Shown in pieces: positions 1-64,000 of a stretch of 64,000 nucleotides of DNA (position 1 is the first letter of the stretch; each line of letters begins with the position of its first letter). The stretch spans positions 1 through 64,000 of the forward strand of contig JAFYPU010000002.1 in the NCBI GenBank assembly GCA_017547385.1. The letters run 5' to 3'. The translations under genes were made by a program, and so were the position numbers. The notes under the pieces are model-generated. The model ran no database searches and was not told where the DNA came from. It saw only the letters and a list, made by a program, of their open reading frames with translations. The DNA is from Bacteroidaceae bacterium (GTDB lineage: Bacteria; Bacteroidota; Bacteroidia; Bacteroidales; Bacteroidaceae).

Positions 1-120
1 GAGGGAAAGAATAAAATGTCCGTTCTGAACGCTATCAGAGCCAAAATTGTTCACGCTATGTTTGCGGTTGTAAGAAATAACACCATGTTCGATAAAAATT
101 ATAACATTTCTCTTGCATAA
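1..120 (+). pseudogene. C-terminal tail of an IS110-like transposase (cut by window edge)
   Basis: The frame is open from base 1 and stops with TAA at 118-120, giving 39 residues that begin EGKNKMSVLNAIRAK and contain VHAMFAVVRNN. A conserved Asn-Ala-Ile/Val-Arg-x-Lys-hydrophobic stretch followed by FA(V/L)(V/I)R near the end resembles the extreme C terminus of IS110/IS116-family (Transposase_20) transposases. This is by eye only. Whether the full gene is intact to the left cannot be seen. Palindromic repeats follow within 120 bases. Confidence 0.45.
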
Positions 121-238
121 ACCATAAGAATAGGGGAGCAGCGCCATGCGGAATGCCCGAACACCGGAAAGCCTTTGTTAAGCACCATGCGGACTGCCCG
201 AACGCTGAGAATCCATGCACCTTCGCTCGCTGAACAGA

Positions 239-406
239 CCGCAGGGACTGTCCCCCTAAGGTAGGGGGACGAGCGAAGCGGAGGGGGTATTACACAAAAA
301 ACGTTGCTTTTTCCATCAACAAGAAGCAGCAGATGAGGCAGTTGGAGGTTCATACCCCTCCGCCCTAAAGGGCACCTCCCCTACCTTAGGGGAGGAGTCC
401 CTGCGG
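239..406. repeat. 168-bp MITE-like composite, copy 1
   Basis: The left arm (239-290) starts CCGCAGGGACTG, contains the palindrome CCCCCTAAGGTAGGGGG and ends GGAGGGGGTAT. The right arm (351-406) is a diverged inverted copy that starts CATACCCCTCCGCCC and ends TCCCTGCGG, so the element has inverted termini CCGCAGGGA/TCCCTGCGG. Between the arms lie 60 bases (291-350). The same arms recur at 1339-1506 with exactly the same spacing but a different 60-base centre. Confidence 0.75.
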
Positions 407-420
407 TCTGCTTTCCCTCC

Positions 421-476
421 GGATGGAACTGCTCCCCTGAGGCAGGGGAGCTCCGCGAAGCGGTGAGGGGTATGAA
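421..476. repeat. Diverged single arm of the same palindromic repeat
   Basis: CTCCCCTGAGGCAGGGGAG (432-450) is a hairpin. It is followed by CTCCGCGAAGCGGTGAGGGG and TATGAA, the same order of parts (hairpin, GCGAAGCGG, GGGGTATGAA) seen in the left arms at 239-290 and 1339-1390, but with different bases. Confidence 0.6.
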
Positions 477-550
477 TAAATAATAGGAGAGAATTGACCA
501 TCCGGCCAATCCGAACGTTGAAAAATCTCTCTATCCTCGTCCGATTTGCC

Positions 551-1171
551 TCACAGCTGTCCGCTCTCCACCATACGCACCACGCGTTCGGTGAAACGGT
601 CGTCGCCCTCCGGGTCGTAACGTTTGTTGAGACTCTGACCGAAACAAAAGGCCACAGCCTGATAGAGATTGGCCTTGAAGGCCCCGATAAATGCTTTTGC
701 GATGTTGTAGCCCGTCTGATTGCACTCGCGGTCGATGAGCTTCACCAAGAGTTTTCCCTGCGAGCGCGACAGTTTTTTCAGTTGCGGTGTGTACTGCTTT
801 TTCAGTCCCTCTTCCACACGCTCAAGATGCTCCTCGCGGGCTTTCTTGTCGGGCAAAGTTTCCAGATAATCGTAGGTCTCGATGATGGTATACTTTGCCA
901 ACTTCGCCAGCGGCAGCACCTTTTTTACATTGGCCACCAGACGATTGTAGTTGTTACGTTCGCGCTCGGAAGAAAAGGTGGGCGAGGGATACTTGTAGAG
1001 CGTGGGAGTGATGACGTGCGGAATGCTGTCGCCTTGATACGCTGCGCGCACCACACGAAACTCCAGCGGCGTGGCGGCCGGCATTTCGCCTTCCTCGGGT
1101 TGCTGCGCAGAAAGCGGCGCAAACAAGCCGGCGAGGCAAACAAGCAATATGTATTTATGCCAATGCTTCAT
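551..1171 (-). CDS. DUF4294 family exported protein
   Basis: A 206-residue protein. The ATG at 1171 is chosen because it opens a clean signal peptide (MKHWHKYILLVCLAGLFAPL, cleavage after LSAQ); an earlier start at 1213 would add 14 residues in front of it. The mature part has the DUF4294 pattern: a short beta-rich start (VVRAAYQGDSIPHVI) followed by a long charged helical region with LVANVKKVLPLAKLAKYTI, LKKLSRSQGKLLVKLIDRE and GAFKANLYQAVA. The family is common in Bacteroidota and its biochemical role is unknown. The gene stands alone, with a palindromic composite on each side, so it may be a single-gene unit. A TATCTTCG at 1179-1186 lies too close to the start to call it a promoter with confidence. 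Confidence 0.75.
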   Translation of the reverse strand: MKHWHKYILLVCLAGLFAPLSAQQPEEGEMPAATPLEFRVVRAAYQGDSIPHVITPTLYKYPSPTFSSERERNNYNRLVANVKKVLPLAKLAKYTIIETYDYLETLPDKKAREEHLERVEEGLKKQYTPQLKKLSRSQGKLLVKLIDRECNQTGYNIAKAFIGAFKANLYQAVAFCFGQSLNKRYDPEGDDRFTERVVRMVESGQL

Positions 1172-1536
1172 ACGTGGGCGAAGATAAGAAGAAAAAACGG
1201 GCAACTGCCACATTTAAGCCTTTTTATAGCGAAGAAAAGCACTGCAAACTATTTTTTCCGAACACTGAGTACACACGCGCCATCTTCCATCCGGATTGTC
1301 CAAACGCTGAAAGTTTCCTCCTTCAATTGGCCGGCATTCCGCAGGGACTGTCCCCCTAAGGTAGGGGGACGAGCGAAGCGGAGGGGGTATGAAACAACAA
1401 TACGCTGAGTTTGCCTTCAACGAGATTACACGGATTAAACGGTGGGATTTCATACCCCTCCGCCCTAAAGGGCACCTCCCCTACCTTAGGGGAGGAGGCC
1501 CTGCGGCCGTCCCGAACGCTGAAAGTCCTTCCTCCC
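1172..1536. other. Non-coding repeat-rich region
   Basis: Between the start of the DUF4294 gene and the end of prmC. It holds the second MITE-like composite (1339-1506) and short CCGAACGCTGAAAG-type boxes at about 1299 and 1512. No gene is seen. Confidence 0.7.
1339..1506. repeat. 168-bp MITE-like composite, copy 2
   Basis: The left arm (1339-1390) is identical over 52 bases to 239-290. The right arm (1451-1506) matches 351-406 with one visible difference (G for T in GGAGGAGGCC). The centre (1391-1450) is again 60 bases but unrelated in sequence to 291-350. The copy lies 1,100 bp from copy 1, on the other side of the DUF4294 gene. Confidence 0.75.
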
Positions 1537-2376
1537 TTAGTTTTTCGCCCGTTTCCCCACGACAAAACGAGGTTTGCCAAAAACATCGGACACAGTTTGC
1601 ACTTCCACCAGTCCCGAGTGAGAGAACAGAGCAGCGGTTTCGACACCGTAAGCCTCATTGATTTCGACCGCCAACAGCCCTCCGGGATTCAGGCAGCGAC
1701 AGGCCAAAGCGGCCAAAGCGCGATAGAAACGCAACGGGTCGTCATCCGGCACAAAAAGAGCAAGGGCCGGCTCGTGATCCAGCACTTGGGGTGTCATGGC
1801 AAGGCGTTCGCGCTCACACACATAGGGAGGATTGCTTACCACAACATCGAAATGCTCATCGGGAACGGCAGTCAGCATGTCGCACAAACGAAAATCGACC
1901 GCAGTCCCCCACCGCTCGGCATTGCTTCGAGCCACGGAAAGTGCTTCGGGCGAAACATCCCAGGCCTGCACCTCGGCTTCGGGCAATGCCAAAGCTAAGC
2001 TCACAGCAATGCAACCGCTGCCGGTACCGGCATCCAGGATGCGACATCGGCCCGAAACGGCCCGTCCGACCAAGGCCACCAGTTCCTCCGTCTCGGGACG
2101 CGGAATGAGCACTCCGGGAGCCACTCCGAAAGAACGACCGCAAAACTCGGCTTCGCCCAGCACGTACTGCAAGGGTTCGCCCGCACAAAGCCGATTGGCA
2201 ATATGCTGCCAACGCTGTTCTTCTTCCGATGAAAATTTTCTAACTTTGTCGGCATAAACATCCGTGCGCGACACGCCGAAAGCATCTTCCAACACACGCA
2301 AGGCCACAGCATGCGCCTCACGTTCCGGATAGCACGTGGCAAGTTGCTGACGCAAGGAGGTGAATTTTCGGTCCAT
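1537..2376 (-). CDS. prmC: Peptide chain release factor N5-glutamine methyltransferase
   Basis: A 279-residue class I SAM-dependent methyltransferase that methylates the Gln of the GGQ motif of release factors RF1/RF2 in the cytoplasm. An N-terminal helical domain (residues 1-75) is followed by the family block IPRPETEELV (91-100), the SAM-binding motif DAGTGSGCIA (115-124) and the catalytic NPPYV (182-186). The length matches the family. The gene is divergent from ribD, 181 bp away, and the gap holds the P1 promoter repeat. Its -7 box on this strand (2453-2460) is about 80 bp upstream of the ATG. Confidence 0.93.
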   Translation of the reverse strand: MDRKFTSLRQQLATCYPEREAHAVALRVLEDAFGVSRTDVYADKVRKFSSEEEQRWQHIANRLCAGEPLQYVLGEAEFCGRSFGVAPGVLIPRPETEELVALVGRAVSGRCRILDAGTGSGCIAVSLALALPEAEVQAWDVSPEALSVARSNAERWGTAVDFRLCDMLTAVPDEHFDVVVSNPPYVCERERLAMTPQVLDHEPALALFVPDDDPLRFYRALAALACRCLNPGGLLAVEINEAYGVETAALFSHSGLVEVQTVSDVFGKPRFVVGKRAKN

Positions 2377-2451
2377 AGGGTGATTTTCTTAATACACTGA
2401 AAAAATAGCCATACGGCGCAAGCACACGCAGACAATCGCTGCTGCCGCTGC

Positions 2452-2542
2452 GCAAAGATAGTGAAAGGTGAGTGGAAAGTTTAGACATGAGCTTGCGAAA
2501 TTTCCAAGAACTTTTCCGAGCCGCATCCTATCTTATCTAAAA
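2452..2542 (-). repeat. Promoter-carrying dispersed repeat, copy P1
   Basis: Starts GCAAAGATAGTGAAAGG and ends CGAGCCGCATCCTATCTTAT. Copy P2 (5497-5581) is the same sequence in the opposite orientation and similar along its whole length. The minus-strand reading of the left end contains TATCTTTG. The other end (TATCTTAT, 2529-2536) points toward ribD, so the element may serve both genes. Confidence 0.7.
2453..2460 (-). promoter_or_regulatory. -7 box upstream of prmC
   Basis: CAAAGATA on the plus strand reads TATCTTTG on the minus strand, a match to the Bacteroidota TAnnTTTG -7 element. It lies inside repeat P1. Confidence 0.6.
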
Positions 2543-2557
2543 GTACGAAATAAACAG

Positions 2558-3535
2558 ATGAACAACCTCCAAGAAGACAAAAAATGGATGCGTCGCTGCC
2601 TGACGTTGGCCCGCTGCGGTCGCTATGGTGCGCCGCCCAACCCGATGGTGGGCTCGGTGGTAGTGCACAACGGACGCATCATCGGCGAGGGCTATCACAT
2701 ACGTTGTGGCACGGCACATGCCGAAGTGAATGCCATCGGTGCGGTGAAAGAAGCCGACCGCGCGTTGCTCAAAGAGAGTACGCTCTACGTAAACCTTGAA
2801 CCCTGTTCACACCACGGGCGCACACCGCCTTGCGCCGAACTGATTATCCGCACCGGCATACCCCGCGTGGTGGTGGGATGTGTGGACCCTTTTGCCAAGG
2901 TCGAAGGGAGAGGCATCCGCATGCTGCGCGAAGCCGGCATCGACGTAACGGTGGGAGTGCTCGAAGCGGAATGCAAACACCTGAACCGCCGTTTCATTAC
3001 GTTTCACACCCATCATCGTCCTTTCATCACCCTGAAATGGGCGCGAAGTTCCGACGGCTTCATCGACAAATGGCGAGACGATTCGACAGAAGAGCCGGCC
3101 CACCTCTCCACACCGCACACTCTGATGCGTGTGCACCGTCTGCGCTCACAGCACCGCGCCATTCTGGTGGGACATGGCACACTGCGATTGGATCGACCCA
3201 CCCTCACTGTGCGCCATTGGACCGGTGAAAATCCGTTACCCATTGTCCTGGGACGCGTGGCCGAAGGAGAACTGCCGGCAGGCTTCGAAGCCTTTTGCGA
3301 CATCGACACCATGCTTGAAGAACTCTATCGGAGAGGCATTCAAACACTGCTGGTGGAAGGCGGTGAACAGACGCTGCAAACGTTCATCAACCGCGGACTG
3401 TGGGACGAAGCGTGGGAGGAACAATCGCTCGTGAGACTCGAAAGCGGCGTGCCCGCACCACGTATGCCCATCGGGACAGAGCACAGCACAGAAACCCTAT
3501 TCGGTGTGAACATCAGCCACTGGCGCAACCGATAA
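2558..3535 (+). CDS. ribD: Bifunctional riboflavin biosynthesis deaminase/reductase
   Basis: A 325-residue cytoplasmic enzyme of riboflavin synthesis: it deaminates the pyrimidine ring of the GTP-cyclohydrolase II product and reduces the ribosyl side chain. The deaminase domain shows the zinc and catalytic residues in HAEVNAI (54-60) and PCSHHGRTPPC (82-92). The reductase domain begins near residue 147 (HRPFITLKWARSSDGF) and continues to SLVRLESG. The ATG at 2558 is preferred over the frame's earlier start at 2468, because that upstream stretch lies in the P1 repeat and shows no conserved sequence. The protein is shorter than E. coli RibD (367). No FMN riboswitch-like structure is visible in the short leader. 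A strong hairpin follows. Confidence 0.93.
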   Translation: MNNLQEDKKWMRRCLTLARCGRYGAPPNPMVGSVVVHNGRIIGEGYHIRCGTAHAEVNAIGAVKEADRALLKESTLYVNLEPCSHHGRTPPCAELIIRTGIPRVVVGCVDPFAKVEGRGIRMLREAGIDVTVGVLEAECKHLNRRFITFHTHHRPFITLKWARSSDGFIDKWRDDSTEEPAHLSTPHTLMRVHRLRSQHRAILVGHGTLRLDRPTLTVRHWTGENPLPIVLGRVAEGELPAGFEAFCDIDTMLEELYRRGIQTLLVEGGEQTLQTFINRGLWDEAWEEQSLVRLESGVPAPRMPIGTEHSTETLFGVNISHWRNR

Positions 3536-3548
3536 CCGACCTACAAAA

Positions 3549-3595
3549 ACATCCATCCCCCAAAGCTTTCATCGAGAGCTTTGGGGGATGGATGT
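3549..3595. terminator. Bidirectional intrinsic terminator
   Basis: A perfect 19-bp inverted repeat (3549-3567 with 3577-3595, core ATCCATCCCCCAAAGCT) has a 9-base loop. On the minus strand it is followed by TTTTTG. It lies between the convergent ribD and symporter genes. Confidence 0.85.
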
Positions 3596-3641
3596 TTATA
3601 TAAGGAGGGTTTCGCTCACCGAAACCCCGATTTTGAGTTTT

Positions 3642-5117
3642 TTAGAAAGAAGAAAGCACAATGAGCATGGCGTATCCTAAAGTGATACCCACGATGCCTA
3701 CAATCAAGCCGACGCGCACCATGTACTTCTGCTCAACAAGCCCTGTGGAGTGAGCCAAAGCATTGGGAGGCGTGGAGATGGGCAAACACATGGCGAACGA
3801 AGCGGCCATCGCAACACCGATGAGCAAAGTGCGCACACCACCGATGGCTGCCAGAGAGGGTGAAGCCTCACCCACCACTGCCAAAATGGGAATAAGCAGG
3901 GCGGCAGTGGCTGTGTTGCTGATGAAATTGGAAAGTGCCCAGCAAAGGAGTCCACCCACAACGAGCAAAGCAATGGCAGGAAGTTGGTCGAACGGAATGT
4001 TATCAATCAGCACTTTGGCCAAACCGGTTTTCTGCAAGGCCAATCCGAGTGCAAAACCTCCGGCTACCATCCAAAGCACCGACCAGTTGATTTCTTCCAA
4101 ATCGCGACGCTTGATGATGCCTGTCATACAGAATACGCAAATGGGCAACATGGCCACAGCGTTGGCACTGATGCCGGTGTTGTCTTTACCCAAACACCAC
4201 AAAATGATGGTGGCAAGGAATGTGATGTTCACAATCCAAGAGTGAAGACCCGTCTGTGTTTCGCCCTCAATCTTCAAATCGATTTCTTTTTGCTTGAACG
4301 GGAACATGAAACGCAGCAACAGCCAGCACAGGAACAGAATAACGAAGACGAAAGGCACCATGAACATCATCCACTCGTTGAAGTCGATATTCAGATATCC
4401 CATAGCGATGGCGTTGGGAGGTGTACCGATGGGAGTACCCATACCACCGATATTGGCACCGATGGGAATGGCCAAAGCCAAAGCGATGCGGCCTTTTCCG
4501 CTATCGGGAAGGGCTTTCAGTACCGGTGTGAGGAATGCCAGCATCATGGCTGCTGTAGCTGTGTTGCTGACAAACATGGAGAAGAAACCTGTGATCAGCA
4601 GGAAGCCCAACATCACATTCTCGCTCTTACGGCCGAAAGGTTTGAGCAAAATGCGAGCAAGGCGCACGTCAAGGCCGGTCTTAGTGGCAGCAATTGCCAA
4701 CATGAATCCGCCCAAGAAAAGCATGATAACAGGATCGGCAAAGGTTGCCATCACTTCTTTAGAACTCAGCAGCGTGCCAAGTTTCTCGGGAGCGATACCC
4801 TCTGTAAAGGTGAAGAAAGCATCGTTAGACATGGTGAAAATACACGTCGAGATGATGGCCACCGATGTGCACCATGAGGGAACGACCTCGAGCAACCACA
4901 TCAATGTGGCAAAGGCGAAGAGGGCAATGGTGCGTTGTTGCACAACGGTCAGTTCGGGAATACCGAATTTCTCGATGGGCATATTCCAAAGCACAAGTGT
5001 TACGACCAGCGAGAGAATCAGGCCGGTAAGATGTTTAGGCAGTTTCTCGTTACGTCGAGTCTGCTTGTGGTGTTGCAGTCTTTCAACAAAGTGAAAGCCT
5101 TGAAAGATTTTAAACAT
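3642..5117 (-). CDS. DASS (SLC13) family sodium-coupled anion symporter
   Basis: A 491-residue inner-membrane transporter of the divalent anion:Na+ symporter family, which imports dicarboxylates (succinate, fumarate, malate) or sulfate with sodium. Two copies of the family's Ser-Asn-Thr ion- and substrate-binding motif are visible: FVSNTATAAMML in the first half and FISNTATAALLI in the second. Many hydrophobic segments fill the rest, and a cytoplasmic start (MFKIFQGFHFVERLQHHKQT) precedes them. The start at 5117 is chosen because a -7 box lies just upstream at 5156-5163, which excludes the longer frame starting at 5240. Substrate cannot be decided from sequence; a dicarboxylate is the commoner case in gut Bacteroidota. 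The 3' end shares the terminator of ribD. Confidence 0.85.
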   Translation of the reverse strand: MFKIFQGFHFVERLQHHKQTRRNEKLPKHLTGLILSLVVTLVLWNMPIEKFGIPELTVVQQRTIALFAFATLMWLLEVVPSWCTSVAIISTCIFTMSNDAFFTFTEGIAPEKLGTLLSSKEVMATFADPVIMLFLGGFMLAIAATKTGLDVRLARILLKPFGRKSENVMLGFLLITGFFSMFVSNTATAAMMLAFLTPVLKALPDSGKGRIALALAIPIGANIGGMGTPIGTPPNAIAMGYLNIDFNEWMMFMVPFVFVILFLCWLLLRFMFPFKQKEIDLKIEGETQTGLHSWIVNITFLATIILWCLGKDNTGISANAVAMLPICVFCMTGIIKRRDLEEINWSVLWMVAGGFALGLALQKTGLAKVLIDNIPFDQLPAIALLVVGGLLCWALSNFISNTATAALLIPILAVVGEASPSLAAIGGVRTLLIGVAMAASFAMCLPISTPPNALAHSTGLVEQKYMVRVGLIVGIVGITLGYAMLIVLSSF

Positions 5118-5155
5118 AATTATAATTAGATTTGTGATTTTCAGATTTAAGGCTG

Positions 5156-5163
5156 CAAAAGTA
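5156..5163 (-). promoter_or_regulatory. -7 box upstream of the DASS symporter gene
   Basis: CAAAAGTA on the plus strand is TACTTTTG on the minus strand, 38 bp upstream of the chosen ATG at 5117. Confidence 0.55.
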
Positions 5164-5309
5164 CGCATAAATTTGGAATATCCCATCAGAGCAGGCAAAT
5201 ACATTCTTTTCCTCCACCAAAATCTCAGGTTGGGGAACAAATCTTTCTTAACCGCCTTCTCAAGATGTTCGGTTTTCGTCTGAAGACATGGGTATTGGGA
5301 GGAGGAAAA

Positions 5310-5393
5310 TCTAAACGCCTTGCAGAAAATTCTACTCGGCGTTTAGAAAATTCTACTCGGCGTTTAGAAAAATCTGCAAGGCGTTTAGATTTT
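5310..5393. repeat. 21-bp module array, site A (four modules)
   Basis: Modules at 5310-5330, 5331-5351, 5352-5372 and 5373-5393. Their 17-bp words are TCTAAACGCCTTGCAGA, TCTACTCGGCGTTTAGA (twice) and TCTGCAAGGCGTTTAGA, each followed by a 4-base A/T linker. The first and last words are reverse complements, so the array can fold back on itself. Confidence 0.85.
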
Positions 5394-5496
5394 CCTGCAT
5401 CGGCCTCCCCTTTTCAGGCTTCGTCTTTCCGTTTTCAGAGACCGAATTCCAGAGCACATTATGGCATCTCATAACCCCAAATTCACTATTTTTTCA

Positions 5497-5581
5497 TAAG
5501 ATAGGATGCGGCTCGGGAAACTTCCGAACAATTTCGCAAGCTCATTGTCTCACTTTCCGCTCGCCTTTCACTATCTTTGCA
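5497..5581 (+). repeat. Promoter-carrying dispersed repeat, copy P2
   Basis: Inverted copy of P1 (2452-2542). It runs from ATAAGATAGGATGCGGCTCG through TTTCGCAAGCTCATTG to TTTCACTATCTTTGC. Its plus-strand end supplies the -7 box for the epimerase gene. Confidence 0.7.
5572..5579 (+). promoter_or_regulatory. -7 box upstream of the epimerase-PAP2 pair
   Basis: TATCTTTG, a full match to TAnnTTTG, 82 bp before the ATG at 5661 and inside repeat P2. Confidence 0.6.
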
Positions 5582-5660
5582 CGGTTAAATCCTTACCCGT
5601 GTTTTTTGAGTGCGATAGCTGCATTTGTCTTCACAACGGTAAGGCAGATATTTCCCATTC

Positions 5661-6710
5661 ATGAATTTAACAGACAAGCACATACTCATCACCGGAGCCA
5701 GCGGATTTATCGGTAGTTTCATCGTCGAACGCGCCTTGGCTCTCGGAGCCACTGTGTGGGCAGCTGTGCGCCGCACGAGCAGCCGCCGCTATTTGCAGGA
5801 TGCACGTATCCGTTTCATCGAATTGGATTTGGGAAACGAGTTCCGCTTGCGAGAACAGTTGGAAGCACACAAAAAAACTGTGGGCGCATGGCACTTTGTG
5901 GTACATGCCGCCGGTGCCACCAAGTGTCGCAAGGCCGATGATTTCTTCCGTATCAACACGGACGGAACAGAACGATTGGCACGTTTGCTCCTATCCACGA
6001 ACACTTTGCAAGGACGTTTCGTCTTTATCAGTTCGCTCAGTGTTTATGGAGCTGTGCGCGAGAAATACGTGAGCACCTCGGGCAAAAACGGGCTCAACTA
6101 CGCTCCCATTCTGGAAAGCGACACACCACGTCCCAATACGGCTTACGGCCGCTCCAAATTGGAAGCTGAAGAACGATTGGCGCATATTCCCGATTTGAAC
6201 TACGTCGTGCTGCGCCCCACCGGCGTTTACGGACCGCGCGAACGCGACTATTTTCTCATGGCCAAGAGCATTGCTTCACACATCGACTTTTCCGTGGGTT
6301 ACAAACCGCAGGAGCTGACTTTCATCTACGTTCACGACCTTGTGGAAGCTGTGATGCTGGCACTGAAACGCGGTGGCGTGGGTCGCTCCTACTTCCTGAC
6401 CGACGGGGGTGTGTATTCCAGTCGCACTTTCTCCGATTTGCTGCAAAGCGAAATGCAGGTGCGTCATGTGCTGCATCTGAAGGCACCCCTCTGCGTGTTG
6501 CGTCTGATTTGCGCCATTGCCGGATGGGGAGCCGGCCTGTGCGGACGCACCTCTACCCTCAATATGGACAAATTTCACATCATGCGCCAACGCAATTGGC
6601 AGTGCGACATCGAACCGGCACGCCGAGAGTTGGGTTACGCCCCACAATATCCGCTCGATCGGGGTGTGGCAGAAACCGTCGCGTGGTATAAACAAGAAAA
6701 ATGGATTTAG
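5661..6710 (+). CDS. NAD(P)-dependent epimerase/dehydratase (extended SDR)
   Basis: A 349-residue short-chain dehydrogenase of the extended type. The Rossmann motif TGASGFIGS lies at residues 11-19, the catalytic Ser region VFISSLSVYG at 121-130 and the YxxxK motif at Tyr162-Lys166 (AYGRSK). The C terminus ends AETVAWYKQEKWI, as in 3-beta-HSD/dihydroflavonol-reductase-like members. Its last 10 bases overlap the start of the PAP2-type gene, so the two are translated together. That neighbour suggests a lipid substrate; one Bacteroides SDR has been reported as a 3-ketosphinganine reductase, and this could be a relative. This is inference, and a sugar-nucleotide substrate is equally possible from the fold alone. 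Confidence 0.75.
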   Translation: MNLTDKHILITGASGFIGSFIVERALALGATVWAAVRRTSSRRYLQDARIRFIELDLGNEFRLREQLEAHKKTVGAWHFVVHAAGATKCRKADDFFRINTDGTERLARLLLSTNTLQGRFVFISSLSVYGAVREKYVSTSGKNGLNYAPILESDTPRPNTAYGRSKLEAEERLAHIPDLNYVVLRPTGVYGPRERDYFLMAKSIASHIDFSVGYKPQELTFIYVHDLVEAVMLALKRGGVGRSYFLTDGGVYSSRTFSDLLQSEMQVRHVLHLKAPLCVLRLICAIAGWGAGLCGRTSTLNMDKFHIMRQRNWQCDIEPARRELGYAPQYPLDRGVAETVAWYKQEKWI

Positions 6711-7678
6711 AATTACTCGAACAGAAACCGCGTTTGCGCGGATGGCTGGCCATTGAATGGGCCACTTTTGCCTATACTGCTTTCACAGCAGTGCTCATCG
6801 GATGTATGTGGAACACACTGAAAAATCCGGTTGACATGCTCATCGGTCGCGCATTCGTTATGGGTGGCATGGCATTGACTTTCGGTTTGTACAAAGCGTT
6901 TCCCGGTTCGGCCACACGCTTTTTGCGCAATCTCTTCCCCCTCACCCTGCTGGCTTATTGGTATCCCGACACTTATGAATTCTGTCAGTGCTTCGGCAAC
7001 CTCGACCCCATCTTCGCCCAAGCCGATGCCACACTCTTCGGCTGCCAACCCTCGTTGGAATTCAGCCGATGGGCAGACAGCAAGTTTTGGAGCGAAACTT
7101 TCCACATGGGTTATTTTGCCTACTACCCCCTGATTTTCCTCACCGCGCTCGCGCCCTTGTTCACCGACAAGCATCGTTTCGAACCCACGGCCTTTGTCAT
7201 ATTGGCGAGTTTCCTGTGCTATTATCTCATCTATCTGTTCCTGCCCGTGGCCGGCCCACAATACTATTTCCAAGCCACCGGTACAGATATCATCGAGGCC
7301 GGAACGTTCCCCGAAGTGGGCGACTGGTTCCGCCACAACACCGAGATGCGTCCTTCACCGGGGCAAGAGGGATTGTTCCGCACACTGGTGGAAGGTTCGC
7401 AAGCCTCAGGCGAACGCCCCACTGCGGCTTTCCCAAGTTCGCACGTCGGCATCAGCACCGTCCTGCTCCTTTTGTTGTGGAAGAACAATCGTTGGCTGTT
7501 TTTCTGCGTGCTTCCCTTCTATTTCGCCCTTTGTGGTGCTACCGTTTACATCGAAGCCCACTATCTCATCGATGTGTTTGGCGGATGGATTTCGGCACTT
7601 CTTTTCTACAAACTCACCACCTGCATTTATCGCCGATGGGGACAACCGCGCGAAATCGCCGTTGCGACAACGCAATAA
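6701..7678 (+). CDS. PAP2-family membrane enzyme, inositol-phosphorylceramide-synthase-like
   Basis: A 325-residue integral membrane protein with about six hydrophobic segments. The PAP2 signature histidine motifs are both present: FPSSHVG (244-250) and AHYLIDVFGG (286-295). The spacing and the HYLID block resemble the PAP2_3/AUR1 group, which transfers a phospho-headgroup to ceramide, but a lipid phosphatase would show the same residues. The classical first motif KX6RP is not evident, as is usual for the AUR1 group. The gene starts 10 bases inside the end of the upstream SDR gene, which implies coupled translation and a shared lipid pathway at the inner membrane. Confidence 0.7.
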   Translation: MDLELLEQKPRLRGWLAIEWATFAYTAFTAVLIGCMWNTLKNPVDMLIGRAFVMGGMALTFGLYKAFPGSATRFLRNLFPLTLLAYWYPDTYEFCQCFGNLDPIFAQADATLFGCQPSLEFSRWADSKFWSETFHMGYFAYYPLIFLTALAPLFTDKHRFEPTAFVILASFLCYYLIYLFLPVAGPQYYFQATGTDIIEAGTFPEVGDWFRHNTEMRPSPGQEGLFRTLVEGSQASGERPTAAFPSSHVGISTVLLLLLWKNNRWLFFCVLPFYFALCGATVYIEAHYLIDVFGGWISALLFYKLTTCIYRRWGQPREIAVATTQ

Positions 7679-7726
7679 GCCGGCAGATTTTTTCAAGGCA
7701 CACAATATATAAATATAATAAGCACT

Positions 7727-9121
7727 ATGAAACATTTTCTTCTCACTCTGATGATGGCCGTTCCCTTCTGCGGCATCACGGCTCAAAGCAACGATGGCGG
7801 CATTTCGCCTCAAATGCTTGAAAACATCCGCGGCTCACACGCAAACTCAGCTGCCGACCGTGCCCTCCGCAACGCTTTGGCCGCCAACAGCATCAACGAA
7901 TTGGCCGCCGTACAGGGTAACCCGGCTTCCACCGACACCTATTTCTCGCACCGCGTCGACTCTCGTGGCATCACCGACCAGAAGTCTTCAGGCCGCTGCT
8001 GGCTCTTCACCGGCATGAACGTGATGCGTGCCAAAGCCATTGCATGTTTCGGTCTGGGCGAATTCCAATTTTCTCAAAGCTATTCGTTCTTCTACGACCA
8101 GTTGGAAAAGAGCAACCTCTTCCTGCAAAGCATCATCGAAACCGCCAACCGCCCCATGGACGACCGTCTGGTGGAATGGCTCTTCAAGAACCCGCTTTCC
8201 GACGGAGGCCAGTTTACCGGTGTGCAGGACATTATCACAAAATACGGACTCGTTCCGGCCGAAGTGATGCCCGAAAGCCACGCTGCCAACAACACTTCGC
8301 GCATGGCTGAAATCATTTCCACAAAACTCCGCGAGTATGGACTCACTTTGCGCAATGCTGCCGAAAAAGGCGAGAAGCGCAAGCAGTTGTTGCAACGCAA
8401 AACAGAAATGCTCAGCACCGTTTACCACATCCTCAGCCTCTGCCTGGGCGAACCTCCCACCGAATTCGAATGGACACGTCGCACCCCCGATGGTCGTCCC
8501 GTGGAGACCAAGAAATATACTCCCCTCTCTTTCTATCAGGAATATGTGGGTGCTGATCTCAAAGGTGGATATGTGATGCTGATGAACGACCCCACACGTC
8601 CCTACCACAAGACTTACACCATTGACCTCGACCGCCACATGTACGATGGTGCCAACTGGACTTACATCAACCTGCCCATGGACGAAATCAAGGCCATGGC
8701 CATCGCCAGCATCAAGGACAGCGTGATGATGTATTTCTCCTGTGATGTAGGAAAATGCTACACAAAATCGGGCATCCTGAGCCTTGACAACTACGACTAT
8801 GCCTCACTCATGGGCACCGATTTCCCGATGAACAAAGCCGACCGCATACGCACCTATGCCTCAGCTTCAAGCCACGCCATGACACTGATGGCAGTGGACC
8901 TCAACAGCCAAGGAAATCCCACCAAATGGATGGTGGAAAACTCTTGGGGTCCGACTTCCGGCCACAAGGGCCACATCATCATGACCGACGATTGGTTTGA
9001 CGAATACATGTTCCGCCTTGTGGTGGAACGCAAGTATGTTCCTGCCGAAACATTGGAACTGCTCAAACAGAAACCTGTGAAACTCCCGGCTTGGGACCCC
9101 CTCTTTGCGCCCGAGCAGTAA
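7727..9121 (+). CDS. Secreted C1-family aminopeptidase (bleomycin hydrolase-like)
   Basis: A 464-residue papain-fold cysteine peptidase of the PepC/bleomycin hydrolase family. A signal peptide (MKHFLLTLMMAVPFCGITAQ) places it in the periplasm or beyond, unlike cytoplasmic PepC. The catalytic residues are Cys91 (SSGRCWLF), His383 (SSHAMTL) and Asn405 (VENSWG). The long insert between Cys and His is typical of the family. Family members form hexamers and trim N-terminal residues from peptides. The gene lies 48 bp after the PAP2 gene on the same strand and ends in a clear terminator, so it may be the last gene of that unit. No -7 box is evident in the short gap. Confidence 0.85.
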   Translation: MKHFLLTLMMAVPFCGITAQSNDGGISPQMLENIRGSHANSAADRALRNALAANSINELAAVQGNPASTDTYFSHRVDSRGITDQKSSGRCWLFTGMNVMRAKAIACFGLGEFQFSQSYSFFYDQLEKSNLFLQSIIETANRPMDDRLVEWLFKNPLSDGGQFTGVQDIITKYGLVPAEVMPESHAANNTSRMAEIISTKLREYGLTLRNAAEKGEKRKQLLQRKTEMLSTVYHILSLCLGEPPTEFEWTRRTPDGRPVETKKYTPLSFYQEYVGADLKGGYVMLMNDPTRPYHKTYTIDLDRHMYDGANWTYINLPMDEIKAMAIASIKDSVMMYFSCDVGKCYTKSGILSLDNYDYASLMGTDFPMNKADRIRTYASASSHAMTLMAVDLNSQGNPTKWMVENSWGPTSGHKGHIIMTDDWFDEYMFRLVVERKYVPAETLELLKQKPVKLPAWDPLFAPEQ

Positions 9122-9150
9122 GCCGTTGCGCACAGTTTTCAAACATAACA

Positions 9151-9188
9151 AAAACAGCCTGCCGAATTTGTTCATCGGCAGGCTGTTT
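9151..9188. terminator. Bidirectional terminator
   Basis: A perfect 15-bp stem, AAAACAGCCTGCCGA (9151-9165) with 9174-9188, has an 8-base loop and is followed by TTTTTG on the plus strand. It sits between the convergent C1-peptidase gene and murI. Confidence 0.85.
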
Positions 9189-9221
9189 TTGTTGGCATGA
9201 TATTTCGTTTTCCGTAAAGTC

Positions 9222-10085
9222 TTACAGGGTTATTTGCTCCACGGTTACATCCTCGTGCATAAAGAGAGCGGCACTCTCCTGGAACTTCGGCACGCTCTCG
9301 GTGGTGAGGTAATGACACGAAGCGCCTTTGGTGCAACGCGCCTCCATCTCCGGATGACGCTGCAGATAGTCGACCAGACTGGCTGCCACATATTCACCCT
9401 GCGCCATGATGCGTACACCAGCCGGAGTGTATTTCACAATTTTGTTCATCAACAGCGGATAGTGCGTACAAGCCAGCACAAGCGTGTCGATATCGGGGTC
9501 GAGACGCATAATGCGGTCAATGCGTTTCTTCACGAAATAGTCGGCACCCGGAGAGTCGAACTCATAATTTTCCACCAGAGGCACCCACATGGGGCAAGCC
9601 TGTCCGGTGAGAATGATGTCGGGGTCTTGTTTGCGCACCTCCATGCCGTAAGAACCAGAATTGATGGTGCCTTCGGTGGCCAGCACTCCTACGTGGCGCG
9701 ACTTTGTGAGCGAACCGATGGCTTCCACCGTGGGACGGATAATGCCCAACACGCGACGATTCGGGTCCATCTTGGGAAGGTCGCGTTGCTGAATGGTTCG
9801 CAATGCCTTGGCCGATGCCGTGTTGCAAGCCAATATCACCAGATGACAACCGCGATTGAAGAGTGCCTCGACGGCTTGCAGGGTGTACTGATAGACCACT
9901 TCAAACGAGTGACCGCCGTAAGGAGCACGCGCATTGTCGCCCAGATAAATGTAATCGTAGTCGGGCATATACTGGCGTATCTGACGCAAAATGGTGAGTC
10001 CGCCGTAACCGGAATCGAATACACCGATGGGACCTGGAGCTTGCGACAAAGCGGAAGCGATTTCGGGATTAAGTTTTTCTGTCAT
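9222..10085 (-). CDS. murI: Glutamate racemase
   Basis: A 287-residue cytoplasmic enzyme that makes D-glutamate for peptidoglycan. The two catalytic cysteines are in ACNTAS (Cys87) and ACTHYPLL (Cys206). The substrate-binding motifs GVFDSGYGGLTIL (21-33) and YLGDNARAPYG (47-57) are intact. It starts 4 bases after the stop of the OmpH-like gene, so the two form an operon. Confidence 0.95.
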   Translation of the reverse strand: MTEKLNPEIASALSQAPGPIGVFDSGYGGLTILRQIRQYMPDYDYIYLGDNARAPYGGHSFEVVYQYTLQAVEALFNRGCHLVILACNTASAKALRTIQQRDLPKMDPNRRVLGIIRPTVEAIGSLTKSRHVGVLATEGTINSGSYGMEVRKQDPDIILTGQACPMWVPLVENYEFDSPGADYFVKKRIDRIMRLDPDIDTLVLACTHYPLLMNKIVKYTPAGVRIMAQGEYVAASLVDYLQRHPEMEARCTKGASCHYLTTESVPKFQESAALFMHEDVTVEQITL

Positions 10086-10089
10086 GCTT

Positions 10090-10617
10090 TCAGGGTTTTG
10101 TGGCCGTTAGTTTTTCAAGAATGAAAGGCGTGGCATCTTCTGCCACCTGGGGGTGGAGGAACAGGTAAGTGCGTTCATCGGTGTTCACCACATATCCGTA
10201 GCCACGCTCCAAGCCTACGGCACTCACCGCACTGTCGAGACGGGCACGCAGCGGAGCCATGAGGTCGCGCTCGGCTGCCCGAAGCAGACTGTCGGCTGCC
10301 TGACGGAAAGCCAACCCTTTCTCCATTGCATCCTGCAGGTCGCGCTGACGTTTCAGCAAAATGTTTTGAGGAAAATCCTTCTGTCCTTGCAAAAATTCGG
10401 CGAACATGCGCTTGAATGAAGTCTCGTTATAGCGAGCTTCGGCCTCGTATTTCGTTTTCAATTCGTTCATCTGAACTTGCACTTCGCTGTATTCAGGCAT
10501 CAGCTGAAGCAGTCCGTTGTAACTGGCATAGCCAAAGCGAACATGGCCCTGCGCCATAGCAGAAAAAACACCGCAGGCAGCCATTATCAAACACAATGTG
10601 AACAGACGTTTCATCAT
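10090..10617 (-). CDS. OmpH/Skp-like periplasmic protein
   Basis: A 175-residue exported protein. The signal peptide is MMKRLFTLCLIMAACGVFSA, cleaved after MAQ. The mature part opens GHVRFGYASYNGLL and continues as a long charged helix (YSEVQVQMNELKTKYEAEARYNE), then RQAADSLLRAAERDLMAPLRARLDSAVSAV, as in Skp/OmpH chaperones that hold outer-membrane proteins in the periplasm. It pairs with murI, an arrangement seen in other Bacteroidales. ATG at 10617 (MM) or 10614 are both possible. The longer frame to 10662 has no conserved residues and would overlap the promoter. Confidence 0.75.
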   Translation of the reverse strand: MMKRLFTLCLIMAACGVFSAMAQGHVRFGYASYNGLLQLMPEYSEVQVQMNELKTKYEAEARYNETSFKRMFAEFLQGQKDFPQNILLKRQRDLQDAMEKGLAFRQAADSLLRAAERDLMAPLRARLDSAVSAVGLERGYGYVVNTDERTYLFLHPQVAEDATPFILEKLTATKP

Positions 10618-10659
10618 TTCTCGTTGGTTTTTGATGCGTTTAAAACTTATTGAACGCTG

Positions 10660-10667
10660 CAAAATTA
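10660..10667 (-). promoter_or_regulatory. -7 box upstream of ompH-murI
   Basis: CAAAATTA on the plus strand reads TAATTTTG on the minus strand, 42 bp upstream of the start. Confidence 0.5.
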
Positions 10668-10796
10668 CGACTTTATTCCCAACCGCATACTTGTGTTTTG
10701 CCTAAAATTAAAGAAAACCACCCTTTTAGAAACTTCAAAACGCAAGGAACAAATGTCCCAACACAATGCATCTCCCCCACTCCGCAACGGCCACAA

Positions 10797-10859
10797 ATCC
10801 GCAAGCACTGCAGAATTTTCTGCAAGGCGTTTAGAAAATTCTGCAGTGCTTGTAAAAAA
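10797..10859. repeat. 21-bp module array, site B (three modules)
   Basis: Modules of 21 bp whose words are TCCGCAAGCACTGCAGA, TCTGCAAGGCGTTTAGA and TCTGCAGTGCTTGTAAA. The array touches the stop codon of the rhodanese gene (10861-10863). The first and third words are near reverse complements. Confidence 0.85.
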
Positions 10860-10860
10860 A

Positions 10861-11268
10861 TCAAGGCTCGACGAGGCGGCCTTCCTGCCTCCACACCAAG
10901 ATACCTCCCTTGAGGTTGACAACCTTGAAACCCTCTTTCTGCAAGAGTTCCGCCGCACGAAGACTGCGCCGACCGCTCCGACAATAAACGGCAATGGTCT
11001 TGCCGCGTGGGAGCAAACGTCGCACGGCTGTTTGAAAGGTGTCAGAATTCACGTCGATGAGAAGTGCGCCTCGCAGGTGTGCCTCGGCATACTCACCGGC
11101 TGTACGCACATCCAACAAAAGCGTGTTTTCACCGTTGGAAAGTACCTCGGCAAACTCCTCTACACCGACATCGGAGAGTGAACCTGTCTTCGGAACGCTG
11201 TGTGATGCACAGGCAGATAAGCCCATCAAAAGCGAGAAAAAGGCAAGGGCGAACGTGTTTTTCTTCAT
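10861..11268 (-). CDS. Rhodanese-domain lipoprotein
   Basis: A 135-residue single-domain sulfurtransferase anchored as a lipoprotein. The signal ends in the lipobox LSAC with Cys20. The rhodanese fold shows LLDVRTAGEYAEAHLRGA (51-68) and the catalytic loop VYCRSGRRS with Cys96. The C terminus has the usual GGILVWRQEG. The exact sulfur acceptor in the periplasm is unknown. It is the third gene of a probable operon (permease, SGNH esterase, rhodanese; gap about 50 bp). An ATG two codons upstream at 11274 is an alternative start. Confidence 0.82.
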   Translation of the reverse strand: MKKNTFALAFFSLLMGLSACASHSVPKTGSLSDVGVEEFAEVLSNGENTLLLDVRTAGEYAEAHLRGALLIDVNSDTFQTAVRRLLPRGKTIAVYCRSGRRSLRAAELLQKEGFKVVNLKGGILVWRQEGRLVEP

Positions 11269-11320
11269 TAACATTTTCTTTATATTGCTATGATGCACTG
11301 ATTTCTCCACCGATATATCA

Positions 11321-13408
11321 TCATCGGGGACAGCCTATCCACTCCTGCCGGAACGTGCTGCAAGGCAGGCCTGCGGCATTTACCAAATTGGCACGGGTGA
11401 ACGGTTGCCAGCCATAGCGAACAGCTTCGGGGGTGTTCACTTCCCGGCTCCACACCACAAGGGTGTTGCCCTGCACACGCACTTCGGCCGCATGATAGAT
11501 ACCATCTGCACCGGCCACCTCAAAGCCTACCCATTGGTCGCCGGTGGCAGGACGCAATCCCTCGGCATTTCGGAAAGTGAGGATAAGACAATCGCCCTGC
11601 CGCGCTGCTCCGGAAAATTCAGGACCGGAAGGTGTGAGATGGCGCAAGCCATACGTGTTTCTCAAAGCCTGAAGCGCCAAACGTTCACCCACAGGTTGCT
11701 TGCGGCGAGGATGCACATCAAGAGAGTCGCCCACATCGGACGAAACGGTCATCCATGTGTGAGGAACGGAAGCAGCCAAGCGGCGTTGGCTGTCGCGGAA
11801 GAGCGGCCACGAAGTGCGAGGACCGATGCTTGAGAGTTGCACAAAGTGAATGGGGAGTTCGGGGTTGCGGAACGCCGTACGCCAGCTGCGACACAGCATG
11901 GAGAAGAGGCGTTCGTGCAACTCGATGTTGTGAGCGTTGCTCTCGCCTTGATACCAAATCACACCGCACACATCATAATCGGCAATGGGACGGATGCCGC
12001 TCTCGAAGAGATAGCAGGGTTCGTAAGGATGACGCTGCAAATTGTGAGCGGCTTGCTTGGTATTGATTTGCCCACGACTGCGCACCCAAGGTTGAATGTG
12101 ATCGTTCTGTTTCCAGTCGTAAAGAATTTGCGGATATTCGCGCTCCACGGTGGTGCGATCGATCCACGCTTCGATGCCAGAACCACCCACCGCATTGAGG
12201 ATCAGCCCCACGTGGCAGCCCAGACTATCGGACAGCATGCGACCGAAATGGAAAGCCACCGCCGAGAAATCGGCCGCCGTCGCTGCGGAACAACGTTCCC
12301 AACGAGCGGGATGATAGTGAAGCAGCTTGTTCATCGAGTCGAGCACGGCCGGCGACCATTCGTAAGCATCGGTACGGGCAATTTCGCGCATATTGTAGAA
12401 ATGAAGACGCGAAAGCGTATCGGCAGCGGCAATGCTTTGTTTTGCTTCAAGCGTTTTGCGCAATTTCCATTCCATGTTGGATTGTCCGGAACACACCCAC
12501 ACTTCACCCAACCAGATGTCCTTCAGACGTATTTCGCGGCGAGAAGTTTTCACCACCATCTCATAAGGACCGCCGGCCTGTGCCGCCGGCAGAGAAATGC
12601 TCCAACGGCCGGCAGCATCGGCTGTAGCTTCCGCTTTCTGCGACAGGAATTCCACCTTGACGCGTTCGCCAGAATCAGCTGTGCCATGCAAACGGATGGG
12701 ACGGTTTCGCTGAATGACCATACCGTCGCTGTAAGTAGGCGGAAGGCTCAAGCCGCCATAACGACCCGTGATGGCAGAACAGACGGTGGAAGCCAGAATA
12801 CCGGCTCCCTCTGCGTTGGGATGCAGCGCGTCGGGGAAAAGATCCGGACGGCAGTGCAAAGGTTCATGAAGGTCGATGAGGCCCACACCGGCGGTAGCTG
12901 CAATCTGCTCGATGCGCTGCTGAATTTGCTCGTGCCAATCGCGCGTCCCGCTCTGGAAGCGGCGGTGTGTGTGGAAGATAGGCGTCATTTTGCAAATCCA
13001 TATCTTGGCTTTGGGATTGGCCACGCGGAACGAGTCTATCAAGGCGCGATAATCACCAATGAACTCATCGGCATAATTAGGCCAATTGCGCGGATCCGTA
13101 TCATTGAGTCCGAGATGTATCACCACAATATCAGCTTTGAAATCGAGGGCTTGGCGAAATTCGGGCAGCAAGTGATAAGGACGATGCCCCTTGCGCAACA
13201 ATGTGGCACCGCTATGGCCGAAGTTGCCCACTTCATAGCCGGAACCTAACATCTGTTGCAATTGTGCCGGATAGGCTTTTTGCTCACGATCCGCCAAGAG
13301 GTAGCCATACGTAACACTGTTGCCGACGCAAGCCACGCGGATTTGTTTTTTTGCCAAGCCGCCCACAAACATCAGACAGCAGAGGCAGAAGAGCCATGTA
13401 CGTTTCAT
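11321..13408 (-). CDS. Two-domain SGNH esterase / sialate O-acetylesterase
   Basis: A 695-residue secreted protein with signal peptide MKRTWLFCLCCLMFVGGLA. Domain 1 (about 22-215) is an SGNH/GDSL hydrolase, with GNSVTYG for the Ser block (29-35), HLGLND (98-103) and DALHPNAEGAG carrying the Asp-x-x-His pair (193-203). A beta-rich linker (about 220-300) follows. Domain 2 is a sialate O-acetylesterase, with VCSGQSNMEW (305-314) and later GVIWYQGESNAHN. Such double esterases remove acetyl groups from sialic acids or other decorated glycans so that glycosidases can act. A GH33 sialidase is encoded 27 kb away. The gene is 31 bp downstream of the amino acid permease gene and is probably co-transcribed with it. 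Confidence 0.85.
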   Translation of the reverse strand: MKRTWLFCLCCLMFVGGLAKKQIRVACVGNSVTYGYLLADREQKAYPAQLQQMLGSGYEVGNFGHSGATLLRKGHRPYHLLPEFRQALDFKADIVVIHLGLNDTDPRNWPNYADEFIGDYRALIDSFRVANPKAKIWICKMTPIFHTHRRFQSGTRDWHEQIQQRIEQIAATAGVGLIDLHEPLHCRPDLFPDALHPNAEGAGILASTVCSAITGRYGGLSLPPTYSDGMVIQRNRPIRLHGTADSGERVKVEFLSQKAEATADAAGRWSISLPAAQAGGPYEMVVKTSRREIRLKDIWLGEVWVCSGQSNMEWKLRKTLEAKQSIAAADTLSRLHFYNMREIARTDAYEWSPAVLDSMNKLLHYHPARWERCSAATAADFSAVAFHFGRMLSDSLGCHVGLILNAVGGSGIEAWIDRTTVEREYPQILYDWKQNDHIQPWVRSRGQINTKQAAHNLQRHPYEPCYLFESGIRPIADYDVCGVIWYQGESNAHNIELHERLFSMLCRSWRTAFRNPELPIHFVQLSSIGPRTSWPLFRDSQRRLAASVPHTWMTVSSDVGDSLDVHPRRKQPVGERLALQALRNTYGLRHLTPSGPEFSGAARQGDCLILTFRNAEGLRPATGDQWVGFEVAGADGIYHAAEVRVQGNTLVVWSREVNTPEAVRYGWQPFTRANLVNAAGLPCSTFRQEWIGCPR

Positions 13409-13439
13409 TGTTTTATTTTTCGGTCAGGTGAATTTTCGG

Positions 13440-15098
13440 TTACTGATGTTCGCTCAAGCCGCGCCACATTCGCAAAGCATACCATGCGATATGACCTAAG
13501 CCCACGATAAGAGCAACAGCGAACATTGTTTTGTCCTCCGTCCAGCCCAAGGTTTGTTGGTGCCAGAAGCCACTCACAATGCACAAAGCCGACAGGGCAA
13601 GAATGAGGATGGTGAGCACAGTCTGCCCATGGCGCGTGCCGTTGGTCGAAGGTTCGATGACACTGTGGCGAACACCATATGCGCCATAAATATCAAGGCC
13701 GATGAGCATCCAAATCACCAAGCGCAACCATGTGTCGGCCGGCAGGAAGAGCATCAAACTCACACAGGTGAGAATGCCCAACACAGGTACCAACGGCACG
13801 AGAGGCGTGCGGAAAGCACGCGGTGCATGGGGCATGGTGCGACGCAGCACCAGGATGCCACCACACACCAAGGTGAAGGCGAACAATGTGCCGATGCTGG
13901 TCATTTCGCCCGCGATGTGTGCCGGAACAAAGGCTGCCAACACGCTGATAACAATCATGAAAATAAGGTTATTGGCCACCGGCGTGCGCAACTTGGGATG
14001 CACTTTGGCAAAAATGGGTGGCAACAATCCGTCGCGGCTCATCGACATGAACACACGGCTTTGTGCCATCAGCAGAACGATGATAACGGAACAATAACCG
14101 AAGAGTATTGCCAGCAGCACGGCCTTTCCCAGCCAAGGTACTGCCGACTGCATCACGCCATCGCTGCCCATCGTTCCCATGTGCTCAATGGCCACAGCCA
14201 CAGGAGCGATGCCCTCTTGTCCGGCAAACTCGGTGTAGTGTGCCACTCCCGTCATCACATGGCCGAATGCCATATAGAGAATGGTGCACACCAGCAATGA
14301 GCCAAGAATGCCGATGGGCATATCGCGCTTCGGGTTTTTGGTTTCCTGAGCGGCCGTGCTCACGGCATCGAAACCGATGAAAGCAAAAAACACAACGGCT
14401 GCACCGCGCAGCACACCCGACCAACCAAAATGCCCCATTTCACCGGTATTTTCGGGAACATAAGGGGTAAAGTTTGCGGTGTCGATGTATTGCCATCCGA
14501 GCAGCACAAAAACAAGGATAACTCCCACTTTAAGGAACACAATCAGGTTGTTGAAAAGCGAACTCTCACGCGTTCCTTTCATCAAAAGCAGACTCAACAT
14601 TATAACAATGAGGGCCGCCGGCAAATTGACCACTCCGCCATCCCACGGACAGGCCGTGAGGGCATGGGGAAGCACAATGCCGATATCTGCCAGCACATGC
14701 ACCAAATATTGACTCCATGAAATACTCACCGCCACGGCGGCCACGGTGTATTCGAGCACCAAGTCCCACCCAATGATCCAAGCCACGAGTTCGCCCATGG
14801 TGGCGTACGAATAAGTGTAAGCACTGCCCGAGACCGGAATCATCGAGGCAAATTCGGCATAACACAAGCCGGCAAAACAGCAGCCCAAAGCTGCAATCGC
14901 AAACGAGATGGTGATAGCCGGTCCGGTGTGTTCGGCGGCCACGATGCCGGTGATGGAAAACAGACCCGCACCGATGATAACTCCCACGCCAAAGGCTATC
15001 AGCCCCAACGGCCCGAGCACACGCCGCAGCGTGCCGCCGCCATCGCGTTCGGCCTCAGCCAGCAACACGGGCAAAGGTTTCTTTATAAATAATCCCAT
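13440..15098 (-). CDS. APC-superfamily amino acid permease (CAT/YfnA-like)
   Basis: A 552-residue inner-membrane transporter with 12 or more hydrophobic segments. The conserved first-helix block is GLIAFGVGVIIGAGLFSITG (residues 32-51), followed by GPAITISFAIAALGCCFAGL and CYAEFASMIPVSGSAYTY, the hallmark of the cationic amino acid transporter branch. Substrate cannot be fixed from sequence. It is the first gene of a probable operon with the esterase and rhodanese genes. Repeat P3 supplies a -7 box only 24 bp upstream of the ATG. Confidence 0.85.
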   Translation of the reverse strand: MGLFIKKPLPVLLAEAERDGGGTLRRVLGPLGLIAFGVGVIIGAGLFSITGIVAAEHTGPAITISFAIAALGCCFAGLCYAEFASMIPVSGSAYTYSYATMGELVAWIIGWDLVLEYTVAAVAVSISWSQYLVHVLADIGIVLPHALTACPWDGGVVNLPAALIVIMLSLLLMKGTRESSLFNNLIVFLKVGVILVFVLLGWQYIDTANFTPYVPENTGEMGHFGWSGVLRGAAVVFFAFIGFDAVSTAAQETKNPKRDMPIGILGSLLVCTILYMAFGHVMTGVAHYTEFAGQEGIAPVAVAIEHMGTMGSDGVMQSAVPWLGKAVLLAILFGYCSVIIVLLMAQSRVFMSMSRDGLLPPIFAKVHPKLRTPVANNLIFMIVISVLAAFVPAHIAGEMTSIGTLFAFTLVCGGILVLRRTMPHAPRAFRTPLVPLVPVLGILTCVSLMLFLPADTWLRLVIWMLIGLDIYGAYGVRHSVIEPSTNGTRHGQTVLTILILALSALCIVSGFWHQQTLGWTEDKTMFAVALIVGLGHIAWYALRMWRGLSEHQ

Positions 15099-15119
15099 AT
15101 TTCAAAATCTTTTCTGGGG

Positions 15120-15200
15120 GACAAAGGTAGTGCAAGGTGAGTGGAGAACAAAACGAAAACCATATTTTCAACTTTTTATCCCGAGCCGAAAGCCTGCCTT
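15120..15200 (-). repeat. Promoter-carrying dispersed repeat, copy P3
   Basis: Starts GACAAAGGTAGTGCAAGGTG and continues AGTGGAGAACAAAACG to CCCGAGCCGAAAGCC. It matches the ends of P1, P2 and P4 (GCAAAG-TA-GTG-AAGG...CGAGCC) with a diverged middle. The minus-strand -7 box TACCTTTG is at 15122-15129. Confidence 0.55.
15122..15129 (-). promoter_or_regulatory. -7 box upstream of the permease operon
   Basis: CAAAGGTA, which is TACCTTTG on the minus strand, 24 bp before the ATG at 15098. Confidence 0.55.
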
Positions 15201-15237
15201 GGGCGAAGCCAAATGCCCGAAGACTTCATAGAAAAAC

Positions 15238-15321
15238 CGGTAAGGCTTGCCAAAAAAGTGGCAGGCCTTGCCAAAAAAACGGCAAGCACTGCCAAAATAC
15301 TGGCAAGGCCTGCCAGTATTT
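15238..15321. repeat. 21-bp module array, site C (variant vocabulary, four modules)
   Basis: Four 21-bp modules (15238, 15259, 15280, 15301). The cores are GGTAAGGCTTGCC, GGCAGGCCTTGCC, GGCAAGCACTGCC and GGCAAGGCCTGCC, separated by A/T-rich linkers such as AAAAAAAC. Period and layout are those of the other arrays, and the core GCAAGCACTGC is shared. The arms are GGC...GCC instead of TCT...AGA. Confidence 0.8.
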
Positions 15322-15346
15322 CTGCAACGGCTTCAAGATTTCACAC

Positions 15347-15384
15347 AAAAGGCGGAGAAACTCCCGAGAGCTTCTCCGCCTTTT
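15347..15384 (-). terminator. Intrinsic terminator of the VTC/DUF4956 operon
   Basis: A 13-bp stem, AAAAGGCGGAGAA (15347-15359) with TTCTCCGCCTTTT (15372-15384), sits 47 bp after the stop of the last gene. The minus-strand product ends in TTTT. Confidence 0.8.
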
Positions 15385-15430
15385 GCTTTAAGTCTGCTGA
15401 TGCTGCCGTATGGCTCGGAAACGTTTCTCC

Positions 15431-16657
15431 CTACATATTGGCATCGACAGCACAATTGATGCTTCCTGACACATAGGTGTACGAACCGTCCACACTGATG
15501 GCCTTTGCCTTGGCTCCCGTAGCAGCAATATCGATGGTGCCGCCGTTGAATGTAAAGTTGCCTTTCACCTTGATACCGCGGCATTTCGATTCGAGGTCCG
15601 CATCACCCGGCATATAGGTCGTGCCGGTTACGCTCATGCGCACCAAGGTGGGAGTGCTACCCGTCTGACTGATAACAAGGTCGGTACCGGTGCTGATGCC
15701 CTTCGTGCCGAGGCCGCTCACCAAAGCAGTGATGGTGCCGCCCGTGATGGTCATGGCATTGTCGCACTTTATGCCCTTGACATCGTCGGCCGCCACTTGC
15801 AAATCAATGCTTCCGGCTTCGATGAAGATGTATCCGTTGTCCTCGTCCGCAGGGTCGTTGGTGAGTTTCACATCTATGCCGTCGCCTTGCACATTGCTGA
15901 TGCTGATGCTGCCGCCCTGCATGCGGAAGTATTGTTCGATGTTCATGCCGTCGCCCACTGCCTTTTTCACGGTGATAGAGCCGAAGTCGGGTTCGAGCAG
16001 CGTGTACTCATCGGAAGCAAAAGCGTGCTTGGTGTTGCCAGTGAGCACCAGCGCACCACCGCCGCAGAACTCAGGATGTCCGTTCACGAAGAAGCAGGCC
16101 TTGTGCGTACCGCCCACACCATCGGCCAGCGTAGTAGTGGTGCCGGTCGGCAATTGCACCTTGATGCGCTTGCCGTTCTGAATATCGATGGCAGCACCGC
16201 GCATATTGGTCAGGGCGAGGTTGTCGAGCAAAAGGGTGGCCTTGTATTCGCCATCCATGAAGAAAGAACCGTCGGATGAAGTGCCGGAAAGTTCGTAGAC
16301 CACCTCCGATTGCAACAAAGCATCAGCCACAACCGAAACATCGGCTCCTGACACGGTGATGGCCATGTGGGGAGCTACATCGCCCGAAATGGTTACGTAT
16401 GCCGTGTTGCCGGCATAACGCACTTGCATGGTGGCAGTCTTGTACTCGCTACGGGCAACGGTGATACTGTCAATTTCATTCACCGCAAAGGTGTTGCCCA
16501 TAATCGTGAGCGCCGTTCCGCCATCACTATAAACCATATTGCCGGCCTCTGATGCCGGAATGGTGGTTATCACTTGGCCGCAATGCACTTTCAGCGTCTG
16601 TGCTGAAAGATGGGCAACAAGACTGAAAACAGCCCAAAGGAGTATCGCTTTCTTCAT
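15431..16657 (-). CDS. Beta-helix carbohydrate-binding protein (Cthe_2159-like)
   Basis: A 408-residue secreted protein with signal peptide MKKAILLWAVFSLVAHLSAQ. After a short N-terminal module (TLKVHCGQVITTIPASE to DSITVARSEY) come repeated short strands rich in Gly, Asn and Asp, such as GDGMNIEQYFRMQGGSISIS, GDGIDVKLTND, DDVKGIKCDNAMTITGGTI and GIKVKGNFTFNGGTIDIA. These are right-handed parallel beta-helix rungs, as in the carbohydrate-binding (DUF4353/Cthe_2159) family, which can bind acidic polysaccharide. It overlaps the upstream gene by four bases (ATGA) and ends the five-gene operon. Its ligand here is unknown. Confidence 0.78.
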   Translation of the reverse strand: MKKAILLWAVFSLVAHLSAQTLKVHCGQVITTIPASEAGNMVYSDGGTALTIMGNTFAVNEIDSITVARSEYKTATMQVRYAGNTAYVTISGDVAPHMAITVSGADVSVVADALLQSEVVYELSGTSSDGSFFMDGEYKATLLLDNLALTNMRGAAIDIQNGKRIKVQLPTGTTTTLADGVGGTHKACFFVNGHPEFCGGGALVLTGNTKHAFASDEYTLLEPDFGSITVKKAVGDGMNIEQYFRMQGGSISISNVQGDGIDVKLTNDPADEDNGYIFIEAGSIDLQVAADDVKGIKCDNAMTITGGTITALVSGLGTKGISTGTDLVISQTGSTPTLVRMSVTGTTYMPGDADLESKCRGIKVKGNFTFNGGTIDIAATGAKAKAISVDGSYTYVSGSINCAVDANM

Positions 16658-17112
16658 CGCACTGTCAGTTTTGTTGTTACACCATTCACATTTACGATAT
16701 ACACGCCGCGCAACAAAGTGAGAGGCATTTGCTCCATTCCGTCGGCCTGTTTCACATGCTGCGATACCAAGCGGCCATCGGCACCATAGATGCAGACTTT
16801 TCGACCTTGGGGGGCATTCACACGGAGCAGTGCACCGTCAAAGGACAAGTGCACGGCCTCGGCGGCCACTCCCTTGATAGCTGTCGGAGTTTCGGTAAAG
16901 AACATCTGCGAAAGGCCGGCCAATGATGTGCTGAAGCTCTCGGAATTGTTCACTGCCAGCATTTGGCCATCGGCAAAGGTGATGCGAAGTCCGTCGATGC
17001 TCATGCTACGCTCCGTCCCGTCTGCAGCGCGAAACGTGAGGTAGTCGAAACTTTGTGCCTGGGCAGAAAGGCAGGCCAAAAGCACTGCTATGCTGAATAG
17101 AACTCTTTTCAT
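16654..17112 (-). CDS. Small secreted protein with T9SS type A-like C-terminal domain
   Basis: A 152-residue exported protein. The ATG at 17112 opens the signal MKRVLFSIAVLLACLSAQAQ. Residues about 24-75 repeat the N-terminal module of the downstream protein (a short strand, then SMSIDGLRITFADG, then MLAVNNSES). The C-terminal 75 residues (HLSFDGALLRVNAPQGRKV, then IYGADGRLVSQ, then LLRGVYIVNVNGVTTKLTVR) have the shape of a type IX secretion sorting domain. It therefore has little cargo of its own. It is translationally coupled by ATGA to the beta-helix gene, so the two probably work as a pair at the cell surface. Confidence 0.65.
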   Translation of the reverse strand: MKRVLFSIAVLLACLSAQAQSFDYLTFRAADGTERSMSIDGLRITFADGQMLAVNNSESFSTSLAGLSQMFFTETPTAIKGVAAEAVHLSFDGALLRVNAPQGRKVCIYGADGRLVSQHVKQADGMEQMPLTLLRGVYIVNVNGVTTKLTVR

Positions 17113-17168
17113 GATTCTCTTCGTTTGGTTTTGGTTTTCCAACTGTTCGTATAGCCTTTTGCAGAGGC

Positions 17169-18020
17169 TCAGAACTTAAATTTATAACCCAAGCTCACAG
17201 CGTGCATATTGCCGCTGTCGTCATCGGCCCCGTTCTCGTGAATGTAAGCCAGGGAGAGGGTGTGCTTCTTCTTAATCTTATAGTCTGCCCCTACCGTGAG
17301 ACGCTGCTTGTCAAGGTGAAAGCCATCAGAAAGATTGTTGCTGAATTCGTAAGAAGCATAGGGCGTGAGCGGCAATCCCTTTATATCGTATTCCACTTGC
17401 AAACGCGAACGCAGATAGTGCTTTCCCTTCTTCGGCTTGGCATCCATCACAGTTTCGTCATAAGCGTAATACATTCCATCCTCGTTGGGTTCGGGCCAAT
17501 AACCGCCGGCATAACTTTCGGTAACGAGTCCGCGATATTTGTCGCGCACACAACTATCAGCCATGTAGTGCGTGTATTGATAGCGTTCGCGCAACGAGAA
17601 AGTGAAACGGCCTACGTCCAATTTTCCGGTAACTTCGGCAAAAAGGCGATGCTTGTTACGCCAATAAGCATGGTCGTGGTTGATTCCGTTGATGCTTCCG
17701 TTCTTTTTGTAGTCCACTTTTGTTTCTGCGGCACTGCGGTCGTACATAAACATATAACCGGCTCCGAGTTTCAAGAACTTGGTCAATTTATAGTCAGCTC
17801 CCACGTTCACGGCATAGCGTGCGGCGCGCGTAACATTTTGTTCGGTGCGAAAATCAAAGCCTCCACTCACGGAAAATTTCTTGTTGAAGGATTTTTCCAC
17901 ACTTAGTTCCGTCCAAATTCCGAAATCGTCGTCGGCCTTTGCACCGACACCAATCATAAACACCAATGCCAGCACCATGAGGCGTTGCCCCATTTTGAAA
18001 GTTCGTTGTAAAGTTTTCAT
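17169..18020 (-). CDS. DUF2490-type outer-membrane beta-barrel protein
   Basis: A 283-residue protein with a signal peptide ending at GVGAKA. The mature chain alternates polar and hydrophobic residues in strands with aromatic belts (FGIWTELSVEKSFNKKFSVS, YKLTKFLKLGAGYMFMYD, HRLFAEVTGKLDV, LSLAYIHE) and ends in KFKF, the terminal Phe expected of an outer-membrane barrel. DUF2490 proteins have no defined substrate. It is the third gene of the operon, after VTC and DUF4956, with an 83-bp gap. Confidence 0.75.
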   Translation of the reverse strand: MKTLQRTFKMGQRLMVLALVFMIGVGAKADDDFGIWTELSVEKSFNKKFSVSGGFDFRTEQNVTRAARYAVNVGADYKLTKFLKLGAGYMFMYDRSAAETKVDYKKNGSINGINHDHAYWRNKHRLFAEVTGKLDVGRFTFSLRERYQYTHYMADSCVRDKYRGLVTESYAGGYWPEPNEDGMYYAYDETVMDAKPKKGKHYLRSRLQVEYDIKGLPLTPYASYEFSNNLSDGFHLDKQRLTVGADYKIKKKHTLSLAYIHENGADDDSGNMHAVSLGYKFKF

Positions 18021-18103
18021 GTTTTTTGTTTGTTAATGGATTTATGCAGACGCTTCGCCGCACTTTTTCGGGAGGATGGCGACGAAGCCACGGGACGGGT
18101 TCA

Positions 18104-18796
18104 TCAGAATACGTTGTCTTGAGGAATTTTCAGAATGCGGTCCACCGATTTTATCTGGGCTTCCGGATCTTCATAATACACACGGAGCATCGCCATATCC
18201 ACCAGAAAATCAACAGCGCCCACTTCCACACGATTGACCTTCACACCCAAACGTTTCTCGAGGTCGGCTTTCAATTCCTCATACTTGTCGGGGGAAATCA
18301 AATCTATGTTGTCGTATTTCACAAACTTGCAGCCCTCTTTTTTGCGCAGCAGGTAGCTTTCGCACAACCACACCACAGCCAGCAGGATGAGGTTTGCAAC
18401 AATGTGCTCCACGAAGCTCAGACTTGCCGTGGTGCCGTTGAGCACCGACAAAGCCACAAGGAAGAAAAGATAAGTCATCTCGCGGATGGGCACACTCTCG
18501 GTGCGATAACGTATGATGCCGAACACAGCAAAAAGGCCAAGCGCTGCACCGATTTCCATCTTCGATCCGTCCATCAGATAGATGAGCATGAAGATGCTGA
18601 CCGATAGGAGCATGAAAGTGAAGTAGTAGTCGCGACGACGCCCCTTGGGATAATAGAAAAAGTGCACGATGACCCACACCATCACGATGTTGAGGAGGAA
18701 ATGCATACACATCTCGAGCAATCCTTGGGGATTGAAGAATGTCTTGTTGAAAATGCTTGTGAAAGCTTGCAGATTGTCTACTAAAGCCGGTATCAT
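18104..18796 (-). CDS. DUF4956 membrane protein
   Basis: A 230-residue inner-membrane protein. It has four or so hydrophobic segments (LLNIVMVWVIVHFFYY, YFTFMLLSVSIFMLIYLMDG, IGAALGLFAVFGII, then FLVALSVLNG and ANLILLAVVWLCES), the conserved loop RYRTESVPIREMTYLF, and a soluble C-terminal domain of about 80 residues with an ACT/ferredoxin-like pattern (VKVNRVEVGAVDFLVDMAML). DUF4956 genes are typically found next to VTC-domain polymerase genes, and here the two are 12 bp apart. A role in export or regulation of the VTC product is inference. Confidence 0.8.
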   Translation of the reverse strand: MIPALVDNLQAFTSIFNKTFFNPQGLLEMCMHFLLNIVMVWVIVHFFYYPKGRRRDYYFTFMLLSVSIFMLIYLMDGSKMEIGAALGLFAVFGIIRYRTESVPIREMTYLFFLVALSVLNGTTASLSFVEHIVANLILLAVVWLCESYLLRKKEGCKFVKYDNIDLISPDKYEELKADLEKRLGVKVNRVEVGAVDFLVDMAMLRVYYEDPEAQIKSVDRILKIPQDNVF

Positions 18797-18808
18797 CTTT
18801 CTGGATTT

Positions 18809-19597
18809 TTAGGTTTCGGATGTTATTTTATTTATTTTGCGTAAGCGTAGTTTCAGCTTGTTTTGCTTGATTTCGGGATGGGTTACGGCGGTTCCGATGC
18901 AGTATTTGCTGAAACCGGCGGGTTTGATACGCAATTCGCGCAGCATGGCGAGCACCGGCGAAGGCACTCTGCCGTCGCGCTTCAGCTCGATGATGACGAT
19001 GTTATCCATCGCGGCATCGATGCCGGTCTCGTAGTTGTGAAACTGCAGGTCGAAGTCGATGGTCAGACGCTCGGTGTGCGCATTGTTGACCAGTGTGATA
19101 CGATTAAAACGATTGCCAACGGTGGGTTTGAGTTGGGAGAACGAATAACCGGTGCGCTCACGCAGAAACTCCTCTCCCACACCGGTTTCCATCACGGCTT
19201 CGATGGAAGGCACGGGCACACGTTTCTTTTTCGTCTTGTTGTGATTGTTTTTCTTTTTCACTTCAAGAAAAGTGTCGTTCGAGTCGAGGTAAGTTCGTAC
19301 TCGCACCTTGGTGCGTGGCCGATGCCCACAGATATGTGTGCGGAACATTTCGTGATTTTCGGGAACGTCCCAATAAACCGTGCGATAGGCTGCAATGCGA
19401 CCGGAGGAGGTTTCTTGCGAATAGTAACTGCCTTGTGCCATTTCGAGCAGGCGTGCCAGGGTGTCTTTGTTGGTCAGAAATTTTTTGTCCGTCCGATTCA
19501 TCAGACGAACGCCCGCCATTTCTTCCAGGGAAATGGGCGGCAAATGATTAACCAACGTTTCTATAACGTTTTTCCTGCTTTTCATAGTTTGAGGCAT
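18809..19597 (-). CDS. VTC-domain polyphosphate polymerase-like protein
   Basis: A 262-residue cytoplasmic protein with the VTC tunnel-fold signatures: RTDKKF (35-40), YRTVYWD (71-77), the basic strand RTKVRVRTY (95-103), FLEVKKK (110-116) and IIELKRDGR near residue 215. In the yeast VTC4 catalytic domain these Arg, Lys and Glu residues line the tunnel that makes polyphosphate from ATP. Bacterial VTC-domain proteins are mostly untested. The protein lacks the SPX domain of eukaryotic VTC. It is the first gene of the five-gene operon. ATG at 19597 is used; MKSRKN at 19585 is an alternative. Confidence 0.8.
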   Translation of the reverse strand: MPQTMKSRKNVIETLVNHLPPISLEEMAGVRLMNRTDKKFLTNKDTLARLLEMAQGSYYSQETSSGRIAAYRTVYWDVPENHEMFRTHICGHRPRTKVRVRTYLDSNDTFLEVKKKNNHNKTKKKRVPVPSIEAVMETGVGEEFLRERTGYSFSQLKPTVGNRFNRITLVNNAHTERLTIDFDLQFHNYETGIDAAMDNIVIIELKRDGRVPSPVLAMLRELRIKPAGFSKYCIGTAVTHPEIKQNKLKLRLRKINKITSET

Positions 19598-19661
19598 GTG
19601 TTCTCAGAAGTCCGTAAGCGAAAATCGTATTTCGTCTGGCTTCGGAAATCGCATATCGGGG

Positions 19662-19669
19662 CAAATATA
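19662..19669 (-). promoter_or_regulatory. -7 box upstream of the VTC operon
   Basis: CAAATATA on the plus strand, TATATTTG on the minus strand, 64 bp upstream of the first gene. Confidence 0.55.
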
Positions 19670-19820
19670 TCATAATTCTATGGTTTACGCCCTCATGGCA
19701 TACTATTTTTCACTCTGCCGACCTTATTTTAAGTTCTTTTTGTCGACTAATTCACGAAAACCGTTGCCGGACAGCTTTTCGCCGAAAGCATCAGGGAGGG
19801 GCAGTCAGGCAACATAAATC

Positions 19821-19854
19821 AAACGGAGCGCACCCCCAAGGGCACGCTCCGTTT
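19821..19854 (-). terminator. Terminator of the YiiX-DUF4878 operon
   Basis: A 10-bp stem, AAACGGAGCG (19821-19830) with 19845-19854, lies 25 bp beyond the DUF4878 stop codon. Confidence 0.7.
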
Positions 19855-19878
19855 GTAGTTTCTCAAAGACCGAGAGTT

Positions 19879-20289
19879 TTATTTTCCGAAAACCACTTTC
19901 CAGTCTCCGGCTTCGTCTTTCTTCAATTTCATCTTGCTGTCATCGGTGGTTCCGTCGCCATAAGTGGTTTTAATCTTCACTACAGCGGTGCCGGCTTCCT
20001 CGTCCACTTCTTCGCTCAGTACTTCATAGCTGCTGATACCGCCTTTTGTTTCGACCAGCTGCTGATACTTGCCTTGCAGAAGCTCCACAAGTGCTTGTTT
20101 CTCCTCTTGATACTTTTCGGTGTCCTTTTTGTCGGCTTCCACATAGAGCATATCCACGAAGCCCTCGAAATTTTGCGATTTCAGACATTCCGAAGCCTTT
20201 TCGGCTGCGCCGGAAGGAGTGTTGCTGCTACCACAGGCTGCGAGCATCATCACGCATACGATTGCGAACAAACGAATTACATTTTTCAT
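19879..20289 (-). CDS. DUF4878 lipoprotein
   Basis: A 136-residue lipoprotein with lipobox LAAC at Cys19. The mature part begins GSSNTPSGAAEKASECLKSQ and has the cystatin/NTF2-like layout of DUF4878: a helix (NFEGFVDMLYVE), a charged helix with YQEEKQALVELLQGKYQQL, then strands ending in EAGDWKVVFGK. The family is widespread in Bacteroidota with no known enzyme activity. It is 27 bp downstream of the YiiX-like lipoprotein gene and ends the operon. Confidence 0.8.
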   Translation of the reverse strand: MKNVIRLFAIVCVMMLAACGSSNTPSGAAEKASECLKSQNFEGFVDMLYVEADKKDTEKYQEEKQALVELLQGKYQQLVETKGGISSYEVLSEEVDEEAGTAVVKIKTTYGDGTTDDSKMKLKKDEAGDWKVVFGK

Positions 20290-20316
20290 AATACTTTGAT
20301 TTTAGGGGTTAATAGA

Positions 20317-20937
20317 TTAGAAAGTTTTCACAATTCTCAAGTCGGGAGACCGAAACACATCGGAGGGGAAGATGCATCGGCTGTGCAGTCCCGGCAGTTG
20401 CACTTCGTGCCGCTGCTGTCCCACCAAGGAGAGGCCGGCCGCTTTGTAGGCATGTTCCACCAGTTCCGTGCAATACATCTGCACCGTGTCGGTGTCGTCA
20501 TAAGCATGATCGAACAAAGTGCCACGCTGATAAACCTGCCAGGCCGCCCGTGCGGCTTTGGCGGCAACCACGCTGTCATTGCACCGTGCCACGGCACCGA
20601 CGGATGCTCGCATGCCGCCGAAAAACACTTCGGGCACATCGGCTTTCACACGGTCGGGTTCGTCTTCAGACATCCGTTCGCCGGGAACAGCGTGCACCAC
20701 CAGCAGATGTCCGGCCGAGTCGACCACGATGCCCGTGTGCGAATAGTTTCCGCCGCCATCGGCAACACGCACCACATGACTGGTGAAACCGCTTCCTTGC
20801 CGAAACACCACATCGCCGGGTCGCAATGCCACATCCGGAGGGAGGATGCTGCGAGTCTCGTCTCGGTGCGAACAAGCTGCACAGACCGACAACAGACACG
20901 CCATCGCCACCCACATATTTCGACAAGCCCACTTCAT
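20317..20937 (-). CDS. YiiX-like permuted NlpC/P60 cysteine hydrolase lipoprotein
   Basis: A 206-residue lipoprotein. The ATG at 20937 is the only ATG in the region; a TTG at 20952 would precede it by five codons. The lipobox is VCAAC, with Cys22. The order of catalytic residues is permuted compared with classical NlpC/P60: RPGDVVFRQ (39-47), then His67 in NYSHTGIV, and Cys156 late in YCTELVEHAYKAAG. YiiX-type proteins are thought to cleave amide or thioester bonds in the envelope; the substrate is unknown. It is first in a two-gene operon with DUF4878, and a -7 box lies 12 bp upstream. Confidence 0.75.
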   Translation of the reverse strand: MKWACRNMWVAMACLLSVCAACSHRDETRSILPPDVALRPGDVVFRQGSGFTSHVVRVADGGGNYSHTGIVVDSAGHLLVVHAVPGERMSEDEPDRVKADVPEVFFGGMRASVGAVARCNDSVVAAKAARAAWQVYQRGTLFDHAYDDTDTVQMYCTELVEHAYKAAGLSLVGQQRHEVQLPGLHSRCIFPSDVFRSPDLRIVKTF

Positions 20938-20949
20938 AACGTGTTTGGG

Positions 20950-20957
20950 CAAATATA
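20950..20957 (-). promoter_or_regulatory. -7 box upstream of the YiiX-like gene
   Basis: CAAATATA, which is TATATTTG on the minus strand. It is 12 bp from the ATG, so the leader would be very short. Confidence 0.5.
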
Positions 20958-21108
20958 GGCGTTTTAATCCTTTTTACAAATTATTTGGCTGTTTTTCGTT
21001 ATAAAAACGCATATTCTTCGTTTTTCCACAAGAATTCGCCCCACGCTTTGCCCCCATCCGAACACCCGAGAGACGTGTGCCGAAAAGCTAAGACGCAAGG
21101 CGCGAAAA

Positions 21109-21171
21109 TCTGCAGTGCTTGCAGAATTTTCCGCAGTGCTTGTAGAAAATTCTGCAAGCACTGCGGAAAAT
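21109..21171. repeat. 21-bp module array, site D (three modules)
   Basis: Words TCTGCAGTGCTTGCAGA (21109), TCCGCAGTGCTTGTAGA (21130) and TCTGCAAGCACTGCGGA (21151), on an exact 21-bp period. The preceding 21 bases (21088-21108, with GCAAGGCGCGAAAA) look like a decayed fourth module. Confidence 0.85.
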
Positions 21172-21281
21172 CCTCCATCGGCATCCCGCGTTTCACCCTT
21201 GTTTTGCCACAAATCCACCCTGCTTTCGCCACTCTCTGCATAATAACGGCACACAATCTTCGTCATGTGCAGAAAAATCCC

Positions 21282-21289
21282 TACATTTG
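21282..21289 (+). promoter_or_regulatory. -7 box upstream of the WaaP-like gene
   Basis: TACATTTG, a match to TAnnTTTG, 81 bp before the ATG at 21371. Confidence 0.5.
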
Positions 21290-21370
21290 CCCATAATGCT
21301 CCGATGCCGTCCGCAATGACCTGGAGCGTCAAAGCGAACTACCAAAAGCATCCACTAACACCTTGAATAC

Positions 21371-22081
21371 ATGAAAATCATCCTGAACCCCAAATACGAG
21401 CATCTGCGCAGCTACTTGGAGCACATCGACAAGCACTTCGAACACGACGGGCACGAAATTCATCGCGGCCGCAACGTGTTGCGAACACTGAGAGCCGAAG
21501 GGTTGGCACTCTGCGTGAAACGCTATGCCTCTCCCTCACTGCCCGGACGATTGGCCTATAAGCTCTACAAAACACCCAAAGGAAAGAAAGCCTACCTCAG
21601 TCCGTTGCTGCTGCGCGAACGTGGGTTTGAAAGTCCCGAACCCATCGCTTTCGTGAAATACAGCAAGGGGTGGTTTGACAGCACCACCTACTTCGTTTGT
21701 CTGTATTCGGACTATAAATACAGCATGGCCGACATCATGAACCTGTCTCCCGAAGAGCAAAGCGAGGTGATACCGGCCTTTGCCCGATATGCTGCCCGCC
21801 TGCACCGCGAAGGCTTTCTGCATCGCGACTTCTCGGCAGACAACATTCTGTTCGACAAGATCAATGGCCGTTATCGCTTCACGCTGATCGACACCAACAG
21901 CATGCATTGCGGCCGTCCCGTCAGCATCGAGAAGGGTTGCGCCAACTTTGCCCGACTGGCCGGCGACGACAACGTGCTGCGACAATTGGGAAAGGCTTAT
22001 GCCGCCGAGCAAAGCACCGACAGCGAGCAGTGTTGCTCTCTCATCCTGGAAGCCGTACACAAATTCCGTAGCGAAAAATAA
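21371..22081 (+). CDS. Lipopolysaccharide kinase (Kdo/WaaP family)
   Basis: A 236-residue small protein kinase-fold enzyme, likely phosphorylating a sugar of the lipid A core (Kdo or heptose) on the cytoplasmic face. The catalytic loop is HRDFSADN (151-158), and LIDTNS (172-177) takes the place of the DFG metal-binding motif. A Lys in the N-lobe (ALCVKRYASP, Lys50) is the likely ATP-binding lysine. Length and motifs match the KdkA/WaaP group. It is the first gene of a plus-strand run that continues with aroA after 99 bp. Confidence 0.8.
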   Translation: MKIILNPKYEHLRSYLEHIDKHFEHDGHEIHRGRNVLRTLRAEGLALCVKRYASPSLPGRLAYKLYKTPKGKKAYLSPLLLRERGFESPEPIAFVKYSKGWFDSTTYFVCLYSDYKYSMADIMNLSPEEQSEVIPAFARYAARLHREGFLHRDFSADNILFDKINGRYRFTLIDTNSMHCGRPVSIEKGCANFARLAGDDNVLRQLGKAYAAEQSTDSEQCCSLILEAVHKFRSEK

Positions 22082-22180
22082 GGAGGCACGACCAACAGGC
22101 ATAACCTCCTCGCGCACTCGCGCGCATACCTATATCATATAGCGACAACACAACACCGAAACTCACGACCACAGTCTGAA

Positions 22181-23440
22181 ATGGCCCTTCTCCTTGACAT
22201 ACCTCGGCAGATGCGCGGCCGCATTCATCTGCCGGCTTCGAAAAGCATCAGCAACCGCGTGCTCGTAATGGGGGCTTTGGCCGGCAATGCCCGTCTCAGC
22301 CACTTGGCCGTTTGCGACGACACCGACACATTGCAGACAGCCCTCTCGCAGCGTCCGCACATCATCGACATGGGTGCAGCCGGCACGGCCATGCGTTTCG
22401 GTACGGCCTATTTCGCCACCCAGCCCGAGGAGCACATCCTCACCGGCACCGAACGGATGCGCCACCGCCCCATAGGTGTCTTGGTGGAAGCGTTGCGAAC
22501 GCTCGGAGCCGACATCGAATATACCGAACGCGAGGGCTATCCCCCCCTCCGCATCCGCGGAAAACAACTGCGCGGTGGCTGCATCGAGATGGCTGCCGGC
22601 GTCAGTTCGCAATACATCTCCGCTCTGCTGATGCTCGGTCCCACATTGGCCGAAGGCTTGCGCTTACGTCTGAACGGCGAAATTATTTCACGCCCCTACA
22701 TCGACATGACGCTATCATTGATGCGCACATTTGGGGCTGAAGCCCGTTGGGTGAACGAGTGCGAAATTGAAGTGGCTGCCAAGCCCTACCGAAAAGGGGT
22801 GGCCTATACCGTCGAAGCCGACTGGAGTGCCGCATCTTATTGGTACGAATTGGTGGCACTCAGCACAGACGCTGAAGCCTGCATACACCTGCCGCATTTG
22901 CACAAAGACAGTTTGCAGGGCGACAGCCGCGTGTCCGATTTCTTCCGACCTCTGGGCGTAACAACCATCTTTGCAGACGGAGAAGTGGTGCTGCGCAAAA
23001 CCCAAAGCGAAGCTGCGGACGCGGTTTTTCGCCTCGACCTCAGTCGTCAGCCGGATTTGGCGCAAACGATTGCCGTTACCTGCGCCATGCAGCAACGTCC
23101 ATTTCACCTCACCGGTCTGCAAACATTGAAGATAAAAGAAACCGACCGCATCGAAGCACTGCGCCGCGAGCTGAAAAAGCTGGGGTGCTTGCTCGACGAG
23201 GCCAACGCCTCGGAGCTGATGTTTCAACCCACAGCAGAAAACGCACCAAAGCCGGAGCAAGCACCAAGCATCGACACCTACGACGACCATCGCATGGCCA
23301 TGTCCTTTGCACCCTGTGCCGGATTATTCCCAGGGCTTCGCATCAATCATCCTGAAGTGGTCAGCAAATCATACCCCGGTTTCTGGCAAGACCTGCAATC
23401 GGTCGGCATTAAGATGGAAACCGCGCCCGAACATGTCTGA
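22181..23440 (+). CDS. aroA: 3-phosphoshikimate 1-carboxyvinyltransferase (EPSP synthase)
   Basis: A 419-residue cytoplasmic enzyme of the shikimate pathway, joining phosphoenolpyruvate and shikimate 3-phosphate. Motifs in order: ASKSISNRVL with Lys21, the second block GAAGTAMRF, VSSQYISALLML, LKIKETDRIEALRRELKKLG and TYDDHRMAMSFA. The loop DMGAAGTAMRF departs from the GNAGTAMRP block of class I enzymes, as in other Bacteroidales. It precedes the small Cys-rich membrane gene by 30 bp. Confidence 0.95.
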   Translation: MALLLDIPRQMRGRIHLPASKSISNRVLVMGALAGNARLSHLAVCDDTDTLQTALSQRPHIIDMGAAGTAMRFGTAYFATQPEEHILTGTERMRHRPIGVLVEALRTLGADIEYTEREGYPPLRIRGKQLRGGCIEMAAGVSSQYISALLMLGPTLAEGLRLRLNGEIISRPYIDMTLSLMRTFGAEARWVNECEIEVAAKPYRKGVAYTVEADWSAASYWYELVALSTDAEACIHLPHLHKDSLQGDSRVSDFFRPLGVTTIFADGEVVLRKTQSEAADAVFRLDLSRQPDLAQTIAVTCAMQQRPFHLTGLQTLKIKETDRIEALRRELKKLGCLLDEANASELMFQPTAENAPKPEQAPSIDTYDDHRMAMSFAPCAGLFPGLRINHPEVVSKSYPGFWQDLQSVGIKMETAPEHV

Positions 23441-23470
23441 CCCTTCTCCGTTTCACCCAATAGCACTCCC

Positions 23471-23917
23471 ATGATTTATCTCTTCGTTTCACTCCTTTTG
23501 CTCGCCCTTTTTGCAGCGTTAATCGGCATGATTCGCATTTTGCACTATCGTCGTAAGATCGAAAAAGGCGAAATCGATTCGATGCCGACCGTTCGCCAAC
23601 CTCACGAAGACGGTTGCTGCGGTCAGCACGAAACTTGCGAAAAGGAGAGTTTGCTGGCTGCCGTCAGCAAAGGCATCGAGTATTATGATGACGAGGAGTT
23701 GGATCGTTTCAAAGGCACTGCCGAAAATGCCTATACCGATGCTGAAGTGGAGGAATTCCGCGATGTGCTCTACACCATGCAAGCCGAGGAGGTGGCAGGC
23801 TGGGTGCGTTCGCTGCAATTGCGCGGAATTGCCATCCCCGAGGCACTCCGAGATGAAATCATCCTGCTGGTCGATGAAGTGCGCACCAAGGCAGCTGCTG
23901 CCGAGCATCACGGCTGA
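23471..23917 (+). CDS. Conserved single-pass membrane protein with a CCG-H-C motif
   Basis: A 148-residue protein. One N-terminal membrane helix (residues 2-24) is followed by a basic stop (HYRRKIEKGE), then a cluster of possible metal ligands in EDGCCGQHETC (Cys49, Cys50, His53, Cys56). A soluble helical part follows (EYYDDEELDRFKG, then FRDVLYTMQAEEVAGWVRSL and LRGIAIPEALRDEI). I recall similar proteins in other Bacteroidales without an assigned function. Its place 47 bp upstream of a metal ABC permease makes metal sensing or handling plausible, but this is inference. Confidence 0.65.
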   Translation: MIYLFVSLLLLALFAALIGMIRILHYRRKIEKGEIDSMPTVRQPHEDGCCGQHETCEKESLLAAVSKGIEYYDDEELDRFKGTAENAYTDAEVEEFRDVLYTMQAEEVAGWVRSLQLRGIAIPEALRDEIILLVDEVRTKAAAAEHHG

Positions 23918-23964
23918 AACGGACACACCGACTGAAATCACACTCTTCCAACACAAAAACACGA

Positions 23965-24771
23965 ATGCTGCTCACCTACGAATTCTTTCGGCATGCACTG
24001 CTGGGTGCCATGCTTGCGGCTATTCTCTGTTCCATGATAGGCACTTACGTTGTCTGTCGGCGCAATGTCATCATGGGAGGAGGAATGGCGCACGCCTCAT
24101 TGGGCGGTGTGGGAATGGGAGCCTATTTCGGTTTCTCGCCTTTGTTGGGCGCGGCTGCCTTTGCTGTGCTCTCCGGCCTCGGCATCGAGTGGCTCCGCCG
24201 GCACAAAGTGCGTGAAGACTCGGCAGTGGCACTTCTCTGGACACTGGGCATGGCCGTGGGCATCCTGTTTGCCTATCTCGCCCCGGGATTTATGACCGAC
24301 CTGCCGGCATTCCTGTTTGGCGACATCCTTTCTATCAACCGCACCGACTTGTGGGCCATTGGCGGTCTTACCGTTTTCACAACGCTGTGCTTCGTCCTGA
24401 TGTTTCGCCCCATCGTTTCGATTTGTTTCGACCGCAACTTCGCGCTTACACAAGGGCTCCCGGTGCGCTTTGTCGAGACGCTGATGACCATACTCACGGC
24501 ACTCACCATCGTGAGTTGCCTGCACATTGTCGGCATTGTCATGGTGATTTCGCTACTTTCCGTTCCGCAACTCACAGCCGCCCTTTTCGTTCACACTTTT
24601 CGAGGTATGATTTTGCTGTCCGCCGTTTTCGGATTTGCCGAATGCTGCGGCGGCCTTTGGCTCTCCTATCTCTTTAACGTGCCCTGCGGTGCGACAATCA
24701 TTTGTGTGTCTGTCGGTATTTATTACCTTTGCCGGATAATAAAGGCCGTGCTTTCACGTTTTATCAAATAG
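23965..24771 (+). CDS. Metal ABC transporter permease (ZnuB/MntB-like)
   Basis: A 268-residue inner-membrane permease of the zinc/manganese ABC-3 family with 7-8 hydrophobic helices. It shows the family block CRRNVIMGGGMAHASLGGVG (30-49), a loop ending DLPAFLFGDILSI, and late LHIVGIVMVISLLSVPQLTA. The ATP-binding and substrate-binding subunits are not adjacent, so they must be encoded elsewhere. It lies between the CCG-H-C membrane gene and the porW gene in a same-strand run with short gaps. Confidence 0.85.
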   Translation: MLLTYEFFRHALLGAMLAAILCSMIGTYVVCRRNVIMGGGMAHASLGGVGMGAYFGFSPLLGAAAFAVLSGLGIEWLRRHKVREDSAVALLWTLGMAVGILFAYLAPGFMTDLPAFLFGDILSINRTDLWAIGGLTVFTTLCFVLMFRPIVSICFDRNFALTQGLPVRFVETLMTILTALTIVSCLHIVGIVMVISLLSVPQLTAALFVHTFRGMILLSAVFGFAECCGGLWLSYLFNVPCGATIICVSVGIYYLCRIIKAVLSRFIK

Positions 24772-24815
24772 GCCCGGTGTATTTCCGAAGCCTTTACCCG
24801 AAAAACTGGTAACAC

Positions 24816-27728
24816 TTGAGACATTCCGCATCACATATCATCATTCTGCTCGTCCTGACACTGACATTCTGCAGCGCATGTTCGACCAAGAAGAACACAG
24901 CCACAAATCGCTGGTGGCAGTCCTTCACCACGCGCTACAATGTCTACTACAACGGACACGAGGCTTACAAAACGGGATGTGCTACTCAAGAAACGGGGCA
25001 TCAGGATAATTTCACCGAAATGCTACCCATGTTCTCAGTCAGCAATGAGAAATCACGCTCGTTGGGACTCACAAATTTCGAGATAGCCATCACAAAGTGT
25101 AAAAAGGCCATCCAACTCCGCTCCATCAAGAAAAAACCTGCACGCAAAGCCGGTCAACTTTCTGACAAGGAGAAGGCATTTCTCAGCCGTACCGAGTTCA
25201 ATCCTTTCCTCAAGAATGCGTGGTTGCTGATGGGCAAGTCGCAATTTCAGAAAGGCGACTTCATCGAAGCAGCCTCGACTTTCGCATACATCTCACGCAT
25301 CTACAAAGCCGAACCTGAGGTGGTAACCGAGTCGAACTTGTGGTTGGCACGCTGCTATGCCGAGTTGGATTGGTTCTACGACGCTGAGGACGCTTTGGAA
25401 CGCATTCCCAACGACAGTATCCCCCATCGGCTGAAACGCGAGCACGCCGCCACCATGGCCGACATGCTTCTGCGACAACAGCGATTGGCCGAAGCACTCC
25501 CCTACCTCACTTTGGCCGCTCGCAAAGAGCCGCGCAAATTGCAGAAAGCCCGTCTTTATTTTCTCTTGGGCCAAGTGCAGCAAGTCTTGGGCAACAAGCA
25601 GGAATCTTACAAGGCTTTGCAGAAATGTTTGAAGCAAAGTCCGCCATATCAACTCGCCTTTAATGCCCGCATCCTCCAAACCGAGGTGCTTGCCGATGCG
25701 AAGACAGCAAAGAAAGCCATAAGCACGCTGCGCCGGATGGCACGCTCGGAAAACAACAAAGAATATCTCGATCAGGTGTATTATGCCATGGGAAATGTAC
25801 ACTTGTTGCAGAATGACACCGCTGCGGCCATCGCAGCCTACGAAGCCGGTCGCGAAAAGGGAACCCGCAACGGCATTGAGAAGGGTGTACTCCTGCTGCG
25901 CCTGGGCAGCCTTTATTGGGACCAACGTCGCTTTGACGAAGCACAGAAATGCTATGGCACAGCCATCGGCATGATTGAGAAAACGCACCACCAATACGCC
26001 GAAACCATGCGCCGAAGCAAGGTGCTCGACCAGCTCGTTCCGCACACTTCGGCCATCCATCTACAAGACAGTCTGCTGCATCTGGCCGTATGTCCGGAGG
26101 AAGAGCGACTGGCTGCCATCGATCGCGTGATTGAAGCGTTGCGTAAAAAAGAAGAGGAGGAGCGCAGAGCACGCGAGGATTCGGCCGCTGAAGCTCGTGC
26201 ACAGGAGAACGGAGGCGGCGCAGCCGCTTCCAATCGTCCCGGAAGCAACGCCGGAGCCTCAACACAGCAAAGCGGAGACAAGACATGGTATTTCTATAAT
26301 CCCATGTTGGTGATGCAAGGAAAGCAAGACTTCCAAAAAGTTTGGGGAAAGCGTAAACTGGAAGACAACTGGCGTCGCAGCAATCGCAGCGTGATTGCGC
26401 AAGCCGGAGAGTTTGAAGAATACGATTATGCAGCCGAAGATTCGCTCGCCGCACTCGGAGAAGCCACCGACAGTCTGGCTTCCGACTCCACAGACATGGC
26501 GGCAGACTCAACAGCACTCGATCCTCACAATCGTGAATACTATTTGGCACAAATCCCCTTCAGCGATGAAGCCAAGGAAGCGGCACATGCCGTTATCCGC
26601 GAAGCACTCTTCAATGCCGGCATCATAGAGAAAGACAAGCTCGAGGACTTCCCGTTAGCAGCCGAGACGTTCACACGTCTTTACACCGATTACCCCGACT
26701 TCGAGCCTATGGATGAAGTTCTCCACCACCTGTTCCTGCTCTACTCCCGTTGGGGCAAGACGGCCGAAGCCGAAACTTTCAGAACGCGCCTTGCAAACGA
26801 ATTTCCCGAAAGCGAACTCACACGTCGCATCACCGACCCCGACTTCGAATATCTGGCACGCCACGGTGCCGCCATCGAGGACTCGCTTTACACCGCGGCC
26901 TACTCGGCTTATCGCCGGCGCGACAATGCTGAAGTGGAACGCCTTTGCCAAATTTCCACAGACAAGTTCCCCAACGGGTTGAACCGTCCCAAATTCCTGT
27001 TTGTGTCTGCGCTGAGCCGCATTGGCACTGCCGACAACAAGGAGCTGGCCAAGGAATTGCGCGACCTTGTGAGCCAATATCCCGAAAGCGATGTGAGCGA
27101 AATGGCCGGCATGATTGTGAAAGGTCTTGAATCCGGACGACAAATCGGCACCGGTGATTTCGACCTCGGTTCGCTTTGGGCACGCCGCAGCAACGAGACT
27201 GCAGAAGCCGACAGTGCCTCTACCGCTCAAAAACTCTCGGACGAACGGATGACACCCTTCGTCTTCGTGATTGCCTATCCCACCGACTCGCTTGACGACA
27301 ACCGCCTGCTTTACGACGTGGCACACTTCAACTTCACAAGCTTCATGGTGCGCGGTTTCGATATCCACATCGAACGTACGCCCGGCATCACGCAGTTCCG
27401 TGTCAGCGGTTTCAGCAACTACGACGAGGCGCACGCTTATGCCCAGCGCATCTACAAGGATGCCAGCCTGGCTCCCACGCTGCGACATGCCCGCACGCTG
27501 CTCATCTCACAGCACAACCTTGCATTGCTGGGCACTCAATACAGTTTTGACGACTACAAAGAATTCTACAACAAGACCTTTGCTCCGCTGAAAATCGATC
27601 TGGAACTTCCGCTCGACCTTGACGACGAACCCATCGAGCAACGCTATGAAGACGAATACACTCCCGAACAGTTGGAGGACCTCAACAACGAGTCGGGAGG
27701 CACGGACGACGGCGGAGAATGGTATTAA
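24816..27728 (+). CDS. porW: PorW/SprE-like TPR lipoprotein of type IX secretion
   Basis: A 970-residue lipoprotein. The start is a TTG at 24816: a TAA codon lies immediately upstream in frame, no ATG precedes the signal, and only this start leaves a full lipoprotein signal (RHSASHIIILLVLTLTFCSA plus Cys). The mature protein opens NRWWQSFTTRYNVYYNGHEA, characteristic of SprE/PorW. TPR units follow from about 115 to 400 (NPFLKNAWLLMGKSQFQKGD and ESNLWLARCYAELDWFYDAE), then a low-complexity linker rich in Ser, Ala and Asp (about 445-570), more TPRs, and an acidic tail. PorW links the PorKN ring to the rest of the T9SS machinery. T9SS-type domains occur on 16654-17112 in this window. Confidence 0.82.
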   Translation: MRHSASHIIILLVLTLTFCSACSTKKNTATNRWWQSFTTRYNVYYNGHEAYKTGCATQETGHQDNFTEMLPMFSVSNEKSRSLGLTNFEIAITKCKKAIQLRSIKKKPARKAGQLSDKEKAFLSRTEFNPFLKNAWLLMGKSQFQKGDFIEAASTFAYISRIYKAEPEVVTESNLWLARCYAELDWFYDAEDALERIPNDSIPHRLKREHAATMADMLLRQQRLAEALPYLTLAARKEPRKLQKARLYFLLGQVQQVLGNKQESYKALQKCLKQSPPYQLAFNARILQTEVLADAKTAKKAISTLRRMARSENNKEYLDQVYYAMGNVHLLQNDTAAAIAAYEAGREKGTRNGIEKGVLLLRLGSLYWDQRRFDEAQKCYGTAIGMIEKTHHQYAETMRRSKVLDQLVPHTSAIHLQDSLLHLAVCPEEERLAAIDRVIEALRKKEEEERRAREDSAAEARAQENGGGAAASNRPGSNAGASTQQSGDKTWYFYNPMLVMQGKQDFQKVWGKRKLEDNWRRSNRSVIAQAGEFEEYDYAAEDSLAALGEATDSLASDSTDMAADSTALDPHNREYYLAQIPFSDEAKEAAHAVIREALFNAGIIEKDKLEDFPLAAETFTRLYTDYPDFEPMDEVLHHLFLLYSRWGKTAEAETFRTRLANEFPESELTRRITDPDFEYLARHGAAIEDSLYTAAYSAYRRRDNAEVERLCQISTDKFPNGLNRPKFLFVSALSRIGTADNKELAKELRDLVSQYPESDVSEMAGMIVKGLESGRQIGTGDFDLGSLWARRSNETAEADSASTAQKLSDERMTPFVFVIAYPTDSLDDNRLLYDVAHFNFTSFMVRGFDIHIERTPGITQFRVSGFSNYDEAHAYAQRIYKDASLAPTLRHARTLLISQHNLALLGTQYSFDDYKEFYNKTFAPLKIDLELPLDLDDEPIEQRYEDEYTPEQLEDLNNESGGTDDGGEWY

Positions 27729-27766
27729 CAATCTGTATAATTCCATCATCGACAAACACACATCCT

Positions 27767-28264
27767 ATGGAAAACAACACATCTTGCCAACGTAAGAAAA
27801 TCCTCAATCCTTTCGTTCATCTGGAGGGTTACAACTGCTTTGGCTGCGCACCGGGTAATCCTTTCGGCGTGAAAATGGAATTTTATGAAGAGGGCGACGA
27901 CATTGTGAGTTGCTGGCAACCCAAATCGGAATACCAAGGATGGCTCAACACCTTGCACGGGGGCATTCAGGCCGTGCTGCTCGACGAAATCTGCGGGTGG
28001 GTGGTAATGCGCAAACTGCAGACAGCCGGCGTTACCTCGAAGATGGAAACACGCTATCTCCGACCCGTGAGCACCCTCGACGAATGCATCACCCTCCGCG
28101 CCCGCATCACTGAACAGCGACGCAACATCGTCAACATCGAGGCCGAACTATGCAACGCTGCCGGTCAGGTGTGCACACGCGCCCTCTGCACCTACTTCAC
28201 GTTCCCCCAAAAGAAGGCACGCGAAATGCACTTTCACCATTGCCACACTGAGGACGAAGTGTGA
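27767..28264 (+). CDS. Hotdog-fold thioesterase (PaaI-like)
   Basis: A 165-residue single-domain acyl-CoA thioesterase-like protein. It starts at the ATG at 27767 (the frame's earlier ATG at 27719 lies within the porW coding region). The hotdog core shows YNCFGCAPGNPFGVKMEF, WLNTLHGGIQAVLLDEICGW (catalytic HGG and Asp/Glu region) and the strand KMETRYLRPV. The acyl substrate is unknown. It is last in the plus-strand run, 38 bp after porW. Confidence 0.8.
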   Translation: MENNTSCQRKKILNPFVHLEGYNCFGCAPGNPFGVKMEFYEEGDDIVSCWQPKSEYQGWLNTLHGGIQAVLLDEICGWVVMRKLQTAGVTSKMETRYLRPVSTLDECITLRARITEQRRNIVNIEAELCNAAGQVCTRALCTYFTFPQKKAREMHFHHCHTEDEV

Positions 28265-28327
28265 AGCATGAGGCCTTGAAAAACCACCCGGCTCGTCCCT
28301 CGTTTTTCCAGCCCCGACGCAGAAAAA

Positions 28328-28390
28328 TCTACTCGGCGTTTAGAAATTTCTACAAGCACTGCAGAAAATTCTAAACGCCGAGTAAATTTT
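28328..28390. repeat. 21-bp module array, site E (three modules)
   Basis: Words TCTACTCGGCGTTTAGA (28328), TCTACAAGCACTGCAGA (28349) and TCTAAACGCCGAGTAAA (28370). The outer two are reverse complements. The reverse complement of 28407-28426 gives the shared leader box TGACACTTTG, read on the minus strand. Confidence 0.85.
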
Positions 28391-28395
28391 TGCAC

Positions 28396-28413
28396 GCCGC
28401 AAGCGGCTTTTTT
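28396..28413 (+). terminator. Possible terminator of the thioesterase gene
   Basis: A short G/C hairpin GCCGCAAGCGGC is followed by six T, just downstream of array E, between convergent genes. Confidence 0.4.
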
Positions 28414-28450
28414 CAGCAAAGTGTCAGCAAAATGGTCGGTGCACGCGAAA

Positions 28451-31400
28451 TCACTCAATCACGATTTCGCTGCTGCCGCCCACAGGCCGCTTGCAAACGT
28501 GAATGCGCGGGCTGATTTGTTGCTGTATTTGTTCGGTGTGGCTGATCACACCCACTTTTCTTCCCTGTGTGTTTTCGAGATTGGCCAGAGCATTCATGAC
28601 AATGTCCAACGAGTCGCGGTCCAGATGCCCGAAGCCCTCATCGATAAACAGGCTTCCGATGGCAAGATTGTTGCTCGACAGCGAAGCCAACGCCAGGGCC
28701 AGAGCCAAGCTCACCACAAAGGTTTCGCCCCCGGAGAGCGAGTGAACATATCGCCGTTGGTCAAACATTTCGCGGTCAATGATTTCCAAATCCAAAGAAC
28801 CGGCTGTTGCTTGCAGTTCATAGCGCGGCGAAAGTTGGCGCAACTGTTGGTTGGCATGCTCGACAAGTGTGGCAAAAGTGTAACCCTGTGCCCAATTTCG
28901 GAACTTCTTTCCGTCGGAACTGCCGAAGAGTTTGTTCAAACGGCTCCACTCCTCATAATTTTCGTACGCCGCCCGGATTTTTTCCTCCATCTTCTCAGCA
29001 TTGCGCACAGCGTTTTCGTGCAATCTCAACTTCTCATCGACGATGACCCACTCGGCCTGTTGCTGCTTCTTCTTGGCGGCATTCTCAGCGGACAGGGCCT
29101 GCAGTGCCTCATAGGTTTCGGCCGCGATTTCAGGATTGGGCCGACCGGGTTTGGCCTGCAATTCCGTCAGTTCAACCTGTGCCGCTTTCAGATTGTGACG
29201 AGCCAAGTCGGCCGCCTGACGCACGGCATTCACTTCGCGGCGCAAGGCATTCCAATCGCAAGGATCGCTGAAAATCTTTTTGAGTTCGGAATACTGCATC
29301 GGGGTGTGCTCCACGTTGTACTGCAACAGCCAATTGTCAAGTTCCAACCGCTTGACACGCAACAGTTCTTCGCACTTCGAACGGTTTTCTTGCAATCCGG
29401 TGAGCGTTCCGCCCAACTGATTGACACGCTCAAGCATGGCATCTTTTCGCCGGCGAGCCTCAGCCTCTTTGGCACGCGCTTCAGCCATGGCTGTACGGTG
29501 TGTTTCAGCCTCCTGCTCAGGCGAACCATCTCCAAAGAGGCGGCGCAATTCCTGCATCTTGGCAGACAAAATTTCAGCCGTTTTGTTGCGACGGTCCAGA
29601 CACTCTGTCATTTTTCCCTCAGCCTCGGTCAACTTGTCCTCAGCTGCACGCAAATCTTTCTGCAACAAAATCAGACGGTTCTGACCTGTCTCCAGTTTTG
29701 AACAAGTGGTCTGCCAATCTTGATAGAGTGCCTTTAGACCGGTGCGATAGCCATCCGGATTTTCCTGATAGCGAGAAGCCCAATCGGGCGTAAGGAGCGA
29801 ACTGAGGTCGCCATGCAACTGCAACCGTGCACGGTCGCTGCGGTCGATGCTGCGTTGCAGTTCCTCAATGGCGGCTGCGGCAACGCTGCGGTCGGTTCGC
29901 AGCTTTTCAAGTCCGGAACGTTCCTCCGAAATTTTATCATTGACACGCGCCATCTCAGCATTGATGGCGTTGATTTTCTCTTGGTGAGCATTGAACGTAG
30001 TCCAATCGCGCTCAGCTTCAGAAGCGGCACGCACTGCGCTCTCCTGCAACTGGCGAAGCATGATGCGCCTGGCGTGGCGGTTGGCCGTGGCGGAGCAATC
30101 GCGGAAAGAGGAGTCGAGTTCGGCATATTGCGCCCACTGCTCCACATCTGCCGCCTGGCGTTTTTCGCATTCGGCCAAACTGTTTTTAACCTCCTCATAG
30201 ACAGCTGTCAAGGCTGCATAGCGTTCGCGCTCGGCAGTGAGAGCTTCGGTGGCTGCGTTGAGCTCATTTTGCAACTCCTTATATTCTTTCTCCAAATTGC
30301 TGAGCAATTTTCCCATCTCGCGCTCCGTCTCCGTGTGATAAGGGTGGTGAGTGGCTCCACACACCGGACACGCCGTTCCTTCCTTAAGATGATGTCGCAG
30401 CTTGAGGATGTCCTGACTCTGACTCAGCGTATAAGAAACGTGAAGGCGCTCGAAAGCTTTGCTGAGCACTTCGCGTTCATTCTGCATGCGTTCCAGCGTT
30501 TTGGCCATTTGCTGCAAATCCGCACTGCGGCGGTTGCTGTCGGCCTTGCGTTCTTCCAACTCTTCATAACCGGCAGAGATGCGCTGCCACAACAGCGCGG
30601 CAGATTTGAGTGCTTGCAGGCGATGATTGTGCTCGGTGCAACGACGTTGCAACACGGCACTTTCGCAGCCATAGTTGGCTTGTGTGTGAATGGCCAGTTC
30701 GCTTTTGAGCGTGGAGAGGCGGTGTGCATTTTCGAGGGCACTCTTCTCGCTTTTCCCGATGGAAAGCGTGAGTTGCTGCAAGCGGTTCTGCTGCGTGGCG
30801 AGTTGTTTTGTCTGTTCGTTGGTGCGCTTCCGTTCGGTATCGAGGGCACTCAGCTTGTCCTTCACCAAATCGAATTTTTCGAACATGCGCTTGTGAACAA
30901 TGAGCGACTGCTTGCGCAAACTCTGCTGCTCGATGTCCTTCTCCACGGAAGCAATGTCGGCACGGCGCGATGCCACGATGGTGCGGCTGCGTGCCGCGGC
31001 GTTTTGTGCCTCTTGCAACTGCTTTTCCCAATTTCCCAACTGCGTTTTTGCCTGAGAGATTTCGCCATTCAGTGCATGGCCTCTGTTGATGTCGGCACTG
31101 CGCAAATGAAAACGGCGTTCCATCTCGTCGATGCGTTCCTTGGCCGTGGTAAGTGCCGAATCGAGCGTGCGAAGGTCGGCACGGCTTGCATCGATTTCTT
31201 TCTGCACGGCATGTTCCTGCTTGCGCGATGCATCGATGTCGGCTGTGCGTTGGCTTATTTCTTGATACACCGGCTGTATGCACAACACGGAGTCGTAACG
31301 TTCGAGCTTCTCTTCCTCACCTCTGAGAGAGGTATATCGTTTGTGTGCCTCGGCTTCTTCGCTTTCGCGACGGCGCACCGCAGCTTTGCGCAAGGCGAAG

Positions 31401-32215
31401 GCTTCGTGCCACTCCAATTGCCGGCCGATGCGCCCGGCTTCGGTATCGAGGAACTCCAAGGAAGTGCTAAGCCGCTGTGAGGTTTCGCGCAGCGCGTTCA
31501 ACTCTTCGTCCTCCAGGCGGTTGTGCAGCATTCCCTTCACCTCATTGGTGAGATCGGCGTGTGCTTGCTGCGCCAACTGAGTTTGTTGATGAATTTTGCG
31601 CGATATTTCTGCATAAACTTCCGTGCCGGTGAGTTTTTCGAGCAAGGCGGCCTTGTCCTCGCGCCGTGCTTTGATGAAATTGGAAAAGCTGCCTTGGGCC
31701 AACATCACGGTGCGCGAGAATTGGTTGTAATCGAGGCCGATGATTTCGTTCAGCACGGGCTGAAGTTTACGCTCGTTGAAGGTGTGTTTCTTCGGTGCGA
31801 TGCGTTCAAGCGTACGCTCGACTGTGCTGTAGTTGTTGGTTCGCTTGAGTCGTACATACCATTTGGCCCGATAGCGTGCACCATCCGGTGTGCTGAACTC
31901 GACGATGGAATATCCTTGCTTGGTTCCGCGTCGCAGGATGTTGCGTGTGTTGTCGGGCTGCAGAGGTTCGGGAGTTTTTTCATCGGTCTCGGCAGAGATG
32001 GTCTGTGTTTTCTCCATTTTCTGCACATTGTTGAGACGCGGTGCCTCATCATAGAGCGCAAGGCAAATGGCATCGAGCACGGTGCTTTTTCCGGCTCCGG
32101 TGTCTCCGGTTATGGCAAAGAGACCTGCAGAGCGCAGGGGTTCCACGGTGAAATCGATGGTTTGTTCGCCCTCGATGGAGGCGAGATTGCAGATGGTGAT
32201 TTTATCTATCTTCAT
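28451..32215 (-). CDS. sbcC: Exonuclease SbcCD ATPase subunit
   Basis: A 1,254-residue Rad50-like SMC ATPase, the partner of SbcD in cutting DNA hairpins and protein-blocked ends. The Walker A motif GDTGAGKST is at 37-45. Two long coiled-coil arms flank a zinc hook, CPVCGATHH near residue 615. The C-terminal ABC signature SLSGGETFVVSLALALALAS is followed by the Walker B region LFIDEGFGHLD. It starts 32 bp after the stop of sbcD. Its substrate class, cruciforms and hairpins, is of interest because the palindromic arrays in this window could form such structures. Confidence 0.93.
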   Translation of the reverse strand: MKIDKITICNLASIEGEQTIDFTVEPLRSAGLFAITGDTGAGKSTVLDAICLALYDEAPRLNNVQKMEKTQTISAETDEKTPEPLQPDNTRNILRRGTKQGYSIVEFSTPDGARYRAKWYVRLKRTNNYSTVERTLERIAPKKHTFNERKLQPVLNEIIGLDYNQFSRTVMLAQGSFSNFIKARREDKAALLEKLTGTEVYAEISRKIHQQTQLAQQAHADLTNEVKGMLHNRLEDEELNALRETSQRLSTSLEFLDTEAGRIGRQLEWHEAFALRKAAVRRRESEEAEAHKRYTSLRGEEEKLERYDSVLCIQPVYQEISQRTADIDASRKQEHAVQKEIDASRADLRTLDSALTTAKERIDEMERRFHLRSADINRGHALNGEISQAKTQLGNWEKQLQEAQNAAARSRTIVASRRADIASVEKDIEQQSLRKQSLIVHKRMFEKFDLVKDKLSALDTERKRTNEQTKQLATQQNRLQQLTLSIGKSEKSALENAHRLSTLKSELAIHTQANYGCESAVLQRRCTEHNHRLQALKSAALLWQRISAGYEELEERKADSNRRSADLQQMAKTLERMQNEREVLSKAFERLHVSYTLSQSQDILKLRHHLKEGTACPVCGATHHPYHTETEREMGKLLSNLEKEYKELQNELNAATEALTAERERYAALTAVYEEVKNSLAECEKRQAADVEQWAQYAELDSSFRDCSATANRHARRIMLRQLQESAVRAASEAERDWTTFNAHQEKINAINAEMARVNDKISEERSGLEKLRTDRSVAAAAIEELQRSIDRSDRARLQLHGDLSSLLTPDWASRYQENPDGYRTGLKALYQDWQTTCSKLETGQNRLILLQKDLRAAEDKLTEAEGKMTECLDRRNKTAEILSAKMQELRRLFGDGSPEQEAETHRTAMAEARAKEAEARRRKDAMLERVNQLGGTLTGLQENRSKCEELLRVKRLELDNWLLQYNVEHTPMQYSELKKIFSDPCDWNALRREVNAVRQAADLARHNLKAAQVELTELQAKPGRPNPEIAAETYEALQALSAENAAKKKQQQAEWVIVDEKLRLHENAVRNAEKMEEKIRAAYENYEEWSRLNKLFGSSDGKKFRNWAQGYTFATLVEHANQQLRQLSPRYELQATAGSLDLEIIDREMFDQRRYVHSLSGGETFVVSLALALALASLSSNNLAIGSLFIDEGFGHLDRDSLDIVMNALANLENTQGRKVGVISHTEQIQQQISPRIHVCKRPVGGSSEIVIE

Positions 32216-32247
32216 GATGCTTGTGCGAATGTGGATGGGCGGTGTGC

Positions 32248-33483
32248 TTATTCTTCCGGTGTTTCGACGGCTTCGGTTTCGGCTTTCTGAAATCGCTGCG
32301 CCAAGGGTTCGGGCATGGGAGTGCCATAGAGCCGTTGAAAAACGCGGTCGGCCATTTCGCGCGGAGAGATGGCGTGCAACTGTTGCACGGAGGGATGTTC
32401 CTCAGTGTGCCGGCCGTTGTCGGGCAGTTCGCGCACGATGCGGCAGAGGCGCACGGCACGCTCGGCCAGGGCATTGTTCACATCGTTCACAAAGGATGGT
32501 TCGGGTTGCTCTTCGAGCACGCGTATTTCCAAATAAGGCCATTGCGTTCCGTCATCGTTTTTGCGACGCTGCGGAAGTGATTCGATGGCTTTGAGCACCT
32601 GCGCCGGCGTGGCTGCCCCGTGTTCGGGGATGGTGAGCAGGGAGCGCAACGGTTGGTAAGGGATACGCTCGATGCTCTGCAAGCCGTTTGCATCGATTTC
32701 GACGCACTGCACTCCATGCTCGTAGTGCTTTTCGGCAAACGACATCGGGAGCACACTGCCGGCATAGTGCGCCTCAGCCTTTCCGGCCACACGCTGCGCT
32801 TTGTGAATGTGCCCCAGTGCGGTATAGCAGGCACAAGCCGTTACCTCGGCATCGACACAGTCCTGTCCACCCACCACAAGGCGTTCGCTGTGCTCGCTCT
32901 GACAAACTGCTGCTCCGGCAGCATAAAAATGAGCTACGGAGATAACGGGCAGTGCCTTGAACGGTGATTTGCGCAAACGGCGCATGCAGTTTTCGTAATA
33001 GAACCGAATGCCCTCTTCGGTGCTCATGCCGGGAGGGTAGTCGCACGAACGGAGATAGGGCAAGGCGATGCACACCACCTCGGCTTCATGGCCGTTGCGA
33101 CGACTCAGCGGAAGGAGATAGTAATCGAAGTCGGGACCTTTCTCCGTGCGACGTATCGTGCCGCGCACATAGATGTTGTGCCGCTTCAGCAATTCGGCAG
33201 GTGCCTCGATGCGTCCGGCAGAATCATGATTGCCGGCGGTGAGCACAATTTGCAGGCCCGGCACGGTTTCGGTGGCTTGCAACAGAAAGTCGAACAGCAT
33301 CTGTTCGGCTGTGGCCGCAGGGTTGGGCGTATCGTATACGTCGCCTGCAATTATCAGAAGGTCGGGCATTTCTTTCCGCAGCACATCGATGAGCCAATTC
33401 AGGAAATGGCGATGCTCTTCAATGCGGTCGTGTCCGTGGAAATTGTTTCCCAAATGCCAATCGGCGGTATGCAGAATTTTCAT
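32248..33483 (-). CDS. sbcD: Exonuclease SbcCD nuclease subunit
   Basis: A 411-residue Mre11-family metallophosphoesterase. The five metal-binding motifs are visible in order: HTADWHLGN (4-12), IIAGDVYDTPNP, TAGNHDSAGR, VISVAHFYAAGA and ALGHIHKAQ. The C-terminal part (about 280-411) is the capping and SbcC-binding region. It heads the sbcD-sbcC operon, and repeat P4 supplies a -7 box 18 bp upstream. It ends 32 bp before sbcC. Confidence 0.93.
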   Translation of the reverse strand: MKILHTADWHLGNNFHGHDRIEEHRHFLNWLIDVLRKEMPDLLIIAGDVYDTPNPAATAEQMLFDFLLQATETVPGLQIVLTAGNHDSAGRIEAPAELLKRHNIYVRGTIRRTEKGPDFDYYLLPLSRRNGHEAEVVCIALPYLRSCDYPPGMSTEEGIRFYYENCMRRLRKSPFKALPVISVAHFYAAGAAVCQSEHSERLVVGGQDCVDAEVTACACYTALGHIHKAQRVAGKAEAHYAGSVLPMSFAEKHYEHGVQCVEIDANGLQSIERIPYQPLRSLLTIPEHGAATPAQVLKAIESLPQRRKNDDGTQWPYLEIRVLEEQPEPSFVNDVNNALAERAVRLCRIVRELPDNGRHTEEHPSVQQLHAISPREMADRVFQRLYGTPMPEPLAQRFQKAETEAVETPEE

Positions 33484-33501
33484 ATCTCTTGTTTAGATTT
33501 G

Positions 33502-33509
33502 CAAAGTTA
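33502..33509 (-). promoter_or_regulatory. -7 box upstream of sbcDC
   Basis: CAAAGTTA, which is TAACTTTG on the minus strand, within P4 and 18 bp upstream of the sbcD ATG. Confidence 0.55.
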
Positions 33510-33585
33510 GTGCAAGGTGAGCGGAAAACATGAAAATGAGTTTACGAATTTTCGAAAGTTTTTTAATGCCGAAGCCTGACTTATC

Positions 33586-33593
33586 CAAAGTTA
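33586..33593 (-). promoter_or_regulatory. Second, tandem -7 box upstream of sbcDC
   Basis: CAAAGTTA again (TAACTTTG on the minus strand), in the partial copy P5, 84 bp further upstream. Confidence 0.4.
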
Positions 33594-33688
33594 GTGCAAG
33601 GCAAACGGAAAACGTTGAAGGGCCACAGGCAATGCGTTATGATTTTTCTGACACTTTGCCGAAAAAACACGAATTTGCTGCGCAAAAA

Positions 33689-33751
33689 TCTACAAGGCGT
33701 TTAGAAATTTCTGCAAGCACTGCAGAAAATTCTGCAAGGCGTGCGCAAAAT
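33689..33751. repeat. 21-bp module array, site F (three modules)
   Basis: Words TCTACAAGGCGTTTAGA (33689), TCTGCAAGCACTGCAGA (33710) and TCTGCAAGGCGTGCGCA (33731, decayed 3' half). The leader box TGACACTTTGCCGAAAAAAC is at 33649-33668. Confidence 0.85.
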
Positions 33752-33805
33752 CGGGAAAAGCCTATAGGGATTCTTACGCTTGAACGAGTCGCACCGAAAA
33801 GCGAA

Positions 33806-33849
33806 AACAAACATCGGGCAACACCACACGGTGCTGCCCGATGCTTGTT
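33806..33849 (-). terminator. Terminator of the beta-galactosidase gene
   Basis: A long hairpin has arms 33806-33825 and 33830-33849 (core CATCGGGCA with TGCCCGATG), two mismatches and a 4-base loop. On the minus strand it is followed by TTTTCG. Confidence 0.75.
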
Positions 33850-33895
33850 ATCAATGTCCGAAAGCAGACTGCGAAGGCTGCCAACGGGAGGTCAA

Positions 33896-36800
33896 TCAAT
33901 CGGCCAGGATGGAGAATTCTGCGCCACTGGCAAAGTCGGCTCCGTTCTGCTCGCTGAGAGCGCGGAACTGAATGTAGCGAGCCTTGATGGGCTTGTCGAA
34001 ACGCACGGTCTTAGCGTCAGAATTCTTGGCAAAGGTGCCCTTCTTCACGGGTTCACCCCAGTTTTCTCCGTCCATGCTGAGGTAGATTTCATAGTCCTTG
34101 ATGTCGCCGTTGCCTCCACCGAGACGCGGTGTGTAAACAAAGCCCTTTATCTGCTTCACACTTCCGGCATCGAAGTTCACCCAGTGAGGATAGTTGGCCA
34201 CGGTTACGGAATACATGGTGTGCCAAATCGTTCCGTTATCTCCGTCGGTGAGGTGAGAGGCATTGCCTTCGCCATATTCCTGACTGGAGCAGAACACCAC
34301 TTCAAGGGGTATGCTTTCAATCTTCTCGAATGCGTAAGTTGAGGAAAGCATCTTGTTGTCCTTGTACCACACTTTCAGCTTTCCGCCATCGCGCAGCGCA
34401 AAAGGCGCAGTGTAATCAACGGGTTTGCCATTGTTCACGCTATACACCATGGCGCGTCCGGCATCGGCTGTGCTGAGCGTAACGTCTCCATTGTTGGCGC
34501 GAGAAACGAGGATGGGCTTATCACCGGCAGGCGCAACGTAGGCCTGTGTTCCGGCATTGCCGGCCTTGACAGGACGAATGATGAATGAGAAGTTGTAAGA
34601 GCCTGCCCAAGCGCGGTCGCGGTCGAGCGGAGCACCCTGACCGCAGCTGTTACCACCCAGACCCGTTACCTTGGCATCGAGATGCAAGTGCGTGGCTGAG
34701 CTCTGAGGCAGCTGATAGGGATGATCGGCCAGCATGATTTCCTGCTCGCTCCAGGGAAGAGCCGAAGCCGACATCTGAGGACTGACGAATTCAACACCGT
34801 TTCCGGCAGCATCAGTCAGCGCACACCAGCGCACTTCTTCACGGTTACCCATGGCCTGAGGCTTCGGCAGAATGCGACCTTGGTCTTTCACCTTGCCGGT
34901 ATAAAGTCCGACAAACGAGCCTGTACAACGGTCGTTGTAGTTGTTTTCAGGTCCGCGACCGTAGTAAGTGTAGTTGTCAAGCGACTTGGGAAGTTGCAAA
35001 CTGTAGCCGATGCGCGGCAATACGAACTTGGGACTGTTGGAAGTGATGGCGCTTTGCAGTTCAATGCTTCCATCCTTATAAATCGTCCAGATTTGGCTTG
35101 TTACGAACTTGAAGTCGGAAGCACCGAAAGGCTGGTTGGGAAGTTCTTCCACACGATAGCCGCGTGCCATTCCACCGCCGTTCAATTTAGCCGCATTGGG
35201 TGCTTGGCTTTCAACAGCGTAGGTCAGCACATAAGCACCGTCCTTGCGTTGCATCCAATTCCAGTCGGTTGCCTTGTGCTTGAGGTTGTGCAATCCCTTG
35301 GCCACCCATTGTTTGTAAATCCAGATATCGTTGTCGGTAGGCGCACGGAAAGCATCGAGCTGCGGACCGTGTCCGGGCAGAATGACTTCCTGTGTTCCGT
35401 AAGTGAGGCTGTAAAGCGAGCCGGTGCGGTTGTCGAACACGGCCTTGAAGCCGTCGCCTTCGATAACGGTCAGTTCGCCTTGCATGGTGCGCTTCAGTTT
35501 ACCACCCTCGGCCACTGCAGAAATGGCAGGTGCAGGCGCAGCTTTCTTCACAAGGAGTTGCTCTTCCATCTGCACGTAGCCTTTCTTGGCCCAGGGCTTA
35601 TCAGCATTGAGGACGAACTGCACGGTTGCGTAGTATTCGCCGTCAGCATCCAACTCGGCGTAGTTATAAGGCAGCACATAGTTCTGCTTCATGCGAGGTT
35701 GCAACACGATGCGCGGACCTTGCAGGGGCTGATCTTTGAGCACGGGTTGGCCGTTTTTGTAGAGCGTCCAGCGAATTTCATAATCGTTGAGCGGTTCGAA
35801 ATAGTTCTTGTTGAAAATTTCGATGCGGCCTTGCTTCATGTCTACAGCCTTTACGCCCACGTTCTGATACACCTTCTTCACTTCGAAATACTGTGCCTTG
35901 GGTTCCAGATTGGGTTGCATGATTCCGTTCATGCAGAAAGTTCCGTCGTTGGGGTTGTCGCCGAAGTCGCCACCGTATCCGAGATAACGGTCGCCCGTTT
36001 TGGGATCATAGTTATAGATGGCCTGATCCACCCAGTCCCAGATAGCACCGCCCATAACGAAGTTGGAGCTTTCGATATACTGCCACATTTCGGCCAGATT
36101 GCCCACAGCGTTACCCATAGAGTGTGCGTATTCTGATATATGGAACGGATATTTGGCTCCCTTGCCACCTTCAGAAAGGAACTTCACACCGCCGACGCTG
36201 GGATATTGGTTTGAACCCATGTCCACGATGTTGTTGTTTCTCTCGTATTGAACGGGGCGTGTGGTGTCGAAGGTCTTGATGCTGTCGTAGGCGGCTACAA
36301 AATTGTTGCCGGGACCTGCTTCATTTCCCAAGCTCCAGATAACAATGGACGGGTGGTTCACGTTAGCGTGCACCATTTCCATGTTTCTGGCCACGTGAGC
36401 GGCACGCCACTCTGCGGGATGCGAAAGACTCTCCTTGGCGTAGTAGTATTGGTGGCTCTCGATGTTGGCTTCGTCCTCAAGGTAGATACCATATTTATTA
36501 CAGAGGTAATACCAATACGGATCGCAGCAATAGTGTGAGTTGCGCACGTGGTTGATGTTTCCTTGCTTCATGAGCATCACTTCGCGGTGCATTTGCTCGC
36601 GTGTGATGGCATGTCCGCGTTCCGGGTTCGTTTCATGGCGATTCACACCCTTCATCTTGATGGGTTTGCCATTGAGGTAATAGTAACGACCGGCCTTTTT
36701 GAATTCATCGTCCTGCGCTGCCGTTTCTTTGATTTCCACTTCGCGGAAACCTACAACGGTAGAGAAAGTTTCCACAACGTTTCCTTTCTTATCCTTGAGT

Positions 36801-37921
36801 TCTCCCACAAGCACGTAGCACCAAGGGGCTTCTGCGCTCCAGGGCTTCACGGTTCCTGCCTGCAGGGTGATGTTGAAGGCTTGTTCCTGTCCGGGCTTCA
36901 GCTCCACGATAGGAAGGTTTGCCGATACGCCTTCCACCTTATGGTTGGTGTCGGAGTAGAGGTCGTTGGCATAGAGTGTGTAAGTGAGTGTGTGCTTCTT
37001 CACTTTCTTGGCACCGAGATTGCGCACATAGGCTGTGATGTTGAGCGAACCATTGGTGTAAGTAGCGTCGAGCTCGGGTTTTGCCACGAGATCGCGCACC
37101 TGGAGTTTGGGTTTAGCTGTGAGGCTCACGGTGCGGAAGATACCGGGGAGACGGAACATGTCCTGACTTTCGAGGAACGAGCCGTCGCTGTTGCGATATA
37201 CCTCTGCTGCCAGCACATTTTCACCCTCGACGAGATAGGGTGTAATGTCGAAGGAAGCAACGTTGCGGGAGTTCTTTGAGAAGCCCACATAGCGTCCGTT
37301 GATGTAGAGATAGAAGAAAGAGTCCACACCGTCGAAGTTGAGGTAAATCTCGCGGCCTTGCCAACCTGCGGGAATGGTGAAAGTGCGGCGATAAGAGCCC
37401 ACTTCGTTTCTGTGCTTATAGGTGGGCCAATGAGTGGGAGGCGTACGCATCACGCCGCCGCGCCAGTCGTCCACTTTCACGGTGTGTTGGAAAATCACTC
37501 GCTGGTTGGAGTAGATGGGTGTACCCCATTTCTGCGAACCGTCGGGCTGTATGCCGACAACGTTCCAGTTCATCGGCACTTGCACACGTGCCCATCCCGA
37601 ATCGTCGAAATCGGGTTTCATGAAGTCCAGAGGGCGTTCATCGGGGTTTCCCACCCAATGGAAACGCCACTCGCCATTGAGCGACTTCCAGTAGGTGCTG
37701 TTTTCCGGAAGCACGCGACGCGCACTTTCGGTGTCGGCAAAGGAGAAGAACCATGCATGTGGCTGCTCCTTGTTGAGCGACAACTGTTCGGGGTTTTCCC
37801 ATTCCTTTCCGGTGGGTGCCTGCACGATGTCGCTGTAAGCAAATCCGTCGAGCGGAGTTACCTGAGCGGCTGCCTGGAGCGCGAAAGCTCCTAACAGACA
37901 GGTGAAAAGTGTTTTTCGCAT
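33896..37921 (-). CDS. GH2 beta-galactosidase with C-terminal discoidin domain
   Basis: A 1,341-residue secreted glycoside hydrolase family 2 enzyme that removes terminal beta-galactose. The ATG at 37921 opens the signal MRKTLFTCLLGAFALQAAAQ. The LacZ-type five-domain core follows: sugar-binding (EWRFHWVGNPDERPLDF), TIM barrel and beta-galactosidase small chain (TYYGRGPENNYNDR). The acid/base is Glu534 in LGNEAGPG and the nucleophile Glu597 in ISEYAHSMGN. The last 125 residues (NASHLTDGDNGTIWHTMYS, then WVNFDAGSVKQIKG and ARYIQFRALSE) are an F5/8 type C (discoidin) carbohydrate-binding domain. It is monocistronic, with its own -7 box and terminator, and is not next to SusCD-type genes. Confidence 0.9.
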   Translation of the reverse strand: MRKTLFTCLLGAFALQAAAQVTPLDGFAYSDIVQAPTGKEWENPEQLSLNKEQPHAWFFSFADTESARRVLPENSTYWKSLNGEWRFHWVGNPDERPLDFMKPDFDDSGWARVQVPMNWNVVGIQPDGSQKWGTPIYSNQRVIFQHTVKVDDWRGGVMRTPPTHWPTYKHRNEVGSYRRTFTIPAGWQGREIYLNFDGVDSFFYLYINGRYVGFSKNSRNVASFDITPYLVEGENVLAAEVYRNSDGSFLESQDMFRLPGIFRTVSLTAKPKLQVRDLVAKPELDATYTNGSLNITAYVRNLGAKKVKKHTLTYTLYANDLYSDTNHKVEGVSANLPIVELKPGQEQAFNITLQAGTVKPWSAEAPWCYVLVGELKDKKGNVVETFSTVVGFREVEIKETAAQDDEFKKAGRYYYLNGKPIKMKGVNRHETNPERGHAITREQMHREVMLMKQGNINHVRNSHYCCDPYWYYLCNKYGIYLEDEANIESHQYYYAKESLSHPAEWRAAHVARNMEMVHANVNHPSIVIWSLGNEAGPGNNFVAAYDSIKTFDTTRPVQYERNNNIVDMGSNQYPSVGGVKFLSEGGKGAKYPFHISEYAHSMGNAVGNLAEMWQYIESSNFVMGGAIWDWVDQAIYNYDPKTGDRYLGYGGDFGDNPNDGTFCMNGIMQPNLEPKAQYFEVKKVYQNVGVKAVDMKQGRIEIFNKNYFEPLNDYEIRWTLYKNGQPVLKDQPLQGPRIVLQPRMKQNYVLPYNYAELDADGEYYATVQFVLNADKPWAKKGYVQMEEQLLVKKAAPAPAISAVAEGGKLKRTMQGELTVIEGDGFKAVFDNRTGSLYSLTYGTQEVILPGHGPQLDAFRAPTDNDIWIYKQWVAKGLHNLKHKATDWNWMQRKDGAYVLTYAVESQAPNAAKLNGGGMARGYRVEELPNQPFGASDFKFVTSQIWTIYKDGSIELQSAITSNSPKFVLPRIGYSLQLPKSLDNYTYYGRGPENNYNDRCTGSFVGLYTGKVKDQGRILPKPQAMGNREEVRWCALTDAAGNGVEFVSPQMSASALPWSEQEIMLADHPYQLPQSSATHLHLDAKVTGLGGNSCGQGAPLDRDRAWAGSYNFSFIIRPVKAGNAGTQAYVAPAGDKPILVSRANNGDVTLSTADAGRAMVYSVNNGKPVDYTAPFALRDGGKLKVWYKDNKMLSSTYAFEKIESIPLEVVFCSSQEYGEGNASHLTDGDNGTIWHTMYSVTVANYPHWVNFDAGSVKQIKGFVYTPRLGGGNGDIKDYEIYLSMDGENWGEPVKKGTFAKNSDAKTVRFDKPIKARYIQFRALSEQNGADFASGAEFSILAD

Positions 37922-38011
37922 ATCGTTGAATGTTTTTAAAATAATTGTTTTTCGCAGTAGAGAATTATGCGGCCTCCGTCCGGAAACGGCACACCAAGGC
38001 ATAATATGTGC

Positions 38012-38019
38012 CAAAGGTA
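38012..38019 (-). promoter_or_regulatory. -7 box upstream of the beta-galactosidase gene
   Basis: CAAAGGTA, TACCTTTG on the minus strand, 91 bp upstream of the ATG. Its position also supports the ATG at 37921 over the longer frame to 38014. Confidence 0.55.
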
Positions 38020-38134
38020 AGGCAATAATCTTGAAGCACCAAACAAAAACTCTGTTTTCAGTGCAGTTGCCTCACCGGGGCTTGTGGTTTTTGCTTACAC
38101 TTTGTCGGAAAAACGGCTCTGCGGCGTGCAAAAA

Positions 38135-38197
38135 TCTACAAGGCGTTTAGAAATTTCTGCAGTGCTTGCAGAATTTTTTGCAGTGCTTGCAGAAAAT
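38135..38197. repeat. 21-bp module array, site G (three modules)
   Basis: Words TCTACAAGGCGTTTAGA (38135), TCTGCAGTGCTTGCAGA (38156) and TTTGCAGTGCTTGCAGA (38177). The leader ACACTTTGTCGGAAAAAC ends at 38114. Confidence 0.85.
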
Positions 38198-38283
38198 CGG
38201 AGAAAGCCATGCCATTTTGCTTCAAACATAAACAAAATCATCGGCCGCCATGCTGCAGTGTTGCCTTGCGCGTTATTTCTTTG

Positions 38284-38291
38284 TAAATTCG
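38284..38291 (+). promoter_or_regulatory. Possible -7 box upstream of the S46 peptidase gene
   Basis: TAAATTCG, one base off TAnnTTTG, 41 bp before the ATG at 38332. Confidence 0.35.
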
Positions 38292-38331
38292 CCCCGAAAT
38301 TCGCTTATCAATCATCAAAACATATACAAAC

Positions 38332-40470
38332 ATGAAGAAAATCTTTTCGTTCTGCCTGGCCTTCGTGCTGGGCCTGACGGCAGCCCACGCCGACGAGGGC
38401 ATGTGGTTGCTCAAACTGATGGAACGTCAGCACCTTGCCGACTCGCTGCGCAAGGCCGGCTTGCAGATGCCTGCCAACCAACTCTATGACGAGGCTTCAC
38501 CCTCTCTGCGCGAATGCATCGGGCAGTTTGGCGGCGGCTGCACGGGCGAGGTGGTTTCGCCCGACGGACTCATCCTCACCAACAACCATTGCGGCTTCGG
38601 CTTTGTGCATGCCATGAGTACGATGGAGCATAATTATCTGCAGGACGGATACTTTGCCCGTAATCGCTCGGAGGAGTTGCCCGTTCCCAACCTCACCTTC
38701 ACCTTTGTGCTGCGCATCGTGGATGTTACGCAACAGGTGAACGAAGCTGCTCGCAAGGCCGGTGTCGACGAATACACCGCACAGAGCCAAAGTTTCCTCG
38801 CCCCCCTGGCAACCGAGCTCCACAAGAAGAGCGACTTGAAAAAGAAGAAAGGCATCGTGGCACGCATCGTGCCCTTCTTCGCTGCCAATGAGTATTATCT
38901 CTTCTACGAACAACAATTCTCCGACGTGCGTTTGGTGGCCAATCCGCCGCAGAACATCGCACAGTTCGGCTTCAACCAAGACAACTGGATGTGGCCGCGC
39001 CACAACGCAGACTTCGCGATGTTTCGCATCTATGCCGACAAGGATGGTCAGCCTGCGGCCTACAGCGACAAGAACGTGCCGCTGAAGTGCAAAAAGTTCC
39101 TCCCCATTTCGCTGAAAGGCGTGGAGAATGCCGACTACACCATGATCATGGGTTTCCCCGGCCGCACCAGCCGCTATCTCACCGCCTCTGAAGTGCATCT
39201 CCGCACACAGAGTCAGAACTTCCCCATCAATCTGGCCGGCGAAGCACAGCTCGACTTCATGAAAGCACTCATGGACCGCGACAGTGTGGCCAACCTGAAA
39301 CTGGCCGACGAGTATATGAGCCTCGGCAACATGGTGAAGAATTACGGAGGCATGAACGAGAGCGTGAAGAAAACCGGACTGATGGACATCAAACGCACGG
39401 AAGAAAAGGCGTTCCGCGAGTTTACCGCACGCAGTGGCAAGCCCGAATATCTCAACATCATCGACCGCATCGACTCACTGGTAGCGGCCGTCGAGGACAC
39501 GCTTCACGACTTTTTCCTCCTGCAATACACCGTGGGTCAGCAAGGTTTCTACATCAAGACAGATGCTTTCTATGAGTTCCTGAAAGCCGTCGAAAGCGGA
39601 AAGACAAAGGAAATCGATGCTGCTCGCACCAAGTTGCTGAAATGGTATGACCTGGCGGCCGGAAACACAGACTTGGATTTCGACCGTCAAACCATGGAGC
39701 TGCTTTATCCCTATTGGTTGAAGTACAACCGTCTGGGCATGACGCCTTCTTTCCTCAAGGATGCAGCCACTGCCAAGGCGCACTATGCCGATCTCTACGA
39801 GAACTCCCTGTTCCGCAGCCGTGCTTCGGTGGAAGCTTTCCTGCAAAACCCGTCGCGCGAGGTGTTGGAGGCCGATCCTTTCACACGCCACTGGAACGAA
39901 TACCATCAGACCCTGGCACGCTACAGCGGTGCGCTCAAGGCTTACCAGACAAAGCGCGCGGAGCTGGACAAGATTTACACACGCGGCCTCTGCGAGATGT
40001 ACGATTGGAGCAAGGCTCCCGATGCCAATTTCACCCTCCGCATGACTTACGGCCACGTGGGTGGATACTCACCGCGCGATGCCGTGGAATATGGTTGGCA
40101 GACAGTGCTCGACGGAATGCTTGAAAAAGAAAATCCGCGCGACCCCGATTACGTGATGAACGAGGAATTGCGCAAGTTCTGGCTCGAAGGCAACTTCGGA
40201 CGCTATGCGCTGCCCAACGGCAAGTTGCCCGTATGTTTCCTCTCCAACAACGACATCACCGGAGGCAACTCGGGTTCACCCGTGATGAATGCGCGCGGCG
40301 AGCTCATCGGTATAGCCTTCGACGGAAACATCGAGAGCCTTTCCAGCGACCTTCGCTTCAATCCGGCACTGCAACGCTGCATCAACGTAGACATTCGCTA
40401 CGTTCTCTTCCTGCTCGACATGTTCGGCGGAAGCAGTTACGTGCTCGACGAAATGGACATCCGCGAATAA
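38332..40470 (+). CDS. S46-family dipeptidyl-peptidase, DPP7-like
   Basis: A 712-residue periplasmic serine dipeptidyl-peptidase with signal peptide MKKIFSFCLAFVLGLTAAHA. The triad is His86 (LTNNHCGF), Asp227 (RHNADFAMF) and Ser647 (GGNSGSP). The residue 18 positions after the catalytic Ser decides P1 specificity in the Porphyromonas enzymes: Gly in DPP7 (hydrophobic P1), Arg in DPP11 (acidic P1). Here it is Gly665 (AFDGN), so hydrophobic preference is predicted. Such enzymes release dipeptides for amino acid catabolism. The gene is divergent from the beta-galactosidase gene and ends in a strong hairpin. Confidence 0.92.
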   Translation: MKKIFSFCLAFVLGLTAAHADEGMWLLKLMERQHLADSLRKAGLQMPANQLYDEASPSLRECIGQFGGGCTGEVVSPDGLILTNNHCGFGFVHAMSTMEHNYLQDGYFARNRSEELPVPNLTFTFVLRIVDVTQQVNEAARKAGVDEYTAQSQSFLAPLATELHKKSDLKKKKGIVARIVPFFAANEYYLFYEQQFSDVRLVANPPQNIAQFGFNQDNWMWPRHNADFAMFRIYADKDGQPAAYSDKNVPLKCKKFLPISLKGVENADYTMIMGFPGRTSRYLTASEVHLRTQSQNFPINLAGEAQLDFMKALMDRDSVANLKLADEYMSLGNMVKNYGGMNESVKKTGLMDIKRTEEKAFREFTARSGKPEYLNIIDRIDSLVAAVEDTLHDFFLLQYTVGQQGFYIKTDAFYEFLKAVESGKTKEIDAARTKLLKWYDLAAGNTDLDFDRQTMELLYPYWLKYNRLGMTPSFLKDAATAKAHYADLYENSLFRSRASVEAFLQNPSREVLEADPFTRHWNEYHQTLARYSGALKAYQTKRAELDKIYTRGLCEMYDWSKAPDANFTLRMTYGHVGGYSPRDAVEYGWQTVLDGMLEKENPRDPDYVMNEELRKFWLEGNFGRYALPNGKLPVCFLSNNDITGGNSGSPVMNARGELIGIAFDGNIESLSSDLRFNPALQRCINVDIRYVLFLLDMFGGSSYVLDEMDIRE

Positions 40471-40498
40471 CCTCGCAACGAACCACCACAACACAACG

Positions 40499-40531
40499 AA
40501 GCCCACAGACGCACCATGCATCTGTGGGCTT
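40499..40531. terminator. Terminator of the S46 peptidase gene
   Basis: AAGCCCACAGA (40499-40509) pairs with 40521-40531, followed by TTGTTG on the plus strand. It sits between convergent genes. Confidence 0.7.
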
Positions 40532-40614
40532 TGTTGTGCAGCAGCCAAACAACCAGCACGTCTGCAGAACATCATGACACTTTGTCGGAAAAACGACCCA
40601 GCGACGTGCAAAAA

Positions 40615-40677
40615 TTTACAAGGCGTTTAGAATTTTCTGCAGTGCTTGTAGAAATTTCTAAACGCCTTGCAGATTTT
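40615..40677. repeat. 21-bp module array, site H (three modules)
   Basis: Words TTTACAAGGCGTTTAGA (40615), TCTGCAGTGCTTGTAGA (40636) and TCTAAACGCCTTGCAGA (40657). The outer words are reverse complements. The leader box TGACACTTTGTCGGAAAAAC is at 40575-40594. Confidence 0.85.
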
Positions 40678-40707
40678 TCCGCAAAGGGTCAAGGTTTTCG
40701 CCCCGGC

Positions 40708-41913
40708 TTATTTCTTGGTCGGGCGAAACTTTCCGCCGGTGATTTCGTCGAGTGTGAGCGCGCGATACACCATTTGGTAATAGCCCGGCTCCTCTTCATA
40801 GAAGAAAGCGATGCGTCCGTCGGGTTGCTGCACCATGGTGGAATAGGCCGAACCCTTGTCGCTCACACGATAGCTGCCCTGCCAGCCGGCGGCAAAGCCA
40901 TAGGGAGTGGCATAGTCGGCACGCGAGGCCAGTTCCTTCCAATATATCGTTACGTTGCTGCGACCCGGACCTGCCGGGATGCTTTGCAGGGCCAGCGTGG
41001 TGCGCTTTCCGTCGGCGTTACGCACGGGCAGGATGAGCACTTCTCCGTTGCAGGGCGTTCCTTCATTGCTGATGCCTCCCACGGCCTCGCGGCTGTCAAC
41101 GGCCGCGCCCCATGCACCTTTGGCTGTCTTGATATCGGAATAGCGGAACACGTTGAAATAACGACCACCATGCTTACGGCTGCTCAGCAACACAGAGCCA
41201 TCGGGCAACTCTTCGCACTTGGGTTCGTCGCCCTTGGGAGCACAACTTTCGGTGGCGCTACCCAGCACATCCCACATGCGACCGAAATCGTCGGAATAGA
41301 GCACAAAGTTACCCTTGTGCGTACAGAGTGCTCCATAAAGGCGGTAGTATTTTCCCACCTTCACCTGCGATGACTGACAGATGCGTCCCGAACCCATGAA
41401 CAGGCCGTTGATGCGTCCGCCGAACAAGTCGTGATAAATGTATGCCGTATGGTCGAGCGGCTTTTCCCACTCCCATTTTTGCTGCTTCTTGTTCCATTTT
41501 GCCCGAGTCGAAACCAGACGTTGGCTATGCTCCACGCGCGATTGCCAATAGCTCACATCGCCCGACACGCACACCAACAGCAATTCTTCACGTTGCTTGT
41601 CGGCCACCAGGCAGGCATCTCCATAACCGGTTTCGGGGCCGCTGCCCGTTCCCGTGAGCACGGCTTGCGGTGTGCCCCACGTGCTGCCGTTGTCGTGGCT
41701 TGTGCGACTGAGGATGTCAACGCGACCATAACCAATGTCGTTGCCGCAGGGACGCAGGTCCGTCAGGGCCACAAGTTTGCCCTTGGCTGTGGCGGCAATC
41801 GCCGGAATGCGATAAGGATAGCCCGTACTGTCGCCGGTGTGGAAGAGTACGGTTTGCGCCATGGCGCCCAAAGTGCAGAAAACTGCCAATACAGAAACAA
41901 ATGTTTTTCTCAT
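40708..41913 (-). CDS. nanH: GH33 sialidase
   Basis: A 401-residue secreted exo-alpha-sialidase. The ATG at 41913 opens the signal MRKTFVSVLAVFCTLGAMAQ; the longer frame to 42264 would run across the divergent promoters. The sialidase signature YRIPAIA (34-40) carries the arginine of the carboxylate-binding triad, followed by TDLRPCGND with an Asp/Arg pair. Asp boxes SHDNGSTWG (72-80) and YSDDFGRMWDV are typical of the six-bladed propeller. ELPDGSVLLSSRK and NEGTPCNGEVL supply further active-site parts. No N-terminal carbohydrate-binding domain is present. It probably works with the sialate O-acetylesterase encoded at 11321-13408. Confidence 0.9.
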   Translation of the reverse strand: MRKTFVSVLAVFCTLGAMAQTVLFHTGDSTGYPYRIPAIAATAKGKLVALTDLRPCGNDIGYGRVDILSRTSHDNGSTWGTPQAVLTGTGSGPETGYGDACLVADKQREELLLVCVSGDVSYWQSRVEHSQRLVSTRAKWNKKQQKWEWEKPLDHTAYIYHDLFGGRINGLFMGSGRICQSSQVKVGKYYRLYGALCTHKGNFVLYSDDFGRMWDVLGSATESCAPKGDEPKCEELPDGSVLLSSRKHGGRYFNVFRYSDIKTAKGAWGAAVDSREAVGGISNEGTPCNGEVLILPVRNADGKRTTLALQSIPAGPGRSNVTIYWKELASRADYATPYGFAAGWQGSYRVSDKGSAYSTMVQQPDGRIAFFYEEEPGYYQMVYRALTLDEITGGKFRPTKK

Positions 41914-41947
41914 AGTATGTATTATTATAAATAGCTGTTGAACGGAG

Positions 41948-41955
41948 CAAAGATA
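41948..41955 (-). promoter_or_regulatory. -7 box upstream of the sialidase gene
   Basis: CAAAGATA, TATCTTTG on the minus strand, 35 bp upstream of the ATG at 41913. Confidence 0.6.
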
Positions 41956-42006
41956 GGACTTTTTCAATACCAAAGAGCTTTCTGCCTGTTGTTTTGTCCA
42001 ATGTCG

Positions 42007-42014
42007 TATCTTTG
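42007..42014 (+). promoter_or_regulatory. -7 box upstream of the M48 protease gene
   Basis: TATCTTTG, 36 bp upstream of the ATG at 42050. It is divergent from the sialidase promoter. Confidence 0.6.
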
Positions 42015-42049
42015 CAAACGATTGAAAAATTCCAAGGAAACAAACTTCA

Positions 42050-42847
42050 ATGATAAGAACACACTTTGCAAAAAAACTCTCGGCACTCTTGATTCTCTTT
42101 CTTTGTGCCACCATTTCGCCGGCGCAATCAAGCCTTTTGCGCATACTCTCCGGACTTGTCAAAGCAGGACAGGCGATTACCCTCACCGACGAGCAATTAT
42201 CCGAAGCGGTAAAGGAAAGTGTGGCAGCTATGGATAAGAAAAATATGGTGTGCGGTGCCAACAATGCTTACACCCAACGACTGAAACGGCTCACCAAGGG
42301 TATGAATTCTGCCGATGGAATTAAATTAAACTTCAAGGTTTACAAAACTTCCGAAGTCAATGCCTTTGCTTGCCCCGATGGAAGCGTGCGTGTCTACTCG
42401 GCTTTGATGGACGCTCTCTCGGACGAGGAATTGTTGGGAGTGCTTGGGCACGAAATCGGACACGTAGCCTTGCGCCACTCCAAGAAGTCTTGGCAAGATG
42501 CACTCCTGCGCAGCGCAGCCTCGGATGCACTCGGCGGCTTTAGCGACACCTGGGCCGAATTCTCAAGTTCGTCGTGGAGCAGTTTGGGCGAAAGTATGAT
42601 TTCAGCCAAACACTCGCGCCATCATGAGCGGCAAGCTGACGATTACGGCTATAGTTTCTTGAAAAAATGCGGCCGCAATCCGTGGGCCATGGGTAAGGCC
42701 TTCAAAAAGCTGAAAGCCCTCTCCGAAAAGAAAGGTACTACCAAATATGCCAAATTGCTCTATGCATTTTCTTCGCACCCCGATTTCGATGAACGCATCC
42801 GGCGCATGCGAGAGCAAGCAGAGGCCGACGGATATACTTGCAACTAA
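42050..42847 (+). CDS. M48-family periplasmic metalloprotease
   Basis: A 265-residue protein with signal peptide ending near SPAQ. It is a zinc protease of the M48 (BepA/YcaL/OMA1) group: the HExxH motif is HEIGH (134-138), and the third zinc ligand is the Glu in the conserved helix HERQADDYGYSFL. The N-terminal part NAFACPDGSVRVYSALMDAL is the usual strand and helix before the active site. Such proteases take part in outer-membrane protein and lipoprotein quality control. It stands alone, with its own promoter and a perfect terminator. Confidence 0.88.
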   Translation: MIRTHFAKKLSALLILFLCATISPAQSSLLRILSGLVKAGQAITLTDEQLSEAVKESVAAMDKKNMVCGANNAYTQRLKRLTKGMNSADGIKLNFKVYKTSEVNAFACPDGSVRVYSALMDALSDEELLGVLGHEIGHVALRHSKKSWQDALLRSAASDALGGFSDTWAEFSSSSWSSLGESMISAKHSRHHERQADDYGYSFLKKCGRNPWAMGKAFKKLKALSEKKGTTKYAKLLYAFSSHPDFDERIRRMREQAEADGYTCN

Positions 42848-42873
42848 CCGGACTTTTTCAGATAGCATATAAA

Positions 42874-42915
42874 ATAACACAAGCGGAGCACCAGAAGATG
42901 CTCCGCTTGTGTTAT
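42874..42915. terminator. Terminator of the M48 protease gene
   Basis: A perfect 17-bp stem, ATAACACAAGCGGAGCA (42874-42890) with 42899-42915, has an 8-base loop. Confidence 0.8.
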
Positions 42916-43281
42916 GATGACATTGTAGCAGTATGTTTATCCGTCAAAAGAAAGCAGAACTATTTAATTTTGGTCCAATAGAGCGTGGTGCCTATACCGA
43001 GCACTGTGCCACGCAACTTCAATTTCTTAGGTTCCACAAACTCGGCCGTAACATTGACACGAATACCTTTCGACGACAAAAGTTGAACCACATTTGCGCA
43101 TTTCATACATTTCTGTGCAATACCTTTGTAGTTTTCGCACAAATTCTTTATTTCTGCGCAAGCCTTGCCAAATCGGCTTGACGAAATAAAGAAAATTACC
43201 CTCGCCTTTTCACTCCACCACCTAAGCAAGAGAAAAGAATAACAAAGCAACTGCAAAAATGCATCGGACAAAGCCAAAAAA

Positions 43282-43344
43282 TCTACAAGGCGTTTAGAAA
43301 TTTCTGCAGTGCTTGCAGAAATTTCTAAACGCCTTACTGAAAAA
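43282..43344. repeat. 21-bp module array, site I (three modules)
   Basis: Words TCTACAAGGCGTTTAGA (43282), TCTGCAGTGCTTGCAGA (43303) and TCTAAACGCCTTACTGA (43324, decayed 3' end). Order is a, c, a-reverse, as at sites H and J. Confidence 0.85.
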
Positions 43345-43373
43345 CGAAAATCGTGCAAAGAGGTAGATAAGAG

Positions 43374-44921
43374 CTATGCCCCGCGTTCAGCCCAGTCTCC
43401 CCGATCCAGATTGCGATATCCCACGGCTTCGGCAATGTGGTGGGAAAGAACGTTGTGCGAAGCGTCAAGGTCGGCAATGGTGCGAGCCACTTTCAATATG
43501 CGACTGTAAGCACGCGCTGAGAGTTTGAGGCGTTCCATGGCCGTGCGAAGCATTTCCAACCCCCTTTGGCCGGGACGGGCATACTCTTCCAGCATTTTCT
43601 CCGTCATCTGCGCATTGCAGTGAACGCCTTTGTGATTTTTGAAACGTTCTTCCTGAATTTTTCGGGCCGCCACCACACGCTCGCGGATGGCTTCACTCTT
43701 CTCACCGGGTTGGGCTTGCGAAATTTCTGAAAACGGCACGGCATCGATTTCACACTGTATGTCGATACGGTCGAGCAACGGACCACTGATGCGGTTCAGA
43801 TAACGCTGAATCTGCCCGGGCGTGCAAACGCAGCGGTGTGCCGGATCGCCGTAATAACCACAAGGGCAGGGATTCATCGAGGCCACGAACATGAACGAAC
43901 AGGGATAGTCAACACTGTACTTCGCACGGTTGATGCTGATTTTGCGATCCTCAAGCGGCTGACGCATCACTTCAAGAACGGGACGGCTGAACTCAGGCAA
44001 CTCATCGCAAAACAGCACTCCGTTGTGGGCTAACGAGATTTCGCCGGGTTGAGGATTGGTTCCGCCTCCCACAAGCGCCACATTGGAGATGGTATGGTGA
44101 GGTGCGCGGAAAGGGCGCTCGGTGATGAGCGACACGTTCTGGTTGAGTTTTCCGGCCACGGAGTGAATGAGCGTTGTTTCCAGACTCTCGGCCAGTGTGA
44201 GCGGTGGCAGAATGGTGGGAATGCGCTTTGCCATCATGCTCTTTCCGCATCCGGGACTGCCGACAAGCATCAGATTATGCCCACCGGCAGCTGCCACCTC
44301 TATGGCGCGCTTCACGTTCTCCTGCCCTTTCACATCAGCAAAGTCAATGGTGTGATGTCCCTGTGCGGCGAAAAATTCCTTACGTGTGTCGCAGGTGGTG
44401 GGTTCGAGCACATGCCGCCCGTTCAGATGGTCCACCACTTCGCTCAGACAGCTCACGCCATACACCTTGAGGCGGTTGACAACCACGGCTTCGCGCACAT
44501 TTTCTTTCGGAACGAACAAACATTCATAGCCTTCGCTTCGGGCTTTTATGGCCATGGCCAGAGCCCCTTTCACGGGGCGTATGCTGCCGTCCAAACCCAA
44601 TTCGCCGGTAAACACACACTTCTCCAACGCTTCGGTGGGCACCAGGTGCGAAGCCGCAAGCAGTCCCACCGCCAGCGGAAGGTCATAACCACTCCCCTCT
44701 TTGCGCACATCCGCCGGCGCAAAGTTGACAGTGATTTTGGCTTCGCGCAGATGGTATCCCGAACTGAACAAGGCACTTTCCACGCGCGTTCTGCTTTCAC
44801 GCACTGCGTTGTCGGGAAGTCCCACCATGAAGAATTCTTTTCCCGGCAGGGTGTTTATCTCGATGAAAACGGGCATGGCGGAAAGTCCGTTGACCGCGGA
44901 GCTGTTTACTTTTACCAACAT
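43374..44921 (-). CDS. comM: ComM/YifB-family Mg-chelatase-like AAA+ ATPase
   Basis: A 515-residue cytoplasmic ATPase. The N-terminal domain has the Lon-substrate-like fold of the ComM family (residues 1-170, NGLSAMPVFIEINTLPG and GLPDNAVRESRTRVESAL). The Walker A motif is GSPGCGKS (221-228), with a sensor region ELPEFSRPVLEVMRQPLEDR. A zinc-binding insert MNPCPCGYYGDPAHRC follows, and a C-terminal helical domain ends VLSHHIAEAVGYR. ComM is a helicase that promotes branch migration during natural transformation in Vibrio; its role in Bacteroidota is not established. It is 76 bp downstream of the exchanger gene, probably in one operon. Confidence 0.9.
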   Translation of the reverse strand: MLVKVNSSAVNGLSAMPVFIEINTLPGKEFFMVGLPDNAVRESRTRVESALFSSGYHLREAKITVNFAPADVRKEGSGYDLPLAVGLLAASHLVPTEALEKCVFTGELGLDGSIRPVKGALAMAIKARSEGYECLFVPKENVREAVVVNRLKVYGVSCLSEVVDHLNGRHVLEPTTCDTRKEFFAAQGHHTIDFADVKGQENVKRAIEVAAAGGHNLMLVGSPGCGKSMMAKRIPTILPPLTLAESLETTLIHSVAGKLNQNVSLITERPFRAPHHTISNVALVGGGTNPQPGEISLAHNGVLFCDELPEFSRPVLEVMRQPLEDRKISINRAKYSVDYPCSFMFVASMNPCPCGYYGDPAHRCVCTPGQIQRYLNRISGPLLDRIDIQCEIDAVPFSEISQAQPGEKSEAIRERVVAARKIQEERFKNHKGVHCNAQMTEKMLEEYARPGQRGLEMLRTAMERLKLSARAYSRILKVARTIADLDASHNVLSHHIAEAVGYRNLDRGDWAERGA

Positions 44922-44997
44922 AGAAAATTGAGGATTGGAAGCGTATTTTTCCTGAACGATGAAAGTGTCTTGGGAAAACTTCTACGAAAATGCAGCA

Positions 44998-46659
44998 TCA
45001 AGTGAACCACATCATCACCACCACTTGCGCTATCACCACTCGCAGGAACATGCACAGGGGATAGACCGTGGCATACGAAACCGAGGCTTTGTCGCCCGGA
45101 ATCACGTCGTTGACATATCCCAACGCGATGGGGTTGGCCATAGCTCCACAGAGCATTCCAGCGGTAGAGGCTACGGTTTTTCCGGACCATTTCACCGAAA
45201 TCACAGCCAGCAGTATCACGGGCACCAATGTGATGAGCAATCCGTAAGCAATCCACCACAAGGCGCGGGGCTGCATCACGGTTTCCACAAAGTCGGCACC
45301 GGCCGCCAGGCCTAGGCAGGCCAGATAGATGGAAAGCCCGAGCGAACGCAGCATCAGGTTGGCCGAAGTTGTGGTGTAAGCCACCATGTGGAAACGAGGC
45401 CCGAAGGCACCGATAAGAATACCCATGATAATCGGGCCTCCTGCAAGACCGAGTCGCACCGGATAACTGATGCCCGGGAACTCGATGGGCAGACAACCAA
45501 GCACCAATCCAAGCACAATGCCTATGAAGATGGTTACCATGTTGGGCTCGTCGAGATGCTTCACGGCATTTCCGAGTTCTTTGGCCACGCGCTTCAGACT
45601 TTCCTGCTCGCCCACCACGGTTACGCGGTCGCCCACGCGAAGTGTGAGCTGCGGAGTGGCAACCAACTGAATGCCGGCACGCTGCACGCGGCTCACATTC
45701 ACGCCATAGCGGTTGCGCAGATGAAGGTCGCCCAGGTGCTTTCCGTTGATGGATGGGCGGGTGATGAGAATGCGCTGCGACACTAATTTGCTGTCCAAAG
45801 CATTCCAGTCGATGTTCTGTTTGTTCCAATCGGTGTCGTCAATGCTTCCGAAGAAAATGGTGAGCTGTTCCACAAATCGCTGCTGTGTGATGACAAGCAC
45901 GCGGTCGCCCTCCTCAATCACGGTTTCGGCCGTCGGGAGAATCACCTTGCCACTTCGCCAAATGCGCGACACCACGAATTTGCTTTCGTCAAAGCCTGCC
46001 ACCTCGTGCAGACTGCGATGAAAGACGGCCGGATTGCGCACTTGGAAGGAAGCGATGAAGGCTTCTTTTTCCTTGCTGCGATCCACTTGCGGCTTCTCGC
46101 GACGCACCAACCATCCCTTCATGATGATGAATGCCAGAATCACACCGACCAATCCCAGCGGATAAGTTACGGCGCAGCTGAGTGCCGCCACCGAATCGGG
46201 CTGCCCCAATTGTTTGAGCGTTTGTTGCGCTGCACCGAGTGCCGGAGTGTTGGTGGTGGCTCCGCAAAGCACTCCCATCATGTCGGGAAGCTCGGCTTGC
46301 CCAACCCAAACCGGAATGAGGGCCATGAGTGTGCCAAGCAGCACCACGCCCAAGGAGAGCAACGTGAGGTCACGCCCACCGATGCGGAACGAGCTGATGA
46401 AGCCCGGACCCACCTGCAGGCCGAGCGTATAGACAAACAGCACCAAGCCGAAGCTTTCGGCATATCCCAACATTGCAGGGTCAAGGCTCAAGCCCAGGCT
46501 TCCTGCCAAAATTCCGATAAAAAAGACGAAGGTAACACCCAGTGTGATACCGCGAAAACGAATCTTGCCAAGGCTCAAACCTATGGCGCATATCAAACTT
46601 ATGATAATCACAGCCTGCACTGCGCTGTGCGAAAGAAATGTGTCTTGCAACCAGTTCAT
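44998..46659 (-). CDS. AspT/YidE-type exchanger with two RCK_C domains
   Basis: A 553-residue membrane protein of the aspartate:alanine exchanger family. Two blocks of about five helices (residues 10-180 and 385-553) each carry the AspT duplication motif: GVLCGATTNTPALGAAQ in the first and TAGMLCGAMANPIALGYV in the second. Between them lie two soluble RCK_C (TrkA-C) domains (about 205-290 and 295-375, with VIEEGDRVLVITQ and LRVGDRVTVVGEQESLKRV). The gut AspT-type proteins may exchange aspartate or succinate-type acids; the substrate here is not known. It precedes comM. Repeat P6 supplies its -7 box. Confidence 0.85.
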   Translation of the reverse strand: MNWLQDTFLSHSAVQAVIIISLICAIGLSLGKIRFRGITLGVTFVFFIGILAGSLGLSLDPAMLGYAESFGLVLFVYTLGLQVGPGFISSFRIGGRDLTLLSLGVVLLGTLMALIPVWVGQAELPDMMGVLCGATTNTPALGAAQQTLKQLGQPDSVAALSCAVTYPLGLVGVILAFIIMKGWLVRREKPQVDRSKEKEAFIASFQVRNPAVFHRSLHEVAGFDESKFVVSRIWRSGKVILPTAETVIEEGDRVLVITQQRFVEQLTIFFGSIDDTDWNKQNIDWNALDSKLVSQRILITRPSINGKHLGDLHLRNRYGVNVSRVQRAGIQLVATPQLTLRVGDRVTVVGEQESLKRVAKELGNAVKHLDEPNMVTIFIGIVLGLVLGCLPIEFPGISYPVRLGLAGGPIIMGILIGAFGPRFHMVAYTTTSANLMLRSLGLSIYLACLGLAAGADFVETVMQPRALWWIAYGLLITLVPVILLAVISVKWSGKTVASTAGMLCGAMANPIALGYVNDVIPGDKASVSYATVYPLCMFLRVVIAQVVVMMWFT

Positions 46660-46696
46660 AAATTTCCTGTATTGTTGCCGATTTTTCTATTTGCGG

Positions 46697-46760
46697 ACAA
46701 AGTTAGTGCAAGGCGAGAGCAAGACAAAATAAAAACCGAGAAAACTTCTCAGCCGGCTCC
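46697..46760 (-). repeat. Promoter-carrying dispersed repeat, copy P6
   Basis: ACAAAGTTAGTGCAAGGCGA starts the element, and the ACCGAGAAAACTTCTCAGCC end corresponds to the CGAGCC end of P1-P3. It is shorter than the other copies. Confidence 0.5.
46698..46705 (-). promoter_or_regulatory. -7 box upstream of the exchanger-comM pair
   Basis: CAAAGTTA, TAACTTTG on the minus strand, 39 bp upstream of the ATG at 46659. Confidence 0.55.
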
Positions 46761-46791
46761 TTTGCAATTCACCCCCCTGTTTGCATAAAAA

Positions 46792-46854
46792 CGCGCAAGG
46801 CGTTTAGAAATTTCTGCAGTGCTTGCAGAAATTTCTAAACGCCTTGTAGATTTT
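46792..46854. repeat. 21-bp module array, site J (three modules)
   Basis: Words CGCGCAAGGCGTTTAGA (46792), TCTGCAGTGCTTGCAGA (46813) and TCTAAACGCCTTGTAGA (46834). The outer words are reverse complements, and the middle word is itself nearly palindromic. Confidence 0.85.
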
Positions 46855-46919
46855 CGCCCATCGCATGGCTGAAAAACAGCTATGCCGGGCGGATATTGCA
46901 GAGGCCTTTCGTGAGCCTT

Positions 46920-49900
46920 TTATGCCTTGTGTGCTTCCACCCAACGGCGTGCATTGACAAAGGCTTCCATCCACGGTGTTACGTCATCGCCCTTGCGCTC
47001 TGCCGGATAGTACGGGTTCTGCCAGGGGAAGAAAGCGCGTTCGAGGTGAGGCATCATGGCGAGATGACGACCATCGGGGCTGGCAATTCCGGCCACCGAG
47101 TAGCGGCTTCCGTTGGGGTTGCCGGGATATTCGTCGTAAGAGTATTTCAACACCACGTTGTATTGATCCTCATCCAAAGGCAAGTCGAACTTACCTTCAC
47201 CGTGTGCCACCCAAATGCCGAGGCGATCACCGCTGAGCGAACCGAACATCACGCTGCGGTTGGTGGTAACCGTAACACCCACAAAGGCACTCTCGAACTT
47301 GTGGCTGTCGTTGTGAAGCATGTGCGTGCGCTTGCTGTGCTCGGGATTGATGAGACCGAGTTCCACCATCAGCTGACAACCATTGCAGACACCGAGCGAG
47401 AGTGTGTCGGGACGGGCATAGAAGCGGTCGAGGGCAGCTTTGGCCTTGGGATTATAGAGGAAAGCACCGGCCCAGCCTTTGGCGGAACCAAGCACGTCGC
47501 TATTGGAGAAGCCGCCGCAGAACACAATCATGTTGATATCGTCCAGCGTTTCGCGGCCGGTGATGAGGTCTGTCATCATCACGTCCTTAACATCGAAGCC
47601 GGCAAGATAGAGCGCATAAGCCATTTCGCGCTCGCCATTGGTACCCTTCTCACGAATGATGGCGGCACGCACACCGCTCGGCGTGCGACGTTCGGGCGTA
47701 ATGCCGAGGTTGTCGAAAGTGCCCTTCCATTCGGGACGCAGATGGAATTCGAGCGGTTGCTGCTTGTAGTTCTCGAAACGCTTCTTTGCGCAACCGTGGA
47801 AACTCTGCTTCGTGTCGAGCATATAGGAAGTGGAGTACCAAACATCGCGCAAGTGATCGATGCCGAACTGATAGGTGGCCTCATCTTTTTCCACCAGAAT
47901 GTGGCGTTCGTCGGTGGGACGACCCAATTTGACATAAGCAACACCGGCTTCGTCGAGCACTTGCTTGAATTCAGCCTTCTTGCTGTCGGCCACCTGCACC
48001 ACAACGCCAGGATTTTCGGCGAAGAGTGCCTTCACGAGGTCGGCTTTCTTGAAACCGTCGAGCGACACTTCAATACCGCCTTCGGTGTTGGCAAAACACA
48101 TTTCCAAAAGGCAGGTGATGAGACCGCCGGCGCTGACATCGTGACCGGCCAGCAAGAGTCCGTTGCTCACGAGCTGCTGCACGGCATTGAAGGCATCGCG
48201 GAAATAGTCGGGGTTCTTAACTCCGGGAACATCGCTGCCCACGAAGCCGAGGCTTTGCGCAAAGGCCGAACCGCCAAGACGGAGTTCGTCAAACGAGAAG
48301 TCGATGTGATAGAAACTGCTCTTCGGTTCGTTCACCGCAACGGGCGAAACCACCTTGCGGATGTCGCTCACTTCACCTCCCGAGCTGACAATCACGGTTC
48401 CCGGAGAAATGATTTTCTCACCGCCGGGATATTTTTGAGTCATCGAGAGAGAGTCCTTACCGGTGGGCACGTTAATCTTCAGAGCGCAGCAGAAATCGCT
48501 CAACGCCTGAACACCGCGATAGAGACGGGCGTCCTCGCCCTTCTGCGAGCGGCAGGGCCACATCCAGTTGGCAGACAGGCTGACGCTGTCCAAGCCCTCA
48601 GCCAGCGGTGCCCAAACGAGGTTGGTCAGACTCTCGGAAACGGCCAACACAGAACCGGCAGCGGGGTCTGCCAATCCGGCTTGCGGGGCATGACCGATGG
48701 CTGTAGCGATACCGGCACGGCCTCTGTAATCAAGTGCCACCACTCCGCAGTCGGCCAAAGGCAGTTGCAATTCGCCTTGCGTCTGTTGCTGAGCCACCTT
48801 ACCGGTAACGGAACGGTCCACCTTGTTGGTAAGCCAATCCTTACATGCCACGGCTTCGAGCTGAAGCACGTTGCTGAGGTATGTATCTACGTTGGCAACG
48901 TCGTACTCAACGTTCTTATAATTTCTTTCAACGCTCTCGTCCACCATCACCGTCTTGGGCGAATGTCCGAACATCTGAGCCACATCAAGGTCGAAGGGAC
49001 GCACACCGTCGGCTTGTTGGAAGGCAAAATGCGCGTCTCCCGTTGTTTCACCCACCACATACATCGGAGCACGTTCGCGCTCGGCGATGCGGCGCACGTG
49101 TTCCAAGTGCTCTTCCTGAATAAGCAAGCCCATACGTTCCTGACTCTCGTTGGCGATGATTTCCTTCGCAGAGAGCGTGGGGTCGCCCACGGGGAGTTGC
49201 GACATGTCAATGAGGCCGCCGCATTCTTCCACAAGTTCTGAAAGGCAGTTCACGTGGCCGGCGCTTCCATGGTCGTGGATGGAAACCACGGGATTGACAT
49301 CCTCTTCGCAGAGCGCACGCACCAAGTTGTTGGCACGCTTCTGCATTTCGGGGTTGGCACGCTGCACAGCATTGAGTTCAATGCCGGAACTGTAGCGTCC
49401 TGTATCGACAGATGACACTGAGCCACCGCCCAATCCGATGCGGTAGTTGTCGCCACCCACCATCACAACCTTGTTTCCTTTCTTGGGTTCTCCCTTCAAG
49501 CAGTCGCGCTTCGTGCCATATCCCACTCCACCGGCCAACATGATAACCTTGTCGTAACCATATCGCTCACCGTTTTCCTGGTGTTCGAAAGTGAGCACCG
49601 AACCGGTGATGAGGGGTTGTCCGAATTTGTTACCGAAGTCGGAAGCTCCATTAGAGGCCTTGATGAGGATTTGTTCGGGTGTTTGATAGAGCCACTGACG
49701 CACGGGCAGAATGTCTTCCCAGTCGCGGCCACCGTCCAAACGGGGGTAAGAAGTCATGTAAACGGCTGTTCCGGCAATGGGCCATGAACCTACACCGCCA
49801 CCCATACGGTCGCGGATTTCGCCACCGGTACCGGTGGAAGCTCCGTTGAAGGGTTCGACTGTGGTGGGGAAGTTGTGTGTTTCTGCTTTCAGCGAGATAA

Positions 49901-50621
49901 CGCTTTCGATGTCCTTGACGACAAAATAGTCGCTCGTGGAGTGATCCTTCGGAGCAAACTGTTCGACCACGGGACCGGCAGAGAAAGCCACGTTGTCCTT
50001 ATAGGCAGAAAGAATCTTGTGCGGATTCTCGTTCGTAGTCTTCTTAATCATGGCGAAGAGTGAGGAGGGCATTTCCTCACCATCGATGATGAATGTTCCG
50101 CCAAAGATTTTGTGGCGGCAGTGCTCAGAGTTGATTTGTGCAAAACCAAACACCTCAGAGTCTGTGAGCTTGCGACCGAGTTGTGCTTCCACACCATGCA
50201 GATATTCGATTTCTGCGGGCGAAAGTGCCAAGCCTTCGGCTTCGTTGTAAGTCTCAAGATCGTCGATAAACTCAATAGCGGCAGGTTTGAGGTCGATAGT
50301 GAAAATTTCTTGGTTCAAACCCTCATACATGCGCTGCAACATGGGATCGTGCTCCGCTGCAGCATCAGCCACGGGGAAAAACTCCTCGATGCGTGTAATG
50401 CCTTGCAGATTCATGTTCTGCGTGATTTCTACGGCATTGGTACTCCAGGGAGTAATCATTTCACGGCGCGGACCAACGAAGAATCCGTCAAGGGTGTCGC
50501 TTTCCACCAATTCGGCTTCGCCATAAAGCCAACAGAGTTCGCTCACTTCGTCAGCGGAGAGCACATGGTCCACCTGTGTGGCGATGATGCTCTTCTGCGG
50601 GGTTTTGAAGAATAGAATCAT
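46920..50621 (-). CDS. purL: Phosphoribosylformylglycinamidine synthase (long form)
   Basis: A 1,233-residue fused FGAM synthase, the fourth step of purine synthesis, converting FGAR, glutamine and ATP to FGAM. Start at 50621 (MILFFKTPQKSIIATQ), as in other Bacteroidales; the longer frame to 50735 would cover the -7 box. The N-terminal PurS-like domain is followed by two AIRS-like halves (NSEHCRHKIFGG, VGYGTKRDC, GVGSWPIAGTAVYMTSYPR). A C-terminal glutaminase domain has its nucleophile Cys1079 in GVCNGCQLM and a His in WVAHGEGKF. It is monocistronic, with array J after it and array K before it. Confidence 0.95.
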   Translation of the reverse strand: MILFFKTPQKSIIATQVDHVLSADEVSELCWLYGEAELVESDTLDGFFVGPRREMITPWSTNAVEITQNMNLQGITRIEEFFPVADAAAEHDPMLQRMYEGLNQEIFTIDLKPAAIEFIDDLETYNEAEGLALSPAEIEYLHGVEAQLGRKLTDSEVFGFAQINSEHCRHKIFGGTFIIDGEEMPSSLFAMIKKTTNENPHKILSAYKDNVAFSAGPVVEQFAPKDHSTSDYFVVKDIESVISLKAETHNFPTTVEPFNGASTGTGGEIRDRMGGGVGSWPIAGTAVYMTSYPRLDGGRDWEDILPVRQWLYQTPEQILIKASNGASDFGNKFGQPLITGSVLTFEHQENGERYGYDKVIMLAGGVGYGTKRDCLKGEPKKGNKVVMVGGDNYRIGLGGGSVSSVDTGRYSSGIELNAVQRANPEMQKRANNLVRALCEEDVNPVVSIHDHGSAGHVNCLSELVEECGGLIDMSQLPVGDPTLSAKEIIANESQERMGLLIQEEHLEHVRRIAERERAPMYVVGETTGDAHFAFQQADGVRPFDLDVAQMFGHSPKTVMVDESVERNYKNVEYDVANVDTYLSNVLQLEAVACKDWLTNKVDRSVTGKVAQQQTQGELQLPLADCGVVALDYRGRAGIATAIGHAPQAGLADPAAGSVLAVSESLTNLVWAPLAEGLDSVSLSANWMWPCRSQKGEDARLYRGVQALSDFCCALKINVPTGKDSLSMTQKYPGGEKIISPGTVIVSSGGEVSDIRKVVSPVAVNEPKSSFYHIDFSFDELRLGGSAFAQSLGFVGSDVPGVKNPDYFRDAFNAVQQLVSNGLLLAGHDVSAGGLITCLLEMCFANTEGGIEVSLDGFKKADLVKALFAENPGVVVQVADSKKAEFKQVLDEAGVAYVKLGRPTDERHILVEKDEATYQFGIDHLRDVWYSTSYMLDTKQSFHGCAKKRFENYKQQPLEFHLRPEWKGTFDNLGITPERRTPSGVRAAIIREKGTNGEREMAYALYLAGFDVKDVMMTDLITGRETLDDINMIVFCGGFSNSDVLGSAKGWAGAFLYNPKAKAALDRFYARPDTLSLGVCNGCQLMVELGLINPEHSKRTHMLHNDSHKFESAFVGVTVTTNRSVMFGSLSGDRLGIWVAHGEGKFDLPLDEDQYNVVLKYSYDEYPGNPNGSRYSVAGIASPDGRHLAMMPHLERAFFPWQNPYYPAERKGDDVTPWMEAFVNARRWVEAHKA

Positions 50622-50709
50622 ATCTTTATCGTGATTTTGTTTGTTTTGTTGCAGAGATAAGATTTTTGCAGGAGCTTTATGGTTTTTCAGCCATACCACC
50701 CATTCTCTG

Positions 50710-50717
50710 CAAAAATA
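50710..50717 (-). promoter_or_regulatory. -7 box upstream of purL
   Basis: CAAAAATA, TATTTTTG on the minus strand, 89 bp upstream of the ATG at 50621. Confidence 0.5.
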
Positions 50718-50856
50718 CGACATTGACACAGACATACCAAGTTTTCAGCCGAAAGATTTGCAAGCAGCCCACAGAGAGAAGAATGAAAGAAGCAAAAGAA
50801 GCCTCCCCGACACACCTGCAGGAAGCTGCCAAACAAGCAAAGGCATTGGGCAAAAA

Positions 50857-50919
50857 TCCGCAAGGCGTTTAGAATTTTCTACAAGCACTGCAGAATTTTC
50901 TAAACGCCTTGCAGATTTT
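50857..50919. repeat. 21-bp module array, site K (three modules)
   Basis: Words TCCGCAAGGCGTTTAGA (50857), TCTACAAGCACTGCAGA (50878) and TCTAAACGCCTTGCAGA (50899). Same outer words as H-J, with the middle word in the opposite orientation. It is the last array in the window. Confidence 0.85.
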
Positions 50920-50960
50920 CGGGCGAAAGGCATGGAAATATCCACACAAAGCACAAAAAA

Positions 50961-50986
50961 ATCCCCTTTGCGTCGGCAAAGGGGAT
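50961..50986 (-). terminator. Terminator of the M16 peptidase gene
   Basis: A 10-bp stem, ATCCCCTTTG (50961-50970) with CAAAGGGGAT (50977-50986), has a 6-base loop and is followed on the minus strand by a run of T. Confidence 0.85.
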
Positions 50987-51022
50987 AACAAGTGTTGCGT
51001 TTCGGCGTGTGCCGATGGAGCA

Positions 51023-53839
51023 TCAATGATTTTCTTCCAGACTTACGGGAAGCATGGTTACGGTTACGCGGTTGTGCTGCTTGAGAAGCACGTTGCGAAC
51101 AAAGGCCTGAATGTCGGCAGAGGTGATGCTGTTCACCACATCCTCGTATCCTGTGCGTGCATCGTAGCCCCAGCTGTTCTTGGCCACGATGAGGCTCTGC
51201 CAATAGCCGTTCTGAATTTGCTGGTTGAGATATTCCTTCAACTCATACTTCTTCACCTGGTCAAGCTCCTCGGCAGTTACACCGTTCTTGGCAATGTCGT
51301 CGATGCCTTGTTGCATCAGCAGCAAAGCAGAGTCGGCTTGTGCCGGTTTCACGGGGCAAACAATCTGGATGGCGTATTCATCACGTGTGCCGGTATCGGC
51401 CTCACCCATGGCTTGCACCGAGTAAGCCAAACCGCCCTCTTCGCGAATGCTCTTCAAGTAGCGTTGTGTAAGAATTTGACCGAGCGCATTGAGCACCACG
51501 GCATTCTTCATGCTATATTTGAGTTCACCGCTCCACACTTGGATGATGTTGCCCTGAGGCACTTCCATTTCGCGCTTGAAGCGATTTTCCACCGTTCCGG
51601 TGCGAACATAGATTTTGTGGTCAACGAACTTCTCACGCTTCTTCTGCGCCGGCAGCGATGCAATGTAAGTTTCGGTGAAGGCACGCAGCGAATCGACATC
51701 AAAGTTTCCGGTGAAATAGAAATCGAAATCACCGGCCGAAGCAAAGCGTTCGGAGTAGATACGCTTGATGGCGGCATAATCGGCTCCTGCCAGATCTTCC
51801 AACTTCAAGCCCTTGACACGCGGATGGTTGCCATAAACGGTGGTGCGCACTGAGTCGCTGAACGCAGTCGAGGGATCCTTTTCGGCATTGGCCAACTGCG
51901 TTTTGAGCAAATTGATGATGTTGTCGTAAGCAGCCTGATCGTCTGCCGGTTTTTGGAAGTGCAGATAGATGAGTTCGAAGAGGGTGCGGAGGTCCTTCGG
52001 AGTGGAGCTACCGGAGAGGTTGTCGGTAACCTGTCCGAGCGAAACGCGCAGACTGGCCTGCTTTCCGGCGAGTTTCTTTTCCAGTTCCACCGAGTTGAAG
52101 TTGCCCCATCCGGTGCTGTTCATCACGATGCCCAACAGGGTTGCGTTGGTCAGGTCGCTCGCGGGCAGCAAACTCGTTCCACCAAAGCTTCTTCCTGAGA
52201 AGAGCACCTGGCTCTCGTTGTGGTCGGTCTTTTGGAAGTAAACGCGTGCACCGTTGCTCAATGTCCATTCCGTGTAACCGAAGGAAGCAGCTTTTTCTTT
52301 CTTGATTTTGCCGGCTTTGGGCAGTTCGGGCACGAGCGGTTCGTTCTTCACATTGTCCACATAGGGAGTGAGCTCCGCTGCTTTGGCTGCATTGACTGCC
52401 GCTTTGAGTTCGGCAGCAGTGGGAACGCTGAAACCTTCCTTTTCAGGATACATGGCAAGCAACACAAAGTTGGTATCGACGCTGGCCACGCTCTGCGAGA
52501 AAGTTTGGCTGTAGGCCTCGGCAGGCAACTGCGGAGCCAAGGCTTTGTAAATGTTGAACTCGGTTTCGAGATCGGGGATGGGATCGTCTTCGAGGAAGTG
52601 GCGAACATACTGCGGGATGTAGAAGTCGTGCTTCTGCTTGTCGCGGTTGTCGTAGATGCTTTCCAATTGGCTCATGAACTCTTCACGCGCACGAATTACT
52701 TCTGTGGCAGTGAGTCCGTAGCGAGCAGCGCGTTCCACCTCCTGCATCACAGCCTGCACAGCGGCAGCATCCTGACCCTGCTTCGGCACAATCTGAATGC
52801 CGACAGCCTCCATGGTCTTACTGATGAGATAGTCGTCATAGTAGATGCCTGCGCCAACAAAGGGGCAGTCGGGCTGCTGACTCAACTCGTTGAGGCGAGC
52901 ATTCACCACCGAAGTCATGACACTTGTGATGAGGGTCTGAGCGAGATAAACCGGTGTATTCTTATATTCGGCAGGCAGCGGCTCGTTCTTGAACATAATC
53001 ATGATGACGGGCTGCTTCTGCTCCTTGTCCTTATCCACGATGTAGATAGGTTCAGCATTGGCGGGCACGGGATAGTGTTCGTAAGCAGCGGGGTTCTCCG
53101 GCATCTTGATATCTGCAAAGAGGCTCTTGATTTTTGCTTCAACAGCGTCCACATCGATGTCTCCCACAACGATAATACCCTGCAAGTCGGGGCGATACCA
53201 CTTCTCATAGTAAGCACGCAAGGCTTCGGGCTTGAAGTTATCGATAACGCTCATCAAACCAATGGGATAACGATGGCCGTAACGCGAACCGGGATAGAGT
53301 GCCGGCAGATTGCGTTCGTAAATACGCATGGTGGCACTGGAGCGCATGCGCCATTCTTCGTGAATCACACCACGTTCCTTGTCGATTTCCTTGGCATCAA
53401 GGGTGAGACCGTCCGACCAGTCGCGCAAGATGAGCAAGCAACTGTCAATGTTGGTGTCGCTCACCGGCACATCATCGATGTTGTAAACAGTTTCGTCGGT
53501 CGATGTGTAGGCATTCAGGTTCACACCGAATTTCACGCCGATACGCTCGCAGTATTTCACGAGTCCGTTGCCGGGGAAATGGTCAGTACCATTGAAACAC
53601 ATGTGCTCGAGGAAGTGAGCCAGACCGCGCTGGTCTTCTTCTTCCTGCACGGCACCCACTTTCTGTGCGATGTAGAAGTTGACACGCTCCTTGGGCAGGG
53701 CGTTGTGGCGCACGTAATAAGTGAGTCCGTTGGGCAACTTACCGTAACGCACATTGGCATCCATCGGAAGTTGCTGTGCCACGGCCGGCATACAGAAGAG
53801 CACGACCAGCAGCAAAATGAGGGATTTGATTTTCTTCAT
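51023..53839 (-). CDS. M16-family (pitrilysin/insulinase) zinc peptidase
   Basis: A 938-residue secreted zinc peptidase. The ATG at 53839 opens the signal MKKIKSLILLLVVLFCMPAV. The inverted zinc motif HxxEH is HFLEH (75-79) in RGLAHFLEHMCFNGTDHFPG. The distal Glu lies in the following helix region (LDAKEIDKERGVIHEEWRMR). The protein has the usual two halves: an active N half and an inactive C half (GYTEWTLSNGARVYFQKTDH onward) that lacks the motif. The family degrades peptides in the periplasm. It is monocistronic, with its promoter divergent from that of cutC. Confidence 0.9.
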   Translation of the reverse strand: MKKIKSLILLLVVLFCMPAVAQQLPMDANVRYGKLPNGLTYYVRHNALPKERVNFYIAQKVGAVQEEEDQRGLAHFLEHMCFNGTDHFPGNGLVKYCERIGVKFGVNLNAYTSTDETVYNIDDVPVSDTNIDSCLLILRDWSDGLTLDAKEIDKERGVIHEEWRMRSSATMRIYERNLPALYPGSRYGHRYPIGLMSVIDNFKPEALRAYYEKWYRPDLQGIIVVGDIDVDAVEAKIKSLFADIKMPENPAAYEHYPVPANAEPIYIVDKDKEQKQPVIMIMFKNEPLPAEYKNTPVYLAQTLITSVMTSVVNARLNELSQQPDCPFVGAGIYYDDYLISKTMEAVGIQIVPKQGQDAAAVQAVMQEVERAARYGLTATEVIRAREEFMSQLESIYDNRDKQKHDFYIPQYVRHFLEDDPIPDLETEFNIYKALAPQLPAEAYSQTFSQSVASVDTNFVLLAMYPEKEGFSVPTAAELKAAVNAAKAAELTPYVDNVKNEPLVPELPKAGKIKKEKAASFGYTEWTLSNGARVYFQKTDHNESQVLFSGRSFGGTSLLPASDLTNATLLGIVMNSTGWGNFNSVELEKKLAGKQASLRVSLGQVTDNLSGSSTPKDLRTLFELIYLHFQKPADDQAAYDNIINLLKTQLANAEKDPSTAFSDSVRTTVYGNHPRVKGLKLEDLAGADYAAIKRIYSERFASAGDFDFYFTGNFDVDSLRAFTETYIASLPAQKKREKFVDHKIYVRTGTVENRFKREMEVPQGNIIQVWSGELKYSMKNAVVLNALGQILTQRYLKSIREEGGLAYSVQAMGEADTGTRDEYAIQIVCPVKPAQADSALLLMQQGIDDIAKNGVTAEELDQVKKYELKEYLNQQIQNGYWQSLIVAKNSWGYDARTGYEDVVNSITSADIQAFVRNVLLKQHNRVTVTMLPVSLEENH

Positions 53840-53936
53840 ATCACTATAAAATTTTGATGTTGTATTTAGAAATTCCGTCAAAGTTTTTGTGCATTTGATA
53901 TGCAAACATGTTTATTCACACATCCTTGCACGGCTG

Positions 53937-53944
53937 CAAATGTA
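53937..53944 (-). promoter_or_regulatory. -7 box upstream of the M16 peptidase gene
   Basis: CAAATGTA, TACATTTG on the minus strand, 98 bp upstream of the ATG. Confidence 0.5.
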
Positions 53945-54018
53945 CTGTTTTTTTTGCACCGAGCGGCGTTTTGCTGAAATTTACGATACATTGCGGCGGC
54001 TTTTTCGCGGTATTAAAG

Positions 54019-54026
54019 TAAATTTG
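54019..54026 (+). promoter_or_regulatory. -7 box upstream of cutC
   Basis: TAAATTTG, a match to TAnnTTTG, 29 bp before the ATG at 54055. Confidence 0.55.
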
Positions 54027-54054
54027 TCGGTAATAATCAATATTCACCATCATC

Positions 54055-54795
54055 ATGACAACACTCGAAATATGTGCCGGCAGCATTGAAAGTGTGCTGG
54101 CAGCCCGCGAAGGCGGTGCAGACCGTGTGGAACTCTGCGCCGCGCTCGAAGTGGGAGGCATCACGCCGTCAGCAGGACTCATAGCTGCTGCACGCGAAGT
54201 GCCGGACCTTCAATTGCACGTGCTCATCCGTCCGCGTGGGGGCGATTTCCTTTATGACGCACACGAAGCACGATGCATGGAGCACGACATCCGCTTGTGC
54301 CGCGACCTGGGGGTGGATGGCGTGGTCATTGGTGCGCTTTCGGCCGACGGCAATGTTGACATGACGCTGTGCCGACGGCTCGTGCAAGCTGCCGAGGGCA
54401 TGAGCATCACCTTTCACCGGGCTTTCGACATGTGCCGTGATCCGCACCGGGCCTTGGAGGAAATTATCGACATCGGTTGTCATCGGTTGCTCACTTCAGG
54501 ACAAGCGGCATCCGCACTCGAAGGGGCTGCTGCCATAAAGCAACTGAATGCACAGGCCGCAGGCCGCCTCATCCTGATGCCGGGATGCGGTGTGAGCAGC
54601 CGCAATGCTGCTGAAATCCTGAAAGCCACGGGAGCCTCGGAAATCCATGCTTCGGCTCGCCACGATGTGGGAAGCCGCATGCAGTTCCGCCACGAAGGAG
54701 TGAGTATGGGCAATAAGGGGGCTGACGAATACGCTCGAAAAGAGACGTGTGCTTCCGAAGTTCGCGCCATTGTTGAGGCCATCAAAAAAATTTGA
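54055..54795 (+). CDS. cutC: CutC family TIM-barrel protein
   Basis: A 246-residue cytoplasmic (beta/alpha)8-barrel protein. Diagnostic blocks are LEICAGSIESVLAAREGGAD and RVELCAALEVGGITPSAGLI, followed by VLIRPRGGDFLYD, GVVIGALSADGNVD, TFHRAFDM, LTSGQAASALEGA, LMPGCGVSSRNA and IHASAR. CutC was named for copper tolerance in E. coli, but its true biochemical role is debated. It stands alone, facing the transglutaminase-like gene across a shared terminator. Confidence 0.9.
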   Translation: MTTLEICAGSIESVLAAREGGADRVELCAALEVGGITPSAGLIAAAREVPDLQLHVLIRPRGGDFLYDAHEARCMEHDIRLCRDLGVDGVVIGALSADGNVDMTLCRRLVQAAEGMSITFHRAFDMCRDPHRALEEIIDIGCHRLLTSGQAASALEGAAAIKQLNAQAAGRLILMPGCGVSSRNAAEILKATGASEIHASARHDVGSRMQFRHEGVSMGNKGADEYARKETCASEVRAIVEAIKKI

Positions 54796-54844
54796 TGCCA
54801 TCTGAATTCCTTATTCGGAAACTTTGCAATTGATGTATATATAA

Positions 54845-54887
54845 AAATCTGCACGCCTTGTTGAAACATCACAAGACGTGCAGATTT
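54845..54887. terminator. Bidirectional terminator between cutC and the transglutaminase-like gene
   Basis: AAATCTGCACG (54845-54855) pairs with 54877-54887, and inner CTTG pairs with CAAG. Confidence 0.75.
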
Positions 54888-54907
54888 GTTATACCCTGCT
54901 CCGTGTT

Positions 54908-57538
54908 TTATTCGCTCAGTTGTTTGATAACCTTCACCAATTGTTCGCCCAAACCGATAGAATAGCCTTGCGAAACAAAGACCACTCGGTTGAAAGTGTC
55001 GGCCACAAGGATGATGGGGCGATTGGGATGGGTGAGCTTCATGTTGGCCACAATTTCGTTGTAGAGCTTATCTTCAATGTCTGTACCCCACACGATGGTG
55101 TTAGGGAGTTCGGGAAAGTCGTTGGTGAAGCGATGCGCTTCGTCTTGGTCGCGGAATAACAACACCATCTTTTGCCCCCACTTTTCGAACGCATCCCGAT
55201 AGGGCATCACGTCGCGCAAGAAATGGTTGGTGGGTTCGTTGCCCGGTGCCACGAGGGCTATGATGTAATAGCCACGCCCGGTGGCCGAGAGCAATGACCG
55301 TGTGGTGCCGGTCGAGAGGTCGTGGTAGAGGTTTTCGCTATTGAACGAGCCTATCACCTGAAGCCTTTCGCTACTTTCGCGTTGCACATATTGCAATTGG
55401 CAAAGACTGTCTGCTTTCACTCGAAAGAAGTCGAGGTGCGCCAACACACCGCCGTCGGCCATGCGTGTGCCCGTAATCATCAGGTATTGCCCCTCGTCCA
55501 CTTTCGTTCCGTCTTTCAGCAGGCTCTGCCACGTGTCGGTTTCTGCATAGTTTTGCAATTGCAATTGTCCGTTGTCGATGCGCGAAAGTGAGAAGTGCGA
55601 ATAGTATTTCGGATTGTCAATAAATGTTCCGGGCTGATAGTGTGCCATCAATGTGCCTTGCGGTGTTTGTTGTTTCTCTTCCGTCCCGAAATTCACGTCC
55701 ACCCACTTTCCGTTTTCTGCAAGGTATTGCGTTTTTCCCGTAACCTCATCTATGCGTGCCGGGATGCCCATGCTGCGTGCGCCTGCCACAAAGAAGATGT
55801 TGCGCGAATGAGCATCGCACACCCGCATGGTATACACTCTTTCGGGCGAGGTGCACAACGACTGCGGATTCCAGGTTTCGTCCGTCTGCAATTGCCGACT
55901 GCACCATTTCACCCACTTCTCCGGTCGGGCGGCAAATTGTTTTCGCTTTCGGTCACTAAAGGCGGATTGAAAGAAAGCCTTGTAGGGCGTCAGCATCTCA
56001 TTGCTCACACGCGGATTGAGCACATACGCCACATGAACGTGCTTATCAAAAGAAGTGGCGGGCGTGTGCTGCAAGTGGTCGCGCAGAACGTCAAGTTGCA
56101 CATCGCGCAAATCCTTTTCAGCCACAGCACACAACAGGCTGAGTGCCGCTGACATTTGCTCCTGCGGCACTTCGGTGAGAAACGCCTCGATGGTGGCATG
56201 ATTGCCGCGCGACTTGCGGAAAATCTCCACCACACCCTTTTCATCGGCTCCGATGCTGCGTGCCACCTCTGCCGCCCTTTCGGGGGTGATAAATGTGCTG
56301 ATGTAGGCATTGCGAATGGAGTCTTCCACGGCAAAACGGCGGTCGTTTTCTGCCCTCTCTGCCGGTGTAACTTCCGGCACGGTGTTTCGTTCGGCCGGTG
56401 GCGTGATGTCCATGTCAAGCGAAGCCGCATAATCGCCCGTCTTATCCAGCACGATTTTCACCGTATCGTCCACACCTGCCTGACAACGCGCATAGCCAAA
56501 CTTGCCATCTTTTGCCGCCCATGCCAGCAGTGTTCCCCTGCCGGTGGAAAGCGTGGCATATCCCTCGGCATCCGATGTGCGACGCGCTGCGGTGAAGAAC
56601 TCGGCGTAGTTGTAAATCTTGAATTCCACCGTTGTGGAAACAGGATTTCCGGCCTCATCCTCCACTTTCACCACGACGGAAGCCACGGGAGCATAATTGG
56701 CGGTTACGTTGATTTCGGTGAAGCATACATTTCTGCCCACCACCTCCTCGGGGCCGTCATAATGGCCGAACACCTTGGTGTGCATGAGCATGCCGCGCGA
56801 GGCAGGCGCATTGAACCACGCCAGGTCGAGCACGGGTTCGGGCTCACAAGCTCCCAAGAAGTGCCATCGGCCGTCCACCCAGGCTTCCACCCAGGCATGA
56901 TTGTCGTCGGTGTGCGCCCATCGCGGGGTATACACTTGGCGTGCCGGGATGCCCACGGCACGCAAGGCAGCCACGGCAAACGTTGACTCTTCGCCGCAAC
57001 GACCATAAGCCGTGCGCACCGATGCCAAAGGCGAACTGGTGCGGGCATCGCTGGGGGTGTAAGTTACCTTTTCGTGACACCAATGGTTCACCTCGAGCAC
57101 AGCTTCGCGCATCGAGAGGTGGCGCACACGGTCCTTCAACTCCTCATAGAACACCACGCGACTGCTGTCCATGTTCTCATTGTTCACACGCACCGGCAGC
57201 ACAAAGTGAAGAAACTCACGCTCCGGCACCTGCGCCCCCCACGGCATCTCACGACGGGCCTTGAGGGAATAATCCACATTCTGCAAAAAGAACGCTGCCG
57301 AATAATCTGCCACATCGGGCAACGGCATGTAAGCATAAAGAAACTGCATGGCACGCAGACGGTCGCCCGTCAGAGCCTTATCGAAGATGCCGAAATAGCG
57401 TTCGTCAGCGAGCGAAGCACGCCGAGCCTGAAAGTCGGCAACAATCTTATCGTGGGGGCCGGCCTGCATCTGCAGAGCGGTTGTCGGAAAAAGCCATGCC
57501 ACCATGGCCCAGGCGAGGAGAATCAATGGGTTTTTCAT
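54908..57538 (-). CDS. Secreted transglutaminase-like domain protein
   Basis: An 876-residue protein with signal peptide MKNPLILLAWAMVAWLFPTT. The transglutaminase-like core has the papain-type triad Cys181 (GRCGEES), His214 (DDNHAWVEAW) and Asp222 (VDGRWHFL). After the core come a beta-sandwich region with NYAPVASVVVKVEDEAGNPV (Ig/CNA-like), a helical stretch with SKGNHA-type repeats, and a second, degenerate transglutaminase-like block (SPERVYTMRVCDAHSRNIFF, then ARSMGIPARIDEVTGKTQYL). The tail LLFRDQDEAHRFTNDFPELP to STGRPIILVADTFNRVVFVS is thioredoxin-like in layout. Bacteroidales carry such proteins widely; activity is more likely peptidase-like than cross-linking. Own promoter; monocistronic. 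Confidence 0.78.
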   Translation of the reverse strand: MKNPLILLAWAMVAWLFPTTALQMQAGPHDKIVADFQARRASLADERYFGIFDKALTGDRLRAMQFLYAYMPLPDVADYSAAFFLQNVDYSLKARREMPWGAQVPEREFLHFVLPVRVNNENMDSSRVVFYEELKDRVRHLSMREAVLEVNHWCHEKVTYTPSDARTSSPLASVRTAYGRCGEESTFAVAALRAVGIPARQVYTPRWAHTDDNHAWVEAWVDGRWHFLGACEPEPVLDLAWFNAPASRGMLMHTKVFGHYDGPEEVVGRNVCFTEINVTANYAPVASVVVKVEDEAGNPVSTTVEFKIYNYAEFFTAARRTSDAEGYATLSTGRGTLLAWAAKDGKFGYARCQAGVDDTVKIVLDKTGDYAASLDMDITPPAERNTVPEVTPAERAENDRRFAVEDSIRNAYISTFITPERAAEVARSIGADEKGVVEIFRKSRGNHATIEAFLTEVPQEQMSAALSLLCAVAEKDLRDVQLDVLRDHLQHTPATSFDKHVHVAYVLNPRVSNEMLTPYKAFFQSAFSDRKRKQFAARPEKWVKWCSRQLQTDETWNPQSLCTSPERVYTMRVCDAHSRNIFFVAGARSMGIPARIDEVTGKTQYLAENGKWVDVNFGTEEKQQTPQGTLMAHYQPGTFIDNPKYYSHFSLSRIDNGQLQLQNYAETDTWQSLLKDGTKVDEGQYLMITGTRMADGGVLAHLDFFRVKADSLCQLQYVQRESSERLQVIGSFNSENLYHDLSTGTTRSLLSATGRGYYIIALVAPGNEPTNHFLRDVMPYRDAFEKWGQKMVLLFRDQDEAHRFTNDFPELPNTIVWGTDIEDKLYNEIVANMKLTHPNRPIILVADTFNRVVFVSQGYSIGLGEQLVKVIKQLSE

Positions 57539-57563
57539 AATAGCTAATTAAACGTTGAGCATT

Positions 57564-57571
57564 CAAAGGTA
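57564..57571 (-). promoter_or_regulatory. -7 box upstream of the transglutaminase-like gene
   Basis: CAAAGGTA, TACCTTTG on the minus strand, 26 bp upstream of the ATG at 57538. Confidence 0.6.
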
Positions 57572-57677
57572 ATGAATGCTACGGCAAATGTCTGCAAAAA
57601 ATCACGACAAATGCACCACAAAGGCTGAAATCTTGCTTTTTTTGCCTACCATCAACGTTGCATCTAAATGTAATTTG

Positions 57678-57685
57678 TACTTTCG
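57678..57685 (+). promoter_or_regulatory. Possible -7 box upstream of nadB
   Basis: TACTTTCG, one base off TAnnTTTG, 77 bp before the ATG at 57762. Confidence 0.4.
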
Positions 57686-57761
57686 CCCCACCAGACGGGC
57701 AACCACCTCATGGCAGGTGACAATGCCCAAAAAGAAGAATAAGAATAAAACAAAAACCATC

Positions 57762-59351
57762 ATGATACGCAAATTCGATTTTCTGATCATAGGCTCAGGA
57801 GTGGCCGGCATGAGCTACGCCCTTCAAGTGGCCGAATCGGGCAAGGGGAAAGTGGCCCTTGTGTGCAAAACCACCATCGAAGAGAGCAACACATCCAAAG
57901 CGCAAGGAGGCATTGCCAGCGTTACGGACATGGAGAAAGACGACTACCGCAAGCACATCAAGGACACCCTTGTGGCCGGCGACTACATCAGCGACCCGCG
58001 TGCCGTTGAGCAAGTGGTGAAAGGCGGTCCCGCCGCCATCAGCCGCCTGGTGGAATGGGGCGTGAATTTCGACAAGAAGGCAGACGGCACCTTCGACCTC
58101 CATCGCGAGGGTGGCCACAGCGAGTTTCGCATTCTGCACCATGCTGATGACACCGGCTTCGAAATCCAACGCGGCCTCATCGAAGCTGTGCTTGCCCACC
58201 CCGCCATCACCGTCTTCGAGAACCATTTTGCCGTTGAAATCATCACCCAGCACCACCTGGGCATCGAGGTTACGCGCCGTACGCCCGACATCGAATGCTA
58301 TGGTGCCTACATCCTCGACCCCGACACCCGCAAGATTGACACCTTCCTGTCGCGCGTCACGGTGATGGCCACCGGAGGCTGCGGAGCCGTTTACGCCTCC
58401 ACCACCAACCCCAACATAGCCACCGGCGACGGCATTGCCATGGCCTACCGCGCCAAAGCCACGGTGAAGGACATGGAGTTTGTGCAATTCCACCCCACCG
58501 CGCTCTATCACCCCGGCGAAACCCACCCCGCCTTTCTCATCACCGAAGCCATGCGCGGCTACGGCGGCATTCTGCGCCTGCCGGACGGAGCCGAATTCAT
58601 GCAGAAATACGACAAACGCCTGTCGCTCGCACCGCGCGACATTGTGGCACGCGCCATCGACAAGGAGATGAAAATTCACGGCATCGACCACGTGTGCCTG
58701 GACGTTACGCACAAGGATGCAGAAGAGACCCGACGCCACTTCCCCAACATCTATGCCAAGTGTCTGAGCATCGGCATCGACATCACCAAGCAATACATCC
58801 CCGTGGCCCCCTGCGCCCACTATCTGTGTGGCGGCATCCTGGTGGACCTCAACGCCTGCTCAAGCATCAAGCGCCTTTATGCCGTGGGCGAATGCTCGTG
58901 CACAGGGCTGCACGGTGGCAACCGTCTGGCATCCAACTCCCTGCTCGAAGCCGTGGTCTATGCCGAGGCAGCCGCACGCCACTCGCTCGCACACCTGAAC
59001 GAATATGCCTTCAACGACCGCGTGCCCGAATGGAACGACGAGGGCACACTCTCCAATGAAGAGAAAATCCTCATCGCCCAGGACGCCAAAGAGGTGTGGC
59101 AAATCATGTCGAGCTACGTGGGCATTGTGCGCAGCGATTTGCGCCTGAAACGCGCCTGGACGCGCCTGGACCTGCTCTACGAGGAGACCGAAGAACTCTT
59201 CAAGCGCGTCAAAGCCACCCCCGACCTCTGCGAACTGCGCAACATGATCAATGTGGGCTATCTCATCACGCGCCAAGCCATCGAGCGCAAGGAGAGCCGC
59301 GGACTGCACTACACCATCGACTACCCCAAACACGCCTACGACCAGAAATAA
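57762..59351 (+). CDS. nadB: L-aspartate oxidase
   Basis: A 529-residue cytoplasmic FAD enzyme that oxidises L-aspartate to iminoaspartate for NAD synthesis. The FAD motif is GSGVAGMS (11-18); the flavin and substrate region has TTIEESNTSKAQGGIA, LHREGGHSEFRILH, ATGGCGAVYASTTNP, FVQFHPTALYHPG, APCAHYLCGGI and GLHGGNRLASNSLLE. The start at 57762 (MIRKFDFLIIGSGVAG) is chosen because the longer frame's N-terminal extension has no conserved residues. nadA and nadC are not in the window. The C-terminal helical domain ends IERKESRGLHYTIDYPKH. Confidence 0.93.
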   Translation: MIRKFDFLIIGSGVAGMSYALQVAESGKGKVALVCKTTIEESNTSKAQGGIASVTDMEKDDYRKHIKDTLVAGDYISDPRAVEQVVKGGPAAISRLVEWGVNFDKKADGTFDLHREGGHSEFRILHHADDTGFEIQRGLIEAVLAHPAITVFENHFAVEIITQHHLGIEVTRRTPDIECYGAYILDPDTRKIDTFLSRVTVMATGGCGAVYASTTNPNIATGDGIAMAYRAKATVKDMEFVQFHPTALYHPGETHPAFLITEAMRGYGGILRLPDGAEFMQKYDKRLSLAPRDIVARAIDKEMKIHGIDHVCLDVTHKDAEETRRHFPNIYAKCLSIGIDITKQYIPVAPCAHYLCGGILVDLNACSSIKRLYAVGECSCTGLHGGNRLASNSLLEAVVYAEAAARHSLAHLNEYAFNDRVPEWNDEGTLSNEEKILIAQDAKEVWQIMSSYVGIVRSDLRLKRAWTRLDLLYEETEELFKRVKATPDLCELRNMINVGYLITRQAIERKESRGLHYTIDYPKHAYDQK

Positions 59352-59432
59352 CGAGAGAGCGATAACCTTTTTTATTTTATTCACCCCCTCCGTCTCCCTG
59401 AGAGAGAGAGGAAGCATAAAGAAAGAGAAAGA

Positions 59433-59472
59433 GAGAGGGCGCGTCAGGAATTTACTCCTGATGCGCCCTCTC
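59433..59472. terminator. Probable terminator of nadB
   Basis: GAGAGGGCGCGTCAGGA (59433-59449) pairs with 59456-59472 with one G-T mismatch and a 6-base loop. The following T run is weak. Confidence 0.6.
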
Positions 59473-59583
59473 GGAATTTCAGCTTGCCATCTGAAAAAAC
59501 CACAGAACAGCACGCAGCATCGCCCCAAAGAGTCATCAACAGATGAAACATGACTGCACAGAGCCATTCAGCATGGCAGAAGA

Positions 59584-59676
59584 GTGACAGGAGTGACAGA
59601 TGAATCTGCTTACTGTCACCATTTCTGTCACCGTGCAACCCACTACCAGGCAGCAGGTTACAACGAAAAGTGACAG
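59584..59676. repeat. Five GTGACAG heptamers in direct and inverted order
   Basis: GTGACAG at 59584, 59593 and 59670 and its complement CTGTCAC at 59613 and 59625. The first four lie within 48 bp as two direct plus two inverted copies. Confidence 0.55.
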
Positions 59677-59875
59677 ATGAACAGTAAAAACAAGAAAACA
59701 AAAACATCTGTGGGGGGAGAGAGAAGGTCGAAGCAGCCCACAGGGACACAGACATATTGAGATACACCCCGAAAGACCTATTCGCACTCAGAACTCACTT
59801 ATTGTATAGTTCCGAAAACTCACTTTTTTGTACAGAGGACTACACACTTCCCCCAACCTGAAATCGTACACACAA

Positions 59876-61513
59876 TTATGCAGGAGTATCCAATAGTGTA
59901 CGCAATATCTGAATAAAATCATCAAGACCACCGGCAACATTCTTGGTGATGGCACGGTGCAATCTGACACGCGAGCGATAAACACTTTGACGATTTCGCT
60001 GCATCAGACCTGCAATTTCCTGTCCTGAAAATCCCAACAGAAACAACCAACACATACATAAATCTCGTTCTTTCAATTTCGGCAACAATTCATGTAAGCG
60101 CTTATTCCAACCCGGATAACGAATTTCAACTATTAATTGTAACCTCTCCCAATCAGCCACACTTGGAACCTGTTCCTTCTGTGCCTTAGAGTGCAGATGG
60201 TCCAGAAACTGTGCATCTTCGCCTTTTTTCTCACCGCTCAGAAAGTTCTCCATCATGTCTTTCTGGTGTTCAATGATATTTTTCTCTTTCTGAAGCTGTA
60301 ACAAAGTTTCTTCTTGTTGACAAAGAGAGCGATTACGTCTACGCAACAATTTAATCATTCGCAACATTAGCAGTATTAAAACGATGATTACAAGCACCGA
60401 ACCAACCATTTTCCAACGAAAACGGGTGTTTTCCTCTTGCAAAGCCAATTTGGCTTTCAAATGCTCATTGTAACGGAACATACCCTCTATATGCGACACA
60501 CGTTCTTCCTCTTTTATTTTAGCCAAACTGTCAGACACTTTCATATAGGCCTCGGCACATTTCATGGATGCATCCATGTTCCCTTTTTGCCGATGCAAAA
60601 AATACAAACGCCGATATGAATTCTCCACTGTACATAATCTGTGGCCCGACAGAGCTTTCGTGTAATAATGTATGGCCGAATCAGCATCACCGCGATACTC
60701 CCAATAGAATCCGAAATTATGAGCAGGAACTCCTGTGCCGGTATCGTCATAACTCTTAAGAAAAAGTGCTTCACGTTGCTCAACCGCAAAGGTATCGCCA
60801 TACTGGATAAAATCTGAGACCTGTTCTCGAATACATGCTTTTTCTAATTTCAAAAATTCCGGATCCTTGCATATCAGTGCAAATGATTTGTCATAATAAA
60901 TCTTAGCAGAATCCCTTTTTCCGTTAGCAGAATAAGAACTGCCCAATGCATGATACCAATGATACTGTACCGAGCTGTCGCATTTGGCAATATCCACCCG
61001 TTTTATCCACTCCAATTCCGTACTGTGATTATCTGTTTCACTTAATAAACCGGCCATTTGACATGCACAAGCATTGTAGAGCCACACTTCACAACGACCG
61101 CCGGTCGTATCTGCCATCGAAAAGGCTTTTGTATACCATTCGATGGCTTGAGGCCAATCTTTCATATCCCGCTGCACACAACCCATATAATAATATGCTT
61201 TCACACGGTCGTTTTGTGAACCATGCCGGTCATAATAATTTACCAACCACTGAATCACACTGTCAGACGTATGCAAATCATAATTCTTATCATGAGCTTG
61301 TATCCGCAACAATTCCATTCGGGCACGTACCGCTTCCGGCAGATTGCGATGCTCCTTCTCGAAACATTCCAACATGTCTAATGCCTGAGCCGGATACTTA
61401 TGTGATAACTCATCTGCTGCCTGCAGTTGCAATGGAAATTCTTCTCTTTCCGAACATGCCGACAAGAGACATACACACAACGAAAATACCACGAACCAGT
61501 GTTTAAGCATCAT
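59876..61513 (-). CDS. Membrane-anchored TPR protein with C-terminal HTH (regulator)
   Basis: A 545-residue lipoprotein-type or signal-anchored protein: the signal MMLKHWFVVFSLCVCLLSA is followed by a Cys (LSAC). Residues about 30-340 are TPR-like helices in the periplasm (KAYYYMGCVQRDMKDWPQA, then YHWYHALGSSYSANGKRDSA). One membrane helix (GSVLVIIVLILLMLRMIKLL) follows, then a coiled coil (QQEETLLQLQKEKNIIEHQK), and last a LuxR/sigma-4-like HTH, LKERDLCMCWLFLLGFSGQE and IAGLMQRNRQSVYRSRVRLH. Such one-protein sensors are frequent in Bacteroides and Prevotella and often sit beside DUF3244 or cell-surface genes. It is divergent from a DUF3244 gene. Confidence 0.78.
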   Translation of the reverse strand: MMLKHWFVVFSLCVCLLSACSEREEFPLQLQAADELSHKYPAQALDMLECFEKEHRNLPEAVRARMELLRIQAHDKNYDLHTSDSVIQWLVNYYDRHGSQNDRVKAYYYMGCVQRDMKDWPQAIEWYTKAFSMADTTGGRCEVWLYNACACQMAGLLSETDNHSTELEWIKRVDIAKCDSSVQYHWYHALGSSYSANGKRDSAKIYYDKSFALICKDPEFLKLEKACIREQVSDFIQYGDTFAVEQREALFLKSYDDTGTGVPAHNFGFYWEYRGDADSAIHYYTKALSGHRLCTVENSYRRLYFLHRQKGNMDASMKCAEAYMKVSDSLAKIKEEERVSHIEGMFRYNEHLKAKLALQEENTRFRWKMVGSVLVIIVLILLMLRMIKLLRRRNRSLCQQEETLLQLQKEKNIIEHQKDMMENFLSGEKKGEDAQFLDHLHSKAQKEQVPSVADWERLQLIVEIRYPGWNKRLHELLPKLKERDLCMCWLFLLGFSGQEIAGLMQRNRQSVYRSRVRLHRAITKNVAGGLDDFIQILRTLLDTPA

Positions 61514-61612
61514 TGCACCTATCTTTCTCCTTTGTTTTATTATACTCAGAAAACGTTCCCTCAAGTATATCCTCATCTTATCAAGACCCGCCGAAAACGT
61601 TTGTCGATGAAG

Positions 61613-61620
61613 CAAACTTA
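61613..61620 (-). promoter_or_regulatory. -7 box upstream of the TPR-HTH regulator gene
   Basis: CAAACTTA, TAAGTTTG on the minus strand, 100 bp upstream of the ATG. Confidence 0.5.
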
Positions 61621-61680
61621 CAAAAAAAGAAAAGCACCCGTTGAGAGGAACGCAGACATTTGCTTAAAAAACTTTAAAAC

Positions 61681-61719
61681 TGATTACAGGTGTTTACCAG
61701 GTGATTACAAATGATTACA
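61681..61719. promoter_or_regulatory. Helically phased TGATTACA repeats (candidate operator)
   Basis: TGATTACA at 61681, 61702 and 61712, plus TGTTTACC at 61691, give start-to-start spacings of 10, 11 and 10. They lie 20-60 bp upstream of the DUF3244 -7 box, the expected place for an activator. Confidence 0.55.
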
Positions 61720-61739
61720 AAAACACCGTTTCAAACTTC

Positions 61740-61747
61740 TACTTTTG
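61740..61747 (+). promoter_or_regulatory. -7 box upstream of the DUF3244 gene
   Basis: TACTTTTG, a match to TAnnTTTG, 37 bp upstream of the ATG at 61784. Confidence 0.6.
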
Positions 61748-61783
61748 CCTACATCTTTTGTTTAATACCCAACTATTTAATCT

Positions 61784-62182
61784 ATGAACAAAAACATTTT
61801 CGCATTCTGCTTTCTTATCGCCACAAGCGGTATTCCGGGAAATTCGGCCGAGGTAGATCCGATCGGCAGCAGTCCAATCGTCAACTTACAAGGCCAACTC
61901 ATCTGGCATCTGAACGATGATCCGAATAAGGACCTTATCCCTCGCACCACGTTCAACCTTCCGGTTGCCACACAAAAAGATAGGAATATAGTTTTTACCA
62001 CGACCAACAGTCTTTCCATTCCTTACTCTATCAGCCGGAACGACGAGCTAATAGAAAGAGGTACGCTTTTCTTATCTTCAACTGAAGAGAATGTTTTATC
62101 CTTGGAACATTTGGAAGATGGGAATTATATTATCACCATCGATATCTTTGGACAGAGATACTATGCTGATATTTTAATATAA
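61784..62182 (+). CDS. DUF3244 secreted protein
   Basis: A 132-residue exported protein with a signal peptide (MNKNIFAFCFLIATSGIPGN, cleaved near SAEV). The mature part has the DUF3244 beta-sandwich pattern: a polar stretch IVNLQGQLIWHLND, LSIPYSISRNDELIERGTLF, LSLEHLEDGNYIITIDIFG and the final QRYYADILI, resembling the end of a T9SS or Ig-like domain. Function unknown. It is divergent from the TPR-HTH regulator, and the phased repeats between them suggest that the regulator controls it. Lower GC than the first 58 kb. Confidence 0.75.
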   Translation: MNKNIFAFCFLIATSGIPGNSAEVDPIGSSPIVNLQGQLIWHLNDDPNKDLIPRTTFNLPVATQKDRNIVFTTTNSLSIPYSISRNDELIERGTLFLSSTEENVLSLEHLEDGNYIITIDIFGQRYYADILI

Positions 62183-62966
62183 CGCACCCATTAAGTCTAT
62201 CCTACGGATGAGGATTTGAGGTGGAATAAACATTGAGAAGAGGAAATTCTTGCCGGTAAATAAAACCTATGTTACGGAAGGACTTCTTTTCGTATCATCC
62301 TTGCACCCTTGGCTTGGGCTTTGATGACAGCCTCTCAAATCTTCATCTTATTCCTATTCACAACAACCGCCCCTCGAGACAGAAGAACTAAATGTTATAT
62401 CAGACACGATCATCGGAGCTGAGACGACCAACAAGTCCTAAGCTGCTCGAGTGGGCACTGTATTAGCACAAAACATCCATACAGCATGAAAAAATCCACA
62501 AGTAGGCACGAAGAAACATGAAAGACAAGGAAAAAGTGCATTTTCGTTTACCGTTGTTGTCAACAAGTTTACAAAAATTTACTGAGTCTTCTTGAAGACG
62601 TCCGTAACTTCGCCACGGGAATGAGATGTATAAAAACAATACCCCCTTACCGAAAAAACACACAACCAATATATCAATCTTTATCCAACATTCCATGAAA
62701 GCTTCTTTCATCATTCCGGTCTATCTTCATCGGCAATGCGAAAACGACGTCCTTGCAGGGGATGTTCGTGGCAGGAGGTATGCCAAGAAAAGCATCATCG
62801 CTCATCTTTTCTTGTAAACTCTCTGTAAACGATTTGTAAAACCACACCTCAAAACAAAATCACAATTCCCTGATATCAAGACGATTGAAAAATGGGTACT
62901 CACTTGCGTACTCGGATTTGCATATAGCGTTTGAAAAATCACAACATTTGCGAGAAATATCACTCT
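62183..62966. other. 784-bp region without a recognisable gene
   Basis: Frames on both strands are short and show no domain. The stretch holds three TGTAAA repeats 11 bp apart (62813-62840) and is AT-rich near its end. It may contain decayed coding sequence or long regulatory DNA; I could not decide. Confidence 0.55.
62813..62840. promoter_or_regulatory. Three TGTAAA repeats at 11-bp spacing
   Basis: TGTAAA begins at 62813, 62824 and 62835, an exact helical spacing, about 130 bp upstream of the glycosyltransferase ATG. The unit resembles the TGTTTAC half-site in the DUF3244 operator. Confidence 0.4.
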
Positions 62967-64000
62967 ATGAAAAATTTGCCTATCAGTGTCTGCATGCCCA
63001 TGTATAATGCATCACGATATCTACGTGAATGCATCGACAGCATATTGGCTCAGACTTTTACCGACTTTGAGCTACTCATTGTTGATGATGGTTCAACAGA
63101 CGAAAGCGTTAAAATTGTGGAATCTTATCATGACCCACGTATCAGATTGATTAAGAACAAACACGACTATATCGCCTCGCTCAATCTCCTACTGAGCGAA
63201 GCCAAAGGCAAATATATCGCACGCATGGATGCTGACGATGTCATGTTGCCGGAGCGCTTAGCCATACAATATAAATATATGGAAGAACATCCGGAGGTGG
63301 ATGTTATGGCAGGGGCTTTAAAATATATTGATGAGAGATTTGTTTTCACACCTGCTAAAGAAATATATGAATGCACTTTGGAACTAATGATGGAAGCGAA
63401 TCTTGTCGCGAACCCCGCAAGTATTTTCAATCGGGAAAGTATACTCGAACATAGCATTAATTATGAAGAAGACTTTATTTATGCAGAGGACTATCGTTTT
63501 TGGACACGTATTCTAATGGAAGGACTCAAAATTCATATTATTCCAACTACTCTCATTAAATATAGATATTCAAACGCTCAAATTACATCTTGTCATCGTG
63601 ATGAAATGTTTTCTAAAACTCATCAAGTACAAGAACATATAAGAACACATCTAGCAGTATCATACAACATTGGATATAAAATGCCCCAAATAGAAAATCG
63701 GGGTAAACAATTAAGCATTATTATTCCATTTCTCAATGAAGGTGAAGAAGTTCTTTTAACTATTGAGAGCATCCGTAATACCATTAAAGATACTGCAGAT
63801 ATTATTGTAATAAATGATTGTTCAATCGATGGTGTCAACTATCAAGAGATGGTCAAAGATTTGCAAGTTTATTACATACTTAACCGCGAACGAAAAGGAG
63901 TTGCAGCTTCACGTGATTTAGGAATTAAATTATGTAAAACTCCATATTTTCTTTTGTTGGATGCCCATATGCGTTTCTATGAAGAGGATTGGGCTATAAA
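62967..64000 (+). CDS. Two-domain family 2 glycosyltransferase (3' end beyond window)
   Basis: A partial protein, 344 complete codons. Start ATG at 62967. The first GT-A domain (1-115) has PISVCMPMYNASRYLRECID, LIVDDGSTD and the metal-binding ARMDADD; the acceptor part reads AEDYRFWTRI. A second GT-A domain begins at about 250 with LSIIIPFLNEGEEVLLTIES, then IINDCSIDG-like VINDCSIDG and LLLDAHMRF. The DAH motif in place of DxD recalls the GALNT-like subgroup. The codon choice is AT-rich (ATT, TTA, AAA), unlike the first 58 kb, so the gene may belong to a transferred capsule or exopolysaccharide locus. Confidence 0.82.
   Translation, partial: MKNLPISVCMPMYNASRYLRECIDSILAQTFTDFELLIVDDGSTDESVKIVESYHDPRIRLIKNKHDYIASLNLLLSEAKGKYIARMDADDVMLPERLAIQYKYMEEHPEVDVMAGALKYIDERFVFTPAKEIYECTLELMMEANLVANPASIFNRESILEHSINYEEDFIYAEDYRFWTRILMEGLKIHIIPTTLIKYRYSNAQITSCHRDEMFSKTHQVQEHIRTHLAVSYNIGYKMPQIENRGKQLSIIIPFLNEGEEVLLTIESIRNTIKDTADIIVINDCSIDGVNYQEMVKDLQVYYILNRERKGVAASRDLGIKLCKTPYFLLLDAHMRFYEEDWAI

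What the first reader, a model, noticed from the sequence alone, without database searches (positions are those of the whole stretch)
5310..50919. Eleven intergenic arrays of 21-bp modules built from a small set of 17-bp words
Eleven intergenic sites (5310, 10797, 15238, 21109, 28328, 33689, 38135, 40615, 43282, 46792, 50857) each hold three or four units on a strict 21-bp period, two helical turns. Each unit is a 17-bp word starting TCT and ending AGA plus a 4-base A/T linker. Apart from site C, words are variants of only three: a = TCTGCAAGGCGTTTAGA, b = TCTACTCGGCGTTTAGA, c = TCTGCAGTGCTTGCAGA, each used in either orientation. Orders seen: a'bba, c'ac, ccc', bc'b', ac'a, acc, aca' (three times), ac'a'. 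The arrays occur between divergent, convergent and co-directional genes, none is inside a gene, and all lie in 5-51 kb. They are neither CRISPR nor simple terminators. A DNA-binding or recombination role, or a structured element substrate, is possible; the words do not match any family I know.
Basis: seen in the sequence. Interest (0 to 1): 0.85.

Follow-up and report, generated by a model that had tools for sequence, protein, structure and literature searches.

The report
Curved-DNA repeat modules between genes
A gut bacterium carries many short, strongly bent DNA modules, at most one per gap between genes in the part examined, built on an exact 21-base beat that related species keep while using different letters, which points to an undescribed way of shaping or partitioning the chromosome.

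Summary
In 1.22 Mb (52%) of the window's genome I find 115 three-word, 2 four-word and 9 two-word arrays; 244 of 245 steps are exactly 21 bp; one Markov resample of the same sequence gave none. None lies inside a called gene. The words are the centre of a longer object, about 126 bp: a comb of A-tracts on a 21-bp (two-turn) beat. Linkers obey the A-tract rule (1 TpA in 230, 42.9 expected) and the two linkers of an array do not covary, so duplex curvature rather than a hairpin appears conserved. Predicted bend is 97 degrees, against 42 for other intergenic DNA and 22-25 when re-spaced. All 125 placeable modules sit in different gaps (16-20 doubled gaps expected) and are evenly spaced. They are not depleted between divergent genes, though word choice differs by gene context. 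Six congeners show the 21-bp geometry with different words. Best explanation: curved modules with three dyad protein sites acting as nucleoid or supercoil anchors between transcription units, perhaps spread as REP/BIME-like repeats. The protein is unknown; nothing was tested at the bench.

The parts
5310..5389 (.). Four-word array a' b b a, between divergent genes
10798..10856 (.). Three-word array c' a c, codirectional gap; 4 bp from the called gene 10861-11268 (-)
15232..15317 (.). Variant four-unit array (site C), arms GGCA..TGCC, A-tracts on the same 21-bp beat
   Evidence: phased score 5.37
21109..21167 (.). Array c c c', divergent gap
28328..28386 (-). Array b c' b', convergent gap
28417..28427 (-). 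Type I end (CTGACACTTTG) of the array at 28328, on its right side
33648..33658 (+). Type I end (CTGACACTTTG) of the array at 33689
33689..33747 (+). Array a c' a, codirectional gap
38094..38104 (+). Type I end (CTTACACTTTG) of the array at 38135
38135..38193 (+). Array a c c, divergent gap; same word order at the orthologous site of locus L039
40574..40584 (+). Type I end (ATGACACTTTG) of the array at 40615
40615..40673 (+). Array a c a', convergent gap; in L039 both outer words are changed together to d..d'
43282..43340 (.). Array a c a', convergent gap
46792..46850 (.). Array a c a', codirectional gap
50857..50915 (.). Array a c' a', codirectional gap

Best explanation
Each array is the centre of an intrinsically curved duplex-DNA module of about 126 bp. 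About five to six A-tracts sit on a 21-bp beat (two helical turns), so their small bends add up to roughly 90-100 degrees. Between the tracts lie three 17-bp partly palindromic words, most simply read as sites for a dimeric DNA-binding protein on one face of the bend. Modules stand singly in gaps between genes, about every 9 kb, regardless of gene direction. I propose that they work as nucleoid-architecture sites: a curved anchor that pins the tip of a supercoil (plectoneme) and/or seeds a nucleoprotein complex, so that neighbouring transcription units are topologically separated. Shown by computation: geometry, A-tract rule, predicted curvature, placement, even spacing, and the same geometry with other words in congeners. 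Inferred: the protein, the pinning or insulating role, and selection as the cause of the even spacing.
For: Linkers: 225 of 230 are AAAA/AAAT/AATT/ATTT/TTTT; a TpA step inside the linker occurs in 1 of 230 against 42.9 expected if positions were independent. The two linkers of one array are independent (p = 0.60; 3 x 3 table of the 90 of 115 arrays with the three commonest linkers), so they are not selected as paired arms. A-tract centres form a comb at about -24, -2, 18, 40, 60 and 82 from the core start (64-115 of 115 arrays per 3 bp), with weaker teeth at -65, -46 and 103 (23-26; outer background median 8); the summed phase peaks at 10.5 bp per turn among the seven periods tried. Wedge-model bend 96.6 degrees for 115 elements, 42.3 for 2,242 other intergenic windows, 32.1 for 464 genic windows, 32.4 for shuffled elements, 22.4 and 24.7 when units are re-spaced to 26 and 16 bp. 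Placement: 125 modules in 125 different gaps, 16-20 gaps with two or more expected; spacing CV 0.66 against null means 1.04-1.22 and 0.85; counts per class of gap follow available length (divergent/codirectional/convergent 38/64/23, expected 36.0/70.9/18.1, p = 0.34). At 37 orthologous pairs sites keep their own outer word types (51 of 74 labels, permutation mean 25.7, 0 of 2,000 permutations reach it). Six congeners show the 21-bp spacing with other words. Published single-molecule work finds plectonemes pinned by curvature, with a model that needs highly curved DNA over about 73 bp (PMC6301789, abstract and section 9 read).
Against: No binding protein was identified and no binding or topology measured. 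The wedge parameters were recalled; the parameter-free phase score agrees, but 2.2% of other intergenic windows reach the element median on it. Between G000 and its relatives the outer A-tract at 23-25 bp keeps 54-79% identity on the left (24 pairs; neighbours 17-58%) but shows no such peak on the right (23 pairs; 43-52%). In congeners the arrays were found by their linkers, so their curvature is partly built in, and it is weaker in G016 (61 degrees) and G047 (58); the G048, G030, G047, G089 and part of the G005 loci were fetched around pattern hits, only G016 and most G005 stretches were not. Outer words are reverse complements more often than chance, which curvature does not need. Word choice depends on gene context: palindromic arrays with a/b/d outer words make up 14 of 23 convergent but 5 of 38 divergent arrays (p = 0.00016); a/b/d words face gene 3' ends 67:33 but 5' ends 59:69 (p = 0.002), and terminating flanks have TTTT in 71% against 58% (p = 0.05). 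9 of 46 orthologous gaps lack an array in the relative, one of them with a degenerate one. Only 1 gap with arrays in both G000 and a distant congener was found, among 35 usable.
Confidence: 0.48

Rival explanations
1. A non-autonomous interspersed repeat (REP/BIME- or MITE-like) that was copied around the genome by a transposase acting in trans and is now mostly fixed; curvature and palindromy are transposition features.
For: Many dispersed intergenic copies of a few words; species-specific words as in REPs; an outer motif CTGACACTTTG on one side of 49 and both sides of 1 of 114 arrays, at a fixed offset (28 bp from the core for 30 of 37 nearby matches at up to 2 mismatches; 40 further matches lie far from arrays); oriented modules follow GC skew in G000 (38 of 50; 25 of 29 in divergent or convergent gaps, 13 of 21 in codirectional ones), which replication-coupled single-strand transposition could cause (recalled); a few copies share longer flanks.
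Against: The one Y1 transposase gene found in G000 has no array within 1 kb (one 3-mismatch word in a neighbouring gene; nearest array about 2.9 kb away), and G005 and G016, which have arrays, have no Y1_Tnp match. No matching repeat at the other end in 113 of 114. No clean empty site among the 9 gaps without an array (by eye). One-per-gap, even placement is not expected of random insertion. Skew polarity in G008 plus L039 was 10 of 14, p = 0.09 one-sided. One module or core gave no match in phages, plasmids or viral contigs.
Confidence: 0.3
2. Bidirectional intrinsic terminators: outer words pair into a long stem followed by a T-tract.
For: Outer words reverse complementary more often than chance; flanking AAAA..TTTT; mean RNA fold energies -29.9 to -34.7 kcal/mol; palindromic a/b/d arrays in 14 of 23 convergent, 26 of 64 codirectional and 5 of 38 divergent gaps; a/b/d words and T-tracts favour terminating sides.
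Against: Divergent gaps are not depleted (38 of 96 gaps of 70 bp or more hold one, 64 of 363 codirectional, 23 of 93 convergent). Fold energy does not differ significantly by context (p = 0.15 and 0.20). 58% of non-terminating flanks still carry TTTT. Linkers do not covary. The longest G048 arrays are head-to-tail copies of one word.
Confidence: 0.12
3. Operators of one global transcription factor (three tandem dimer sites per regulated promoter).
For: 17-bp partly palindromic words (inner 5 pairs: 2.3-4.0 matched against about 1.3 for shuffled words in 5 of 7 genomes, two of them with only 3-4 words; G030 1.7 and G048 1.3), 21-bp spacing, none inside genes of G000.
Against: 23 modules lie between convergent genes where no promoter is expected; median distance to the next start in codirectional gaps is 236 bp; words differ completely between congeners.
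Confidence: 0.1

Closest known systems
REP / BIME elements with RAYT transposases (PMC2817692; listing abstract and passages seen)
   Same: High-copy intergenic, palindromic, species-specific repeats in mixed orientation at regular spacing; described as binding IHF, gyrase and DNA polymerase I.
   Different: Units here are 17-bp words on an exact 21-bp beat with A-tract linkers; the one Y1 transposase gene of G000 is not flanked by the words; arrays occur in G005 and G016 without a Y1 match.
BrickBuilt MITE of Porphyromonas gingivalis (PMC4596501; abstract and passages seen)
   Same: A Bacteroidales intergenic element with a short tandem unit and leader/tail segments.
   Different: 23-nt unit of unrelated sequence, 19 copies in ATCC 33277, terminal repeats shared with IS elements (GAGACCTTTGCA); here 21 bp, about 240 copies by extrapolation from 126 in 1.22 Mb, no matching pair of terminal repeats.
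Curvature-pinned plectonemes and phased A-tracts (PMC6301789 abstract and section 9; PMC3940949 start of abstract in a listing)
   Same: Curved DNA upstream of transcription units; A-tracts phased with the helix.
   Different: There a statistical, non-repeated signal; here packed into a discrete repeated module with fixed words.
DNA uptake sequences of Neisseriaceae/Pasteurellaceae (recalled)
   Same: Genome-wide, species-specific dialects.
   Different: Uptake words also occur singly and in genes (recalled); here single words are near the resample level and none of 126 arrays is inside a gene.

Membership tests
REP/BIME (RAYT-linked) | High-copy intergenic palindromic repeats in mixed orientation | tested here: met
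REP/BIME (RAYT-linked) | A rayt gene flanked by the repeats in the same genome | tested here: not met
   One Y1_Tnp gene in G000 (C21:52498-52833), no array within 1 kb; none found in G005 and G016. The G008 gene's flanks and the genomes G030, G047, G048, G089 were not tested.
REP/BIME (RAYT-linked) | GTAG or CGTC tag at the palindrome foot (title of PMC3733652 in a listing) | not tested
   No such tag was looked for formally; none stands out in the flank profile.
MITE (including BrickBuilt) | Terminal inverted repeats at both ends | tested here: not met
   Type I motif at both ends in 1 of 114 arrays, at one end in 49.
MITE (including BrickBuilt) | Target-site duplications and ends shared with an IS element | not tested
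   No clean empty site among 9 gaps (by eye); no IS search made.
Intrinsic terminator | Restricted to gene 3' sides | tested here: not met
   38 of 125 placed modules lie between divergent genes; word choice is nevertheless context-dependent.
CRISPR array | Identical repeats with unique spacers | tested here: not met
   The words recur genome-wide; between them lie only 4-bp linkers.
Known RNA family | Match to Rfam 15 at gathering score | tested here: not met
   0 matches in the window.
Intrinsically curved DNA | A-tracts without TpA, phased with the helical repeat | tested here: met
   (sequence only; no gel)

The most novel reading that the evidence does not exclude
A chromosome-wide 'one bend per gap' code: a fast-evolving dimeric DNA-binding protein, private to each Alloprevotella-like species, sits on three phased word sites of a pre-bent module between transcription units and fixes a supercoil tip there, acting as a topological insulator. 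The words and the protein co-diverge while the 21-bp bend geometry is kept, and modules exclude each other along the chromosome.
Probability: 0.22. Interest if true: 0.92.

Novelty: new variant of a known kind. Interest (0 to 1): 0.72.

Why it matters
What positions supercoil-domain borders in bacteria is an open question (recalled); here a genome appears to mark gaps between transcription units with a discrete, countable bend module that can be deleted or re-spaced by 5 bp to test the idea. The same geometry with other words in congeners separates bend from sequence recognition in a natural experiment. It also flags a repeat family that will confuse assembly of these gut genomes: five of six G048 loci examined are long arrays at contig ends.

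Tried and rejected
CRISPR, Rfam RNA, terminator, DNA-uptake and RAYT-REP readings were considered as listed. Hairpin selection: rejected as the main constraint because the two linkers do not covary and fold energy does not differ significantly by context; the context bias of palindromic a/b/d arrays (found when checking this report against its calls) speaks for a side role in termination, and for it I moved the terminator rival from 0.08 to 0.12 and the best explanation from 0.50 to 0.48. Whole-core inversion by a recombinase: rejected; of the ten pairs printed (nine flips plus pair 31), outer words keep the direct orientation better or equally in eight, and pairs 31 and 32 read better inverted there (32 is a poor match in either direction). 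Flips were 9 of 18 in palindromic and 0 of 5 in non-palindromic arrays with unchanged outer words (p = 0.12, not significant); 4 more flips occurred where outer words also changed. Conserved placement across distant congeners could not be decided: 35 usable orthologous gaps, 1 with arrays in both. Replication polarity: 26 of 30 strict cases with clear skew in G000, 10 of 14 in G008 plus L039, 6 of 10 without L039, whose skew is near zero; kept as a lead. Phages, plasmids and viral contigs gave no match to one module or core. Paper searches that showed no description of this family in their listings.
Full report
OBSERVATION. The eleven arrays are present as described. To see whether they mean anything I took 1.22 Mb of the window's own genome G000 (2.35 Mb, 34 contigs, 86.5% complete, and the window). 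Chains of words within 4 mismatches of four consensus words gave 115 triples, 2 quadruples and 9 doubles; 244 of 245 steps are 21 bp; one Markov resample of the same sequence gave no chain of two or more. Single words number 154 against 124 in the resample, so the word lives mainly in arrays. Extrapolated, the genome holds about 240. Later G000 counts use these 126 chains, or the 115 triples where a 59-bp core is needed; one chain at a contig edge could not be placed between genes, and 114 triples had enough flank for the end-motif counts.

PLACE. With a home-made gene caller (833 genes, 82% coding) none of 126 chains lies inside a gene. 64 lie in codirectional, 38 in divergent and 23 in convergent gaps. 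This is what available gap length predicts (p = 0.34), but all 125 lie in different gaps although 16-20 gaps should hold two or more, and distances between neighbours are more even than under the four placement models tried (CV 0.66; model means 0.85 to 1.22). Median distance to the next start in codirectional gaps is 236 bp, to the preceding gene's end 106 bp.

ANATOMY. The 59-bp core (three 17-bp words, two 4-bp linkers) is flanked by AAAAA and TTTTT, and more A-tracts continue on the same beat. In 50 of 114 arrays at least one side carries a motif like CTGACACTTTG, at offset 28 from the core end for 30 of 37 nearby matches of a 13-base version at up to 2 mismatches, giving an oriented module of about 126 bp. 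Linkers are of the form AnTm: ATTT 68, AATT 68, AAAT 66, AAAA 12, TTTT 11, other 5 of 230; a TpA step is seen once where 42.9 are expected. The two linkers of one array do not covary (p = 0.60, 90 arrays), which speaks against selection on a folded strand and for duplex A-tracts. Words are imperfect dyads in 5 of 7 genomes. Outer words tend to be reverse complements of each other, and a middle word of type c stands in either orientation.

CURVATURE. A wedge model with recalled parameters gives a mean end angle of 96.6 degrees for 115 elements, 42.3 for 2,242 other intergenic windows, 32.1 for 464 genic windows, 32.4 for shuffled elements, and 22.4 and 24.7 when the units are re-spaced to 26 and 16 bp. 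A score free of those parameters, the phase sum of A-tracts, is highest at 10.5 bp per turn: 4.84 against 1.97; 2.2% of other windows reach the element median.

RELATIVES. Word a at up to 2 mismatches is frequent only in G000 (166) and G008 (109) among 81 genomes; 22 others have 1 or 2. The bare geometry, AGAAWWTTCT-N11-AGAAWWTTCT with up to 1 mismatch, is found in G000 (162), G008 (97), G016 (55), G048 (55), G005 (19), G030 (9), G047 (7) and G089 (3), at most 2 in the other 50 members of the genus searched and at most 1 in each of the 62 genomes outside it; the reversed-pattern control gave one place in all. The words there are different: for example ACAAGTACTACGACAGA with TCTATCGCAGCGATAGA in G016, CCTACGTGCGTCGTAGG in G005, TCTAAGTAACGAGTAGA head to tail in G048. 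With a looser linker, centres lie 21 bp apart in 31 of 32 (G016), 68 of 80 (G005), 14 of 18 (G030), 4 of 4 (G047), 27 of 27 (G048), 3 of 4 (G089) and 161 of 176 (G000) pairs at spacings of 15-27 bp, but only 1 of 3 in twelve other Bacteroidales loci. G016 and most G005 stretches were taken blind; the other congener loci were fetched around pattern hits. The contig length of G089:C3 equals that of NZ_JACSUD010000003.1, Alloprevotella sp. Lung230, so the genus is probably Alloprevotella or close to it. Predicted curvature of the congener arrays is 58-115 degrees, partly by construction. Two of 25 arrays in G016, one of 31 in G005 and one of 3 in G089 fell inside genes called by the same caller, unlike G000.

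EVOLUTION. At 46 orthologous gaps (41 in G008, 5 in locus L039; surrounding DNA about 80-88% identical) 14 have the same word order, 23 a different one and 9 none. In 37 pairs where a core could be placed (gap 56, counted as none, included; eight gaps without a core and one doublet left out) words 1 and 3 are 85-87% identical against 74-76% for non-orthologous pairs, word 2 79% against 74%; the 30 bases on each side are 52% identical; the left outer A-tract stands out at 54-79% (24 pairs), the right one does not (23 pairs). Outer word types are inherited by site (51 of 74 labels match; permutation mean 25.7). So sites persist while their surroundings turn over. The middle word is flipped in 9 of 18 palindromic sites with unchanged outer words, and outer words mostly keep their direction. 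Loop inversion of a short palindrome is the simplest cause (inference).

MECHANISM. The best-supported part is physical: a bent module of defined size. Kim et al. (PMC6301789) report that intrinsic curvature pins plectonemes and that their model needs about 73 bp of highly curved DNA; a module of 105-126 bp with a bend near 100 degrees would qualify. Three dyad words on one face suggest protein dimers. One module per gap, indifference to gene direction and even spacing suit a topological border. The step from curvature to supercoil anchoring is inference, and no protein is known. Termination is at most part of it: palindromic arrays with a/b/d outer words are favoured in convergent gaps (14 of 23) over divergent ones (5 of 38; p = 0.00016), so at gene 3' ends the words may also serve as terminators, but 38 modules lie where no gene ends. 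A REP/BIME-like origin by copying is not excluded and would explain the species-private words and the skew polarity in G000 (38 of 50; 25 of 29 in gene-symmetric gaps), which was not confirmed in G008 plus L039 (10 of 14).

VERDICT. Real, genome-wide, more than chance, not matched to a described family in the searches made; a new variant of the interspersed intergenic repeat kind with an unusually clear structural rule.

Noticed in passing
L143-L147 (G048 contig ends): Head-to-tail arrays (up to 10 units seen) of TCTAAGTAACGAGTAGA at contig ends, where the assembly breaks.
   Followed up: partly
G000 C5:86680, C5:93412, C10:55053 and C20:51097: Modules whose right flank shares a further stretch of roughly 60 similar bases, perhaps a paralogous gene family's upstream region.
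   Followed up: no
G000, 50 oriented modules: Orientation of the CTGACACTTTG end follows GC skew more than gene direction; not confirmed in the smaller G008 plus L039 sample.
   Followed up: partly
window 15232-15317: Variant array with GGCA..TGCC arms on the same 21-bp A-tract beat; possibly a second word family in the same genome.
   Followed up: partly
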